NCBI RefSeq assembly: GCF_019649055.1
Contig: NW_026570423.1
Coordinates: forward strand, 86,117-150,116
Reading direction: 5' to 3'
Source: Paramacrobiotus metropolitanus
Lineage: Eukaryota; Tardigrada; Eutardigrada; Parachela; Macrobiotidae
Length of the DNA stretch: 64,000 nt
Shown in pieces: positions 1 through 64,000 of this stretch; position 1 is the stretch's first letter, and every line of letters starts with the position of its first letter. Made by a program: the position numbers and the translations under genes. Under the pieces are notes generated by a model, which was not told the DNA's origin, did not search any database, and saw nothing but the letters and a program-made list of their open reading frames with translations.

Positions 1-3000
1 TAATAAATCCTAAAAACCGATAATGGGACCCCGGCACTCACCGGTACCGCTTCTTAAACGTCCAAATTAAGCAGCATTGCTCGCAGATAAAGGTTACTGA
101 TTTTCCACTTCGTTATACTCTATATATAAATAAAATATGAGAAATATTCCACAAAATTTGGAAAATAATCTTGATAATAAAACGCGTCCCGAAAAAATAT
201 TTTGCCAAACTTTCGATTTGATCCGAAAGAGCAGACCGCACACTCACTAGCCACACACTGCACTGTGACCTTTGGCAACATCCTCAACAGCAGCCTCAAT
301 TAGCGTAAAACGCCGGCTACACGAATATAATATACATTCGCAAGGTGTTAATCCCGCCGTGTTCCTCCGCTGCGCTCTGCCGGAAATGGTCAGCTAAACG
401 CCGCTAATCAGCACACTGATGATTACAACCCATACCGGCTTTTAGCGGCTAAATATTCGCACTGGTTAAATCTCTGGATTAACTCCGAGGGATCTGTAAC
501 GTGCTGTGCATATGTGTGAGTGTGTAGTACAAATGTCTTAGTCATCGCGTGGGCTGCGGCGTGAATACTGCCAGCCGATGATTAGGCTGCTGTGCGCATG
601 CTCAGCGTCCATCAGGCAAATTAGTGGCCGTATTACGTGGGCGGCTGTGTGTATGTGTGCACTCCCTCCCGCTTTTGATATTCTTCCCTTTTGTGCGGAT
701 GGGAAGAGTGGATAAGAGGGAGGAGACTAAGCTGGCACTACTGCCCTCATTTTTATACCCCGGGATCAGGCCGAGATTAGGGGAATGAGAAAGGTCACTA
801 TTTTACTCTTATAACAAAAATAAACGTCACTGCAAAATGGACATTTTTCGATTTATTTTTAAATTTAAAACAATTTTAAAAGAATTTTAAGCGCATATAA
901 AAAATGTAAACGAGTGACATTACGTTTAACTCTCGTATTAAAAAACTAATAATTAGAGAACGCCTTTTAAATTATTTTGACATTATTACAACAATTTAAA
1001 AATGGCACAATAAAGCCGAATGTCTTTGCAAACAATATTATGTAATATAAAAAATCTCAATGCAAAAACGACCATTTCTGATATATGTAAATTAAAAAAT
1101 TTTAAGCCAACTTTTAAACACAGAAAAAAGAATACAAGTATAAACGATTAAAATTACCTGCAGACTGCAGTAATTCTTATAGAAAATATTAAAACTAAGA
1201 ACGTATTTTAAATTATTTTGATTTTCCAAAAAAAAACTTAACTTCGTAAAACTGGCTTAACCACAAAACACTAGTAGGTTAAACAGGCAAATCGAATCAA
1301 AAAATAAAGAAATAAAACATTACTTGTGATTTCTAAACTCAAACAATCGGCATCAACATTCATCCATCAAAATTACAAAAGATTTCAAGTTCAAGCGCAA
1401 ACAACGTGCTAAACTCCCTAAAAATATTTTAAATTAACTCAATTTTTATTTATCAACCGATCAAACGGAAAACCCCGGCGCTTATAAATACCCCGTTTTT
1501 TAATCACAGACAGGAGCCGCGGTACTTATTATTAACTCGCGATTAGGGCAATCGTGCGTTGCGCAAAAAGATAAACAACCCCGTCCGCAATGCGTCATCG
1601 GGGAATAAAATAAAACACTCCACCGTCATGGCGAATAATAATATTTCATACCGAAAAACCATCCGAATACTCCGCGCATCACACACGCCCCACTGCATTA
1701 CCACAGACTGTGTCCCTTCGAATAACCGGTACACCAGCGTCGGACGGGGATGATCAGTATTTTCTCACATTGTGTCCCAGGAGGCCCGGCACAGGAAGCG
1801 CTTGATTATTCCAGCGACTCAACGCACACATACACAGTGCGCTCCTATGTCTTAAGGGATTCTAACCGCATTCCCGCGCTTTTCCATCATAGAACGCCGG
1901 CATTTGCATATTCTGTATTAAGAGATTCTTGACCTGTGTCAAGCTTTTATTTTAAAAACAACGCCGCCATATCCGAGCGTTATATCTACATATGTGTGCA
2001 CAGCAAATGAGCCGTTTCTAGATGATTTTCCCAAGATTGATAGTATGTGGGAATTTCGTTCCGCAAACGGATTTTCTAACAAGAAAATCAACAACAACCA
2101 AATTAATTTCTTTTCTGGAGTAGAAAAGCAACGAAATAACATAAAATAATGACCGGTCGTAATATTAATAAAAGAAGATAAGTAATAAAAATAAAATACA
2201 GTAACAACAAGGTAAAAAAATTCTTTCCACCTATTGCATGTATGAAAAATATCATTAGTATTTTGTTATTAGTCAGTTAAGCGTCGAAGCATTTAAATAA
2301 TTTGCTAAATAAAACTACTGCCGCACTAATTCCGTAATAAGATTCATTTCCCCAAGTTACCGATTATAATAAAATCATCAAAAATATACAGCAGTGCCTG
2401 CAATGGCAACGTTATAAACACAAATGACAGAATAAAAAAACGTGTAGTTAAAAAGGACAGATATTCAGCGCAGGAATCGCGGCATTTTAATTTAATAAGA
2501 CTAGACTAAGCAGTTAAACGCAACGTCGATTGGACGAATTTAGCCGTCGGTTCGGAAGAATAAGTAGCAGAGTTTTATCGTGCATAAAGAGAAAAGAGCG
2601 TAATATTGATCATAACCGGCACGGAAGGCAGGGCGCCCGGGAGTCTTAGCATTTCTAATAAAGCCAGTCAAGCAGGAATCACGCAGTCCGCCGCAATTTC
2701 CATATATAAATACCGGCTTCCTTGTTTACCCATCTTATAATTCATCGGGATCGTCTGACGGATATATGCGCTGCTCATTGATTGGAACAGCCTTTTTTTG
2801 CGAAATTTTCTCGATCCGTTTTATTATTTACTTTCTGATTTTTTCCGTGATTTATGTTTTTAAATTCTTTAAAGTTTTGACCTTGTTCTCTTAAAAAACA
2901 AAAATCAGGAGCATCCTGTTTTCAAGCACAATTCTACAAAATAATTTCTTTATGTACATTACTTTAAAATTAGGGGAAATGTTTTACAAAATTTGTAAGC

Positions 3001-3544
3001 AAAAATGATTTCTTAAATAAAAATAAATAGCAGATTCTCACGTAATTACGGTTTACACGATTATACCAACGATTAATTAAACTGCTATTTATTCTAAAAT
3101 TCTGGAACAGCTGTTGCGCAATATGGTGTGTAAAAGGGAACATGTGGTGCTCGAAAAAAATAAAGAAAAGTGGTAAAGCAGCTGTGGTGCACGGGGATGG
3201 ATTGGCTGTAATCAATAAGGACATATGTCAACATGGTGTTATTGGATTGGCAAAAAAATCCAATATACACACGGGCGACGATGGGACCGCGCAGTGTGCC
3301 GGCAGCAGCACTCGCCGGCGCGCCGGTCGCCTCAACATCAACAATTACAACGCTCCACATCTTGCGGCTATTTTCCCCATTAATTTATCATCCCTGCCAA
3401 TCATTCGCCGTCAGGACAGCTTTAATCATTACGTACAACACTTTTTTTGCGCCTTCCACAGGGACCGCGGCACACATCTCCAGATAATAAAATCACCAGT
3501 CATATATGCCGTGTTTTTGGATTAACGCTTAATCGACTAATTTC

Positions 3545-3900
3545 CATTTTTCATTAATTTTGTTATTTATTACCGAACAATTAATTTATTTATTTATATT
3601 TTTCAAACCAAACGGCAAAGAATACTGCTTTAATTTTTGTGTTATTGCTAAATCAGTTTTTAGTCTACTTTCCATTTTTTAAGAATTTTATAATTTATTG
3701 CAGAATATTTACGAAATTTATTGGCATTCTTGTATTTTTCGTTTTTCATTTTGAAACTTATTGCCGAACCCTTATTTAATTTATTTGTATTTATTAGATC
3801 AAACTGCAAAGAATTGTCGCTGTAATTGTTGTTTTAATTGCTAATCCATTTTTGGTATCATTCCTGTTTTTCCATAATTTTGTCATTTATTGACAAATTT
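3545..3900. repeat. degenerate AT-rich tandem repeat, about 194-bp spacing
   Basis: Two imperfect copies share the order TTATT(A/G)CCGAAC, AATTTATTT, TCAAAC, GCAAAGAAT, TTGCTAA. The first starts near 3563 and the second near 3757. Part of a third copy may begin near 3880. The copies differ by many substitutions and short indels, so this is an old duplication. No coding potential is seen. Confidence 0.5.
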
Positions 3901-5119
3901 ATTTTTTTGTATTATTTGCAAATTTATATAAATATATTTAGAAAATTGTGGATCATTTGGAAATAAATTTTATTTTGTGGATATATCATAGCGTACGAGA
4001 TGCACGATACACAAAGCACAGAGTTGACGGATGGACAAATTTGAATGAAGAATGACAGCAATGAAATCACGCCGTTGTGGATGGCTGTGCGGCCACGCGT
4101 GATGGCCTTAATTCCCGGCTTCTCATTTTCTTCAGCCTCAGCAATCTTCCCTGCTTTCAGCAGTATTTTAAAAATAATATTATTTACCATACGTTCAACG
4201 AAAATGCAAATATCGTTACAAATAAATATAAATAAATTGAAATTTTGATTAACACCATTTTAGAGCCGGGAAAATTACTGAAAAAATCAGGATTGAATTC
4301 GTACAAAAATTAATGTTTTTTAAAAAAATGTTTTTAAGAATTTCGAAGTTTTGTAAGACATTTTGTTTCGGAAACAATTTTGTTCGAATACAGCAACGAA
4401 TGTTATGCAATGGTAAACAATAATTCCGTAATTTCCTGAAATTACACAATATTCTAAAAAAGTATTTAACGGATCAAATAGCGCATATAAATAAGTAAAT
4501 ATAATCAGCCATACACGGGCGCAAAATTTTCCCATCATCTCCCACTTCCGGTGGAATGTGGGAAAAAGTGTTAACCGGCCTATTGTTAACCGGTTTTTGT
4601 CGCGGACACAACGGCCTAGGATAACAGTTTGTTTGCCGCGTATTTAGCTCTTTATACCACTCGACAGTGCGGCAAATATTTGTTTTTAATACTTGGCGTG
4701 ATTAGTGTTCTACTTTCCCATTCCTATGGAAATCCCAGCGCACACGCTGGTCCTGCCTCATTGGGATTGAATAAATAAATGACACTTGATGACTGCATAC
4801 ACACTACTGGCTTCTCTGCACAAGTAGTCTATATACAACCGGCAGAGAAAATTTCAGCCTTTTTTATTTACTCCCATCCAGCGTAAATCTGATAAGCGAG
4901 AGCAGAAACCACACAAAAACCTATTGACAACGATTCTACTCCGACATTGGACAATTATAAGAAAACATTTCTGACATCTTTATTCTATATATTCAGCGTT
5001 AGTGGACATATGGCGACACTTTTTCCCGGTAAAGAAAACTTTACATCTTTATTTTGCGATATTAATTTAATTTAAGTCGTGCAATAAATCTATCTGAACT
5101 AAAATCTGTCTTTTCGAAG

Positions 5120-5360
5120 TCCCCAAAAAAGTAACGCTGTACGTTAACCATTCCATACTTCAAAAATATAACAAAAATATTTTTCGCCAAAATAAAATTT
5201 ATTCGCACATTTTTATGAGTTTTTGTATTATTTTTCTCTATTGGTTTTTCTGTTTTTTTAAATTTGTTATTTAAAATTTCCGAATAAGTAACGCTGTATT
5301 AATAGTTATACAATTTAACAAATAGCAAAAATTAATTTTTTCGTACAATTTTTATGGCTG
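5120..5360. repeat. degenerate tandem repeat, about 157-bp spacing
   Basis: The phrase AAGTAACGCTGTA occurs near 5131 and again near 5287. Each is followed by a related AT-rich tract containing AAAATT(T/A)ATT, TTCG and TTTTTATG. The repeat is imperfect and short. Confidence 0.4.
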
Positions 5361-5690
5361 TTTATTACTTCTAAGTGTTTTGAGTATTCTAAATAAATTT
5401 CATTTTATTTTAAATGCGGTTAAGTATTATTTACTGAACTAGCACGATTTTCACGCGTTTTCTTAATAAATGCCTTTTCGCTCATTTAAGTGGAATTTGT
5501 TTGCCGGCGTGCGTCGAAACGGGAATTTTTCCGGAGCCCGGCATGCGCCGCGCGTAACGCAAAGGGGAAAACATTTAGCCATGATTTAACGCTCTGGCTT
5601 CCGGCGCATTTGAGGAGATGTTTTAAATAAAAAGTCGATAAGAAGCAAAAGCCATTTGCAACGCTGGGTGTCCCCTCGGCACCGGCGCTG

Positions 5691-5703
5691 GGCCTATATA
5701 TAC
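5691..5703 (+). promoter_or_regulatory. TATA-like box
   Basis: CCTATATATACG is a strong TATA-like match in a GC-richer island. No convincing gene follows it within 2 kb, so it may drive a noncoding transcript or be fortuitous. It is the best of about five such boxes in the left 6 kb. Confidence 0.25.
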
Positions 5704-8700
5704 GTACACAGTATGTATATTTATATGCGCATCGACCACCACCAACCGCCGACCGGCTATTCAATTCAACGGGCAAATATTGAACTGCAGCCATCGCCAT
5801 CTTATCGGCAAAACATTATCATTGATTTTTGCTGTTCCCGCGCGATGGTAATTATTCCACCGATTCAAGTGCACATCCCAGTACAATAAAACATTACTCC
5901 GAAAATTGTTGGTTAACCACTTGGCGCCACTCAGTGACAGAAAAATCCCTAATTAAGATTTTTTCTTACTGAAAAAAATTTATTATTAAGCAAATATATT
6001 GCCATCAAAACTGCGCGGGCAACGCAAAAAATGTGATATAATATATTTTCAACTTTTCCTGATTTTCGATCATTTTGTACTTAATAATTATTTACGCGAA
6101 TATTCTTCGTTTAAACTTGATGTATTTATAATAATAATAAAAATAATTAAAATCGTTATTTAAATTTACAACAGGTTCAGAATGCGTAAACCGCAACAAA
6201 AAATGAATTAAATTCTTTTTCAGGTATTTTACATTACTGTTTTTAATTAAAATCGTGAAAATGATTAAAGTATAAATACTTTTGCCCTGTAAATTCAGTT
6301 AAATAGCTTAATTTTAATGTGGGTTTTCACGATGCTACTTTTACAGGAAATTCGGTATTTTACTGGAATAGCGCGCCTATATACGAGTAAAAACGAAGAA
6401 ATATGACATTAATTGTGCACGCACCTCCGACACTGATTAACTCATCACGACATATCCCGCGTGCATATATGCAGCAAATGCCGGAAACAGTCTTCCGATT
6501 GAACACCACCGATTAATCCACCCACTCACAATCCCAACCGGCAAATGTCTCGCGTCATCACACGCACCGCATGATTAATAATAATCCCCGTGCAACTGAT
6601 GCCGGCAAAGACAAAACATGGAGTAAATATATTTTTGAAGAAAAACTTTACTAGGAGCAGGACACAGATGTACATTAATGCAGAAAGCCGTTGTGGGAAA
6701 CGTTTTCCCTGAAAACCACTTGGTTGCGGTTGAAGATGATCGTGAAGGGGTTCGGCAGGAAAGACGTGTGTGCGGAGCGGGAATGTTGCAATCAGTAAAG
6801 GGGCGGGGCAGGCCGCACTGGCGGTTGCCGGAATCCAACCGCGGATGAGTGGGCGGTAACCTTTTCTGCAACTTTCAATACATCGCGACAACGATCTTAA
6901 TCGGCAATTTTTTTGGAAGCGGTATACGTCTTTTTTTGTACAAATTAATTTGCTTCTTTACGGCACATCACCTAATGTATATTTTGCAACAAACAAAATA
7001 AACGAAATTTGTAGAAAAAAGCACTTATCGGTCGACCAGTGCAAAAGTATTTATTGATTGCTAAAATAACAAAATTCTGGTGCTTTGAAGGAGGAGTTTC
7101 GTAAACAATTTTGCCAATGAATTTGAATGTTTATTTTGACTTTAATGTTTAGTGGGTTAGTATTTTTACAGTATGTAATATTTACTTCTATTTATAGGGA
7201 ACTTATATTTTTTTTGTAAACTTATGTGTTTGTTGTTTTACACGAATTATTTTTTTCGATGGAGAATACCGCAGCAGTTTATTTGCCGTGGAAAATCGAT
7301 TTAACGTGGTTTATGGAAGCGATATCTAAACCGCAGCTAACTGTTGATCCACTTTTTTCTCCGTGCTGTTAAAAATCGGGGAGGAAAAAGCTCCGATGAC
7401 CCAGAGCGAGAAGAAAAGAGAGAGTGAGTGAGTGAACGGCGAGAAATATGAGCCAACGGAAGCATTGTATGAAAACGCCGCGATGCCGGCAATACTATGC
7501 ATTTGCGCCGGTTTTCCCGCAAAACGATGCCCCATGTTCATTAACCTTGGGTCAACAAGTTGATTCAACTAACACCATCCAGTACACCCCATTGCCAGTT
7601 CTGACTCGGGTATCCCGTTTTCTGACTGTATTTTTATCCCGATCGCACGACTCCCACTTTACCGACTTCGGAAAAATGCCAATTTTACCAACGCGACAAA
7701 GCCCCACCCGGCTCGTTTTAGCCGGCAATTATCGGTAAGGCGTGGATCCGTCCGTGACCTTTCGGGTAAATAATTACAGATGGTGAAAATTAACACGCTT
7801 CTCATTGGCTCATTTTATCGTGCGCAGCTTTTAACGACAATCTTGATAACGTCGTAGACGACAGCGTTGCGCAAGCGGATGCATTAAACAATGGAAGGTT
7901 AAAGCCGGTTGCGTCATGCACGGAGTTTCTTTTGTGCAGCAGAAAACCGGCCAGACAGCTTGCGCAATGCGATATTTCTGAACAAAAGTATATGTATCCG
8001 GCTGTTTCGAAACAAAGCAAAATATATCCGATTGCGCAACACTGTCTGGTTCCTCAAATTTACAAAGAAAAATAAAAACCAGCGACCAATCGTACTACAC
8101 CGTCAACCGCGGCTTTTTAAGTGCACTTTTGATGACAGCGTCGTTGCGCTTGACTGGACAACGTACACACTGAGTATATTACACAGTACACACACGTCTG
8201 TACATGTAGACGCGTCCTGAACAATTCCCGGCACACATTGACACACATGTTGGCATTCAAACAGCAACCGTCAAACAGCTGGGACCACGGCTGGCGTGCC
8301 GCGCGCAGGAACGGGAACAACGTGCAGAATTGTTGTTGTAACGGGGAATTAGCGGATACACAGAGATGTATAGGCAGGGAGAGAGTGGTTTAACCCTTTA
8401 TACAAACCAGGCCTGGCTTCTGCCAGTCAACGCGGGTAATCCAATCAACGGGCGTGTGGACTGTTTTCATTATGAACTGGATTTTTTCTCCTTAACGTAT
8501 TCTTTACGCTATAATCCGTGTGTGTGCGTGGAGGCTTTTGTGGATTTGAAAGGAGAATGACAATGGGCTGAGCCAATAGAAAATGTCAACGGTTGGATTG
8601 CTTTAGCGAGCAGTGCATGTAAACGTTAGCATACTGTTCCGTTAAAAATTAAATTACACTGGCTTCTCTCTATCGCAACCAAGAAGGAATTTAAACAGTT

Positions 8701-8857
8701 ATGCTGACTGTTCTTTATACCAACATTTATTAATAATCGCATTAAATTAAAATCTTGTTTACTAATCTGGTTTTGTTTGTTTTTTTAAATATAAATATTA
8801 CTCGCAACAACAATTAACCACATTTTCCAGAATTTTTTGGCATTTCCGAAATAAAAA

Positions 8858-10456
<1,599 letters not shown>

Positions 10457-10963
10457 GTTTTTAAGCGTCACACAGAATTAACACGCGTGTACCAAGACGC
10501 TAATATCCGTATACGAATTTGCAGTTGTCGATGGAGATCTCGCGAAACTTGACCTTTAGGTTCTTCGAGGAAAAAGCGAGTTGTATCGTATAATTGGAAA
10601 AAAATCACTGCCGCTGCCGCATACGTCTCGCTATAATCGAATGCGCGATGGTACTAACAAAACTGTATTTTTTTGCGGATTGTTTTATTTCTGCACGATA
10701 TGGGTTTCAGTTCTTCATCTGAATAAAACAGTAATAAATCCTTTCCATGAAATCACAATTACAGTAATTATTTTTGGCATTAATTTCAAGTGCTTCTGTA
10801 TTTGGATCGGAAGGTGCAGGATGTTGAGGAAAGGTCACCTAGCAATTACGCATATATTTTCAGCAACAGACGTCAAAAATTAAAATTTTCAGCAGTAATT
10901 ACGTAGCATTTAAGCAACGTTTTATTGGAAAGAGAAAATTAATCTTGTCACAGAATATTCACG
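10457..10963. promoter_or_regulatory. divergent intergenic region
   Basis: This 0.5-kb stretch separates the RSPH1 start codon from the plus-strand coiled-coil ORF, and no other gene is seen. It probably holds promoters for both. A splice-acceptor-like sequence (TTGTCACAG) lies just before the plus-strand ATG, so the small gene may have a 5' noncoding exon inside this interval. Confidence 0.4.
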
Positions 10964-11200
10964 ATGCCTTCGCCATGCAACTGTCACTCTGAGAACCTCA
11001 CCAACATCAGCCAGAAATGCCGGAAAAAAGAGCAAGAACTGGAAGCCCTCGACAACGTCATCCATTCTCTACAGCATAAACTCAACGAACTGCAGACACA
11101 GAACAGCACCGAAACGCGGGAAATTGCCATTTTACGCAAGGATTTAGCCGCGCTGGAAGCTGAGGAAAAAGAACTCCGCAGTTTATTGAATGTACACTAA
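10964..11200 (+). CDS. small coiled-coil protein of unknown function
   Basis: A 78-residue ORF from ATG to TAA. After a short Cys/His-containing start (MPSPCNCHSE) the rest is rich in Glu, Lys, Leu and Gln, with leucines spaced as heptads from about residue 22 to 75, predicting one continuous coiled coil. GC content is higher than the surrounding AT-rich DNA, which supports real coding. I do not recognise the family. An acceptor-like CACAG precedes the start by about 10 bases, so an upstream noncoding exon is possible. It points away from RSPH1 and ends about 690 bases before the filamin stop codon, convergent with it. A small scaffold or adaptor role would fit a coiled coil, but that is inference. 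Confidence 0.5.
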   Translation: MPSPCNCHSENLTNISQKCRKKEQELEALDNVIHSLQHKLNELQTQNSTETREIAILRKDLAALEAEEKELRSLLNVH

Positions 11201-11680
11201 ACTCTGCAATTTATTCATTGGTAATCATTTGATGTAAACTGGTCTCCGAAATTATTGATATTTATTTAAATTAAAATTGACTCCCCAATCTATTAATACT
11301 CATTCAACCTAAAAACATAATCTGAACTCTGATATTAATTGCTTGATATTAATTTAATTTATACTGAACTCCGCCATGATATTAATTTACCGTAAAAATA
11401 ATTCTGCAATTTCTTGATATTAATTTATCGTAAAACTTAACTTCGTAATTTATTGATATTTATTTAACTTTAATTTATTGATATTTATTTAACTTTAATT
11501 ATGTTAATATAATATAAAGTATAAACTGAACTCTGCAGTTAATTGATATTAATAATTTAATTAAAACTGAACTCCACATTGTTTTGGTATTATTGTACAT
11601 AATACAAACTGATATCCGCAATTTATTGATATTTATTCAACGTAAACAAAACTCGGCAATTTATTGCACCAAATTAACTG
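11201..11680. repeat. degenerate AT-rich minisatellite
   Basis: About ten imperfect copies of a unit like AACTGAACTCTGCAATTTATTGATATT occur with irregular spacing of roughly 40-60 bases. The ATTGATATTTATTTAA part is the best kept. The array fills the space between the convergent coiled-coil ORF and the filamin gene. No coding potential. Confidence 0.6.
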
Positions 11681-11886
11681 AATCCCAAAATCTCCCCGCC
11701 ACCATAGAATTATTTGGTTTGAACGGAAATCTTCACCATCACTGTGTGCTCAAAAATTAACAAAAGTATCTAACAATTCGAGGTATTTTGCTCAGCCACA
11801 ATTTGGTTAACAAAAACAAATCTGTCAGTATTAAAATACAAAAATAATCTGTGCTTATTCCACGGAACGTTTAAATGAGAAACAAT

Positions 11887-14800
11887 TTACTGGCACTGCA
11901 GAATAAACGGACTACCGTTGACGTGGTCATCCCCGTATTTGACGATCAGCAGATATTCCCCGCGCTCCTTCAACTCATAGGTCACCTCGTAAGTGGCTTG
12001 ACCTTTATACGTCATCTTCACTTCGTGCGCGTTGAGGATTTTCCCGTACACGCCCACCAGCAGCACGTTGTAGCCTGTGGAAGATATCAAATTTAACAAA
12101 ACGGCTAAATCTTCGGAGCGTATAAACTTCTGAATTAATTATCTACAGGGAAAAAAAGTTATCGGGGAAAAACTGTGCAAAAATAATGCGGGAAAACTTC
12201 CACCGATTGTACCATTAAATGTAAATAGTTTTCAAACCGCCATACGTTATCAAGAAAATAAAGAGCGTAAAAAAATGCGAAAACAATTACGTATACGGAT
12301 TGTGTCATTTAATTTTTTCGGGCGCGCTGCATGAGCAGCTAAATTAATATAAAATTAGAAAAAGGAAAAAAATCCCATACAATTATGTAATACTAACATC
12401 AACACAGTACAGGCATAGGATTGTTTCATGTTGTTGGTTGTATTCATCAGAATATAAAATGTAAAATATGTACTTAGCGAATTCACATGTCGGATACGGA
12501 CCGTACGCGTATCAAAACGAGAGAATCGTAGTGCGAAGGGTTAGACTCAAGATCGTTCAATGGAAATTTTGGGAAATCCGCTTTAATTAACAGTCGTTTT
12601 AAATTCCTGTTTTAAAGATCCCATAATTTTTTAAAGAAGTTAAATTAATCGATCGGAGAGGTGTTTATAATAATATCAGGAAAAACGCAAAATAGGAACA
12701 TCCATGCGTTGGCGACGAACACAAAAAGTTATTACTGTTCTTAAGTAATTATTATTATTATTTTTCCTTTACTTAGCAGAATCAAGAAATATGTACAGTA
12801 TCGTTAAAAATTAAAAAAAAATGTATATATCCAGAACGCTTAAATAAAAAGATAAAAAATATGCAAGTAAACAAACTTATATCAATACAAAAGAAATGAT
12901 AAAATTTTGTACAATAGTCTTAATTGAATGTAGCGGAGTAAATCTCCGGGAAAATGGAATAACTATTAAAAATCGTTCAACTTACCGGCCGCGTCAGCGC
13001 GGACCGTGAAGGTGTTGACCTGGTTGACGCGGGCCCGCTGCACGCCCTCCCCCACCAGCACCACCTTGGAGGCGTCGCCCTGCGCCAACTCCAGCGCCGC
13101 CATGGCGCTCGGCACCCCGTTCAGCACGCTGCTTGTACTGCTTCCGAGAATGCTCTCCGTGCACACACTGGACACCGTCTCGCGCACCAGCCGCGTCTCG
13201 CGCCGGATAATCGTCGTCCCGTCGCCGGACATCTCCTCCGAGACGGAATAATCCTCGGTTTTCTGGCCACCGGCCAATCCGTTACTGTTCTTCAGCAGAG
13301 AATAATTTCCGGATGGATTTCCGGCGGTGATAATCAGGGGCTGACCGCGGACCGGCAGACCGTCCAGCGACATGCTCAGCGTATGCGGTCCTGCACCAAA
13401 CATTATTTAAAAAAAACATTCAGTAAACACCATCCTTATTTTGAATAAATTGTAAAAAAATTTTGACCGGTTTTTGAGGTTGAATTAACATTCCGTACGA
13501 AAATCAAACTGAAATTATACTGTTAAAATGCCAGTTTATTTCTTAAATTGTACTGTCAAATTATTTTTACATGGTTAAATATTGTATTGTTAAATTATTA
13601 TGTAGTTGATTTATATGCTAGTATTTTTTGACATAAAAATTTTTTCATTATCACAATCCGTATTAAACCTTATTATTATTAATAGATTTTATTAACACGA
13701 TTAGTCAAGAAAAGGATCACAAGAAGGTGCGCGTTTAGAAAAATTCCACTATTCATTTTTGTGAGCTCTATTTACTCATTCAAAAAATTTAACGAACTAG
13801 TCAATGCGAAATCACTACAGCGAAATCTCATATAAACGATGACGACAAATCAAGAAGCGGCCATTTGCACACAGCCATTACACTACGAATTTGTCCAAAT
13901 CTATCAGCGCTTTTCCACACGATTCACACCGCAAATTTCCATATCTCGCAATCCCATTAATAATACGATAATTAAAACAATTAAGTCGTCGTTTCGCACA
14001 CACACATACACAGTCACACACACACACTGAAATGCACGCTGATGCAGCAGCATGGATTCGTTGAGAGAAATAAAAAAATCCGTTCTAATTTTTTAAAGAG
14101 AAATGCGATTTACACTAAAATATGCAACTGGGGAACTTATTCGTCTCGGCAATTTCACATCGTACGATACGAGGAAACGCTTACCTTCTTCAAATACACT
14201 GCAGGAGACGTTATACAATCCCGGGCTCTTTTCCGATACCAGCGCTTCACCGGAAATTCCACTGGGCGAATGAATGAACACCTTCAGCGCGGCGCTATCC
14301 CCCACCGCCGCATCACGACAATCCACCAGAAATTCACTCAGCGTATTCAATGCCACATCTATACCGCATAAAAACCGCTCAGAGAATTTTATAAATTTAA
14401 AATAGATACAAATTTAAATAAAAGCTGCACCGCAGCACCGGCAACAATTTTAAAATAATGCAACAAAACTGGAAAAGAAAATAAAACTTTCTAAAAATAT
14501 GGAAGGTTTTTAAAATTTTTTTTATGAGCATAAAACAAATATAACACACAAAACTGCACAGATTTTCGGAGAACGCACAACAACAATAATTATCAGAAAA
14601 CAGGCAGCACCATAGAAAACAAATTTGTTTATAAATTCAAAAACCAAATAAAACTTCAAAAGTCATCAAAAAGAATACAAAACAAGAACACAAATAAAAA
14701 CTGCGCAGATTTCCTGAGAAACTGAGGGTAGCAGAGCAACAACAAGTTATCCGAAAGGAAGCATGCGATGTACAAACTGCCACTACACTACAAATTGCTC

Positions 14801-17800
14801 ACAAATCACAATTATAATGTACCTATACTGTTATACATCGTGAATGCTTGATTCTACAGTCACCTTCAATTATGGTTTTTAAAAATACGTAGATAAAATA
14901 TGTAAATATTACATGAGATAAAAATATTAAACTTTAAAAAATGGAATAAAGTTGTTAACAGTATAAAAAAAATATAAAACGCACAAAAAACAGTAATTCT
15001 ATAAAAATGTGGCATTACGTACTTGGCTGGAAGCCGATAATCCGCAGTGAACTCATCTCCAAGCTGGACAGGAAATTATCGTTGGAACGCGAGGACCGCG
15101 GTGACAAGAGAGACGGGCCAACCGCCGTGGAACTACGAACGGGAATCTACAAAAAGATAAAACACTCAAAAAGTGTATAAACCAGTCACAGTACTAGCCA
15201 TGAACTCCCCCCACCGTGTACCGAACTTAGCATGAATCGGTCTAGGGAAATATCGTATTGTGCCACTGCACTACGAACATTCCATAATGGACACTCACAC
15301 AACCTGCTTCGAATTTCTTTCCTGAGAAGTGAACCCTGCACAGCACCAATACACTTACAAAAGGCATTAAGATATTTTTCTTAGAGAAAAAAATAACAGA
15401 ACACCATACAATCGAAAAAGTAAAAACCAGGATGGCAAAAAAACGGGAAAAGTTTGACAACTCAAAGACAGTTTTACAGGCAACAGCACCACACAGTAGT
15501 GCCCTGCAACGGAGTCTAAAACTTCGTCCAGTCCGATCCGAACTAATAAATTTTTCTCCGAACCCAGTCCGACTCCGAATTTTCAAAATCATACTCCGAC
15601 CACTCCGATCCGTAAATGTTTTTTACAAATCCGAATCCAGTCCGATCCGCTCCGAAAATTTTTGTCATATTTTTTTATCTCATTTCAGAAAAATCTGTAA
15701 TACCTGTCATCTCTTTTAGTTCTCAACGAAAAAACTCATAAAAGTTGTAATTCGGATTTCTTTTTTTGATTGAACAAGCTTCGCCTCTAACAAAGGGCAC
15801 AGAGTAACTAAAGTTAACGTAATAGAAGTAGTTACGTTTAGTGCTTTACCGAATCACAAAGAATCGTTTAGTGCTTTACCGAATCACAGCCTCGCGCGGA
15901 GCGCGAAGCTGACGATGCTTTTTGTCCTATAAAAATTAGTTGAAATATAATTTTATTTCGGATAATTCGGAGTCATAATTACATGCGAATCCGATCCATT
16001 CAGGCAAGCCTAAACTCCGAAACCACTCCGATCCGAATATTTTTAAAACAAATCCGTCCAATCCGCTCCGAAAATCGGAGTGGATTCGGAGCGGTTCGGA
16101 TTTACCAGTCCGTTGCAGGGCTCTACCACACAGCCAGTCATCATTTTGGACATAACTTAAGTGCAGCCACCACACTACGAAAATTTCATAACGTCCAAGC
16201 GCACGGCCAAGTACATAATATTATCAATAAAATTATACGGCATTCATAACGTACTAGCAATAGTAACGTAGCACATTATTTCGAATAAAACTTACTGAAA
16301 TTTGAAAAAAAAACAAAAAATAATTACAAAGAAAACAGGACGCAATCGGCAAACATATCGGCTGTGTCAGACCGTGGCAATTTTCCGCTGCCATATTTAG
16401 AGCAACCAAAATGTTTTAATGAACCGAGCTGCTACGTTGTTCGCAACTAGCTTCATAACCAATTTTTGCACCTATATTACTGTTATTATTTTTCCCCGGT
16501 TGGCAATCGTCACTTACATTGAACGGACTCCCGCCCACGGCCACCCCGGCAAAATTCACCAGCACCACATACATCCCGGCGTTATCCGGCGTAAACACGA
16601 AGCGCCACACCCCCGGCTCCACCTCCTCCTTCTTGACCAACACATCAAACTCCCCGTCCGTCACCAGCACTTCCAGGGGAGCATTCCCGGCGTCGCGCGT
16701 GCGCACCACCATCTCCACCGGCTGCCCGATGGCCACGCCCTCCCGCAAAGGTAGTTCTACGCGCACTTTGTCGGGATTGACGCCCGCCGGGAGCTGGCTG
16801 ATCTCCGCCATGAAGGGACTGCCGTGGATGTCCTCGTTGTCGCAGTGGATGTGCACGGCGTACTCGCCGGCGCAGGTCGGCCAGTACGTGGCGTACGCCA
16901 CCAGATCGCGGTCCTTGCAGTCGATCTTCACTTCGCTGGGACCCTCGATCAAGAAGCCTACAGTGCAAGAAATTATTTCTTTAATTAAGATTTAAATTAT
17001 TCCCTTTATTTAAAAATTACAAAACTGTTTTCCTTGATCCACAACGAACGCTGTATAATAGCGTAAAATACAAATTAAGCAAAAATGAATTTAAAATAAA
17101 ACGAATTCAATATACAATGATTAATTCTCTTTTTTGAACAGTAATGCAATAAAATAAAACCACATTTTTCTTGTCAGTCGTAAATAAGCACGACGAGCGG
17201 TGTAAAATACAAAATGCAAAACCAAGATCAGTTGCATTCAATTACAGAAATTAAAGAAAAAGTGTTATAAAACTAGCGGAAATATAAATTTTCATTTTCA
17301 GGCTTATGCGATCAGCAATTATTGCAGTGTCATCATAAACAGCTCCGACAAAATACCGGCAATTTACCACAATTTACTTAATTCCGCTGAAAAAAAAATC
17401 ACAGCTCCAAAAAACGTTAAAGAAAACTGAAGGAACTGATGATTTTACAGGTTTATTATGTTTATTACGTTTATTTATGTCTATCGCAATTTCTAACAAA
17501 AGTCAAAAATAAAATATACAGAATGAAATAAAAACTTTGTTCCCGTCGATTTTATGTACCCAACAGATCTACGATTAACAATTTAAATCAAAAACGAACA
17601 TAATCAAAAATAATAATGAACCGATAATCTAGCGCATTAAAACACAGAAACCCCCACGTACTGAGCATCCCCGCTTCGCCGTTCATATCCACATACAGAT
17701 TGGCCGGGTAGCCCACGGCGCCGGCCGACAGTCCCGGGCCGTAGACGCGGATGTTCGACGCGATGGCCGGCTTGACGTTGACCTGGAAGGGCGAGCGCGG

Positions 17801-20800
17801 CACATGCCGGCCGCCGTACAGGATGCTGATGACGTAGCGCCCCTCCAGCGAGGGACAGTAGTAGGCTTCGTACAGATTCTCACTGGTCTGCATGTCGTAC
17901 TTCTCCAGCGACCCGTCCGGCGCCATGATGGACAGGTCCACGTCGCCCAGCCCGGCGGCCCCCGTGGCCATGCGGATGTTGACCACGTCGCCGGTGCGGA
18001 TGCCGTCCGCCTGGATGCCGCGGCCACTGCACTTCACCAGATCCGGCCGCGTCACCACTAATTAAAAAACAGAAGTAATGTCTCTAAAAAAATAAATCAC
18101 GCAATTTTTTGGTGTGGTAATGCCGAATTTCCGATACGAATAGTATGCAGACATTTGCACAGTATATGGGGTATATTTCTATGATCGTTCATTAATTTGT
18201 CAGAAACCGGACATTCAAAAATTAATTAAATTAAAAATTTGGCACATAAAAAAACCTAACTTCAAGTTCGAATAAGCTTTTAAATCTTTTTGTTGAATTT
18301 AAAACAGATTAAATTTTTAATACGACCATAAGCGGCAGTCACCTGCTGAAAACTGAGAATCGTAGTGCAGTGGCTTAACTAGGAAACCGAAAGGACTCAG
18401 AAAGATTCAAATACGAGTACGTATTTAGTAGAATGGAATTCAAAAAAATCTCTACACTTTTTTTCAACGAACGGAAATTTATCGAAAGAACGGTGCAGCG
18501 AAGGTCATCCCGTAGAGTGATAGGGAAGGTACGAAAAATAGATGTCTGTCGGTTAGAAAAAAAATAAGAACATAATACTCCATCATTTCAATAACATACT
18601 AATTTGAATAATACGTTATATTAATTTTATAAATGTACTGATTTATAACACATATTAATTTTAATAGTAATATTATTTTTTGACATTAACAGTTTGTTTA
18701 AAAAATGCCAAATTTCCAATACGAATAGTATGCACTCAGTATGTGAAGAAAATCGTAGCACGATGGATCAATAATATCGCAGCGCTTACAATATCAAATT
18801 CTGAATTAGGATACTCGGATACAGTTCTATGATCGTTCAAGATCTTTCTTTTTTTTAACAGTTCAGTACTTTTAATTTGAGATAAGATTAAGGCAGTTAA
18901 AAAATTATAATTTCAAAAGAAGATCTAACCAACTTTCAGTTCTTTTATTGAAGTTTAAAGCTACCGTCTGAAGCAAATTTCAGTACGCACGTCGCACAGC
19001 CGGCAGTCATTTCCTTAATACGGAGATTAGCGTAGTGCAGTGAATTAAGCCGACACCCAACTATTCCTCAAAAAATTCAGTTACTTAATTATTACGATCA
19101 AACTCAACACAAACTTCAATAATTTTTTCATAAAATCTAAATTTATCGAAAGAATGGTCATTCAGTACCGAGACACCTATTCCTTAATTAACGAGACTTT
19201 CAAAAACGCCTTCAGCGTTTGCTATAACACATCTTTCAATAATATCCAGCGCCCGTACGAAATCACTCATGCTCTCCAATTAATAACGTAATAACAACGT
19301 AATGTTTTTCTCAACTTGTAAACGTACCGCTGGAGCGGACGGACAGCTGGCTGGGTTTGCGGGTGGTGGGCGTGCGTAGCGGCGCGTCGGCCTTGACCTT
19401 GGCGATGGGGAACTGCGCCAGATAGGTCATCATGCTCTGCTCGTCGATGTTGGGGTCGATCATGTCCTCCGGGCTGATCAGCTGCGGCACTCCCAGCCAC
19501 TTCTCCGCCAGACTCATCGCCTCCGTGGCGTTGCGCAGGGCGTCCCGCGGATCCCAGTCTTTCCAGTCCGGACACAAACCTGGACAATAACACATCGCAC
19601 TTAATATAATAAAAAGAAGAAGGTCAAATAAAAAGAAGGTCAAAAAGAAGAAAAGGGTCAAAGAAGGTCAAATCTGAATTATCTCCTGCATTTATTTACT
19701 TATTTAAAAAGCTGATATTTATTCGCTAATTATTTTCTAATTCTTCAATAAATTATTTACAGCTAATCTACAATAGCAATGGAGCAAAGCTATTAAAACA
19801 TCTCTAAAAAGTAAAGAGCAACAACAAATCCCAAGAAAAAAACTAAGAGTCTAAAAATCACTGATTTTTCCAAACAAGCTAACGTGCGACTAAAAACTGA
19901 CCATTTATAAAAATCCACCGAAAATTTTATAAGAGTCAGAATCGACATCTTTGGAAAAACCTCATTGCTACAAATTAAACCATAGAAAATACCGAAAATA
20001 TACGAGAAGTAGATACAAACATATTATTAATTTAATTGAGTACCAGTAAACACACTCGTTGCTACAAATTTTTCCGATAAAATAGAAAAATTTTAAAAAA
20101 AATTAAGTACGATCACAATTAATAAGTCAGAATTTAAACAAAAAAATAAGGTTTAAAACAGCACTGATTAAACTAAAAAAATAACTTGTAAATAAATTAA
20201 ATTCACTAAATTAAAGAGGATTAAAATAACCGGTTTATTACCGGGCGCGACGGCGTTATCCAGGGCGCCGCACGCGCGTCCATCGTTCCAGTCGGTGGTG
20301 AAGTTGGAGATGGGCAGCTGCGGCATCTTGTGGTGGAACCACGTGATCAGGCGCTGTTTGGGCGTCAGCTTCTTCTCCGGTCCATCGCTGTCCGGATCGC
20401 CCTCCCACTTCGGTTTGGATAGGGAATAGTGCAGGATCAGCGCCCACACCAGCCCCAGAATCAGCTTCAGTCGACCGTCCACAATGTCCGTGCTGTCTGC
20501 AAAACATAGCCGGCAGACGGATTAGCAACTGGTTCACTGCGTTGCCATTCAGGCGAACTGAGGTCAACAAACTCAGCAAGACTATCGAAAATACTTCGAA
20601 CCAGCCAGAGCATAAACGCAGATAATTACCGAAATTACTGCATAATAAATCACTAATTAATAACTACGGATTAATATGTAGTAATGACTCTATTTTCTAA
20701 GAAAACTCCTAAAATTACAGATGTTTCTTAAAAATATTATTAATGCAAAAAATTTAAATAGGGACATTAAAAACAGCGCCGCGCATTAATGCAAACGCTG

Positions 20801-21683
20801 CTGATTATTTATGAAATTTTCTGACATTCATTGGCTTACTCACCCCTCCCATTTTGAACAATTTCCGGCTACGAAAATTCTTAAAATTTCAGATTTTTTT
20901 ATCGTTTAATGAGAAACTGAAAACGAAGTATTAAAACCGCCGCGCATTATAAAGCAAAGGTTACTGATTAATTTATAAAATTTTTTACCCCAGATTAACT
21001 AATTTTCGATTACCATTCCCATAATCAACGTTTTTCTGCTACAAAAATTCCAAAAAATACAAATTATTTGAGAATTATTTTTAATGCAAAAAATCCAAAC
21101 AGGGAACATTAGAAATATCGCCGCGTATTAATGCAAAGGGCGGTAATATTTTATAAATTTTCTATCACAAAATAAACCAGCTTCAGGTAAAAGCAAGTAA
21201 ACCACAAACAAACTAATCGTTAATTTCGAATTACAAGGAAGTCTCGAACAGCGAAACGGCCACCACCGCCCAGTTTACCGTACCTATGCTAACCAGCTTC
21301 AGGCCTTCTTCCTCCTCCAGGAACGTCAGCGCCACACTGACATTCTCCAGTTTCTGCGAGCGGAACACGGGTTTCTTGGTGTGCTTGGGCAGGCGCCGTC
21401 CACTGAGCACCTCCACCAGGGCGATGAGCAGCAACCCATCACTGAAATCCGTCTCCAGATCGCGTACACCCAGATGCACGGTTTTGAGATGCTCGTTGGC
21501 CCAGCGCGTGAACGTGTTCTGCTGGATGCGCTTCCACGGGGCATCGCGCGCCAAATCCTTCTCCATGAAGACGCCCTCCTCATCCGGCATCCCGCCCGTG
21601 TACTCGGGGACGGTGCGGTGCTGGCGCAGCTCGGCGATGACGAGGGCCGAGGGAGAGACGGGTTCGCCACGGGAGAAATCCAT
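11887..21683 (-). CDS. FLN: filamin, short form (CH1-CH2 plus five Ig-like repeats)
   Basis: Nine exons: 21683-21284, 20496-20242, 19579-19328, 18057-17662, 16957-16518, 15146-15023, 14358-14185, 13390-12986 and 12074-11887 (TAA). All have GT..AG ends, and the sum of 2634 nt is an exact number of codons, giving 877 residues. Residues about 35-300 form the tandem calponin-homology actin-binding domain; [19 protein letters not shown] and CPDWKDWDP are near-diagnostic. Five filamin Ig repeats follow at about 304-395, 396-495, 496-581, 615-705 and 790-877. A Ser-rich linker at 582-614 and a longer one at 706-790 sit where vertebrate filamins have hinges 1 and 2. The last repeat ([24 protein letters not shown]) matches the C-terminal dimerisation repeat. 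Filamins cross-link actin and anchor membrane proteins. Human filamin A has 24 repeats, so this is a compact form. A very small extra exon could be missed. Confidence 0.93.
13994..14028. repeat. CA-rich microsatellite
   Basis: An interrupted run of CA dinucleotides within filamin intron 7 (between exons 7 and 8). It is short and impure. Confidence 0.8.
15489..16133. mobile_element. non-autonomous hAT-type DNA transposon with target duplication
   Basis: The element proper is 15497-16125 (629 bp) in filamin intron 5. Its ends are 17-bp terminal inverted repeats, TAGTGCCCTGCAACGGA on the left and TAGAGCCCTGCAACGGA (complement) on the right, with one mismatch. It is flanked by a perfect 8-bp direct duplication CCACACAG at 15489-15496 and 16126-16133. 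An 8-bp target duplication and TIRs beginning TAG are hallmarks of hAT elements. Both subterminal regions are packed with short TCCGATCCGA-like repeats, typical of transposase-binding arrays. The middle has a 30-bp tandem duplication (GTGCTTTACCGAATCACA at 15841 and 15871). There is no transposase ORF, so it would need a transposase supplied elsewhere. The intact duplication suggests a fairly recent insertion. Confidence 0.85.
19620..19670. repeat. cluster of AAGGTCA direct repeats in filamin intron 2
   Basis: AAGGTCA occurs at 19620, 19636 and 19664, and AGGGTCA at 19654, all in one orientation within about 50 bases. On the transcribed strand this is a TTGACCTTCTT-type pyrimidine-rich repeat some 40 bases upstream of the exon 3 acceptor. 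It may be a slippage-expanded polypyrimidine tract or a nuclear-receptor half-site cluster. Confidence 0.5.
20690..21180. repeat. three imperfect tandem units of about 160-180 bp in filamin intron 1
   Basis: The anchor GCCGCGCATTA recurs near 20778, 20939 and 21120. Each is preceded by a tract with AAAATTC..AAAA and (in two units) TTAATGCAAAAAAT, and followed by GCAAA(G)..TATTTATAAATTTTCT-like sequence. Divergence between units is substantial. Confidence 0.55.
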
Positions 21684-21887
21684 GATTAGCGTGCAAACGG
21701 GGAAAATTATACTCCAACAGTGTTTACAGATACTAAAAAATGAGAAATGATGAGTTTGGGATAGAAGGATGGGGTAGACTGAAGAGAGATCACGCACGAA
21801 GAGAGATGAGAAAATGAGAAATGCAGTCTGCGTTGCAGTTTAAAATTCCAGATCGTGGAGATTACGGTCAACGGAGTCACTGGAGCG

Positions 21888-21895
21888 TGACGTCA
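21888..21895. promoter_or_regulatory. CRE palindrome TGACGTCA between divergent genes
   Basis: A perfect 8-bp CRE (CREB/ATF-type site) lies 205 bases upstream of the filamin start codon and about 180 bases upstream of the TATA box of the F-box gene on the other strand. The position suits a shared promoter region; function is inferred. Confidence 0.35.
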
Positions 21896-22076
21896 CCTTT
21901 TGTTATGGAAACTGCCATCTCAAACGCAGTGGCTGTCTGGTGACTGCGTCGGTACTGTAAATTAGTGTAAAATCGCAAATGCAGATGGACTGAATCAACG
22001 TGACTGCCAACCAGCATGGGCGGTTTCTATTGCGCTTGACGCTTCCAGACTTCCAGTATAAACGCGCTTGGAATTC

Positions 22077-22084
22077 TATAAAAT
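22077..22084 (+). promoter_or_regulatory. TATA box of F-box gene A
   Basis: TATAAAAT lies 200 bases before a splice donor (CACAG|GTGAGC, exon end 22276). That donor pairs with an acceptor (CCTTTGCAG, exon start 22429) just before the ATG at 22437. Together they suggest a short 5' noncoding exon from about 22105 to 22276. Confidence 0.45.
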
Positions 22085-22436
22085 GATTGAAATCGTTTAA
22101 TTCTGCAGTTTTAATCGTAATTGATCATTTTGCTTGCGAGTAAATACTACACTACTGTGTTTGCTGCTTTTTGCTTCGCGTCGTCTACACTCTACGGTAA
22201 CGCGGCTCGATTGCTACCAGGACGGAAATAAACCTTGTATTTCCTTGTGATACTGTTTTAGTTATTAGCATCACAGGTGAGCATCAGTCCGAATATTAAA
22301 TCATTTGACTGGTTGCATAACGTACATTCCCTGTTCAGCATGCAATTTCTGCACGCAAAACTACAGAGAAATTGCCGTATCAGAACAGCATACAGCATAT
22401 CTGGTGCTAACGATTGCATCCTTTGCAGCTGCAACG

Positions 22437-25400
22437 ATGTCGTTCCTGTCCTACAACCTCAACCGAACCAACCGCGTCGATGTCCTGGGCGACGACGACG
22501 TATTCCGCATTGGACGCGTAGTGGATGTGGCCGACAACGGACTCTTCGAATTCGTTGACTTCTTCTGTCCCAACCGACGACGCGAACTCACACCCTTCAA
22601 CCGGATTTTCCTGAATGTCGATTGGGAGTTCAGTCAAGATGCTCTTGCCCTAGCATACGTGGGTACCGAACCCGGCAAGCCCACCTCCGTGGACGTGCTA
22701 GTGCCCGAGACGCCCTCCGGTCCGTGGGCATGCGTCTCCGGGTTGATCGTCAACGTTGCGCGCCCTGTTCGGCCCAGGCGCATGTCTCGACCGTTGTCCA
22801 TTGGGTCAACGGCGTGGCCTGTACGGATGTGGTTCCGCTGGAGCGATTGCGTTGGACGGTGAACAGCGAGTGGTGGGCTACTATCGGCAGGAACGCTTCC
22901 GTCCGGCATGATGGTGTCTCGACAACTCACGGGCTGTCTGCTCGACTTGACCCCGTTGAGGCCGGGACGTTTCACAAGCGCAGTCTATTGTTATCGGGAG
23001 CGGAAGACTGGCGTCATGTGGACGTGGATAAACTGTCCAGCCGCCTGAATGAGAGAGTGTGCCGTCGGGAAGATTACCCGTGTCGTTATGTTTCTTTCGT
23101 GGGTATAGCGGACGGGCATCTGTCGTACGTTTGGCGATATGTTGATTTTTTACGATGGCCGACCACGGGCCCTTTCCAGAACATTTCGCTTTATCCTGAT
23201 CCTGTTCAGGTAACCGTAAAATACTGCGCATTAAAGAGATGTTAACTGGAAATTGCTTTAATACCGGATTTCGTTTCAATAATTTGTACTTAATCTTAAA
23301 GAATATCATTATTAATATTGTTACTATGACTTTACAGTAGCCAGCTCCATTAACGGAGATATCTTACCAGGCTATTGGGAGATTTTGTTCATTTAGAAAC
23401 TTTTATAAGTACCTTTTTTGGTTTGATGTTATGAGATAGAAGTTAAGAAGTACATAGAGCAGGAATCAAATCCAAGACAGATAATCTTAAAGCTAGACTT
23501 TCAACGGGCAGATAACATATTAAATGTACGATTATTTGAATTGGACATATTTAATGTACGAGTATGATTATATTTGAACAGTTTTGGGACTAACACTATA
23601 AAATGATAATAGTATTGTAGTTCGTAGTAATTTGATAACAATAGTGTTATAATTAAGTAAAATTATAGGTACTTGTAATTTGTAAAGCTGGCGGTAAAGA
23701 AAATTCTGCCCGTATTAATTTTTACGGAGTGACTATTTTGCCGCAATTTTTGCGGCAAAATAGCCAACCAGCTATAGTGCCGCATATTGTTCTTACTGCG
23801 GCAAAATGGCCTTAGCCTAATTTTTATGGTTATGGAACGTGCTAGTTACTAGCTACAAGGTTGTTTATCGCCCTTTTTCAGAACTTCATCCGTAAATGCG
23901 ACGGCGCATTAGTCGCAGGCATCCGAGCAATTATCCTGCAGCTGACAGAAGAAATTACTTCGATTACGGAGCCCGAGGATAGCAGTGACATCGGTTTGTT
24001 GACAGTGGATGTGTTGCTGGAAGTATTTTCCCAACTGGATACCCGAACGCAGACTGGCTTGCGCACCGTGTGTTTCACATGGAACGCCGTTTTGGAATCT
24101 CCCGTGTTAACGGCCGGCATCGTTATTATTGGCTTCGGAAGTCACCATTATCGACCATACCGTCCTCAGCTGCATTACTTTCTGACGTCACCCGTGTTCA
24201 AGTGCTTTCGCCAATCCACGCAGCACATCGTCGTAGCCGCTCGCGACAACTGGATGCAGACCCGCGATTTTCTGACGCTGGCGGAGACGATGCACTATGT
24301 TAGCCAGACAACGGGGCATCGCGTGCTAACGGTCTATTTGGTGGGACTCCAGTTGAAACTGCAATTCAACCGCCACCTGGATTCATACGATAAATGCCCC
24401 ATGCATGAGCCCAGCTTCGGGAGTACCAGTTATTCCTACCCGGGTCCATGTCGCCTCGCAGATTTCATCGCCGCCTGTACTGATCTGCCATGCCAAGCTA
24501 TTCGGCTGGTTATCTGCACGGTTCTTTTGGATTACGCTAGCTCAGAGCAGGTGTACCTGCCTAACCACTTGTTGGTGTACCTGCCTTCGGTTCGGTTGCC
24601 GCTTGGTGGTGATGTGGACCGCTTGATATGGGGCGTACTGGGAACACGCGTGCCGACGCCGAATGCGGAGCAGCTGGACACGTTGGCGACGTGGCTGGCG
24701 TCCCTCAATGCTGGGACCAGCCGTTCTCAGCGGAGACTGGCCTGTCGAGTAAGTGCTGTCGTCGATGTTCCGTTGGCTACCTTTTCCGATTTGCATGATC
24801 GTACGGTTCAGGTAACTGTAAAGGGAAGTACCCGGTACATGGTATAAATTCGTTTACTTGGACGAAAACTTTCACGCACTCTCAAAGGCTTCCTTGCTTG
24901 TTTTATGACATTCTGTAGCCAGATAATTTGTCTACATAGGCGTGAAAACCGTATGTGCGCGTAACATCCGATTCGGGAGTTATGGCTGTAAGAAAATTCC
25001 AACAAATTGAAATGCATTCCTGTGTACCAAAAGCACGGTTCGGCTCTAGATTCTAGCGGTTCTAGAACCACGGTACTAGATTTCTAGAGTAGCGTTTTTT
25101 CATATTTTCAAAATGAATACAAAAATTTTTGAAATTCATTTTAGAATTTGAAAAAAATGGTCAAACTTTGGTTCGTACGTTGTGAAAACGATCTCCATAC
25201 TTTTGTGCTTTTATGTGAGAAATTTAAAAAGATTGGTCCATAATGAGACTTTTGGTACACCTGAGTGCATTTAAACTTTTTGGAATTGTCTTACAGCTAT
25301 AACTTCCGGATGTTGTTCGGTCGAATCTGGCAAAAACGGCTAAATAAGCTGTGGTTACGGCTAAATAAGTACCTTAGCGTAGCCATGCTGATTTTTTTTC

Positions 25401-25662
25401 GTTGCAGGCAGTGTGCGCGACGCAAACAGCAGACCCGCGCCCCTCTTCGCATTACCGCGGCAAGGAGTGGTGCGTGGCCGGCCTGAGAGAGCTGCGGTTG
25501 GAGAACCTGTCCTCGATTGCGCTGCACTTCCTGGTCGAACTGGCAGAGTATTTTGATGGAATGCGGGCAAGCAGTGACGACTCAGACAGCGGCTCCGATG
25601 TGCCAGATGAACCGATGGATGACGAGTTTGTTTTCTGCTCTTTGAAGTCCGTTTCGTGTTGA
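22437..25662 (+). CDS. F-box protein A of local cluster (one frameshift in exon 1)
   Basis: Exons 22437-23209, 23882-24748 and 25408-25662 (TGA), joined at phase 0 with CAG|GTAACC..TTTTTCAG and CGA|GTAAGT..GTTGCAG. Exon 1 encodes a beta-rich module beginning NRVDVLGDDDVFRIGRVVDV. Exon 2 has an F-box at about residues 40-85 of the exon (LLEVFSQLDTRTQTGLRTVC), then an unnamed region with FKCFRQSTQHIVV. Exon 3 has LHFLVELAEYF and an acidic tail. F-boxes bind Skp1 and recruit substrates to SCF ubiquitin ligases, so substrate binding is probably by the flanking parts; that is inference. Compared with copy C, one base is missing near 22771 (CCCAGG for CCCAAGG), which shifts exon 1 out of frame for its second half. 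The open frame resumes in the shifted register to the exon end. It may be a recent pseudogene or a sequence error. Without the shift it would be about 630 residues. Confidence 0.7.
23733..23763. repeat. perfect 14-bp inverted repeat (hairpin)
   Basis: CTATTTTGCCGCAA, a TTT loop, then TTGCGGCAAAATAG, inside intron 1 of gene A. A third related half (CTGCGGCAAAATGGCC) follows near 23796. It may be the end of a small foldback element. Confidence 0.7.
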
Positions 25663-26665
25663 AATGAAATCGGTTGCACTTTTTTATAATTTTGTTTCCT
25701 TTGAAAGGGTTTTTAATTTTTACGCTGTCCTTTTTGTGCGTATTTGAAAGCCGCTTCGGTCCGAATAACGCGGAATAGTTAAGTACAAAATATTTTACCG
25801 GCGGAATAAATAAAATATTTGAACCTTTACTGTGAATATGTAAATAAGATGTTTCTGTTTTTTTATTGGCTCATACTTTGTGATTTTACAAAATAACATA
25901 AAGTCATCGTAACTCGATATTCACTGCTTATTACAAAGTCATACCACTGTACAAACGGCGAGAAGTGTTATCACAGTATTTTGGTTATCGTTTTTTCAAG
26001 TCGTGTATTAATCTGTGCTTGGAGTTTAAGGCTGGTTATAAAGCCCTCGCTTTGGACAGGCAAGCCAGCGTCGAGCCTGAATTGAACTACATTTTGTGCC
26101 AGAAATTCCTGACTGTACGAGGTGATGTAAAGTCGAACCGACAGCACATTTTTTTAGCATGATGGTGTCGGCTCGCCTGCACACCTCCTCGCATATGTGT
26201 TCGGCCTATCGCAAGTTTGTTTAAGTTTTGATTGGTTTCCAGCTACCGATCCACACCTTGTGGGCTCAAACAACCAAAATGAACAGTTTTACGAGTATGC
26301 ACATATACTAGTAGTCTGGAGTTTTATAATAATTCTTCCGTATTGTCAAAAATTAATCGATCGGTTTTCACATGAGTACTGAACGTGCTTCGCGCGGAGT
26401 GTGTTTACTGTTAGTAGTTACTACCGATACAATCAAAAGTAAGTTATTTTTGTTTTACCCTGTACAGATAGTTTCCTTGCACGCTAGGACAGCGATTTCC
26501 AGACCAGTAAGAACTCAAGAATCACGCGTAAGCATAATCAGCAAATAGCTTATCTATCTGCACAGAGAGAATAGCTTGTACTCATAGAAAAAACGAGTTT
26601 TATTTTACGCTTGTTTATTACAGATATTCCAGGTGCTGACCACTGGGCACTTTCACACTACAGTG
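25663..26665. other. A-B intergenic region, one of three related copies
   Basis: No gene is seen. The stretch from about 25710 (TTTACGCTGTCCTTTTTGTGCG ...) to about 26020 (GTATTTTGGTTATCGTTTTTTCAAG) is related to 29.69-30.06 kb and 33.65-34.0 kb. This shows that the space after an A-type gene was duplicated with it. The end probably contains the promoter and a 5' noncoding exon of gene B; an acceptor-like CACTACAG lies just before the B start codon. Confidence 0.5.
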
Positions 26666-28948
26666 ATGTCTGACAGCGCCTGTCAAGCTAATCGCGTCGA
26701 TGTTTTGGGCGACGACAATCTGCTCCGCTATGGATGGGTGGTGGACGTGGCCGACAACGGGCTCCTTATCGACTTCCATTGCCCCAACCGGCGACGCGAA
26801 CTCACCGCGTTCAACCGCATCTTCCAGAACGCGCCAAGCATTTATCACATGTTAGAAAATCGTCTGGCCGATGCGTATCCGGAGATCCGACCCGGTGCAA
26901 CCATTCCCGTGGACGCCCTGATGCGTCAGTCACGCACCGATCCGTGGACCTGGTTCCCTGCTGGGATCGTCAATATTGCCCGCGGTATTCACCATACGGC
27001 TTCCAAATGCAAAGTGGCGGTAGTCCAGTGGACACATGGCGGGGTGCAGTGTACGGATCTGGTTCCCGTGGAGCGACTGCGCTGGAGAGAGGAACGCGGT
27101 TGGGGTGGAGCTCCAAACCAGCGTTCATCTTCAGAAAACTGGCATGTTGGCTCTCGATTCCGAGGGGGAATATCCACGTCGCTTACACCAGTGGAACGAG
27201 GGGACTTCATGAAGGATGTTCTGCCTTTGCCGCAAAAATGCCGCCATGGAGATACCGCTAAGGTGCTGCGGTATTTGAACGAGGCAGCGCGTCGTCGCAT
27301 AGATCACGTTTCCCGGCCTGTTAATTTCGTGAACGTAGAGGATGGACACGTGTCGTACGTTTGGCGGCATCAACATAGAGAGACGTACCATCGGATGTGG
27401 CTCCAGTTGGAACGCATTGTGGTAAACGCAGGCGGGTAGATAAGACCCTTCAACGCGTTGGCGAGTCGGTTTACCTTATTTGTTTTCGTTGAAAGAATAC
27501 AAACTCGCGCATAAATGCACCGTAATACTGTGCACGAATTTAGTACTTGAAGTTAATACATTCGTATTCCTAGTATGTAACGGAAAATTTCGCAGCGGAA
27601 AGACATTAATTTTTAAGTTCCGGTGCATTCTGGGTTAGCGCCAGACGCTCTCATGTTGCTAGCTGACACCGGCTTTGTGATCTTGCTTTATGGATTTTCT
27701 ATGATTTTGCAGTACGGAATGGATGAGCGTGACATGCAGCAAGACACTGCGGGGATGCCGTCTAGAGGAGGCATTTCAACTGTGAAACAGCAGCCATTCG
27801 GTGATCTGTCTATGCTGACGTCGGCTCTGTTGCTGGAAGTCTTCTCCCAACTGGATACTCGGACGCAGACGGGATTGCGCAGCGTGTGTGGTGCTTGGAA
27901 CGCCATCCTGCAGTCACCGGTGTTGACGGCCTGCATTATCGCGAATAAGGGTGGTGATCAGCCGAATTCCAGCTGGTTGCAGTACGTTCTAACGGCACCC
28001 GTTTTCAAATGCCTCCGCAAATCCACACAACACATCGTTGTGGGCGCTCGCAAAAGTTCGATGAATGCCGGCGACATTGTCACGCTGACCGATGTGATTC
28101 ACTACGTTGGTCGGAAAACCGGCTGTCAACTGCGAACGATCCACATCGTGGGCTTCGCTGTGACTTGGCATTTACCGACCCTCTGGACGATGAGGATTAT
28201 GGTTCTGATAGATGCCTAATGCACAGCTACCCTAACGGAATCGGTGATGTACAGTATGCCGATTCTCGGTCGTCCATCGCTTGGTTGATTTCATCGCCGC
28301 CTGTGGTGGTCTCCCGTGCGACGCTATTCATCTGGTCAACTGTGAAATGGATTTAATCTATGCTAAAATACACTTTCGTAATAAGATTCAGCTGGCGGTC
28401 AACATGGTGGATATTCGGTTTCCAATGAACGCCGATATGGGCTGCGTGATGTGGGATATGTTAGAGAAATCGGTGCCGATGCAGGATGGGAAAAAGCTGG
28501 AAACTTTGTCTGCGTGGTTGGCACGTATCGCTGCTGATAAGAAAAACCGGCGTTCTGAGGAGAGAATTAGCATGCAGGGTGAGTACCGTCATTTCGATTT
28601 ACAATTCAAGTCTTCAACCGAAGTTTTGAGTAATTCCGTTACCTTAAATGACAGAGATTGTAGAAAAGTCAAAGCTTTGACCACAAACTCGGCCCAGGCG
28701 AAAGATTTGTTCTGTTTCTTTGAAGCATTAAAACGTTTAAGATCGTTACGAAGAGTGGTGTTATTTTGCAGGCGCTTTGTGCAACCCAGTCAGCTGACCC
28801 GCGTCCGTCCTCGCATTACCTCGACAAAGTGTGGTGTGTGGACGGCCTGCATGGTTTGCAGTTGGAGAAACTGAGTCCGTTTGCGATGTACTTCCTGGTC
28901 GAACTGGCTCAACACTGGACGACGTGGAACACGAATAACGATCGCTAG
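26666..28948 (+). pseudogene. F-box gene B of local cluster, frameshifted in exon 2
   Basis: Exons 26666-27421 (252 intact codons), 27713 to about 28578 and 28772-28948. Exon 1 is the family module (NRVDVLGDDNLLRYGWVVDV, then PWTWFPAGIVNIAR). Exon 2 starts cleanly and contains the F-box (LLEVFSQLDTRTQTGLRSVC). The frame changes near 28151 (one base fewer than copy D), changes again near 28270, and the exon end is out of register with exon 3. Exon 3 has the conserved start ALCATQSADPRPSSHY and ends in TAG. With about three breaks this is probably a pseudogene, although exon 1 and the first half of exon 2 could still be translated. It is closest to copy D, including the intron just before exon 2. 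Confidence 0.7.
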
Positions 28949-30332
28949 TAGTAAGGACGGTGAATCGACTACACCGACTGCTCGAACGACGATAAATGGT
29001 TCGGATTTGGATGGATGGTATGGCAGCATCCAGTTACTTCGTTTTTTCGAATATTTGTGCTTGCGGTTGCGACTATCAGTTTTTCTATGGCTTCAAACCT
29101 TTGCCGTTTTTTGTCTTGAATGCACAAGTCCGTATTAATTTATTGTTACGCTGTAGTTTGTTGTCTGATCGGTTTTAATCTTACGTGCACTAGCTGGAAG
29201 GGGCGCTATACGTACTTTGTTTTGCAGCTGTTGAAGATAAACCATTATTAATTTTTGTAAATAAACGGCATTAAATGTTCGATACACATAAAACGCACTT
29301 TTGCTGTTCACTGGAATTTGCGCGTCCGATGACCAGTAATTTTGAACATCGCCACTGCATAATCTAAACTGATTATTACTCGTACCACCAGGCACCAGGA
29401 CATTCTGGCATAAGAAGTTCCAAAGTTATAGCCTGAACGCATTCAGGTGTTCGAGACGTTTATTAAGAAGCGTTGAATCTTCTTCTAATTTTGCGTGAAA
29501 ACACACATAAGTACCGGTACGAAGATCCTTCTTGTTCCTAGCGTGTTCTGCCACGGTTCCGACGTGACCGACTTTCCGATAGATGCCCGTTTCTTCTTAA
29601 AAGCTTCCGTAATTCTTAATGATTTTTCGCAATTTTCTTAAGCTTTCGTAATTCTTCGTGTTTTCTCGTGGAAAGACGCTTTATAATTTTACGCTGTCCT
29701 TTATGTGCGTTTCTGACAGTTGCTTCCTCTTCCCGAATAACACTAACTAAGAGCGGCGGAATAATTACAAATATTTTAGCGGTTGTTGACCTTTACTGTA
29801 CAAAAGCACATTCCTATTTTTTATAATTGTCGTGTCTTGGTTATGCTAAAAAGTAAAAATTGATATGAAAATCACCGGAACCCGATATTCACCACTTATT
29901 TCAAAGCCCCAGATTACTGTACAGTGACTGTATACACTTGTGTACAGTGTACACAAGTCACTGTGCGCAGTGTTCAGTCATGATAAGAAGTATAATATCG
30001 GTATTTTGGTTGTCGTTTGCTCAAGCTGTGCCAAAACTGGTTAATTTATCCCTACGCTGCCGTTGTCTGATCTGTGTTACGAGTAGCTGGATATGCGCAG
30101 CTGGAAGGGAGCGGTATACTACGTGCGAGTGTTATCGGCGGAACTTATCGCTGTTGTTAACCATTACTGTGGAAATCAGCGGCAATAAATTAATGTCAAA
30201 TGTTCATGTTCAATGCCATTCTCTAGGGCCCAGACGATTTGCAATTTTACATACACCGCCGCAAACCGTTTGGTGAGTTATCGGTGACTAAACATTGCAT
30301 CATCCGAAGGAAACCGAGAAGCGGCCCGAAAT
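28949..30332. other. relics of B-type and A-type gene flanks
   Basis: No intact gene is seen. 28990-29280 is the 3' flank of gene B, and related sequence recurs at about 36950-37230 and 38400-38710. 29690-30060 resembles the A-type 3' flank (TTTACGCTGTCCTTTATGTGCG, GCGGTTGTTGACCTTTACTGT, TATTTTGGTTGTCGTTT). About 30060-30215 again resembles a B-type 3' end (AGCTGGAAGGG..CGGTATAC, then GGCAATAAA). The mosaic implies extra duplications followed by deletion of the coding exons. Confidence 0.55.
29921..29964. repeat. nested palindrome
   Basis: A perfect 11-bp inverted repeat ACTTGTGTACA-G-TGTACACAAGT at 29936-29958 lies inside an outer pair ACAGTG (29921) and CACTGT (29959). It sits within the A-type flank relic. 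Confidence 0.6.
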
Positions 30333-30409
30333 TGCACCGATGGGGGAATCGAACCCCGGCTACGTCGTAACATCCGCGTAGGCAGTAAGTACCACTGCAC
30401 CACGGTGCA
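30333..30409 (-). tRNA. tRNA-like Pol III unit (degenerate tRNA or SINE head)
   Basis: On the minus strand a 77-base segment has a perfect 7-bp acceptor stem (TGCACCG with CGGTGCA). It has an A box TGGTGCAGTGG (30402-30392) fitting the consensus and a B box GGTTCGATTCC (30355-30345). The D stem does not pair and the anticodon arm is irregular (CTACG..CGTAG around a 12-base loop), so I cannot assign an anticodon. The Pol III boxes with a decayed cloverleaf fit a tRNA pseudogene or a tRNA-derived SINE whose body would extend left from 30332 (GGGCCGCTTCTCGG on the minus strand). Confidence 0.4.
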
Positions 30410-30710
30410 AATTGTTGAAAATCCTTGAAAGACTTCGTCGCTATACGGGAGCCGCTTCTCTCCTCAAAGGTGTAAGAAAGTCCCAAATAGCTTGAACTCA
30501 TTCAGATGTACCAAACTTTCGCACGAAAACATTCAAAAGTATTTGGATTGTTCTTACACTGTACCACGGCCCTACCATTTTATTAAATTTTATATTCATT
30601 AATTTTTACGTACACAGTAACACAGATAGTTATTATACATCACACGGCCTTACGAGTTACGACTGCGTGCAGAGTGCCGACTACTGGCTGAACGTACGGC
30701 ACTAATGGTT

Positions 30711-30763
30711 AGTAGCCACTGAGTTTACGATTTAACCGTTAAATCGTAAACTCAATGGCTACT
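30711..30763. repeat. 53-bp near-perfect palindrome
   Basis: Two 26-base arms (30711-30736 and 30738-30763) are inverted copies with a single mismatch, around one central base at 30737. The core is GATTTAAC-C-GTTAAATC. Related bases (GTACGG.AC) flank both sides after a gap. It lies about 470 bases upstream of the first exon seen for gene C. Confidence 0.85.
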
Positions 30764-31233
30764 AGTACCGTACTGCAGCGCTACCATCGTACAAGAGTTT
30801 GGACTGGTGTCCATTATTTACATTGTATTCGTACAGTACTTGATTGGTACTACCTACTGTTGCTGCTGGACAGTAGCAGGACTCTCTCCTCTTACGGTAA
30901 CAAAACTGTTGGTCTATCACAGACTTTTTTATCGAGATTTTCTGTCGCAGTTCTGTCTCTACGCTTACAAACAAAACTTGTCTTCGTTTCTGCGAAGTTG
31001 GTTGCGTTCGAATTATTTTCCTCCTGCTTTAACTGTGTGACGGTAACACTGCATGTACTTTGCTGGACCAGCCTGAAGTATCTGTACCTATCTGTACTTA
31101 TTTGAAAATCTAAGCGCACAATACAGGGTCTTGCTTGAAACCGCAGTTACAACGACACACTCGACTTTTATCATTTCTGCGATTATTTGGTGTCCATTAG
31201 GTGCTAACGACGGCATGCTTTGTAGCTTCAGCG

Positions 31234-33564
31234 ATGTGTTTGTTGTCCTACAATCTCAACCGAACCAACCGCGTCGATGTCCTGGGCGACGACGACTTGT
31301 TCCGCATTGGACGCGTAGTGGATGTAGCTGACAATGGTCTCTTCATTGACTTCTTTTGTCCCAACCGACGATGCGAACTCATGCCTTTCAACCGAATTTT
31401 CCGCAATGAAAAATTCTCGTTCCTCGATGGTTGTCTGGCCGGAAAGTACGCTCACGCCGCATCCGACATCCCTATCCCCGTGGACGTGCTGATGCCCGAG
31501 ACATCCTCCGGGCCGTGGGTGTGGGTCCCCGGGTTAATCGTCAATGTTGCGCGCCGTATTCGTCCCAAGGCGAACGTTATGACCGTGGTCCACTGGCTGC
31601 ACGGTGTGCAAGGTACGGATTTGGTTTCTGTAGAGCGGCTGCGCTGGAGAGTGGACGACAAGTGGTGGGCCACAATCGGCAGGAAAGCTCCAGTCCGGCA
31701 TAATGGTATCTCGACATCGAACGGACTGACCGAGCGCCTTGTATCAGTGAAAGGAGTCACCTTCCACAAGCGCAGTCTGGCGTTGTCGGCAGCGGAAGAC
31801 TGCCGCTATGTCGAAATCGGTAAACTCGTCCAGCGTTTGAATGAGAGAGTGTGCCGTCGCGCAGAGTACGAGTGCCGTTATGTATCTTTCGTGGACATAG
31901 CGGAGGGCCGCTTGTCGTACGTTTGGCGACACCCCAACTTTGGGGGACATCCAACAGAGGGCCCCTTCAACGATGTTTCTTTGTATTGTGATGATGTTCA
32001 GGTAACTTCAAAATGCTAGGTAACTTGCAAAAATGCAAAAAATGTTCAGGTAACTTTTGAATAACAGCGTAATGATAATAATGAGTAGTGATTTGATAAA
32101 ATGGTAATAATATTAAAAAAAGTAGGCAGTAATATGATAAAATTTTTTTACAAATATATTGTAAATTTCTGCTGCTTTTTTGGCCGGTTATACTGCTAGC
32201 TAACAGTGTGTTTAACATTCTCCATCAGGACATGATCCATGCATGCGACGACGCATTAATAGTAAGCATCCGAGCCATTGTTCTGCAGCTTACTGCAGAA
32301 AGTGCTGCATCTGTGGAGCGCGACGAAAGCGATGATATTCGTTTGCTAACGCCGGATGTGTTGCGGGAAGTGTTTTCTCAACTGGACACCAGGACGCAGA
32401 CCGGCTTACGCACCGTTTGTTTCACATGGAACACCGTCTTGGAATCACCTGCGTTGACGGCCAGCATCGTTATTACGGGCTTTGAAAGTGACCATTATTC
32501 ACGTCGTCAGCAGTTGCTTTACTTTCTGATGTCACCTGTTTTCAAATGCTTTCGCCAGTCCACACAGCACATCGTCGTGGACGCTCGCCGCAAGAAGACT
32601 TCCAGCGGAGAAGACGGTGACGATGATGATTGGTTGAAGACCGGCTATTTTCTTTCGCTGCTAGAAATGATACACTATATTGGCCAGAAAACAGGGAGTC
32701 GCTTGCGGACGGTCTGTGTAGTGGGACTTCGCTTGGAACTGCAGTTCAACGCCCATCTGGACTCATACGATTATGAATATGATAAATGCCCCATGCACAA
32801 CACTGACGACGACACGGATTTCTACCCGTCCAGATATCGCTTCACCGATTTTGTCGCCGCCTGTAGCGATCTTCCGTGCAATGTCATTCATTTGGTGAAA
32901 TGTACTAACGTTATGGATTATGCCAGCTTAGAGGGGGAGATGGACGACGACATCCAGATCCGGTTGTTCGTTGGCCTGTCTTCGGTTAGGGTGCCGTTGG
33001 ATGGTGATGTGGGCAGCGCGGTATGGGGCGCACTGGAGGAATGCGTAACGAAGCCGAATGCGGAGCAGCTGGATACGTTGTCAACGTGGCTGGCGTCTCA
33101 CTGCGGATGCGATCCATCGTTCCGAGCAGGGTCTGGCCTGCCGAGTGAGTGTTGTTGTCGATGTTCAGTACGTTACCTTTTACACGACCGTACGATTCAG
33201 AAAATTGTAAATCCCTAGTTAGTAAGATCAACGGCTGGTGATACCGTCGAACGTAGTGAAAACGGACTACCCAGCGTCTGTTGCGGCGATAGAGACCTCA
33301 AGGTTGCTGCAAATCGATTTTACGTTGCAGGCGTTGTGTGCGACACAAACAGCCGATCCGCGTCCGTCCCTGCATTACCGCGGCAAGATTTGGTGCGTTG
33401 ACGGCCTGAAGGGTCTGCAATTGGCGAGACTGTCCTCGGTTGCGCTGCACTTCCTGGTCGAACTGGCGGAGTATTTTGATGAATTGTCGACAAGCCATGC
33501 CGATTCGAATGGCGGTTCCGACGGGACAGATGACCCGATGGATGACGAATTTGATGGGATTTGA
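31234..33564 (+). CDS. F-box protein C of local cluster (A-type)
   Basis: Exons 31234-32001 (256 codons, fully open), 32229-33144 and 33331-33564 (TGA). An acceptor-like GCTTTGTAG ends at 31225, just before the ATG. Exon 1 encodes the unnamed module (NRVDVLGDDDLFRIGRVVDV, then PWVWVPGLIVNVAR, then CRYVSFVDIAEGRLSYVW). Exon 2 encodes the F-box (LREVFSQLDTRTQTGLRTVC) and the region with FKCFRQSTQHIVV, plus an acidic insert. Exon 3 encodes ALCATQTADPRPSLHY and an acidic C-terminus. The first two exons are intact, making this the best-preserved copy. The end of exon 2 has one base more than copy A, so exon 3 would be read out of frame and stop early unless splicing differs. Expected role: SCF ubiquitin-ligase substrate adaptor, inferred from the F-box only. 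Confidence 0.75.
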
Positions 33565-34632
33565 AGTCCTCGTTCCTCTTTGAAATAACAATGTAGTTGC
33601 AACCTGCTAGAATTTTCTGTGACTTTTGTTTTACCTTGTAGAAAGGCGCTGTACAATTATTTTTACGCTGTCCTTTATGTGCGTTTTTAACAATCGCTCC
33701 AATTCGAATTACGCTATCTAAATGCGGCGGAATAATTACACATATTTAAGCGGTTGTTGACCTTTACTGTGCATAAGCACGTTACTTTTCTTGCTTTTTC
33801 TGTTAAGTCTTGGTCATAATAATAAAAAAGTCATATGAAATCACCGGAATTCGGTATTCACTACTTACTTATTCCAAAGGTACAAATTACTGTATTTTCA
33901 CGATTCACTGTTGTACAAATGATAAAAAGTGTATTTCAAGTATTTTGGTTGTCGTTTCTTCACGCTACACATTAGGCTGTGCTAAAAAATGTTATAAAAC
34001 CCTCGTACTATTTAACGGTTATACTTAATAGACCGCTAGAAGGAGGGGTAAAGTCGAAACGGCTGAATATATATCTGGCACGACGGTGCTGGTTCCCTAC
34101 ACGGCTCTTTGTTTATGTACGACCTATCGCAACTTTGCTTAAGTCTTGATTGGTTTTCTGCTACCGCTCCACTGCTGGCGGGCTCAGTTAGATCCCTCTG
34201 TAGACTATTGTACAGTCAACCAACAGGGACATTTCACGATTATAATGCGCTACCTGCTCGGAGTTGTATAAATTACTGTAGAAGTATGTCAAAAATTCAA
34301 AATCGATCTGCATTCATACGAGTACTGAATGGGCTTCGGTGGTGTACGTTTAAGGTTACTGCCAATACGTAAGGAAGTAAATTAGTTTTCTCCCTGTATT
34401 TCCTAAGTTCCTTGTATAAGCCAGGCTATGACAGCGGATTTCCAAACCAGCAGGGAGGAATTGAAGGATCAGCGTACGCATTAATCAGCAAATAACTGAC
34501 ACAGAGATGTCTGTACAAGAGAATAGTAGTACGAGTAGAGAGCGAATTTTATTGTAAGCTGGTTTGGTACTCATATTCGACGTGCTGATTTTAGGATACC
34601 TAAACAGTTAAACTGAGTTAAACACTACAGCA
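33565..34632. other. A'-B' intergenic region
   Basis: No gene is seen. It matches 25.7-26.6 kb in order: a TTTACGCTGTCCTTTATGTGCG block near 33660, GTATTTTGGTTGTCGTTTCTTCACG near 33940, CGACCTATCGCAA near 34121 and TTGATTGGTTT near 34146. This supports duplication of a whole A+B unit. The last bases before 34633 (AACACTACAG) are acceptor-like. Confidence 0.55.
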
Positions 34633-36900
34633 ATGTCCGACGGCGACTGCCGAACTAATCGCGTCGATGTTTTGGGCGACGACAACCTGCTCCGCTGCGG
34701 ATGGGTGGTGGACGTGTGGAAATCGAAATCGACAACGGCCTCGTTATCGATTTCCACTGCCCCAACCGACGACGCGAACTCATAACGTTCGATCTGTTCA
34801 ACCCAATCTTCCAGAACGAGCCAAGCATTTATCACATGTTCGAATATCGTCCTGCCGATGCGTACCCGGAAGCCCGACCGGGTGCGACCATTCCCGTGGA
34901 AGCCCTGATGCGCGAGTCACCCATCGGTGCGTGGACCTCGTTCCCCGCGGGAATCATCAATATTGCCCGGGGTATTCGCCACACGGCATACAAGTGCCGA
35001 GTAGCGGTAGTCGAATGGATGCACGGCGGTGTGCAGTGTACGGATCTGGTTCCCGTGGAGCGACTGCTTTGGAGAATGGAAAGAGGTTGGGGGAGGGATC
35101 GAGTCCCGCGTTCATCTTATGATAATTGGCATGTTGATGGCTCTCGATTCCGTGGGGGAATATCCACGTCCCTTACGCCAGTAGAGCGAGGGGACTTCAT
35201 GAAGCAGCCGCCATGGAAATGCCGCTAAGGTGGTGCAGTATTTGAACGAGGCAGCGCGTCGTCGCAAAGATCACGTTTCCCGGCCTGTCAATTTTGTGAA
35301 CGTAGAGGATGGACACGTGTCGTACGTTTGGCGACATCAACATAAAGAGACGTGCCATCGGATGTGGCTTCAGTTGGAACGCATTGTGGTAAATGCAGAC
35401 GGGTTGATAAGACCATTCAACGCGTTGGCGAGTCGGTTTACCTTATCTGTTTTCATTGAAAGAATACAAACTCGCGCATAGATGTACCGTAATACTGTGC
35501 ACGAATTTGATACTTGAAGTTAATACTTTCGTTTTCCTAGTATTTTCGTGTAACTGAAAATTTCGCTTAGGAAAGACATTAGTTTTTAAGTTCCGGTGCA
35601 TTCTGGGTAAGCGCCAGACGCTCTCATGTTGCTGGCTGACACCGGCTTTGTGATCTTGCTTTATGGATTTTCTATGATTTTGCAGTACGGAATGGATGAG
35701 CGTGACATGCAGCAAGACACTGCGGGGATGCCGTCTAGAGGAGGCATTTCATCTGTGAAACAGCAGCCATTCGGTGATCTGTCTGTGCTGACGTCGGCTC
35801 TATTTCTGGAAGTCTTCTCCCAACTGGATACTCGGACGCAGACGGGATTGCGCAGCGTGTGTGGTGCTTGGAACGCCATCCTGCAGTCACCGGTGTTGAC
35901 GGCCTGCATTATCGTGAATAAGGGTGGTGATCAGCCGAATTCCAGCTGGTTGCAGTACGTTCTAACGGCACCCGTTTTCAAATGCCTCCGCAAATCCACA
36001 CAACACATCGTTGTGGGCGCTCGCAAAAGTTCGATGAATGCTGGCGACATTGTTACGCTGACGGATGTAATACATTGTGTTGGTCGGACAACCTGCTGTC
36101 AACTGCGGGCGATCCACATCGTGGGACTTCACTGTGACTTGGCATTTACCGACACTCGCCTGGTGGATTTCATCGCCGCCTGCGGGGGTCTCCCGTGCGA
36201 CGCCATCCATCTGGTAAACTGTGCAGTAGATTTTGTCTGTGCCAAACGGCGCTCTCGTAAAAAGATCCAGCTGTCGGTCAATCTGGTGGATATTCGGTTT
36301 CCAATGCGCGATGATGTCAGCTGCCTGATGTGGGATGCAATGGAGAAATCGGCGCCGATGCCGGATGGGTGCAGATGAAAACCTTGGCACCCTGGTTGAA
36401 ATCCATCACTGCGGATGAAAAGGACTTCTTTTCTGAGGATACAGAACTAGCCTGCAAGGTGAGTAGTGAGTAACATCTTACTTTGTTTGCGCTTGAACTG
36501 AAATTTTGATCAATTCCGCATTACAGCAAATATAGATATTATGTCCTCAGCATAAAATCACTTTCTAATATCTTATTAGCTTATTAGCTTCTACAGTATC
36601 TAAGGGACGCTGGGCAAAAAAAAAGTTAACCACAAACTCGGCCCACGGGAAAGCTTTGTTGTTGCAGTAAGGCGTTAGGATCGCTTAAAATGCTTACGAA
36701 CACATTAATTTTGTTATTTGCAGGCATTGTGTAACCCAGTCAGCTGACCCGCGTCCATCCTGGCATTACCGCGGCAGAGTGTGGTGTGTGAACGGCCTGC
36801 AGGGCCTGCTGCAGGAGAAGCTGTCTCCGGTAGCGCTGCACTTCCTGGTCCAACTGGCTCATTGCTTGACGACGTGGAACATCAATAACGACGGCTGGTA
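34633..36900 (+). pseudogene. F-box gene D of local cluster (B-type), multiply frameshifted
   Basis: The exons correspond to B: 34633-35388, 35686-36458 and 36724 to about 36900. Exon 1 begins normally (MSDGDCRTNRVDVLGDDNLL), then has a net 11-base insertion near 34716 (a GAAATC duplication) and a deletion of about 23 bases near 35205. Exon 2 opens with the F-box (FLEVFSQLDTRTQTGLRSVC) and stays open to about 36374, where one base is missing compared with B. Exon 3 lacks one base near 36733 (TTGTGTAACC for TTTGTGCAACC). With four breaks it is a pseudogene. Identity to B is very high over exon 2 and the intron before it, so the duplication is recent relative to A versus B. Confidence 0.8.
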
Positions 36901-38186
36901 GTATTGTCACTGTATGGATGGTGGTGAATTGGCGATACCGACTGTTATTATGACGCTTACGGTTCGGATTGGATGGATGGTGTGGCTGGATCCAGTTACT
37001 TTTTTCGAATATTTGTGCTTGCCTCGGCAACTTTCCGTTTTTATATGGCTTTAGATTTGTATGTCTGCTTAATGTTTTCTCTTGAAAGAATAAGTCTGTA
37101 TTTGTCCTTACACTAGGGTATGGTTTATTGTCTGCTTTGTTTTAGTGTGACATACGCAGCTGAAAGGGGCGGTATAAGTCCGAGTTTTACAACTGTTGTA
37201 AACCATTTTTCGAAATTACCGACAATAAATATACAGTGCATATAAAATGCATATATCCAGTGCATATATAAAGCCATTTTTACATTTCACAACTACAAAG
37301 GGCGTTCCAAAAGTACAGATACAGTAACTTTTCCCATTGTGTCCCCATGCCATTTTATATTTTAGTCACATAACTTATTTGAAGTTATCACATAATTTTA
37401 TTTGAAGTTATTTCCTAAGCTAATATGTAAAAAAAATAAAGTTAGAAGGTTATTTCAGCTCCCTAATCATGGTCACTTTAGGAAATTGGTTATTGGTTGG
37501 TCACGTCTCTTTTCCGAACATCTTAAACAGGGTCTTTTAACAGTAAATGCTTATGGTGTCCTTGCTAGGAAAATGTTCCCAAAACGCTTTGAAAAGCTTA
37601 TCTGTACAGGTAGCAATACTAAATATTTTCCGTACGAGATAAAATTTTTCTGAGTTCTCAGCTTTCTAAAATCTCTTATTTAAAATTCGTCTGAATTTGT
37701 CCGATCCACTTTCCGAATAAGTTGGGCTATGCGCGCCAGCGGTATGAGTACTACATGTATAAGTGCTCATGTGCTGCAGTGGTACTGTACCTGCGAGTCA
37801 CGTGTGCATGATCGAGGGATATTACTACGTAACACCGTGAATAGTACTTCCTGTGCCCGACCGTTTTCTTACTGAGTTCCACAAGCCGCTCGCATTCAGG
37901 CAAGATAGCAATCAGAAGTTTATTTACGGTTGAAATCTTATTCTACGCTGAAGTACCTTGGTAGTTAACAAACAATGAATTATTACATTAACTTTCTGAT
38001 TGTCGGCTTTACAAATTTTTATTCCTTATTAGTACAAGTATATCAGGGAGGTTGAGGAAATAGGGAAAACGTGATAAAAATAGAAAACTAGACCACAAAC
38101 ACGGCTCAGGCGAAAGATTTATTCTACAAACTTCGTTAAGGCGTTACGAACATTCAAAGCTTACGAAGGCTAATGTCATTCTGCAG
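36901..38186. other. B-type 3' flank and unassigned sequence
   Basis: About 36950-37230 is a copy of the gene B 3' flank. From there to 38186 I see nothing coding. The absence of exons 1 and 2 before the exon 3 relic at 38187 implies a deletion. Confidence 0.45.
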
Positions 38187-38367
38187 GCCTTATGTGCGAC
38201 GCAGACAGCAGACCCGCGTCCGCCCTCGCAGTACCGCGGAGAAGGGGTGGTGTGTGGACGGCCTGCAGGGTCGGCAGTTGGAGAAGATGTCTTCGATTGC
38301 GCTGCACTTCCTGGTGGAACTGGCTCAATACTGGACGACGTGGAACATCCATAATGACCAGTATTAA
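38187..38367 (+). pseudogene. isolated exon 3 relic of a B-type F-box gene
   Basis: Preceded by an acceptor (TCATTCTGCAG), the sequence starts with the family phrase ALCATQTADPRP, has a one-base insertion near 38236, then continues in the next frame as WCVDGLQGRQLEKMSSIALHFLVELAQYW to a TAA. The sequence after it (38400-38710) matches other B-type 3' flanks. No exon 1 or 2 lies close upstream. Confidence 0.75.
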
Positions 38368-39039
38368 CGACCGCTGGTGAGTTAGCGGTACTGGCTGTTA
38401 TTACAACAATTACGGCACGGATTAGGATAGATGAATCCCGTTACGTACGGTACGTCTTCTTGGGAATACTAGAATGTGCGGCGGCAATTATCGTTTCTGT
38501 CTATGGTTCAAACATTTATGTATTTTTGTCTTGGAAGCTTAGTTAGTCGGCACACGGTATTAATATTTGATTTATCCTTCCGTTGGCGTTTTTATGTCTG
38601 ATCGGGTTCAGTCTGACATGCACAACTGGAAGGGGGTGGTTAAACGTACGAGTTTTGTAGCTGTTGTAAACCAGTATTGTGAAGATAAATGGCAATAAAA
38701 GATCAGCGAACATAAAATTTACAACTTATGTATCCCATGTCATGCAGTTTTGAATATCGCTGTTGTACAGGGTAGGTAAACTGATTGTTGATGTTTTACC
38801 ACAAACGTCGCAATAAGAAACTTATCAAAAAAGCTGCGCTAAACAGTTTCAGTAATCCGATTAAATAAAAAATTACTATACAACTGGTGCTATCGAAGCT
38901 ATGCGTTTGCCATAATAATCAATTTAGAAGACAAACTGTACCGGTAATTTCAAAACAAGTGATAAACGCTTAACCTAAAGGGAATTACATCATAAATCTC
39001 TCTATCAATCGGCACCATTTTGTCTGACTAATAAAAAGG

Positions 39040-40430
39040 TAAACGATGTGCCGTGTACGGATCTCGTTCCGCTGGAGCGAATGCGTTGGCGGGAGCAAAG
39101 CGATCGGAGGGCCACTGTGCTGCTGTCTTCAAACATCGTTCAAGAGGGTGCTTCTATATTCTCCCGAGGGGCCGTTCACCTTGAGCCACTTAAAGCAGGA
39201 GCCTTTCAGAACCGCCGTCTGCCGCTGCCGAAGCCTGTTGACATGTCGATATCGACAAATCCTGCAGCATGTGAACGGGAAAGTGGGTCGTCGTTTTGCC
39301 TTTAACTTTCATTCATTGATATCGTCGACGGGCGGGTGTCGTACATTTGGCGACGCCCGGACGTTTAAGTGCACCCAACTAAGCGTTTCGGCTCATACTA
39401 AACTGGTTCAGCTAAACTTGACAGAGTTTTCAGTGTGTTACAGACAAACCTTTTTCCTCAAGTAATTGTTGTACACCGAAAGGCACTTGATAACCTAATA
39501 ACCTGCTTTTCGAAAGGCATTCGTAATATCTTTAACATTTTTAATTCGAGATTTTATAGCTAGTATAATTTGCCGGCAAATTGCTGCTGTTTGCTAGCAC
39601 TAACAGTAGCTGATCTTCCAGAATATAATTCTCAAATGGGAAAATGCATTAGCTAGACTTATCCGAGATATCTGTAAGATGCTGACCAAAGAAACTAGGT
39701 AATTGACACTTGCACTATGGAACGGGAGCAAAGTAATGACATCTGATCGCTATCGCCAGATGTGTTGGCGGAAATGTTTCCCAGCTGGATACTTATAAAC
39801 GCAGCCTTAGTTTCCGTGAAGCAGCATCCTGAAGCCATTTCCCCTGACAGCGAGCACCGTGTTTTACATGCTTCGAAAGGGATTCGAGTCGTCACTGATT
39901 GCACTACTTTGTGACATCACCTGTTCAAAGATATGTAATGACAAGCCACGTAGCACATTGTTGTGGGCATTCGCGGCAGTTAAATGGGCAACGATATACT
40001 ATGTTGGTCAGAAAATAGGCAGTCCACCTAGTAGAGTATCTAATGGATCTATCTAGTGGGAATCCTTATCAACTGTACTATCCGGTTTGGCCGACAGTTC
40101 CATCTCATGCTAACTGGGACAATTTCTTCATTTAACTGTTTTTCTAATCAGCGAACCGTAATACGTACATCTTGTGAAAGTGAACTAGAGTTCAGTCATA
40201 ATCTGGTTTGATTATGCTATGCTAGGCGAGATCCTGGTATTGGTCGGCCTGTTAGCGGTTATGTTGTGCGGTGATATTGACAGTATGGTTTGGGATCCAC
40301 TGGAGAAATGTGCCGCTACCCAATGGGAAACAGCTACATACGCTATCAACTTGACTGGCGTCAATCATTAGTTCCAGTTCCAAAGGTTGGAGTATGGAGA
40401 AGTTGTGTTCATAAAAGAAGGTTCTGACTC
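39040..40430 (+). pseudogene. heavily decayed F-box family copy
   Basis: 39046-39300 retains an exon 1 fragment (CTDLVPLERMRW, then a diverged tail), and 39325-39370 retains (D)IVDGRVSYIW in another frame. Around 39755-40045 scattered pieces of exon 2 survive: GTGTTGGCGGAAATGTTTCCCAGCTGGATACTTATAAACGCAG is the F-box start, followed by equivalents of QHIVVG and YYVGQKIGS. About 40265-40330 matches the region before the exon 2 end. Many indels and stops are present. This is the oldest copy in the cluster. Confidence 0.65.
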
Positions 40431-42349
40431 TGTTGGGATTTAATGTGCATGTGTATATTGTAAAAGTTGGTCGTCCCGAGAACAACAAAATTGCTAAATA
40501 TAGTTAGGTGGTTACCTAATTAACTGTCGTATATGAATAATGTTATGGTGTTATGGTAGAGTGATGGTTTATACTGAATTTCCACTTCTGATCAACGCCT
40601 TTATTATCGTAAACGTAGGTTTTATATTGGGGTAAGATCACAGAATAGTTGAATCCGTAAGTTTACTCAGTAAAATGAAACTAACAGCATACAACGACAG
40701 CTTGGTGGGTTCATACAGCTGGCAGGAATAGAATATATTATAACATTGCATCGATGGATATTCAAAATGAATTACTGTTGTGACGACATTGCTTGTGTAA
40801 CCGGGCGATATTCTACACACAAATTTCATCTGGGCGTATATAATGGTATTATGGTGCTACCAGTCTTAAACCGAATTAAATATAGATGACATAATATTAT
40901 CCACAATCGTAATCATCGGGAGTGAATAATTCAGAATTTGGTTTATTCGCTGCACATATTGGAGCTCTTCCCCTCTATATCTTTACAAGGCCTGGTTACC
41001 GTGTAAGTACACGTTACTGTACACCACTTGGTATCCCGACCCGGTGTCGTCTTGCGGCCTGCCACTGCAAATCCAGCTCCCGGGCAAGCCTAGAACACAG
41101 ACATATTTGACTCAAAATTTCCAAGCCTTTACAAAACTTGAAATCGATACGCGGAACTCAATTGGTTTATAATAAAAATCACGACACAGACGTCAGCAGA
41201 AAGTACCGCACTCTACGTAGTATGTACATGAAACCGTGACTAGAATAACGTCAAACATGGGTGAAACTGCGGCGATTCAGGAAGAATGGAACACAACTTC
41301 ACAGACAATCGCGGCACATCCATAAGTACAATACAAGTTCTTTCTTTACAATAGATTTTATTTCAAGTGCGCTCAATGATGAAGGTACTGCAGCTTATAT
41401 CTATACATGCTTACCATAAAAATAGTGATGAGACTGATGACCAACATAAATACAGATAGACAGCAACAAATATGCTTCATTGTTGCAGGCAGATTGATTC
41501 TTATTGTGATAATTATAACAAACAGAACCAGCAACTGAAATATAGATATAATTCATAATATGGAACGCGTGTAAAGTATTTCACGACTTTTATACACCAA
41601 AATCGAGTGAACCCTAAGAGTTGTTACGTGCCAGGTTTCGGTAAATTTGAAGTGTTCACAAGAACGTACGGGATCTGCTGAATTTGTTTTCTAATAACAT
41701 ACTTAGCATTCATCGTATACATATCAGTTTTATCAGTCAGCCTTACTGGAAATAGGAAAACTACCTGTACTGCCTGGTGATGTACATTGTCCGAATGCTC
41801 ACACAAAGGATTGCGTTAGCACAATATGAGTGAGCACACAAGTTGTTATTTTGTCAGAACCGCGAGCAGCACTCGAGTTCGTGCTTTAATGCCGGCGATG
41901 TCAGCCGACTGGAATGACAATACATTTTTGACAGCTGCTGCGAATTCTTAGGATGTTCATATTGTGTTTCCTGTTTAGGTAGGATTTGTAGAATTTTAAC
42001 GTCGGTTTCTGTGCGTTTTGAAGTCACTTCAGCCCTCATTACACTACCTGAATGCACGGAATACATAGGGTAGTATCGAAAATGTGTACTTTGAAACACA
42101 TGTGCACGCACTCCTAACAAGTAAAACACATACTTTCGGACTTCCTTCCTTACCTGGACAAAAGAACACGCTAGAAAAGTAATTGTTTTCCGCTTGACTA
42201 CTCAGCGGAAGTCTTTTGGTTTGAGCAAAAAGAATAAAAGAACAAGTGTTAAGTACTAAACAGTTGCCACCCAAAAGTTACAGCGATATAATTTGGCATT
42301 TTTCGCTGTCTTGCCAACCAAGAATAATAATTTATGAAAGAATAGATAG
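40431..42349. other. no feature seen
   Basis: AT-rich sequence with only short chance ORFs on both strands. I see no splice-linked coding, RNA gene or clear repeat. The left boundary of the retroelement may lie somewhere near the right end of this interval. Confidence 0.4.
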
Positions 42350-43572
42350 ATTCCGGTACGCCAGCTCACAGCGTATATCCCGCCGGTGTGACGTAAGTGG
42401 GTGAGAGGAAATCGTATTTACATGCGCCGATGAAGTTTTAAGGGCCTTTCCCAGCCAGTTGGCTTGGACGAGCTGGCAGCACCCGAACGGTGGATTGGTT
42501 AGAGATTGCTCTGTTTTCTGAGTATTTTCCGGTTCTTATACGAAAAGGCGCAAAATCTCGTTTAAGCTCTATTATTTATGAGACCCACGGGGCGGACGGA
42601 CAATGCGATCCGACCGAGCATGAATTGAATTGAACTTATATTTGAGTTCTTAAATATAACTGGTGGTAGCGAACCAATTGCACGGTTTGCTACGATTGTG
42701 ATTGGTTAGAGATACCCAATCAACGTGCACGGTGCGTAGTGGAATCTATCTATTTCTAAAGCTAGATCCAACTGTGATCCAGATACGGAGACAGAAACGG
42801 AATCTATCCCGTGGAAGCGAGCGATACGATATGGATCGCGAACTATGCGGAAACACAAACGTCGCACCGTAAATCGCTGACTTTTAATAATATTGAAAGT
42901 CCGGAGAACAGAAAATCAACACTGATCGGCGCAGCTCGATCGTAAAACGTAGAGCCAATTCAACAGTGTGTAACACTGTGCAGCACGTGCTATGCCGCGC
43001 CCACTAACAATGCGCAAGCCAATCAGAAGAGACACAGCACAGACACGTAATCCAAAGGCGTAGCGCCTAGCGCCACGGGCGTGAACGCTAGTGAAGCCTC
43101 GTCTCACATGCCTCTGGGGGGATGCCGAGCTCCTGTGAGGCTGGACACACTCCCGAATCCACGAAAAGACGGTCGCCAGTGTCTGTGCGTGCTCGAAAAA
43201 CATCAAATTCTCTTATTCCATTTATCACATAATTCCAAATGCACAATGTGAATAAAGAGATCTGTATCAAAATACTATTCCATATCAATTCTAATACAAA
43301 ACAGATCAACAGTTAAAAGATCAACAAAAGTATTAATCAAAAGTAGACTAGGATCCTCCATTTCTGACTCGTATAGGTCACAGGTCCTGTCCACCGTTTT
43401 CCGCACTTTTTGGCCCATTTCGCTTCTGTTGAGCAAGTCCGCGCATCCGCAATGCGACTTTTCATCACAATCCGCTTGAGAATCAGGTGCGTATCTAGTA
43501 CGACTTAGAAATACTGCTTCATCTTTGGAATATGGTGCGTATCAATTGTACGACTTCAAAATGAGATCCAAT

Positions 43573-43866
43573 AAAGGTCATGGAGGGACGTCAATGAAGA
43601 CAAGCGTGATTTGCTTCCTCCCTGGTAAAGGTCATCCTGTATGCAGATGATCCGTTGAGATGTGCGACTCATTTTGGGTTAATGGTCCCAAAGGTCATGC
43701 GACTTGAATTCCGTTACGGTGACTCTGTTGGGCAATTGATGGTCCCAAGGTCATCCCTCTTCTATTCACACTTCTATTAAAAGTCATGGAGGGACTTAGC
43801 CGATTTTTGCCGACTTTCAAGCACTTCTTCGCTTGCCTCCCTGGTAAAACTTTTAAGTTGACCTTT
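43573..43866. repeat. two related blocks 206 bp apart, rich in AAAGGTCA
   Basis: AAAGGTCATGGAGGGAC at 43573 recurs as AAAAGTCATGGAGGGAC at 43779. Each is followed after 30-50 bases by GCTT..CTCCCTGGTAAA. Between them, TGGTCCCAAAGGTCAT and TGGTCCCAAGGTCAT (about 43684 and 43741) form another pair. The block therefore carries four or five octamer copies in a noncoding setting. Confidence 0.7.
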
Positions 43867-43908
43867 CCGTCGCACATCCAACATCAATATGCCTCGAGCG
43901 GCCAGAGT

Positions 43909-44362
43909 GCCGGCAAAGTTTACCGTAACATCTCTGATGAGGCCGGCTAACTACCGCATTAAATTTACCCCATGACGCTTCCACATTAAATCTTTTACTC
44001 TTGTTCGCCGCTTGTGGCCCAGTTTTCCGTACAAGAGATCCGGCTTGATTACCGTTATTTCTCTCGTTAAGTTTTGACACTAAATCGCTTAAAGAGATTG
44101 CCGGCATATTTACCGTAGCATCTCCGATGGGGCCGGCTAATAGACCGAATCAAATTCAACCCCATTAATATTTCCACCTGTTGTCTTTCTCTTTTTCGCC
44201 GCTTGTGGCCCCCTTTCGTCTTCAAGAGATCCGGCTTGATTACCGTAGTTCTCTTGCCGATTTGTAACACTGAGTCGCTCAAGAAGGAGAGCCGGCCAAC
44301 TGCCGTAGCTACTCCCTTGGGGCCGGCTTTGTAGACCGAATCAATTTTAACCCCAATCGATG
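43909..44362. repeat. 191-bp tandem repeat, about 2.4 units
   Basis: Units start at 43909, 44100 and 44291 (GCCGGC....TTACCGTA...ATCTC..ATG.GGCCGGCTAA), exactly 191 bases apart. Each includes TAGACCGAATCAA..TTAACCCC, CGCTTGTGGCCC and AAGAGATCCGGCTTGATTACCGT; the last unit is cut short. The units are clearly diverged. Arrays of this kind are common in untranslated regions of large LTR elements. Confidence 0.85.
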
Positions 44363-44544
44363 CTCCACATGATTTCTTTATCCTTGGAAGTTCTGAGCTA
44401 TAAACGCTGAAAACAAGAAATGCACAAATACAGTTTATGTGAACAATTCATGTCACCCTCATATACAACACCATTTTTCATTTATGTGACGTACCGACAA
44501 TTGCCGTAGACGTCCTTTAAATAGTGTGATCCTAACGATCAACA

Positions 44545-47274
44545 CTATTCCATTTCATTTGAATCGTCCTCGCCGTCTCTCGGCGGGCGCTCCTTAGTGC
44601 TTTCTGGTTGATTACGGTCAGATGTTCGGTCAACTGGTTCCGTTGAATCAACCGCCATGACCTTTGCTGGGTCAACTGCACGTTGGCCACGACCTTTGCC
44701 TTGGCGACTGCGTTTTACCGCCTCGACTCGATGGCGTGCGTCGTTTTCTTCTAACCGTAGTCTCCGGTTATTAGGGTCGTCCGCCAATCGGCGCTGTACA
44801 TCGGCAAGATTTTCGCGGAGCTGCTGGTTTTGCAGGCCGCGTCTTCCTATCTGGTTAGGAGCGCGTTCTGGGCGTCGGTCGCCTTTGTTGACCAGGAATT
44901 CGTTAACGTAGACATCTACCCCGTCTACTGGTTCCACATAATCGCTCCCCATGGTATCTTTGATGCGATTAATCCTCTCTTCCACTTGGGAAGCATGACG
45001 CGCTACAAGATTGCCCTTCTCCATTCGTGTCCTACACTTCTTTAACGCTTTCCGAGCCGTGTGGGCTATCCCAACATGTTCCATAGGTTCTCCCAACTTA
45101 ACGACGTGAGGTCGGAAAAATGATGGAATATCGTCCTTCAGTGTGTTGGACACCAATTGATTCTGTGTCTTATAATGCGCCAGTCTCGCAGCAAAGACCT
45201 TTTGCCCAATCCTTTTTGCGGCATAGTCTTTCGGATCCACCTGTAATCCGATCGATGCTCTGGCTGCAAGCAACTTGAAGGCCGGATTCACATGCCGTAA
45301 AACGAACTGAGCCACATACTCCTGTCGTTCATCGTAATCTGTGTAATAGAATTGTGTCATCCCGACTGGGTCAGTCGTGTCCAATGGCACATCCAATAGG
45401 CTCAGATCTAGCAAACTGTGTAAACCATTTCGTCGGATGGGGAGATAACAATCGCGCGCAGAGTCACGATGAATGAATAATCGACGGAAAGTTCCTTCTT
45501 CTACTCCCCTCTTAATCTCTCTAGCATACCCAGAATCGAGTAAGAATTGGCGCAACTGATTCAAATTTGTGCTAATTCTATTAGCTTCAGCCGAATCGTT
45601 CTCGATGCCAAAGTATCGACAAATTTCCACAGTTTGTTCGTCGATATCACTCATGTTATATTCCATGTCAATGGAATCGGGTTGTCGGTTATTGAATCTT
45701 GAAGTTTTACGTTGTTCATTTACGCGGCGGTTATCCGCTTCACGCTGAGCTTCCTGTTCACGTCTTTCCTCAAATTCCCGCTGCGGTAGTTCATTACTCG
45801 CCGATGAAGCCGGTTGGGGGTCGCTGTCGAGAATTACATTTCGGCGGTGGGTCACATTTTCTTGGGACGCTTCGACAACTGAATTGGTCCCTTCCATCAT
45901 GTCATCCTCTTGAGCGGCACTTATGATGGGATCCACCACATGAACCATTGACTCCATTCTCTGATACTTTGGGGATGAATCTTCCCGTTCCTCGGTTGAT
46001 GACCTTTTGCCTGCGCCGGGTTCGAAATTCGCATAGTACTTGGCTCTCTCCTGCCATCGTTTATCATGTGGGTCTGGCGTTCGGTTTCGCGTGCGTTCGC
46101 GTCTCTTATCCCATGACCTTTCAGGTGTTGACATCCGTACATTGCGGTTACGGAACGGAACTTCCAACGGCACCTGATGACCTTCCTTTTCAGGTTCAGT
46201 GCGGAATGCTTCCGCACGCCGTTGTTCTTCCCGTCCTCTTGTTGTGGCCAAAATCTTTGATGTGTCATTTTTCCGCTGAATGCCAGTCTCCATTATTTCA
46301 TTTCCATGGCGTACCCATCCTCTTCCGCCACGGTAATCTCGGTCGCGAGAACGTTCGCGTGACCTTTCGCTGTGATAGTCGCGTGTCCTTTCGCGAGAGT
46401 ACTCACGTGACCTTTCACTTCGTCTTTCAGAAGTCCGCTCATGTTCGCGTGAATGTCCGCGTGACCTTTCTCTATGCGGAGGCGATCGCGGTCGTATAAA
46501 ACCTTCATCCCGTTTGAAACTTCTGAGCGCGTGCAAAACGTTACTTTCAGTTTGACGGGATCTGCGCAGCTCTTCCATACGGTCTTCCACTGCTTTCTTT
46601 ATGTATGGCGCCGGAGCAAAGCCCTTCTGTAATCTCATCTTTTCTCGCAACAACATGTCAAATAAGTCCTGTTGCATAGCCGCGGGGTCTTTCGTCAACG
46701 TGTCTATCTGAATGATGAGAGACTGACGTATTAGCTGCGCTTCATCGTCGTTGAGACTGGCTGTAGGTACAGCTGAACTTGACGAACTGGCCGATGTCTC
46801 TCGTGCAGCTTGTTCACTTAAGCGCTTATTTTCCGCGTTAATCTTCGCACGAAGTTCGTCTTCCATTTTCTGTACTCGCATTTTCTCTCTATCCTCTTCG
46901 AACTTCTTGCGGTAAGCATCCGTTTGCGGACATTTCAATGGCTCCAAAGTCTCATCCCAGCCACTTTCATTATTCTGGATCGCTTCCCGATAACGATCCT
47001 CCAGCAACATTCGTTCTTCTACCGGGATGCTACCATAATTTCGTGCGCTGATGAGATTTCGAAAAACATCCAGGTTACCCCGTTTAGCTTCCATAAGCCC
47101 AACGAGTGAAACGATGTGCGGATCACCCAACTTGTGAACGCAGGTGTAGCATGGGAATCTTTTGTCAACCTTTCTGTTGTTCCGTAGACAGTCCGGACAC
47201 TTTGGATTATAGCCCGTAGATCTGTCTATTTTTGATGCCGAGCTTTTCGAAGAGGCTTGACCTTTTTGTGCCAT
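44545..47274 (-). CDS. retroelement accessory ORF6, 909 codons, zinc-ribbon and RS-rich
   Basis: ATG to stop without interruption. Residues 26-45 have C-X2-C-X12-C-X2-C (CPDC...CYTC), a likely small zinc-binding ribbon. Residues about 70-180 are charged and helical. Residues about 258-321 are an Arg/Ser/Glu-rich tract (RERSR, SERRSERSREYSRERTR) resembling RS domains of splicing factors. Residues about 540-800 form a compact-looking region (EICRYFGIEN, RRLFIHRDSARDCYLP, YYTDYDERQEYVAQFVLRH). The tail is basic. No signal peptide, membrane segment or envelope feature is seen, so I do not call it env. RNA binding or nuclear export of long transcripts would suit the zinc and RS parts, but this is inference. 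A splice-acceptor-like TTTTTGATTACAG ends at 47291, 17 bases before the ATG. Confidence 0.8.
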   Translation of the reverse strand: MAQKGQASSKSSASKIDRSTGYNPKCPDCLRNNRKVDKRFPCYTCVHKLGDPHIVSLVGLMEAKRGNLDVFRNLISARNYGSIPVEERMLLEDRYREAIQNNESGWDETLEPLKCPQTDAYRKKFEEDREKMRVQKMEDELRAKINAENKRLSEQAARETSASSSSSAVPTASLNDDEAQLIRQSLIIQIDTLTKDPAAMQQDLFDMLLREKMRLQKGFAPAPYIKKAVEDRMEELRRSRQTESNVLHALRSFKRDEGFIRPRSPPHRERSRGHSREHERTSERRSERSREYSRERTRDYHSERSRERSRDRDYRGGRGWVRHGNEIMETGIQRKNDTSKILATTRGREEQRRAEAFRTEPEKEGHQVPLEVPFRNRNVRMSTPERSWDKRRERTRNRTPDPHDKRWQERAKYYANFEPGAGKRSSTEEREDSSPKYQRMESMVHVVDPIISAAQEDDMMEGTNSVVEASQENVTHRRNVILDSDPQPASSASNELPQREFEERREQEAQREADNRRVNEQRKTSRFNNRQPDSIDMEYNMSDIDEQTVEICRYFGIENDSAEANRISTNLNQLRQFLLDSGYAREIKRGVEEGTFRRLFIHRDSARDCYLPIRRNGLHSLLDLSLLDVPLDTTDPVGMTQFYYTDYDERQEYVAQFVLRHVNPAFKLLAARASIGLQVDPKDYAAKRIGQKVFAARLAHYKTQNQLVSNTLKDDIPSFFRPHVVKLGEPMEHVGIAHTARKALKKCRTRMEKGNLVARHASQVEERINRIKDTMGSDYVEPVDGVDVYVNEFLVNKGDRRPERAPNQIGRRGLQNQQLRENLADVQRRLADDPNNRRLRLEENDARHRVEAVKRSRQGKGRGQRAVDPAKVMAVDSTEPVDRTSDRNQPESTKERPPRDGEDDSNEME

Positions 47275-47635
47275 TTTGTCCGTTTACAATCTGTAATCAA
47301 AAACAATCCATCATGTTAAACTTTCCACGATAATCCTTTCCATTCCTATCCGTTATCAAGGCTTTCTATCATTTTTACGCCTATTCCGTTACTGAGCTGA
47401 GACTTTCCTAGCTCCTACCTCTCTCCCTATCACTGTAACGTGGTGACCTTTCTCACGTTATCAGCACTTTCTGACTACTGTGACCTTTTCTGTTAGTCTT
47501 ATAGCCGCTACTTCGCTAGCTGAACTTTCCGCTTTTAGTTTGCCGTTAAACTTGTTCTCTTTCGTTTTCAACTATTTTATGCTTTTCCTGTAATATGCAG
47601 GGTTCATTACTCGCTGCATATTACACACGTCCCAT
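47275..47635 (-). other. gap between ORF5 and ORF6
   Basis: This 361-base spacer has no ORF. It contains two or more AAAGGTCA octamers (TGACCTTT near 47452 and TGACCTTTT near 47482) outside coding sequence, and the splice-acceptor-like site before ORF6. Confidence 0.6.
47286..47300 (-). promoter_or_regulatory. putative splice acceptor before ORF6
   Basis: Minus strand reads TTGTTTTTGATTACAG|ATTG with the AG at 47292-47291. The pyrimidine-rich tract and CAG give a good acceptor, 17 bases before the ORF6 ATG. It suggests a spliced subgenomic mRNA, as for retroviral env. Confidence 0.5.
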
Positions 47636-50600
47636 TCACTCTGACTCTTTCGCCGACGGTTGGTATGGCTTAAAGTCAACTCGGCCGTCCTGTTTAATAT
47701 GGAGCACGTCATCTGCAATCAATGCCTCCACGGCATTCTTGATCCACTCTTTATCGTTTTCAATGTTCAATTCTCCCAATTCATAATGGGCAGCCATGAA
47801 ATTTGATAGGTCACCCCACGACGCTCCATTGGTGCCGCCAATGGCGTCCAAAGCCACATCTGTAATGGCTATTTTCCAGGCCTCCAGTTCCATTTTAAGT
47901 CTGGGCGTACGTTCCGCGCCCTGTTTCGGAAGGTAATAGATGACTTTGTTATCCTTGTTGTATTTGCATCCCAACTTTCCTTCCTTATATGCTCGTTTCA
48001 GGACTCGTTCGGTCATATTTAGTGACGATCTTCCGTTCGAGTTTATTGCAACTTGTCTTTTCAGATCGGTACCAAGCATTTCTTTTTCTCGAACAACCTG
48101 GATCGCAGCCTGGACTTCATTCCATGTCCGGTTAGTTACGTCTAACGGTGCTCCGAGCGAGTAATCCGTCGCCTCCTTGGTTCCCGTCTTCTGGGAGGAT
48201 TGTGCTGAATCCGTTGAGTCAATTGTCGCGGATTCATCAATCCTCAGCTTTGCCAATGATCCGGATGATGACCCCGCCGATTTCGGTTCGGCTATCTTCT
48301 TTTCGTCTTGCAACGAAGTCTCTTGACCTCCCACATCGCCGGCCGACTTCGATCGTTCCTTCTCCAAGACTTCCTTTAATGGTGTAAACAATGACCTTTG
48401 GAACACCTGACGTGCGGATGCCGCCGCTGCTTCTGCTTCCGCCGCCGCTTTCTCCATTGGGAGCATGACCTTTTCTTTTGCCCCTTCTTGCAGAGTCTCA
48501 TGACCTTTCGCCGCGTTCGCAGATGGATCTTGACCTTTTGATTGGTCGTCCTTTTCTGTCGCCGGTTCGAGGGGCGTCTGCGTCGTATTGTCGTCTCCAC
48601 TCTCTTCCGATTCTTCATCCATTGGTCCTCTCTTTGTCGATCTTCTCGACATCTGAGCCGTTAACCGGGCAGCCTCTTCTTCAGCCGTCTTCTGTGCGAT
48701 CTGGTTCAGTATGGGAGTTGACGGGTCTCCGCTCAACGGAACAACAACTTTTTCCATGTCCTGGCTGTCGGACATATAGCAGTAGGTCTGCCTCTCTGGC
48801 GGTATCAGGCCAACTCGCGTATATCGGATCGGTAGTCCTTTGTGTGCGTTCGTTGTCGAAAGGATGTTCTGTCGGATCATCCGCGGCAATACACGCTCGG
48901 TGGCCGTGTCGACTTCCTTTATCATTCCTTTCCCGTCATTCCAAACAGCATTAATGTATTGGCTAATGCGGTGACTCGTTGATCCCAACGGGCTCGTCAT
49001 CCCCGCGATTGCCCTTTCCACGCGCATCTGGGTGTCTTCATTTGGAGTTGTCAACGCCTTATCTGAACTCGCTGGTCGGAAGAGCTTAGCCCTATATGCG
49101 AAGTTCGGATGTCTCTGGATGAGTTTTCCCGCGTTCCGCGCATACTCCAGTACCACGTCGAATTTCTGTTTGGTGAAGCTTCGGCGTTTCCCTTTCAAAT
49201 AATTATTCAGGCCCGTTCGAAATTTCCCTGTAACCGGTGCCGTCCTGGTCCGCGTGAAATTTTTCTCGGCGCCGTCGAACGCTGCCACAATTTCATCTAC
49301 TGTACACAGGTTGTCATTATCAGGTTCATCGAATTCCAGTTCATCACCCGAAAAATTGAGCTCGCTCTCGCCGTCAGGTGCGGTGTAGGTGGCCATCGCC
49401 AGTGCATCTATTTTTACGGCCTCTTTCTCCTTCTTTTTCGATTTTGCCGGTTCGCTCTTTGCTTTTTTTGCTTTGTCCAAAGCCTCCGCTAGGCTTTTGG
49501 AGCGGCCCGTTTTATGTTCCGGTTGTGATCTTGTACTAACCGTTGAAGTGCTTGGTAGGCTCACTTCTGACGCTTCTGATTCACGGGACGTCTCCCGTTT
49601 GGCTTTCTCACGCTTTCCTTTCTCCCTACGTTCTTTGGGAGTGGATGCCGAGATGACGACCGGGGCCACTTGTTTAACGGCTATAACCTTCCCCTTGGGT
49701 GGTAATGGTTCAGGCTCGGTGACCTTTGACTTTGACTTTGATGTGGCCGATTCGATCACGAACTTCTTTGACGTTGTGGGTGACGATGACCTTTCTCCGA
49801 CTGACTCATTCAGAATTTCAACATCGGGAGAAGATGGTTTGTCCTTTTTCTTCCTCTCACCTTTCTTCTTCTCAGTGTCTTTGCTCTCGCTTTCGTCACC
49901 GCTCTTTTTCTTTTTATCTTCTTGTTCCGCCCGTTTCTTTAGGAAGTCGCCTTTCTTAACCTTATCGCGATTCATGGCTTCTTCCAGTTTGGGTGCAACT
50001 CTTGGATGACGAGTTTTGGAGGGTTTAACGACGACTTTTAACCGGGCATCGTCTTTTTCTACCGCTTTGTCGTTATCAACGGCGTCGTCGTCCTCATCTT
50101 CATCGGTCGATTCTTTCGCCGAGTCACCTTCATCTTTTTCTTCTTCAGACTCATCCTCTTTTGACGGTCGTCGGGTATTCTCCGCTTCTGCCACTTCGGC
50201 TACGGAGGCCTCTGCCGTCTCTCCGGCTCCGCCTTCTTGTGCCGGGTTTATTTCCAGATGAGCTGTCGGCACCTTTGGTGGTTGTGTCACTATCTCCCAT
50301 AGAAGATTGAGCTTCCCATCATAAAACCCTGTTTTGTATGATCCATCACTCATGTTTTTTGTTATCCGAAGATGAGCTTTGTCCATTTCTGCTCGATGGC
50401 GCATCATACTGATCATCATATTCTTATGAGCGTTAGCATCCTCGCGATCGCTTGGTGGGATTAGGTTCCACAGTTCGTCGCGAGCCTTTTGATCAGCGTT
50501 ACGAGCGCTTTCATCTGATGCGTCCCATGGTGCAAATGGGATCGGATCTCCCGTTATCTGATCAACGATCACCGCGGTTATGATCTCCGTTGGATCAGCC

Positions 50601-52588
50601 TCGTATTCCAATTTCAATGTCATTTTCCTGCATGTCGCATCGGTATATTTCAAAATTGACTCATAGTCGTCAATTGTGCGTTTCTTCGGGTCGGGATCTG
50701 CGGTCGGTTTTGGGCGGATTCGTTCAGCTGTCAGGAGTCGTCCTTCCACTGTATATGTGTACACTAAGTGGTCATCATTTGTGCCCACTTTAATTCGAAT
50801 CCATGCGTTCTCTTCAGTCGCTACCTTCGACACGACATGTTTCATCATGTTAACAAGAACTCTTGGATTGTGACGCTCTTCTGGGGGAATAAACTGTAGC
50901 GCCTCGTAAACGTCCCTCTTTGACTTCTCCCCAATTTCATTCTTTACTGATCTGTCCGCCAGAGGGTTGTACGATTCAATCTCTTCATTCGTTTCCTTAT
51001 TCACTATCCTCGCGGTGACCTTTCGTTCGTTATGGTCTGTCCCGGTATATTTGCATGTGAAGGTTCTGGGTTTCGGAAATCGAAGTGCCACAGGTCCGGT
51101 GCTTGACGGCGTGGTTGGTACACTCTGTCTACCCACTGGAATCGGTGTCTGTGCTTTACCCGCTGGTGCTGCTTTACCCGTCGTGACCTTTTTGGTCTGC
51201 TGCCCTTTCTTTCCAGCTTCTGGTGGACTGTTTGTTGGTGACCTTATTCGTTTTCCACTTTTCGTAGTTCCGCTCGACGGTTCCGTAACTGAGCTAGTAC
51301 GTCCGCGTGCTGATCCTGCGGTTGAACTGGCTCGTGACCTTTGTGTCCGCTCGCTCAATTCCGCGTCGATTCTTCTCTTTGCTTCTAAGAGGTCACTGTC
51401 AGACATCTCATCTACTAACGCTGCTTTTTCAGCTGGGGGTCCGGATGGTCCCGCGCTAGTAGTTGTTGGAATCATTTTCTCCTGCGGGAATACCTTAAGG
51501 TATCTCAGGACCTGTTCAATAATCCAAGGCCATTGTCTGCCTTTTACTGAAGGGTGATACTGCCACATCGAGGCGATCTTTATCGCTAACTCTTTGCGCT
51601 TTGCTTCGATTAGCTTCGTTTTCTCTTTCAGTGCGATATGGCATGGTTTGATGACTGCTTCCAAGCTAATCAACTTTCCATACCATCCATGTTCGTCTTC
51701 CACTCTCATATGAATTCTGTAAAGGTCACGGCACATCCTATTAAAGTCCTGGATTGCCTCTTTGTCCGTCTCTGTCAATTTTTCCGTTTTGGCTGCTATT
51801 ACGTTCAAACGCGCGTCGTCCTCTCTGAGATCCAGGGGGAGTTTCGGTGCATACTCGCGTACTGACGGTTCCCCTGGGGGCATTAACCGTAGTCCGTCTG
51901 GTCCAATCTCATCTAAATTGGGCCCCAGCGATGGCAACATGCCCCGCGGTCGTGGCGAATCATATCGATTTCCTCCTCGCCTCCCTCCTTTTTGTGGCGA
52001 GTTCCGGTGGGGTCGTTGCGCTCCCAATTGCTGTGGTGATCTCAACCGAGGTGCTCCAATGTCCGACAGTGACAGACCTCCCGTTGTTGGGAAAGGTGGC
52101 AGTATCGGCGATCCCCTTTGAGACTGCGCTGGAGTTGACGTCATTCCGCTAAATCCGCTGTGTCCGGTAAACCTGCTCGGTGTGGTCTGTTGCGGTGGCG
52201 GCATCAACATTGTTGCCGGTCCCATCATCACCTGCGTGGGTCCCATCGGTGGTGTATATGTTCCTGGATAGGACTGATAAGGGACATTATACGTCGGTTG
52301 TTCCATGTACTGGGTTCCGGCAGTCGAACCGTGGTGCACCCAGTTAACCGTATCTTGATAACTTGTCGGCTGTCCCGGATACCCATAATACACTGCGCCT
52401 CCATAAGGGCCTCCTTGTGCTGTTCCTGATTCATTCTGTGCCGTTCCTACTGACGACGTCGACCCCTCGCCATATGAGGTGTCGTAACCGTATTCTCCTT
52501 CCATTCTTTTGGGAGTTGATGCTTTTAACGGGTTTCCAATACTTTCCGAGTCAGAATTATCTGAGTTCTGTCGTTCCAATCTGTCCAT
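47636..52588 (-). CDS. retroelement accessory ORF5, 1650 codons, with duplicated domain and winged-helix-like end
   Basis: ATG to stop uninterrupted. Residues 1-250 are Pro/Gly/Tyr/Gln-rich and probably disordered. About 253-370 is helical (KEAIQDFNRMCRDLYRIHMRV). About 520-620 and 664-770 are two related copies of one domain: TARIVNKETNEEI/TAVIVDQITGDPI, then LQFIPPEER/LWNLIPPSDR, NMMKHVVSK/NMMISMMRH, and EGRLL/DGKLNLL. About 800-1130 is low-complexity, Lys/Glu/Ser-rich. About 1574-1641 (ALDAIGGTNGASWGDLSNFM, then IKNAVEALIADDVLHIKQDG) has the helix-helix-helix-wing spacing of a winged helix and resembles linker-histone H1 globular domains; this is a pattern impression only. No signal peptide or membrane segment is seen. 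I do not recognise the whole protein. Chromatin or nucleic-acid binding is possible. Confidence 0.8.
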   Translation of the reverse strand: MDRLERQNSDNSDSESIGNPLKASTPKRMEGEYGYDTSYGEGSTSSVGTAQNESGTAQGGPYGGAVYYGYPGQPTSYQDTVNWVHHGSTAGTQYMEQPTYNVPYQSYPGTYTPPMGPTQVMMGPATMLMPPPQQTTPSRFTGHSGFSGMTSTPAQSQRGSPILPPFPTTGGLSLSDIGAPRLRSPQQLGAQRPHRNSPQKGGRRGGNRYDSPRPRGMLPSLGPNLDEIGPDGLRLMPPGEPSVREYAPKLPLDLREDDARLNVIAAKTEKLTETDKEAIQDFNRMCRDLYRIHMRVEDEHGWYGKLISLEAVIKPCHIALKEKTKLIEAKRKELAIKIASMWQYHPSVKGRQWPWIIEQVLRYLKVFPQEKMIPTTTSAGPSGPPAEKAALVDEMSDSDLLEAKRRIDAELSERTQRSRASSTAGSARGRTSSVTEPSSGTTKSGKRIRSPTNSPPEAGKKGQQTKKVTTGKAAPAGKAQTPIPVGRQSVPTTPSSTGPVALRFPKPRTFTCKYTGTDHNERKVTARIVNKETNEEIESYNPLADRSVKNEIGEKSKRDVYEALQFIPPEERHNPRVLVNMMKHVVSKVATEENAWIRIKVGTNDDHLVYTYTVEGRLLTAERIRPKPTADPDPKKRTIDDYESILKYTDATCRKMTLKLEYEADPTEIITAVIVDQITGDPIPFAPWDASDESARNADQKARDELWNLIPPSDREDANAHKNMMISMMRHRAEMDKAHLRITKNMSDGSYKTGFYDGKLNLLWEIVTQPPKVPTAHLEINPAQEGGAGETAEASVAEVAEAENTRRPSKEDESEEEKDEGDSAKESTDEDEDDDAVDNDKAVEKDDARLKVVVKPSKTRHPRVAPKLEEAMNRDKVKKGDFLKKRAEQEDKKKKSGDESESKDTEKKKGERKKKDKPSSPDVEILNESVGERSSSPTTSKKFVIESATSKSKSKVTEPEPLPPKGKVIAVKQVAPVVISASTPKERREKGKREKAKRETSRESEASEVSLPSTSTVSTRSQPEHKTGRSKSLAEALDKAKKAKSEPAKSKKKEKEAVKIDALAMATYTAPDGESELNFSGDELEFDEPDNDNLCTVDEIVAAFDGAEKNFTRTRTAPVTGKFRTGLNNYLKGKRRSFTKQKFDVVLEYARNAGKLIQRHPNFAYRAKLFRPASSDKALTTPNEDTQMRVERAIAGMTSPLGSTSHRISQYINAVWNDGKGMIKEVDTATERVLPRMIRQNILSTTNAHKGLPIRYTRVGLIPPERQTYCYMSDSQDMEKVVVPLSGDPSTPILNQIAQKTAEEEAARLTAQMSRRSTKRGPMDEESEESGDDNTTQTPLEPATEKDDQSKGQDPSANAAKGHETLQEGAKEKVMLPMEKAAAEAEAAAASARQVFQRSLFTPLKEVLEKERSKSAGDVGGQETSLQDEKKIAEPKSAGSSSGSLAKLRIDESATIDSTDSAQSSQKTGTKEATDYSLGAPLDVTNRTWNEVQAAIQVVREKEMLGTDLKRQVAINSNGRSSLNMTERVLKRAYKEGKLGCKYNKDNKVIYYLPKQGAERTPRLKMELEAWKIAITDVALDAIGGTNGASWGDLSNFMAAHYELGELNIENDKEWIKNAVEALIADDVLHIKQDGRVDFKPYQPSAKESE

Positions 52589-52599
52589 TAATTGTGCTT

Positions 52600-52618
52600 A
52601 CCTTCTGTAATAATGAAA
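52600..52618 (-). promoter_or_regulatory. putative splice acceptor (and donor) before ORF5
   Basis: Minus strand reads TTTCATTATTACAG|AAG|GTAAGC: an acceptor with AG at 52606-52605 is followed three bases later by a near-consensus donor GTAAGC at 52601. The ORF5 ATG (52588) lies 17 bases after the acceptor. A transcript could use the acceptor to express ORF5, or the donor to skip to ORF6. Both uses are inferred. Confidence 0.5.
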
Positions 52619-52711
52619 CAATATCGATTAGCTGTATAACGGTGGTGACCTTTTACACCTTCCCAACTCCTATTTTTAGTGTGATCAACCCCTGATTTGT
52701 ATTTATGTGGT

Positions 52712-55700
52712 TTAATTGTATTTGCGTCCTTTAGTTATCCGATCAAGGAGTCCTTTGTCGGCCGCATCTTCCGCTTCACCTCGCTGGGTTAGCAACTCTG
52801 TCGGGGTCAGTTTCTTTATCCTATGTTTGACTTTTCGTTCATCAATTGCTTTCGCTATGTCGCGGCCCAACTGTTCAGCTTTGGATTTGACCGCCTCTAT
52901 TTCCTCCTTTCTCTTTTGTATGAGGTCACTCTCATTATCGGTAGCAGTGCGTGGTTCGAAAAAGGATTGTTGTAAGTCCTTTTTGGAATTACGCTCTGGT
53001 ACTTCCATATCCTTTTCCAATGACCTTTCTGCAAGATTTCCTGCTTCTGCGTTCAACTTTTTTGTAACTGCAGTTTCAAAGTCTTTATCTTCTTTCCTTG
53101 GTCTTCCCCTCTTCTTTTTCGGTTTGTCGCCACTTGTCGAATTAGGAAGCAGAATGTGTGGTTCGAAAAATTGACTTGGTCCATTTTTCGTAGCCTGCTC
53201 TGCTTCTTCTGCTTCATTTCCGTTTACTTCTCCCGTCTCGGGTAGCAGAGGTGGTTCGAAAAAAGATTTCTCCGAATCTTTTTGAGTACGCTCTGTGACT
53301 CTTTCTACTTTTTCCTCATCCGGCAACGGGGGATGCCACGGTTTCAGACGATCAATCGAGACCACTTTCAAGTCCGCTTCACTTTTCTTTGGGTTCTGCT
53401 CAATGACCTCCGCTTCGTTTACTCGCGGGAAACTGAGAATCTTCCACACTTTATCGTATTTTGACTTAAAGTCCGATTGATTTTCCTTCTTTCCCTGTTT
53501 CGTATCTTTTGGAAGTCGTATCAGCACAAGGTCACCCACCTTGAAATTCGGTTCCGATTTCTTCTTGTTGTAGATTTCCGCGTTCTTTTCATAAGCATCT
53601 TTAATGTTGCACGTTGCTACTTCTTCCGCAAAGGTCAAGTTCCTTTTCATGGTTTCCACCCATTCGTCTGGAGTCCCATAATCATCGGGTATATTCGTTT
53701 TCGTAACCACATCTTCCGGCATTGTCATTTCTCTGCCGTGTAGCATATAGTATGCTGAATATCCCGTTGTGGCGTGCACAACTCTGTTCATCGCCGAAAT
53801 AACGTATGGAAGATACTTGTTAAACTTTCGTTCATTTCCCGCCTTTAAATATTGTGCCAAGCCATCCGCAATTGTTTGCATCTGCCTTTCAACTTGGCCT
53901 TGACCTTCTGGGTGATATGCCGTCCCGAATGTGTGTTTAATCTTAAACACGTTGGTGACCTTTGCCAATACTTCAGCTGTGAAGTGCCGTCCGCGATCCG
54001 TATGCAAGATGTGCGGTGCTCCGTGTACTAATATCACGTGCTTCACGAACACTTTAGCGAATTCTTTAGCTGTTGCCGTCTTCATCGGTACTGCAATCAC
54101 ATATTTCGTCAGCTGGTCGATGAATACTGCTATATACTTATATCCGCGTTTCTTTGTTGGCAATAACGGTCCTTTCAAGTCCGCGTAGACTCGGAAGAAT
54201 GGATGTCCAACTTTTATTTCTTGTAGTTTACCGGGTGGACATTTCCTCGGTGTCTTTCGGAATTGGCATCCTTGGCAGGCGAGTATGTAATTCTTCACGT
54301 CAGTACTCATTCTGTCCCAATAGTAACGAAGTCTTATCGCTGACAGAGTCTTTTCGAATCCCAAGTGGCCTGCCGCCTTCTCGTCGTGCAATGCGTGGAT
54401 TATCGCTCTTCGCATTGACAACGGTACCACATATGTCCTTTCGAGTCTCCCATTTTTATTCTTTACTCGGTACAGTATGCCGTTCCACAACTGGTAATGT
54501 ACTTCAAATTTTGATCTTGTCTCCGCGTCTGGTAGGTGCTCCAATTCATCTATTATCATTGCCAGATGGGGGTCTTTTAGTTGTTTGTTCCGCAACTGCA
54601 AGTTCGAGTCATCTTCTTCTTCCTCATCACCTTGTAAGTTGACGATACGGACTGTCGCTGTACTCAGTTCATTCCAATCTTTAATGACCTTACAGCGTGG
54701 TAATGGCTTATATCTCTTTTTGATCTGTTTCGGGAATCTCAACAACTTGATCGGACATTCGTTCAATGCTTGTGTCACCTTGTCCGTTTCCCAAAGGTCA
54801 TCTCTATTCTCCACCGCTTCATCAAGTCCGGTGACCTTTCCGTTCGGGGCTTCAGATTGCGCTTCAAGTCCGGTGACCTTTAAGTCACTAACGGCGGGTA
54901 ACCAACTTTTTACACGGTTAACTTTCACTTCTGATTCAGCCGACTCTTTCGCCGTAGCTGAGGTGACCTTTAGACGTTTCTCACGTTGTTCCACCATCTG
55001 TAGGAACAGCTGTCCAATTTCAATTGCCGGTTCTTTCGTATCAAATTCTTTCTTGTAGTCCTCGAAATTTGGAATCTCATCAAATTCCTCCTCTTGGCAC
55101 GTCGGACCTTCAATTGGTGCTCTTGATAGCGCATCTGCATTGTCACAGTACTTTCCCGGTTTATATTCAATTTTAAACTGGTGACCTTGCAGTGCCATCG
55201 CCCATCTTGTCAGGCGCGGGTTCATTCCAACTTTATTCGTTTCTGACCTCAACAAGTTGGTCAGTGCCTGATGATCCGTTTGTACGGTGAATTCCGCATA
55301 ATCAATGAATGGCTTGAATTTTCTGACAGCGAACACCACTGCCAGACATTCCCATTCCGTTACGCCGTAATTTCTTTCTGCTCCATGTAAGACGCGGCTA
55401 GCGTACGCGATCGGGTGGCCATCTTGTGATAGGACGGCTCCGATTCCCTCTTTACTCGCGTCGCATTCAATGACGGTCGGCTTTGCCGGGTCAAATTTTG
55501 CCAGTACCGGTCCTTCGCATAACAGTTGTTTCAAACTGTTAAATTCATCTTCATGCACCTTGGTCCAGTCCTTTTTCACGTGCTTATCCTGTCTCAACAG
55601 TTCATACAAATGACTTGTTTTCTGTGCATATCCCATTATGAACTTCCGGTAGTAATTCGCCAATCCGAGGAATGACCTTAACTGCCGTTCTGTTTGAGGT

Positions 55701-56641
55701 CGTTTAAATTCTGAGACTGCGGTGACCTTTTCCGGATCCATACGAATTCCATCTTCGCTGAGTATATGACCCAGAAATCCCATTTGTCTCATTCCAAATT
55801 CGCACTTGGTTGGTTTAATCGTAAATCCCGCTTCAACCAGACTCATTAAGACATTTCGCAGATTCTGCATGAAGATCGCCCAAGTCTTTCCGGCGAAGAT
55901 TACGTCGTCAATGTACCCGAAGACGCAACCCTTTCTTTTTGCTTTCGAGAGAACTTTATCCATACACAGCTGGAATGTTGCTGGTCCGTTGCAAACTCCA
56001 AATGGCATTCTTTTAAACCGGTACATTCCATCTTGCGTTACAAAGGTCGTCTTATTGATTGACGCCGGGTCCATTGGGATCTGCCAAAATCCACTTTGTA
56101 AGTCCATCTTTCCGTAGTATTTGTTGCCTGCGCACGCATCAAGCAACTCATCTGGATTCGGTAACGGGTAGTTATTCTTTCTCGTTAGCTTATTCAGCAT
56201 GATGTAATTGACACAAAACCTCGTTCCCATCGTTCCGTCGCCATTTTTCTTTACTGCCAGCACGACTGGGAAACTCCACTCGGCGTCTGACGGCTCAATT
56301 ACATCTTGTGCCAGCATTTCTTCAATATGCTTCGTTATAAACTCTCGGCCTGTCCAACTCGTTCTGGCCGGGTTGCATTTAACTGGTTTTGCGTCTCCTG
56401 TGTCGATTACGTGAGTGACCCCTTTCACATCTCCGTACGGTTTCTTTAATGTCGGTAAGACCTTCCAGAATTCCCAGAACGCGTTGTACACGTCATTCTT
56501 CTGTTCCTCTGTGAGGTCAGGTCCTAATTTCAAGTTTCCAATTATCTTTGTCAATTGTCTGCTTTTGTTGTATCGTCCACCTCCGGGTCCTCGAGTACGT
56601 TCTTTACTGTCCCGGCGTTGACCTTTACATTTTCCATATGT
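52712..56641 (-). CDS. pol: pol: reverse transcriptase, RNase H, integrase
   Basis: The frame is open from 56641 to the stop at 52712 and has no AUG before the conserved region, so it needs frameshift entry from the linker ORF. Numbering from 56554: RT about 75-330 with MDLQSGFWQIP and catalytic YIDD (55915-55904); RNase H about 355-475 with IECDASKEGIGAVL, TEWECLAVVFAVRKF and VQTDHQAL; integrase about 720-1010 with an HHCC finger (C-X2-C in CQGC) and catalytic D in YADLKGP, D in HTDRG and E in QVERQ, the last two exactly 35 residues apart. A KVWKILSF..DRLKPW segment at about 1050-1110 is the usual module after integrase. The tail carries three SFFEP/QFFEP repeats. All catalytic residues I can check are present, so the enzymes look functional. 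RT-RNase H-IN order places it in Ty3/Gypsy. Confidence 0.95.
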   Translation of the reverse strand, partial: TYGKCKGQRRDSKERTRGPGGGRYNKSRQLTKIIGNLKLGPDLTEEQKNDVYNAFWEFWKVLPTLKKPYGDVKGVTHVIDTGDAKPVKCNPARTSWTGREFITKHIEEMLAQDVIEPSDAEWSFPVVLAVKKNGDGTMGTRFCVNYIMLNKLTRKNNYPLPNPDELLDACAGNKYYGKMDLQSGFWQIPMDPASINKTTFVTQDGMYRFKRMPFGVCNGPATFQLCMDKVLSKAKRKGCVFGYIDDVIFAGKTWAIFMQNLRNVLMSLVEAGFTIKPTKCEFGMRQMGFLGHILSEDGIRMDPEKVTAVSEFKRPQTERQLRSFLGLANYYRKFIMGYAQKTSHLYELLRQDKHVKKDWTKVHEDEFNSLKQLLCEGPVLAKFDPAKPTVIECDASKEGIGAVLSQDGHPIAYASRVLHGAERNYGVTEWECLAVVFAVRKFKPFIDYAEFTVQTDHQALTNLLRSETNKVGMNPRLTRWAMALQGHQFKIEYKPGKYCDNADALSRAPIEGPTCQEEEFDEIPNFEDYKKEFDTKEPAIEIGQLFLQMVEQREKRLKVTSATAKESAESEVKVNRVKSWLPAVSDLKVTGLEAQSEAPNGKVTGLDEAVENRDDLWETDKVTQALNECPIKLLRFPKQIKKRYKPLPRCKVIKDWNELSTATVRIVNLQGDEEEEDDSNLQLRNKQLKDPHLAMIIDELEHLPDAETRSKFEVHYQLWNGILYRVKNKNGRLERTYVVPLSMRRAIIHALHDEKAAGHLGFEKTLSAIRLRYYWDRMSTDVKNYILACQGCQFRKTPRKCPPGKLQEIKVGHPFFRVYADLKGPLLPTKKRGYKYIAVFIDQLTKYVIAVPMKTATAKEFAKVFVKHVILVHGAPHILHTDRGRHFTAEVLAKVTNVFKIKHTFGTAYHPEGQGQVERQMQTIADGLAQYLKAGNERKFNKYLPYVISAMNRVVHATTGYSAYYMLHGREMTMPEDVVTKTNIPDDYGTPDEWVETMKRNLTFAEEVATCNIKDAYEKNAEIYNKKKSEPNFKVGDLVLIRLPKDTKQGKKENQSDFKSKYDKVWKILSFPRVNEAEVIEQNPKKSEADLKVVSIDRLKPWHPPLPDEEKVERVTERTQKDSEKSFFEPPLLPETGEVNGNEAEEAEQATKNGPSQFFEPHILLPNSTSGDKPKKKRGRPRKEDKDFETAVTKKLNAEAGNLAERSLEKDMEVPERNSKKDLQQSFFEPRTATDNESDLIQKRKEEIEAVKSKAEQLGRDIAKAIDERKVKHRIKKLTPTELLTQRGEAEDAADKGLLDRITKGRKYN

Positions 56642-57771
56642 TCATACGGTTCAACGTATCCGAGAAGCTGATTCTTCTTCACGACTCGGTATTTGCTGCT
56701 GTGGTTCGCGATGACGATTTCAAAGTATTTTCCCCTGTGATCCGTCACTCCTGCCAACGGTTGCACTTCAGTTTCCACTTGTGGGACCGGTGTAAACATT
56801 AGTTTGTTTTGAGCCGGTGCGTATTTTCCCATCTTGACCTTTACGCGTGTGCAGTTGGACGGCTTCAATTTGATTCTCTGATCACTGTAGACTTTAATCA
56901 CATCTTTCGACATTCTAGCCTTTTCCACTCTTAATCTTCTGACTTTAATATCCTTTTCTTTTTCTTCATCCACTTCGTCGTCTTCGTCCAGATCCAGTAA
57001 GTCCTCTTGTTCTGAAAGGTCACTTACACCTGAATCTTCCGAAGTCGTTGAGTTATCGCTTGAACTTGTCCATTCTGAATCCGAGTTACTGCTCTCATAT
57101 TCTTGTGCAGTAGCTTGACCTTTGTCAACCTTTTCAAGTGGGCGTTCGTCAACTCCTTCGTCTTCCGATGAAAGGTCACTTTCGTTTTCCCGCGAATCGC
57201 TAAGTTTTTTCGCTTTCAGATTTTTGAGCAGAGGTTTGTCCCCTTCTTTTGCCTTTCGCCCATTTCGTGCGGCGACTCTTGGGTGACTCCTTGCTACCCG
57301 GATTCTCGTTGGTGACCTTTCTGACTGATCGGAGTTTGACCTTTCTTCGTCCGATTTTGATTTTTCCAATTCGTTTATGTTTTCAAGGCTCGTTAATGGC
57401 TTTTCGGTCAACTCGACCGGCCGACATTCCTCACCGTTATCGAGTGACCTTTCCCCGTTTTTTGCCTCAGTTACTGGGTTTTGCTGTTCATTCGATATTC
57501 GCTCCACTTCCTCTTTAAACTTTCTCCACATTTCGCCCCTGTCCGTTAACATCTGCGCAATATCGAAAGCCGACTTTTGACTTTCTTCTGTTTCATTTGA
57601 TCCTCCTTCAACTATCTCCTTAACCGTTTCCTCCTTCTCTGCTGTGATCTCTTTATCGGCTTCGTTCTGTTGGACCGTTTCATACCCTTTGGGTCGTTTG
57701 GAACCAACGAAGACACAATTTGCCATTAATTCTTCGGTGACCCATTCATCATTCGGAATCGTTTCATACAT
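56551..57771 (-). CDS. retroelement linker ORF3 between protease and RT, 406 codons
   Basis: Starts at a true ATG (57771), 40 bases after the protease ORF stop and in a different frame. An in-frame stop at about 57801 prevents a simple read-through join. The first 270 residues are acidic and disordered. Residues about 290-395 (YSDQRIKLKPSNCTRVKVKM, then FEIVIANHSSKYRVVKKN and QLLGYVEPYE) look like the beta-rich stretch that precedes RT in Gypsy Pol polyproteins. It ends in TGA overlapping the RT frame by about 90 bases in the -1 register. It is probably translated by reinitiation and passes ribosomes to RT by frameshifting; both are inference. Confidence 0.7.
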   Translation of the reverse strand: MYETIPNDEWVTEELMANCVFVGSKRPKGYETVQQNEADKEITAEKEETVKEIVEGGSNETEESQKSAFDIAQMLTDRGEMWRKFKEEVERISNEQQNPVTEAKNGERSLDNGEECRPVELTEKPLTSLENINELEKSKSDEERSNSDQSERSPTRIRVARSHPRVAARNGRKAKEGDKPLLKNLKAKKLSDSRENESDLSSEDEGVDERPLEKVDKGQATAQEYESSNSDSEWTSSSDNSTTSEDSGVSDLSEQEDLLDLDEDDEVDEEKEKDIKVRRLRVEKARMSKDVIKVYSDQRIKLKPSNCTRVKVKMGKYAPAQNKLMFTPVPQVETEVQPLAGVTDHRGKYFEIVIANHSSKYRVVKKNQLLGYVEPYEHMENVKVNAGTVKNVLEDPEVDDTTKADN

Positions 57772-57811
57772 GCACCACGTGTCACCGCCTCGTTCTGGTT
57801 AGTCCACTCCA

Positions 57812-60800
57812 TCAGGATCTGGTGCAAAGGTCACCTTTTTCTTTTGCATTAATCCCGGTAACCTTTTTTTTCCGGGTTACTTGCAATTCTCTCATCTCGT
57901 TTACATCGAATCTGGGGATTTCTTCTTCAAACTTCTTCCAGTATTCATGGAATGCTTCCTCGTTCCCCTCTTTTAACGCATTGTAAAATACTTCGAGTGA
58001 TTCATAGACAGGCGTGCCAAGTCCTGCCGGGAAGATAATCGTCCTTCCTTCACCTTTATACATGTGGTTCACGCGAAAGTCCCAGAAAAGGTCAACTCTC
58101 GCTTCTTCCCACATTTCTCCTTCTTCGTTCATCTCTTCTATCTCTCTTTCAAATCTCCTTTCTGTTGCTACCGGATCGAGAGGGTCCTGGATTCCTTTCT
58201 CGACACGTTGCAACCAATGGTTTAGCCATCTTCCTCTTCCGATAATGAAACTCTTCACACATGACAACCAAGTCCGGTATCTATTACAGTGATACCGCTC
58301 AATGTGTGGTTTCCACATTTCGTTTGTCCGCATGATACTTTTCGCTTCCTTTCGAACATGACCTTTGAGGTCTGCTAATGTGGCGTTACATCTCGGCCAT
58401 TCTGAAAGGTCATCTTGAGAGGCATTTTCGCGACATTCAGCACATTCCCATTGGGGTTGTATTCTGCACGGATCCTCGAAGTACCCGTGGTGACAACTCC
58501 CGGCTCGTTCTTCTGGAGTTAACGTCCGTTGACTCTCTTGCGGTTTAACCTCTTCCTGTGCTGTGGTATCTTCCTCACATTCGACTGGAGTCACGCTTTT
58601 GTCCTCAGAGGATATTTCGATGACCTCTGGTTCCTTTTGAGTTCGGTGACCTTTCAGCTGTTCAAGCGCCTTATTACGAATTTCACTTGTAAACATCTGT
58701 TCCTCTTCGGCTATTCGTTTCAATACTCGTAACCTTTCACTCTTCTTATCCTTCCACACTTTAGCCGTCTTTATTCCCAGTGCCTCTGGTACTGGGATAG
58801 GCTTTGCCCACTCCATGCCAGGCACAAGCGACTGTTTCGCTGCGGCTGTCGCTTCCTTCTGTGTGGCGGCTATCTTCTCGAATGTTGGTGACCTTTCGTC
58901 ATTGATAGCTTTATCCGGTGACCTTTCATTATCTATAGCAGAGCGTGGTTCGAAAAGGTTGGAAGTACGCTCCGGTACTTTTATCGCCGGTGACCTTTCG
59001 TCTTTCTTTCCCAGTGCCTCTGGTACTGGGATAACTTTTTCAACACATTCTTTTTCTGTGGCTCCTTGCTCACAGTCGCCTGCGATCATACTTCTCTCGT
59101 CCGAGAGAAGTATGATCGCCTCATCCGTGTCTGGCGCAAGCGGTTCCTTTTTCCTTTCGTTGACTTTTTCGGCATTTCCACTTTCACTTTTCTTCTCCGG
59201 TGCCTCTGGTACCGGGATTGTCCGTTGGCTAATCTCGTTCTGCTGCATTCTCGTCATTCCCGGTGCCTCTGGTACTGGGATGACCTTTTCTCTTCCCTTT
59301 TGTGGCAGCAGTGTCCGGTTTAATGTATCTTCGATCTCCTGCTGGATCACTTTAAACTGTTCGAGTGTTGACAATTCTTTTTGCACCAGCTTTGTCTTTT
59401 CGTTTCCCTGTGCCTCTGGTACTGGGATTAGCGTTTTATTAGCCGTTTGAGCAAGTTCGGTGACCTTTCCGAATTGAACTTTGGCGATTGGTTTCGGATC
59501 ATCTTCTGTTTCCTCTTCGCCTTCATTATCCATCAGTACGAACTTCTTCTCTAAGAAGTCGAATCCCAGAAGCACCTGTACGTCGTCACACTTCGGTCGG
59601 ACGTAGAAGGAATGTTCACTAGTCTTTTTCCTTAAGGTCACTGGTGCTACACAGTAGTGCGTCACCGTGAATCCTGACGTTCCACCAATTCCGTTTATTC
59701 TCACTAATCTGTTTGGTGGTAGTGGAAGCATGTGAAGTCCATTCTTTTCACAAAACGGTTTGCTGATCAGCGACGTCTCAGCGCCGGTGTCCAACATTGC
59801 GGTAACCTTTATGTCTCCCACTTTCACTTCGTGGGTATACGCTTCAATTCGTTTGGGCAATTTTCCATTTTGAATCTTCAAGGTGTGAACTTTACATTTC
59901 ACAGGGATGAGCGATACTGGCCCCGGATCCATATCGGGAAGCACCTGTCCTTTTGCTGGAGTGCTATGACCTTTCAGTATTTCGCTCAGCTTATCAATCC
60001 TGTGTGGAACGTCAGTTCGAACATCGTAATATTTTCGCGGCTTTGTCTTTTCCGTTTGCTTCTCTGGAGCCATTTTAACACTGGTGACCTTTTGCACATT
60101 CTGCACTTGCTCGTTTGCTTTTGTGCTGTGCACGTGACCTTTAGTCACTTCATTTATCGTCTGATGGATCAGTTCCTCTTTACGGTTTTCATTTCGCTTA
60201 TCTTGCATCTTCTCGATGACTTTGCTTGTTATTTGGTCAGCTTGTTTCAGTTCATCTGCTTCGCTGTCTTTCAGCTCATCTGGTGACCTTTCATATGTAA
60301 CCACATCATATCCCTTTTCGGTCATCCATTGCATCACTTTTGCAGATACTTCATTGTTCGTTTTCATCGGGTCAGTTGGCGAAGACATTCCGTCTGTTCG
60401 GGCTGGTGACTTGTCATTGGCATCCTTTTGCAGTGCTTGTGATAAGTCCCGTGACCTTTCAACTGCACTACTCTGTCGCGTTTGTGGCATTTCTTTTGAC
60501 CATCCTTTCTGTTCATTTTGCGCTAAGTCCTGTGACCTTTCGTTACGCTTTATGACAAATCCGCCGTTTGACGACTTTTGTATGGGAACTTTTTCACCAT
60601 AATTCAACGGTTTCCCTTCTGGTGGGGCATTTCGAGGGTTATTTAGGTCAGCTTGTGCGTTCTTATATTCAGTTGCGTTGAACACTGGGGCAGGTTTCGT
60701 TGACCTTTGCGTTAGTTTCCCGGTAACTAACTCTTCTAATCGATTTCTTTCACATTGCGTTCGCAACTGTTGCATGTCCCAGTAATCTTCTTGCGACATT

Positions 60801-61654
60801 CCCCCTTTTTGTTTCGCTTTTGGTGTCACGGGTGCCCACATCCCGTGATTACCATTCGGTCTGTAGGCCACTTTTCGCCATATTTCTTTCCGTTGCAACG
60901 TTATTGCGTCCACAAGTGAGTCATCAGAGTTTTGTGTCATTTCGCTATTCATTTGCTGCGCTGTTCGCAGTGTCAAGTCTGTTTCTTGACCTTTCAATAC
61001 GACGCTGTCGCCGTGGCTTTTAGCGTTCGCACTTGCTCCTTGACCTTGCACTTGGACTTTTCCAACAGAAGGTGACCTTTCGTCTTTACTGGTGATAGCG
61101 ATATTCCGGTCCTCGTCCTCATTTTCCGCCAAATATTTCCGGAATTTCTCGTGTTGTTCGTTTTCCTCTTGCGCAGTATCGTTCTGCGGTTTCTTCTGAT
61201 TCAGCAGCGCCTGTTTAATCTTTGCGTTCCGTTGTGCGCGTCGTTGCGCCAGCACTTCTTCGCTGCAATACGGTGACCTTTCGTTTTGCTGCACTTTTTG
61301 CAGTGTCGTGCTACCGTCACGACAATTTCCACTCGCAGTACCATTCTGCGGTGACCTTTGATTCTGCTGCTGTAACGGCATCCTTATAGCCGCTTCGATT
61401 TCCTTCTGCAATGACGACATCCATATAGCCGTCTCATTTTGCTGTTTCGGCATCCATATAGCCCTTTGCTGTGGTTGCGGCGTCCATATAGCCGGTCCAC
61501 TTTCATTTTTCGCTGACGGCATCCTTATAGCCGTTGCAGTGGTCACATTCACTGCAGTACCATTCTGCAGTGGTGACCTTTCCGTTTCCCTCTTATCCGG
61601 TGGTTTAGGGTCGGGGCGATCAGTAGGCTCACCGGCGCCTACTGATCTTGCCCG
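57812..61654 (-). CDS. pro: retroelement protease ORF (pro), about 1280 codons from the frameshift site
   Basis: Entered by -1 frameshifting from gag at 61660-61654; the frame is open from 61711 and the conserved part has no obvious AUG at its start. The aspartic protease lies midway: VTAMLDTGAETSLIS with catalytic DTGAE at 59791-59777, then RINGIGG and VLLGFDFLEKKF, the normal retropepsin order. The long N-terminal part is low-complexity with five A-I-(W/R)-M-(P/S) repeats and many ERSP, KGH and KVT tripeptides caused by the AAAGGTCA octamer. After the protease come five IPVPEA repeats. Near residues 1016-1050 there is a Cys/His cluster (CHHGYFEDPC, CAEC) that may bind zinc, and the last 150 residues are Trp/Glu-rich and helical (RYRTWLSCVKSFIIGRGRW, LFWDFRVNHMYKG). 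The ORF is very large for a protease, and the extra parts are unassigned. Confidence 0.85.
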   Translation of the reverse strand, partial: RARSVGAGEPTDRPDPKPPDKRETERSPLQNGTAVNVTTATAIRMPSAKNESGPAIWTPQPQQRAIWMPKQQNETAIWMSSLQKEIEAAIRMPLQQQNQRSPQNGTASGNCRDGSTTLQKVQQNERSPYCSEEVLAQRRAQRNAKIKQALLNQKKPQNDTAQEENEQHEKFRKYLAENEDEDRNIAITSKDERSPSVGKVQVQGQGASANAKSHGDSVVLKGQETDLTLRTAQQMNSEMTQNSDDSLVDAITLQRKEIWRKVAYRPNGNHGMWAPVTPKAKQKGGMSQEDYWDMQQLRTQCERNRLEELVTGKLTQRSTKPAPVFNATEYKNAQADLNNPRNAPPEGKPLNYGEKVPIQKSSNGGFVIKRNERSQDLAQNEQKGWSKEMPQTRQSSAVERSRDLSQALQKDANDKSPARTDGMSSPTDPMKTNNEVSAKVMQWMTEKGYDVVTYERSPDELKDSEADELKQADQITSKVIEKMQDKRNENRKEELIHQTINEVTKGHVHSTKANEQVQNVQKVTSVKMAPEKQTEKTKPRKYYDVRTDVPHRIDKLSEILKGHSTPAKGQVLPDMDPGPVSLIPVKCKVHTLKIQNGKLPKRIEAYTHEVKVGDIKVTAMLDTGAETSLISKPFCEKNGLHMLPLPPNRLVRINGIGGTSGFTVTHYCVAPVTLRKKTSEHSFYVRPKCDDVQVLLGFDFLEKKFVLMDNEGEEETEDDPKPIAKVQFGKVTELAQTANKTLIPVPEAQGNEKTKLVQKELSTLEQFKVIQQEIEDTLNRTLLPQKGREKVIPVPEAPGMTRMQQNEISQRTIPVPEAPEKKSESGNAEKVNERKKEPLAPDTDEAIILLSDERSMIAGDCEQGATEKECVEKVIPVPEALGKKDERSPAIKVPERTSNLFEPRSAIDNERSPDKAINDERSPTFEKIAATQKEATAAAKQSLVPGMEWAKPIPVPEALGIKTAKVWKDKKSERLRVLKRIAEEEQMFTSEIRNKALEQLKGHRTQKEPEVIEISSEDKSVTPVECEEDTTAQEEVKPQESQRTLTPEERAGSCHHGYFEDPCRIQPQWECAECRENASQDDLSEWPRCNATLADLKGHVRKEAKSIMRTNEMWKPHIERYHCNRYRTWLSCVKSFIIGRGRWLNHWLQRVEKGIQDPLDPVATERRFEREIEEMNEEGEMWEEARVDLFWDFRVNHMYKGEGRTIIFPAGLGTPVYESLEVFYNALKEGNEEAFHEYWKKFEEEIPRFDVNEMRELQVTRKKKVTGINAKEKGDLCTRS
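58776..59426 (-). repeat. five copies of a hairpin-forming IPVPEA-coding 21-mer
   Basis: Plus-strand copies of CCCAGTGCCTCTGGTACTGGG or variants lie at 58776, 59010, about 59196, 59259 and 59406. In RNA sense each can fold into a stem of 8-9 pairs with an AGA loop and one internal mismatch. Copy 3 changes both partners of one pair (A-T to G-C). Copy 5 breaks that pair and copy 4 leaves a mismatch, so conservation of the stem is suggestive only. All five copies are in the same reading frame. Confidence 0.6.
61377..61532 (-). repeat. five copies of GGCTATATGGATGCC-type 15-mer
   Basis: In plus-strand form GGCATCC(A/T)TATAGCC or one-base variants begin at 61377, 61416, 61449, 61479 and 61518, spaced 30-39 bases. 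They encode A-I-(W/R)-M-(P/S) and all keep one frame. This is a short interspersed motif array at the start of the protease ORF. Confidence 0.7.
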
Positions 61655-61660
61655 TTTCCC
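61618..61660 (-). promoter_or_regulatory. -1 ribosomal frameshift signal between gag and protease
   Basis: In RNA sense the slippery heptamer GGGAAAC (61660-61654) lies in the gag frame as G GGA AAC. After a 6-nt spacer (GGGCAA) comes a perfect 11-bp stem, GATCAGTAGGC (61647-61637) with GCCTACTGATC (61628-61618), around an 8-nt loop. The gag stop TAG is inside the stem. The spacer GGGC can also pair with GCCC just after the stem, leaving an AA bulge. GGGAAAC is a known retroviral -1 heptamer, for instance at the gag-pro junction of type D retroviruses. The protease frame is the -1 frame, as required. Confidence 0.9.
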
Positions 61661-64000
61661 TGAACCGGCGCTCCACCTTGTTGCGCGCCCTGTACATTTT
61701 GTTGACCGATGTTATTTGCCGGGTTGGGGTTCTGGTTCTGTCCGTTGCCGTTATTGTATTGGCCACCACCCTGTTGGTAGTTACCTTGGCCGCCTCCGTT
61801 TCCGCCGCCTTGGTTGTTGCCGTAATTTCCGCGGCCAAAGCCTCTGCCTCGTCCTCTGAAGCCGCCGCGACCGTAGCCACCACGACCATAGCCGCCACCT
61901 TGGCCGCCGACATTTCCGTTATTCCCGTTTCCTTGTTGATTCTGGAAGTTAGCCTTCGCTTGATACCATTGCGCAATCAAGTCATATCCGTTTGCCACCG
62001 CTTGGCGCCAGCCGCCCAGGCCGCGCAGGCGTTGCCATTCTCTGAAGGCAAACAGGTTCGGGTTCTGTTCTGGTGGTGTGTTCGCGAACTTGCATCCTTG
62101 CGTCTGGTGGTTGCCATACATACAATACTGGCACATCTGCACATTGTTCGCCACCCATCCATCAATCATCTGAAACTTGAACTCCGTTCGTGACCCTTGA
62201 TTCTGCTGGAGGTTCTGGTTTCCTCTATTTGGCTGGAAGTTGCCTTGACCTTGTCCTTGGTTCTGGAAGTTCCCTTGACCTCCATTCCAATTTCCATTTC
62301 CGTTTCCGCCGAAGTTAACTGGTTGTTGTGGTGCTCCCATATTCGGTGGGGCTACATTCTGGGGTGCTGGTCTCGCTTGAGCCGCCATCTGTACTGCCGC
62401 CGCTTGTATGGCTGCTACCATTGCTTCAGCGAGAGTGGCCTCCCTTGTTATTTCCTGAGCCGGATTTGCTCTGCGATTTTCCAGTGGCTGTTGGACTGGC
62501 GCCACTGCCATTCGTTGTTGTGGCGTGTCTTCAACTTGACCTGAACGGATTGTCACGTAATCTTGATTACGTTGACCTTTAGGCGCCTTGTACTTTTCTT
62601 CTCCGGCTGACCAGTGTCGGAAAAAGTCTTTGATTTCAGTCGGTGTTCTGCACTGTTGTGTGCGCAGTGCCTTATAAAGGTCACTGTCCACTCTGCATCC
62701 TTCGATCAGGAAACCGACTGCCTGTTTCTCGGTAATGATCCGTTTTGCTTTGTATTTCATAATCGCTTGATAGAATTGATCAAGCGATTCTTTTCCAAGG
62801 TCAAATTTTCTTGCCATGGCTTCTCGTAATCCGAGGACTTCTTCATCCCGATCTCCATATTCATCTTTGAATTTGGCCATCCATTCTGTAATTGTATATT
62901 CTGTTTCCTCCTGGAGTGCGATCTCTCTCTCTCCTTCGAACCAGGTTTTCGCTGGTCCTTTCACTGCGCTGGCTATCTCGATTAAGATCTGGTCGTCGGT
63001 GAGGTGATACGTTCGTTGGGTATCCCTGACCAGTTGTGTCCAACCATTCACTGCGTCGCGATTTCCGTCAAAGGTCACCAATGTCGTTTTCCGTGCCATC
63101 GAATTGAGTGCATTTACCAATTTCTGCGTTGGATCTTGATCTTCTACTGTACTAGAATCACTGTCGTCATCTTCCTGGTTTCGCTTCGCCTTTGCGTAGC
63201 GGGACTTCCTTGGGCGTTCTTGACGGCTAGGCGGTCTATCCCGCTGTCCTTCTTTGATGAAAACATTCGTTTCGATATGCTGAGGAAACTGGGAAGGGTC
63301 ACCTCGATTCGTAAGTGAATAACTTTCCGATGGTGGCTCTTTGTCATCTTTGACCTTTTCCCCGTCTTTTTCGTTTTTGACGCTTCCTCTGCCAGTACCA
63401 GTTCGTAGCGGCATGTTGAAATGGAAGCTTTTACCCGTGCCCGTTTCATGCGCCTTGCTGTAACTGGGCATGGGTGATTCGACTGTTGCCGTTCGAACTC
63501 CATATTGCAGGAGCTGTTCGTCTTTGTGTTTGTTCGACATGTTAAGCGCTTTATTCTCGTCTTCGAGGCGACGGACTTTCAACTGAAATTCCTCTTTTTC
63601 CGTTTTTAAATTCTGGTTCTCCTCCTTGATCTGCAACATGTGCTGATGGAGTTGGAACGTTTTCTCCTGGATGACCTTTTCGGTATTGTTCTCCACCTTT
63701 TTGATATGTTCTGCCAAGTGGGTTACGTCTCTTTCCAGTTTCATATATTCCTCAGCTGCCGCTTTCAACTGGTCTTTTGTCTGAGTAACCTCGTCTTCTC
63801 TCGTCATCACTGTTTGGGTCATATCAATCAGCTCCGTATTGAGCTTGATGATCTCTTGTGTCTTCTGGTGGACTGTTTGTTGCCACTCCTTGTCTTTCCG
63901 TTCGAGCGCCGTAACCATCTCGTCTAAACGGAGTGCTTCCCGCTCCCAGTTCGAACCTTGTTCGGCCATGGCCTTGGCGGTTTCTTTCAACTCATTGTTT
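61639..64000 (-). CDS. gag: gag polyprotein, 5' end beyond the window
   Basis: The frame is open from the right edge to TAG at 61639; the real start is outside. About 787 codons are visible. The first 170 are Glu/Lys/Gln-rich heptads forming a long coiled coil (LERDVTHLAEHIKKVENN). A capsid-like retrotransposon gag domain follows at about 300-460 (KTWFEGEREIAL, EWMAKFKDEYGDRDEEVLGL, FDLGKESLDQFYQAIMKYKA). A single CCHC zinc knuckle C-X2-C-X4-H-X4-C (CQYCMYGNHQTQGC, near 62133-62092) would bind RNA for packaging. The end is Gly/Asn/Gln-rich with RGG-like repeats (YGRGGYGRGGFRGRGRGFGR), another RNA-binding feature. The last codons contain the frameshift site leading into the protease ORF. Confidence 0.93.
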   Translation of the reverse strand, partial: NNELKETAKAMAEQGSNWEREALRLDEMVTALERKDKEWQQTVHQKTQEIIKLNTELIDMTQTVMTREDEVTQTKDQLKAAAEEYMKLERDVTHLAEHIKKVENNTEKVIQEKTFQLHQHMLQIKEENQNLKTEKEEFQLKVRRLEDENKALNMSNKHKDEQLLQYGVRTATVESPMPSYSKAHETGTGKSFHFNMPLRTGTGRGSVKNEKDGEKVKDDKEPPSESYSLTNRGDPSQFPQHIETNVFIKEGQRDRPPSRQERPRKSRYAKAKRNQEDDDSDSSTVEDQDPTQKLVNALNSMARKTTLVTFDGNRDAVNGWTQLVRDTQRTYHLTDDQILIEIASAVKGPAKTWFEGEREIALQEETEYTITEWMAKFKDEYGDRDEEVLGLREAMARKFDLGKESLDQFYQAIMKYKAKRIITEKQAVGFLIEGCRVDSDLYKALRTQQCRTPTEIKDFFRHWSAGEEKYKAPKGQRNQDYVTIRSGQVEDTPQQRMAVAPVQQPLENRRANPAQEITREATLAEAMVAAIQAAAVQMAAQARPAPQNVAPPNMGAPQQPVNFGGNGNGNWNGGQGNFQNQGQGQGNFQPNRGNQNLQQNQGSRTEFKFQMIDGWVANNVQMCQYCMYGNHQTQGCKFANTPPEQNPNLFAFREWQRLRGLGGWRQAVANGYDLIAQWYQAKANFQNQQGNGNNGNVGGQGGGYGRGGYGRGGFRGRGRGFGRGNYGNNQGGGNGGGQGNYQQGGGQYNNGNGQNQNPNPANNIGQQNVQGAQQGGAPVQGNGQDQ

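What the first reader, a model, noticed from the sequence alone, without database searches (positions are those of the whole stretch)
43573..64000. A whole giant retroelement is saturated with the octamer AAAGGTCA, in all three reading frames
By eye I count roughly fifty TGACCTTT (or AAAGGTCA) sites over about 20 kb; chance for an octamer on both strands is about one. In coding sequence the same octamer is read as KGH, as KVT or as (E)RS(P) depending on frame, so the constraint is on nucleotides and not on a peptide. It also occurs in the noncoding spacer before ORF6 and in the 3' noncoding repeats, mostly but not only in one orientation, often extended to GAAAGGTCACC. AAAGGTCA is exactly the monomeric binding site of NR4A/HR38-type nuclear receptors and contains the general AGGTCA half-site. 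The element may recruit a host nuclear receptor along its whole length, for hormone- or stress-linked transcription or chromatin targeting. It could instead be an RNA signal for packaging or export. I know of no retroelement described with such an array.
Basis: partly seen in the sequence, partly recalled or inferred. Interest (0 to 1): 0.88.

Follow-up and report, generated by a model that had tools for sequence, protein, structure and literature searches.

The report
Retroelement studded with receptor docking sites
A giant jumping gene of a water bear carries dozens of exact copies of one eight-letter DNA word, kept by evolution even inside its protein-coding genes, and the word matches the landing site of a hormone-receptor-type protein that the animal appears to encode.

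Summary
Confirmed, and stronger than claimed. The element (window 42755 to the contig end, minus strand) is a giant multi-ORF Ty3/gypsy retroelement of the tardigrade Paramacrobiotus metropolitanus. It holds 67 exact AAAGGTCA: 54 sense, 13 antisense, trinucleotide expectation 1.3 and 0.15. Protein-preserving codon shuffles give 3.3+0.2 against 49+10. The word is sharp: each of its 24 one-base neighbours occurs at most 6 times, and the next base is never G (0 of 67). Between related elements the octamer is kept in 106 of 118 aligned cases with identical peptide (other 8-mers 36%) and 35 of 94 with changed peptide (others 2%); antisense sites are conserved too. So selection acts on double-stranded DNA. 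The word is exactly the NBRE, monomer site of NR4A receptors; the genome encodes an NR4A-like DNA-binding domain; TCAAGGTCA, the FTZ-F1/ERR type (recalled), is absent. Best explanation: distributed docking sites for a host NR4A-like receptor, acting as internal enhancer or anti-silencing array. Binding and effect are untested; an element-encoded reader, another host factor, or repression by the receptor are not excluded.

The parts
43573..63679 (.). Array of 67 exact AAAGGTCA (54 on the minus strand = element sense, 13 on the plus strand), mean spacing about 305 bp
42755..43109 (-). 3' LTR (about 355 bp), no octamer; 90% identical to the LTR in front of gag in copy L022 (1910-2271)
43904..44355 (.). 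191-bp tandem repeat in the 3' untranslated region, no octamer
44545..47274 (-). 909-aa ORF, no Pfam match; 10 homologues found, all in P. metropolitanus; 7 octamers
47636..52588 (-). 1650-aa ORF, no Pfam match; 10 homologues of its residues 1200-1650 found, all in P. metropolitanus; 10 octamers; possible C-terminal winged helices (low confidence only)
52712..56554 (-). pol: reverse transcriptase, RNase H, integrase (1280 aa; first ATG at 56317); 8 octamers, 1 of them inside a Pfam-matched segment
56551..57771 (-). 406-aa ORF, no Pfam match; 8 octamers (6.6 per kb)
57812..61552 (-). 1246-aa ORF with aspartyl protease domain; 21 octamers (5.6 per kb), none inside the protease domain
61639..63999 (-). 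gag-like ORF, open at the contig end (ATG at 63969), with a CX2CX4HX4C knuckle read by eye; 5 octamers
47444..47488 (-). two octamers in the spacer between the 1650-aa and 909-aa ORFs
43573..43866 (.). four octamers in the 3' untranslated region (three antisense, one sense)

Best explanation
The array is a set of about three per kb double-stranded DNA docking sites for a host monomer-binding nuclear receptor of the NR4A (NGFI-B/HR38) type, spread over the internal region of a clade of giant Ty3/gypsy elements and kept by selection through coding and noncoding parts. The likely effect is transcriptional: many monomers along the body act as an internal enhancer and anti-silencing array that keeps a >20-kb unit open and ties its expression to cells or stresses in which the receptor is active. 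Shown: excess, sharpness, presence and conservation in both orientations, nucleotide-level conservation, identity with the NBRE, an NR4A-like DNA-binding domain in the genome. Inferred: that NR4A rather than another reader binds, and that the effect is activating and on transcription or chromatin.
For: Excess over shuffles and codon-matched shuffles. Sharp 8-bp word with next base C, T or A but not G (0 of 67; 5 of 248). Kept 106 of 118 against 8,029 of 22,521 other 8-mers in identical peptides, and 35 of 94 against 632 of 30,656 where the peptide changed. Antisense sites conserved too, and 11 of 11 sites at L022:3146-3655, between LTR and gag, are antisense. Word equals the NBRE (PMC4777543, passages). 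Position 1 prefers A over C (67 against 6) and TCAAGGTCA is absent. NR4A-like exon on C45: best PDB relatives NGFI-B, NR4A1, NR4A2 at 73-79 bits, RXR 64. Octamer clusters also in two stretches without detected element homology, L014 and L015, as expected for a host reader. No helical phasing or clear dimer spacing, as expected for monomers.
Against: No binding, ChIP or expression data. Other factors could read the same word. The LTR has none, unlike classical response elements, although only about one site would be expected there by density. Arbitrary host DNA shows 10 octamers per 100 kb against 3.0 expected but 8 for the reversed control, so wide host use is not demonstrated. L014 and L015 were chosen because they were rich. 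NR4A can also repress: the title and abstract start of PMC9295971 (listing) report Nurr1-mediated silencing of HIV, so the sign of the effect is open.
Confidence: 0.55

Rival explanations
1. An element-encoded DNA-binding protein, for example the 1650-aa ORF product, reads the word on the double-stranded cDNA, coating it for protection, nuclear entry or assembly of the integration complex. The word would then be the element's own code.
For: The array covers the whole internal region rather than the LTR; the 1650-aa and 909-aa proteins were found only in this species (10 of 10 homologues each); the low-confidence model of the 1650-aa C terminus shows two helix-helix-helix-strand-strand units, the order seen in winged helices.
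Against: Model confidence is poor (mean pLDDT 44); no Pfam match; PDB search with that piece gave 4 chance-level matches (best E 0.043). The word equals a known host receptor site, and clusters also occur in stretches without detected element homology.
Confidence: 0.15
2. Another host DNA-binding protein (another nuclear receptor such as FTZ-F1, ERR or NR6-type, or a zinc-finger insulator or architectural protein) reads the word and sets up insulation or chromosome organisation, as Su(Hw) does on gypsy.
For: Many other zf-C4 exons exist (63 matches), including NR5A/FTZ-F1-like and, named by eye, ERR-like and NR6-like. The gypsy insulator is a precedent (12 Su(Hw) sites in 340 bp; PMC2374998, passages).
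Against: TCAAGGTCA 0 and CAAGGTCA 6 against 67 argues against FTZ-F1 and ERR; the sites are spread over 20 kb, not one block.
Confidence: 0.22
3. RNA-level signal (packaging, export or stability) recognised as AAAGGUCA.
For: More sense than antisense copies (54 against 13).
Against: Relative to expectation the antisense word is at least as enriched (13 against 0.15, versus 54 against 1.29) and it is conserved. The next-base rule (no G) is the same in both orientations. In coding DNA the antisense word is barred from one frame by its TGA stop (frame counts), which helps to explain the bias.
Confidence: 0.05
4. By-product of codon bias, base composition or short peptide repeats (ERS, KGH, KVT).
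For: Some peptides recur, and a few short tandem arrays contain the word (46355-46416; L010:8504-8747).
Against: Synonymous shuffle; 248 of 248 sites have distinct 48-bp contexts with flanks near background beyond a few bases; three frames, both strands, noncoding sites; kept where the peptide changes.
Confidence: 0.01

Closest known systems
Drosophila gypsy retrotransposon with its Su(Hw) insulator
   Same: A Ty3/gypsy-type element carrying many copies of the binding site of one host DNA-binding protein (12 Su(Hw) sites; PMC2374998, passages)
   Different: Gypsy's sites are one 340-bp block in the 5' untranslated region and share a degenerate motif; here one exact octamer is spread over 20 kb and mostly inside ORFs (59 of 67)
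NR4A response element NBRE (AAAGGTCA)
   Same: Identical 8-bp word; NR4A acts on it as a monomer (PMC4777543, passages); no clear dimer spacing here
   Different: Described there for host gene regulation; here a dense array inside a mobile element; binding unproven
Burro giant gypsy-like elements of planarians
   Same: Gypsy-like, internal region above 20 kb, large extra coding capacity (PMC6431247, passages)
   Different: Burro carries recognisable accessory domains (MATH, BIR, ankyrin, BCL2-like); three of the six ORFs here have no Pfam match and no such domain was found. Whether Burro has a word array was not examined

Membership tests
Ty3/gypsy LTR retrotransposon | Protease, then RT, RNase H, integrase in that order | tested here: met
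   aspartyl protease in the 1246-aa ORF upstream; RT 102-265, RNase H 330-456, integrase 710-882 in pol
Ty3/gypsy LTR retrotransposon | Long terminal repeats at both ends | tested here: inconclusive
   3' LTR in the window; the 5' LTR would lie beyond the contig end. Copy L022 has the homologous repeat in front of gag
Ty3/gypsy LTR retrotransposon | tRNA primer binding site after the 5' LTR | tested here: inconclusive
   L022 has TGGTAGCAGAGC just after the LTR; it resembles the complement of the metazoan initiator Met tRNA 3' end (recalled, not searched)
Ty3/gypsy LTR retrotransposon | Target site duplication | not tested
   One end of the window copy is off the contig
NR4A response element (NBRE) array | Exact AAAGGTCA monomer sites in excess | tested here: met
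NR4A response element (NBRE) array | Host encodes an NR4A receptor | tested here: met
   NR4A-like DNA-binding-domain exon at C45 (L042); the full gene was not assembled or tested
NR4A response element (NBRE) array | Binding by the receptor and transcriptional response | not testable with these tools
   needs gel shift, CUT&RUN, RNAi
Su(Hw)-type insulator array in a retroelement | Compact block of sites in the 5' untranslated region | tested here: not met
   Sites spread over 43573-63679 and mostly coding in the window copy; copy L022 does have an additional cluster of 11 between LTR and gag
Su(Hw)-type insulator array in a retroelement | Enhancer blocking or barrier activity | not testable with these tools
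   needs a reporter assay
Burro-like giant element | Accessory domains such as MATH, BIR, ankyrin, BCL2-like | tested here: not met
   Pfam scan of the six ORFs found protease, RT, RNase H and integrase plus two below-cut-off matches (Fez1, SWIRM-assoc_3) in the gag-like ORF

The most novel reading that the evidence does not exclude
A retroelement clade has written a host receptor's recognition word through its own coding sequence at about one site per 300 bp, so that the double-stranded element as a whole, gene body included, is a receptor-coated object. Its protein evolution is partly dictated by a DNA-binding code along the whole length, which couples a >20-kb mobile unit to a host stress or germline receptor and helps it escape silencing.
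Probability: 0.4. Interest if true: 0.92.

Novelty: new variant of a known kind. Interest (0 to 1): 0.82.

Why it matters
Host-factor sites in mobile elements are, to my knowledge (recalled), known mainly from LTRs or short untranslated blocks such as the gypsy insulator. Here a transcription-factor-like word is maintained through thousands of codons in several related element families, a natural test of how far a DNA-binding code can shape coding sequence and of how giant retroelements stay expressed. It also offers a handle on NR4A in tardigrades: a search for papers with tardigrade, nuclear receptor and NR4A gave 3 papers, none about tardigrade receptors by title and abstract start.

Tried and rejected
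Dimer or helical spacing: 298 sites in seven stretches gave no excess at periods 10-11 bp; power at 147, 165, 195 and 200 bp was 2.4-3.0 and at 175 and 185 bp 1.2-1.9 (about 1 is noise), not pursued because copies and short repeats are not independent. Short same-strand distances favour multiples of 3, as expected in ORFs; a convergent pair at 39 bp occurs 4 times and was not followed.

RNA families and tRNAs: none in the window. BEL/Pao peptidase search found nothing, and the tool says this does not show absence. PDB search with the 1650-aa ORF's C terminus: 4 chance-level matches. Its structure model has mean pLDDT 44, so no fold search was made.

Other retroelements as negative control: their DNA could not be read (below). 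From coordinates already listed, four loci on C1 of a related Ty3 family (P0003, 43% pol identity) hold 0 of the 11-mer GAAAGGTCACC in 14.5 kb and 0 within 8 kb either side, against 8 within 8 kb of the giant-family copy on C1 (though 0 inside its own 3.7-kb pol match). This rests on the 11-mer and four loci only; the octamer itself was not counted there.

Bias: L010-L022 were chosen because the listings showed octamers there, so their densities are no random sample; conservation counts use aligned pairs from these loci, several of them close relatives, so rows are not independent and the Fisher p-values are too small. L023-L026 and L047-L056 were arbitrary picks. HSPs under 150 columns were dropped, and 8-mers touching a gap were dropped.
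Full report
WHAT IS THERE. The window is G000:C203:86117-150116 of a 169.8-Mb genome in 533 contigs; the contig ends at the window's last base. The host is the tardigrade Paramacrobiotus metropolitanus: the pol ORF is 92% identical over 89% of its length to a protein of that species, and contig C1 has 4,484,719 bases, in line with the 4.48-Mb longest scaffold of the published assembly (PMC11191345, passages). On the minus strand from 42755 to the contig end lies a giant Ty3/gypsy retroelement: a gag-like ORF with a CX2CX4HX4C knuckle (read by eye), a 1246-aa ORF with aspartyl protease, a 406-aa ORF, pol with RT, RNase H and integrase, and two large ORFs of 1650 and 909 aa without Pfam match, then a 3' untranslated region with a 191-bp tandem repeat and an LTR of about 355 bp. 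Another copy (L022) has the LTR and about 2.8 kb before gag, so a complete element is about 24 kb (my estimate). Thirty-five other loci carry pol at 87-96% identity, some with internal stops; 36 of 2408 candidates were scored, so this is a lower bound.

SHARPNESS. None of the 24 one-mismatch neighbours exceeds 6 copies in the window element; the largest, CAAGGTCA (6) and TAAGGTCA (4), are about six to seven times their small expectation, most others are near it or absent. The next base is A 13, C 37, G 0, T 17 of 67. Over 248 sites from the window and seven stretches of related elements it is C 132, T 71, A 40, G 5, with a preference for C or G after that and for G just before the word; beyond that the flanks are near background, and all 248 48-bp contexts differ. 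Copies therefore did not mainly spread as parts of longer repeats. In the window element the no-G rule holds in both orientations, while the G before the word is a sense-strand preference (27 of 54 against 3 of 13).

CONSERVATION. Loci L010-L022 include related elements; blastn segments against the window element run from about 66 to 91% identity. In segments below 73% the octamer is kept in 29 of 42 window sites and 29 of 35 sites of the other copy, against 11.5% for 8-mers of the same composition and 10.2% for all 8-mers; the contrast holds in the 73-80, 80-86 and >86 bands. Aligned codon by codon, where the encoded peptide is identical the octamer is kept in 106 of 118 cases against 8,029 of 22,521 other 8-mers; where the peptide differs it is kept in 35 of 94 against 632 of 30,656. 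In the most diverged band (codon identity below 0.5) with identical peptide, 13 of 16 window sites and 13 of 13 sites of the other copy are kept against 15.7%. Antisense sites alone: 20 of 25 and 8 of 17. Several loci are close relatives, so rows are not independent. There is turnover too: in the <73% band 13 of 42 and 6 of 35 sites are not shared, while density stays high (67 in 20.5 kb in the window element; 52 and 53 in 10 kb in L019 and L021). Selection looks as if it maintains an array more than every single site (inference).

WHERE THE SITES LIE. 59 of 67 are in ORFs and 8 in spacers and the 3' untranslated region. Density is highest in the protease-bearing and 406-aa ORFs (5.6 and 6.6 per kb) and 2.0-2.6 per kb in the other four. 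None falls in the protease domain, and 1 of 8 pol sites falls in a Pfam-matched segment. The two LTRs examined have none. In copy L022, 11 of 11 sites from 3146 to 3655, between LTR and gag, are antisense. No helical phasing or clear dimer spacing was seen.

WHAT READS IT. A word in excess and conserved in both orientations is most simply read on double-stranded DNA, not on RNA. It is the NBRE, at which NR4A receptors bind as monomers (PMC4777543, passages; also stated in PMC12539977, passages). In the element 67 of 90 AGGTCA half-sites have AA before them; TCAAGGTCA, preferred by FTZ-F1 and ERR (recalled), occurs 0 times, and the DR0, DR1 and IR3 arrangements tested 0 times. The genome has 63 zf-C4 matches, of which I fetched 20 regions among the stronger ones. 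L042 (C45) encodes an exon whose best PDB relatives are NGFI-B, NR4A1 and NR4A2 (73-79 bits), ahead of RXR (64 bits); an upstream piece of the same region reads as a typical NR4A first finger by eye. L027 is NR5A/FTZ-F1-like. ERR-like (L029, L032) and NR6-like (L040) exons were named by eye. Two octamer-rich stretches without detected element homology (L014 with 14, L015 with 7 in 10 kb) show that clusters are not confined to this element, which favours a host reader; they were picked because they were rich.

HOW IT MAY WORK. Most likely (0.55): a host NR4A-like receptor docks as monomers along the element and acts as a distributed enhancer or anti-silencing array for a >20-kb transcription unit. 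Binding, and the sign of the effect, are inferred; NR4A can also silence (PMC9295971 on HIV, title and abstract start in the listing). [quoted passage not shown] Rivals are another host factor with an insulator-like role (0.22), an element-encoded reader coating the cDNA (0.15), an RNA signal (0.05) and a codon or repeat by-product (0.01).

KNOWN OR NOT. The nearest precedent for an array is the gypsy insulator with 12 Su(Hw) sites in 340 bp of 5' untranslated region (PMC2374998, passages), and for size Burro (PMC6431247, passages). Searches of open papers showed no description of this: AAAGGTCA with retrotransposon (2 papers; passages of one read); NBRE with transposable element and NR4A (3); tardigrade with retrotransposon, gypsy and Paramacrobiotus (0); tardigrade with transposable element, LTR and gypsy (12, 10 listed; the one tardigrade repeat paper among them does not name Paramacrobiotus in its main text); giant LTR with nuclear receptor and binding sites (114 at 4 of 5 terms, 20 listed). 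The library lacks most subscription papers.

Noticed in passing
L014:1944-8812 and L015:6774-7080 (C1:300-310 kb and 325-335 kb): Clusters of exact AAAGGTCA (14 and 7 in 10 kb) in DNA without detected homology to the element, several followed by C as in the element; possible host regulatory clusters.
   Followed up: partly
window 266-12006: 8 further AAAGGTCA within 12 kb of non-element DNA, against 2 in the following 31 kb; no blastn similarity to the element.
   Followed up: partly
window 22559-36375: Array of related plus-strand reading frames; three carry F-box matches, two of them above Pfam's cut-off.
   Followed up: no
window 47639-48181 (C terminus of the 1650-aa ORF): Low-confidence model with two successive helix-helix-helix-strand-strand units, as in winged-helix DNA-binding domains.
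   Followed up: partly
window 57812-61552: The protease-bearing ORF repeats the peptide IPVPEA about five times (read by eye; the matching DNA 13-mer start ATCCCAGTACCA is seen 4 times).
   Followed up: no
G000:C9:1907513, C103:208812, C162:223098, C1:853122 and others: In several copies the open frame around pol exceeds 3000 aa, so frames that are separate in the window are joined there; the separation may partly be sequence error or real variation.
   Followed up: no
G000:C1 loci 917521-921525, 1307140-1310115, 1416619-1420764, 2806601-2810011: A related Ty3 family (P0003) shows 0 of the 11-mer GAAAGGTCACC in or within 8 kb of these four loci, so the array may be confined to part of the Ty3 elements.
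   Followed up: partly
L010:2592-3380: Frame that looks by eye like a Harbinger-type transposase; no octamer in L010:1-7400 around it.
   Followed up: no
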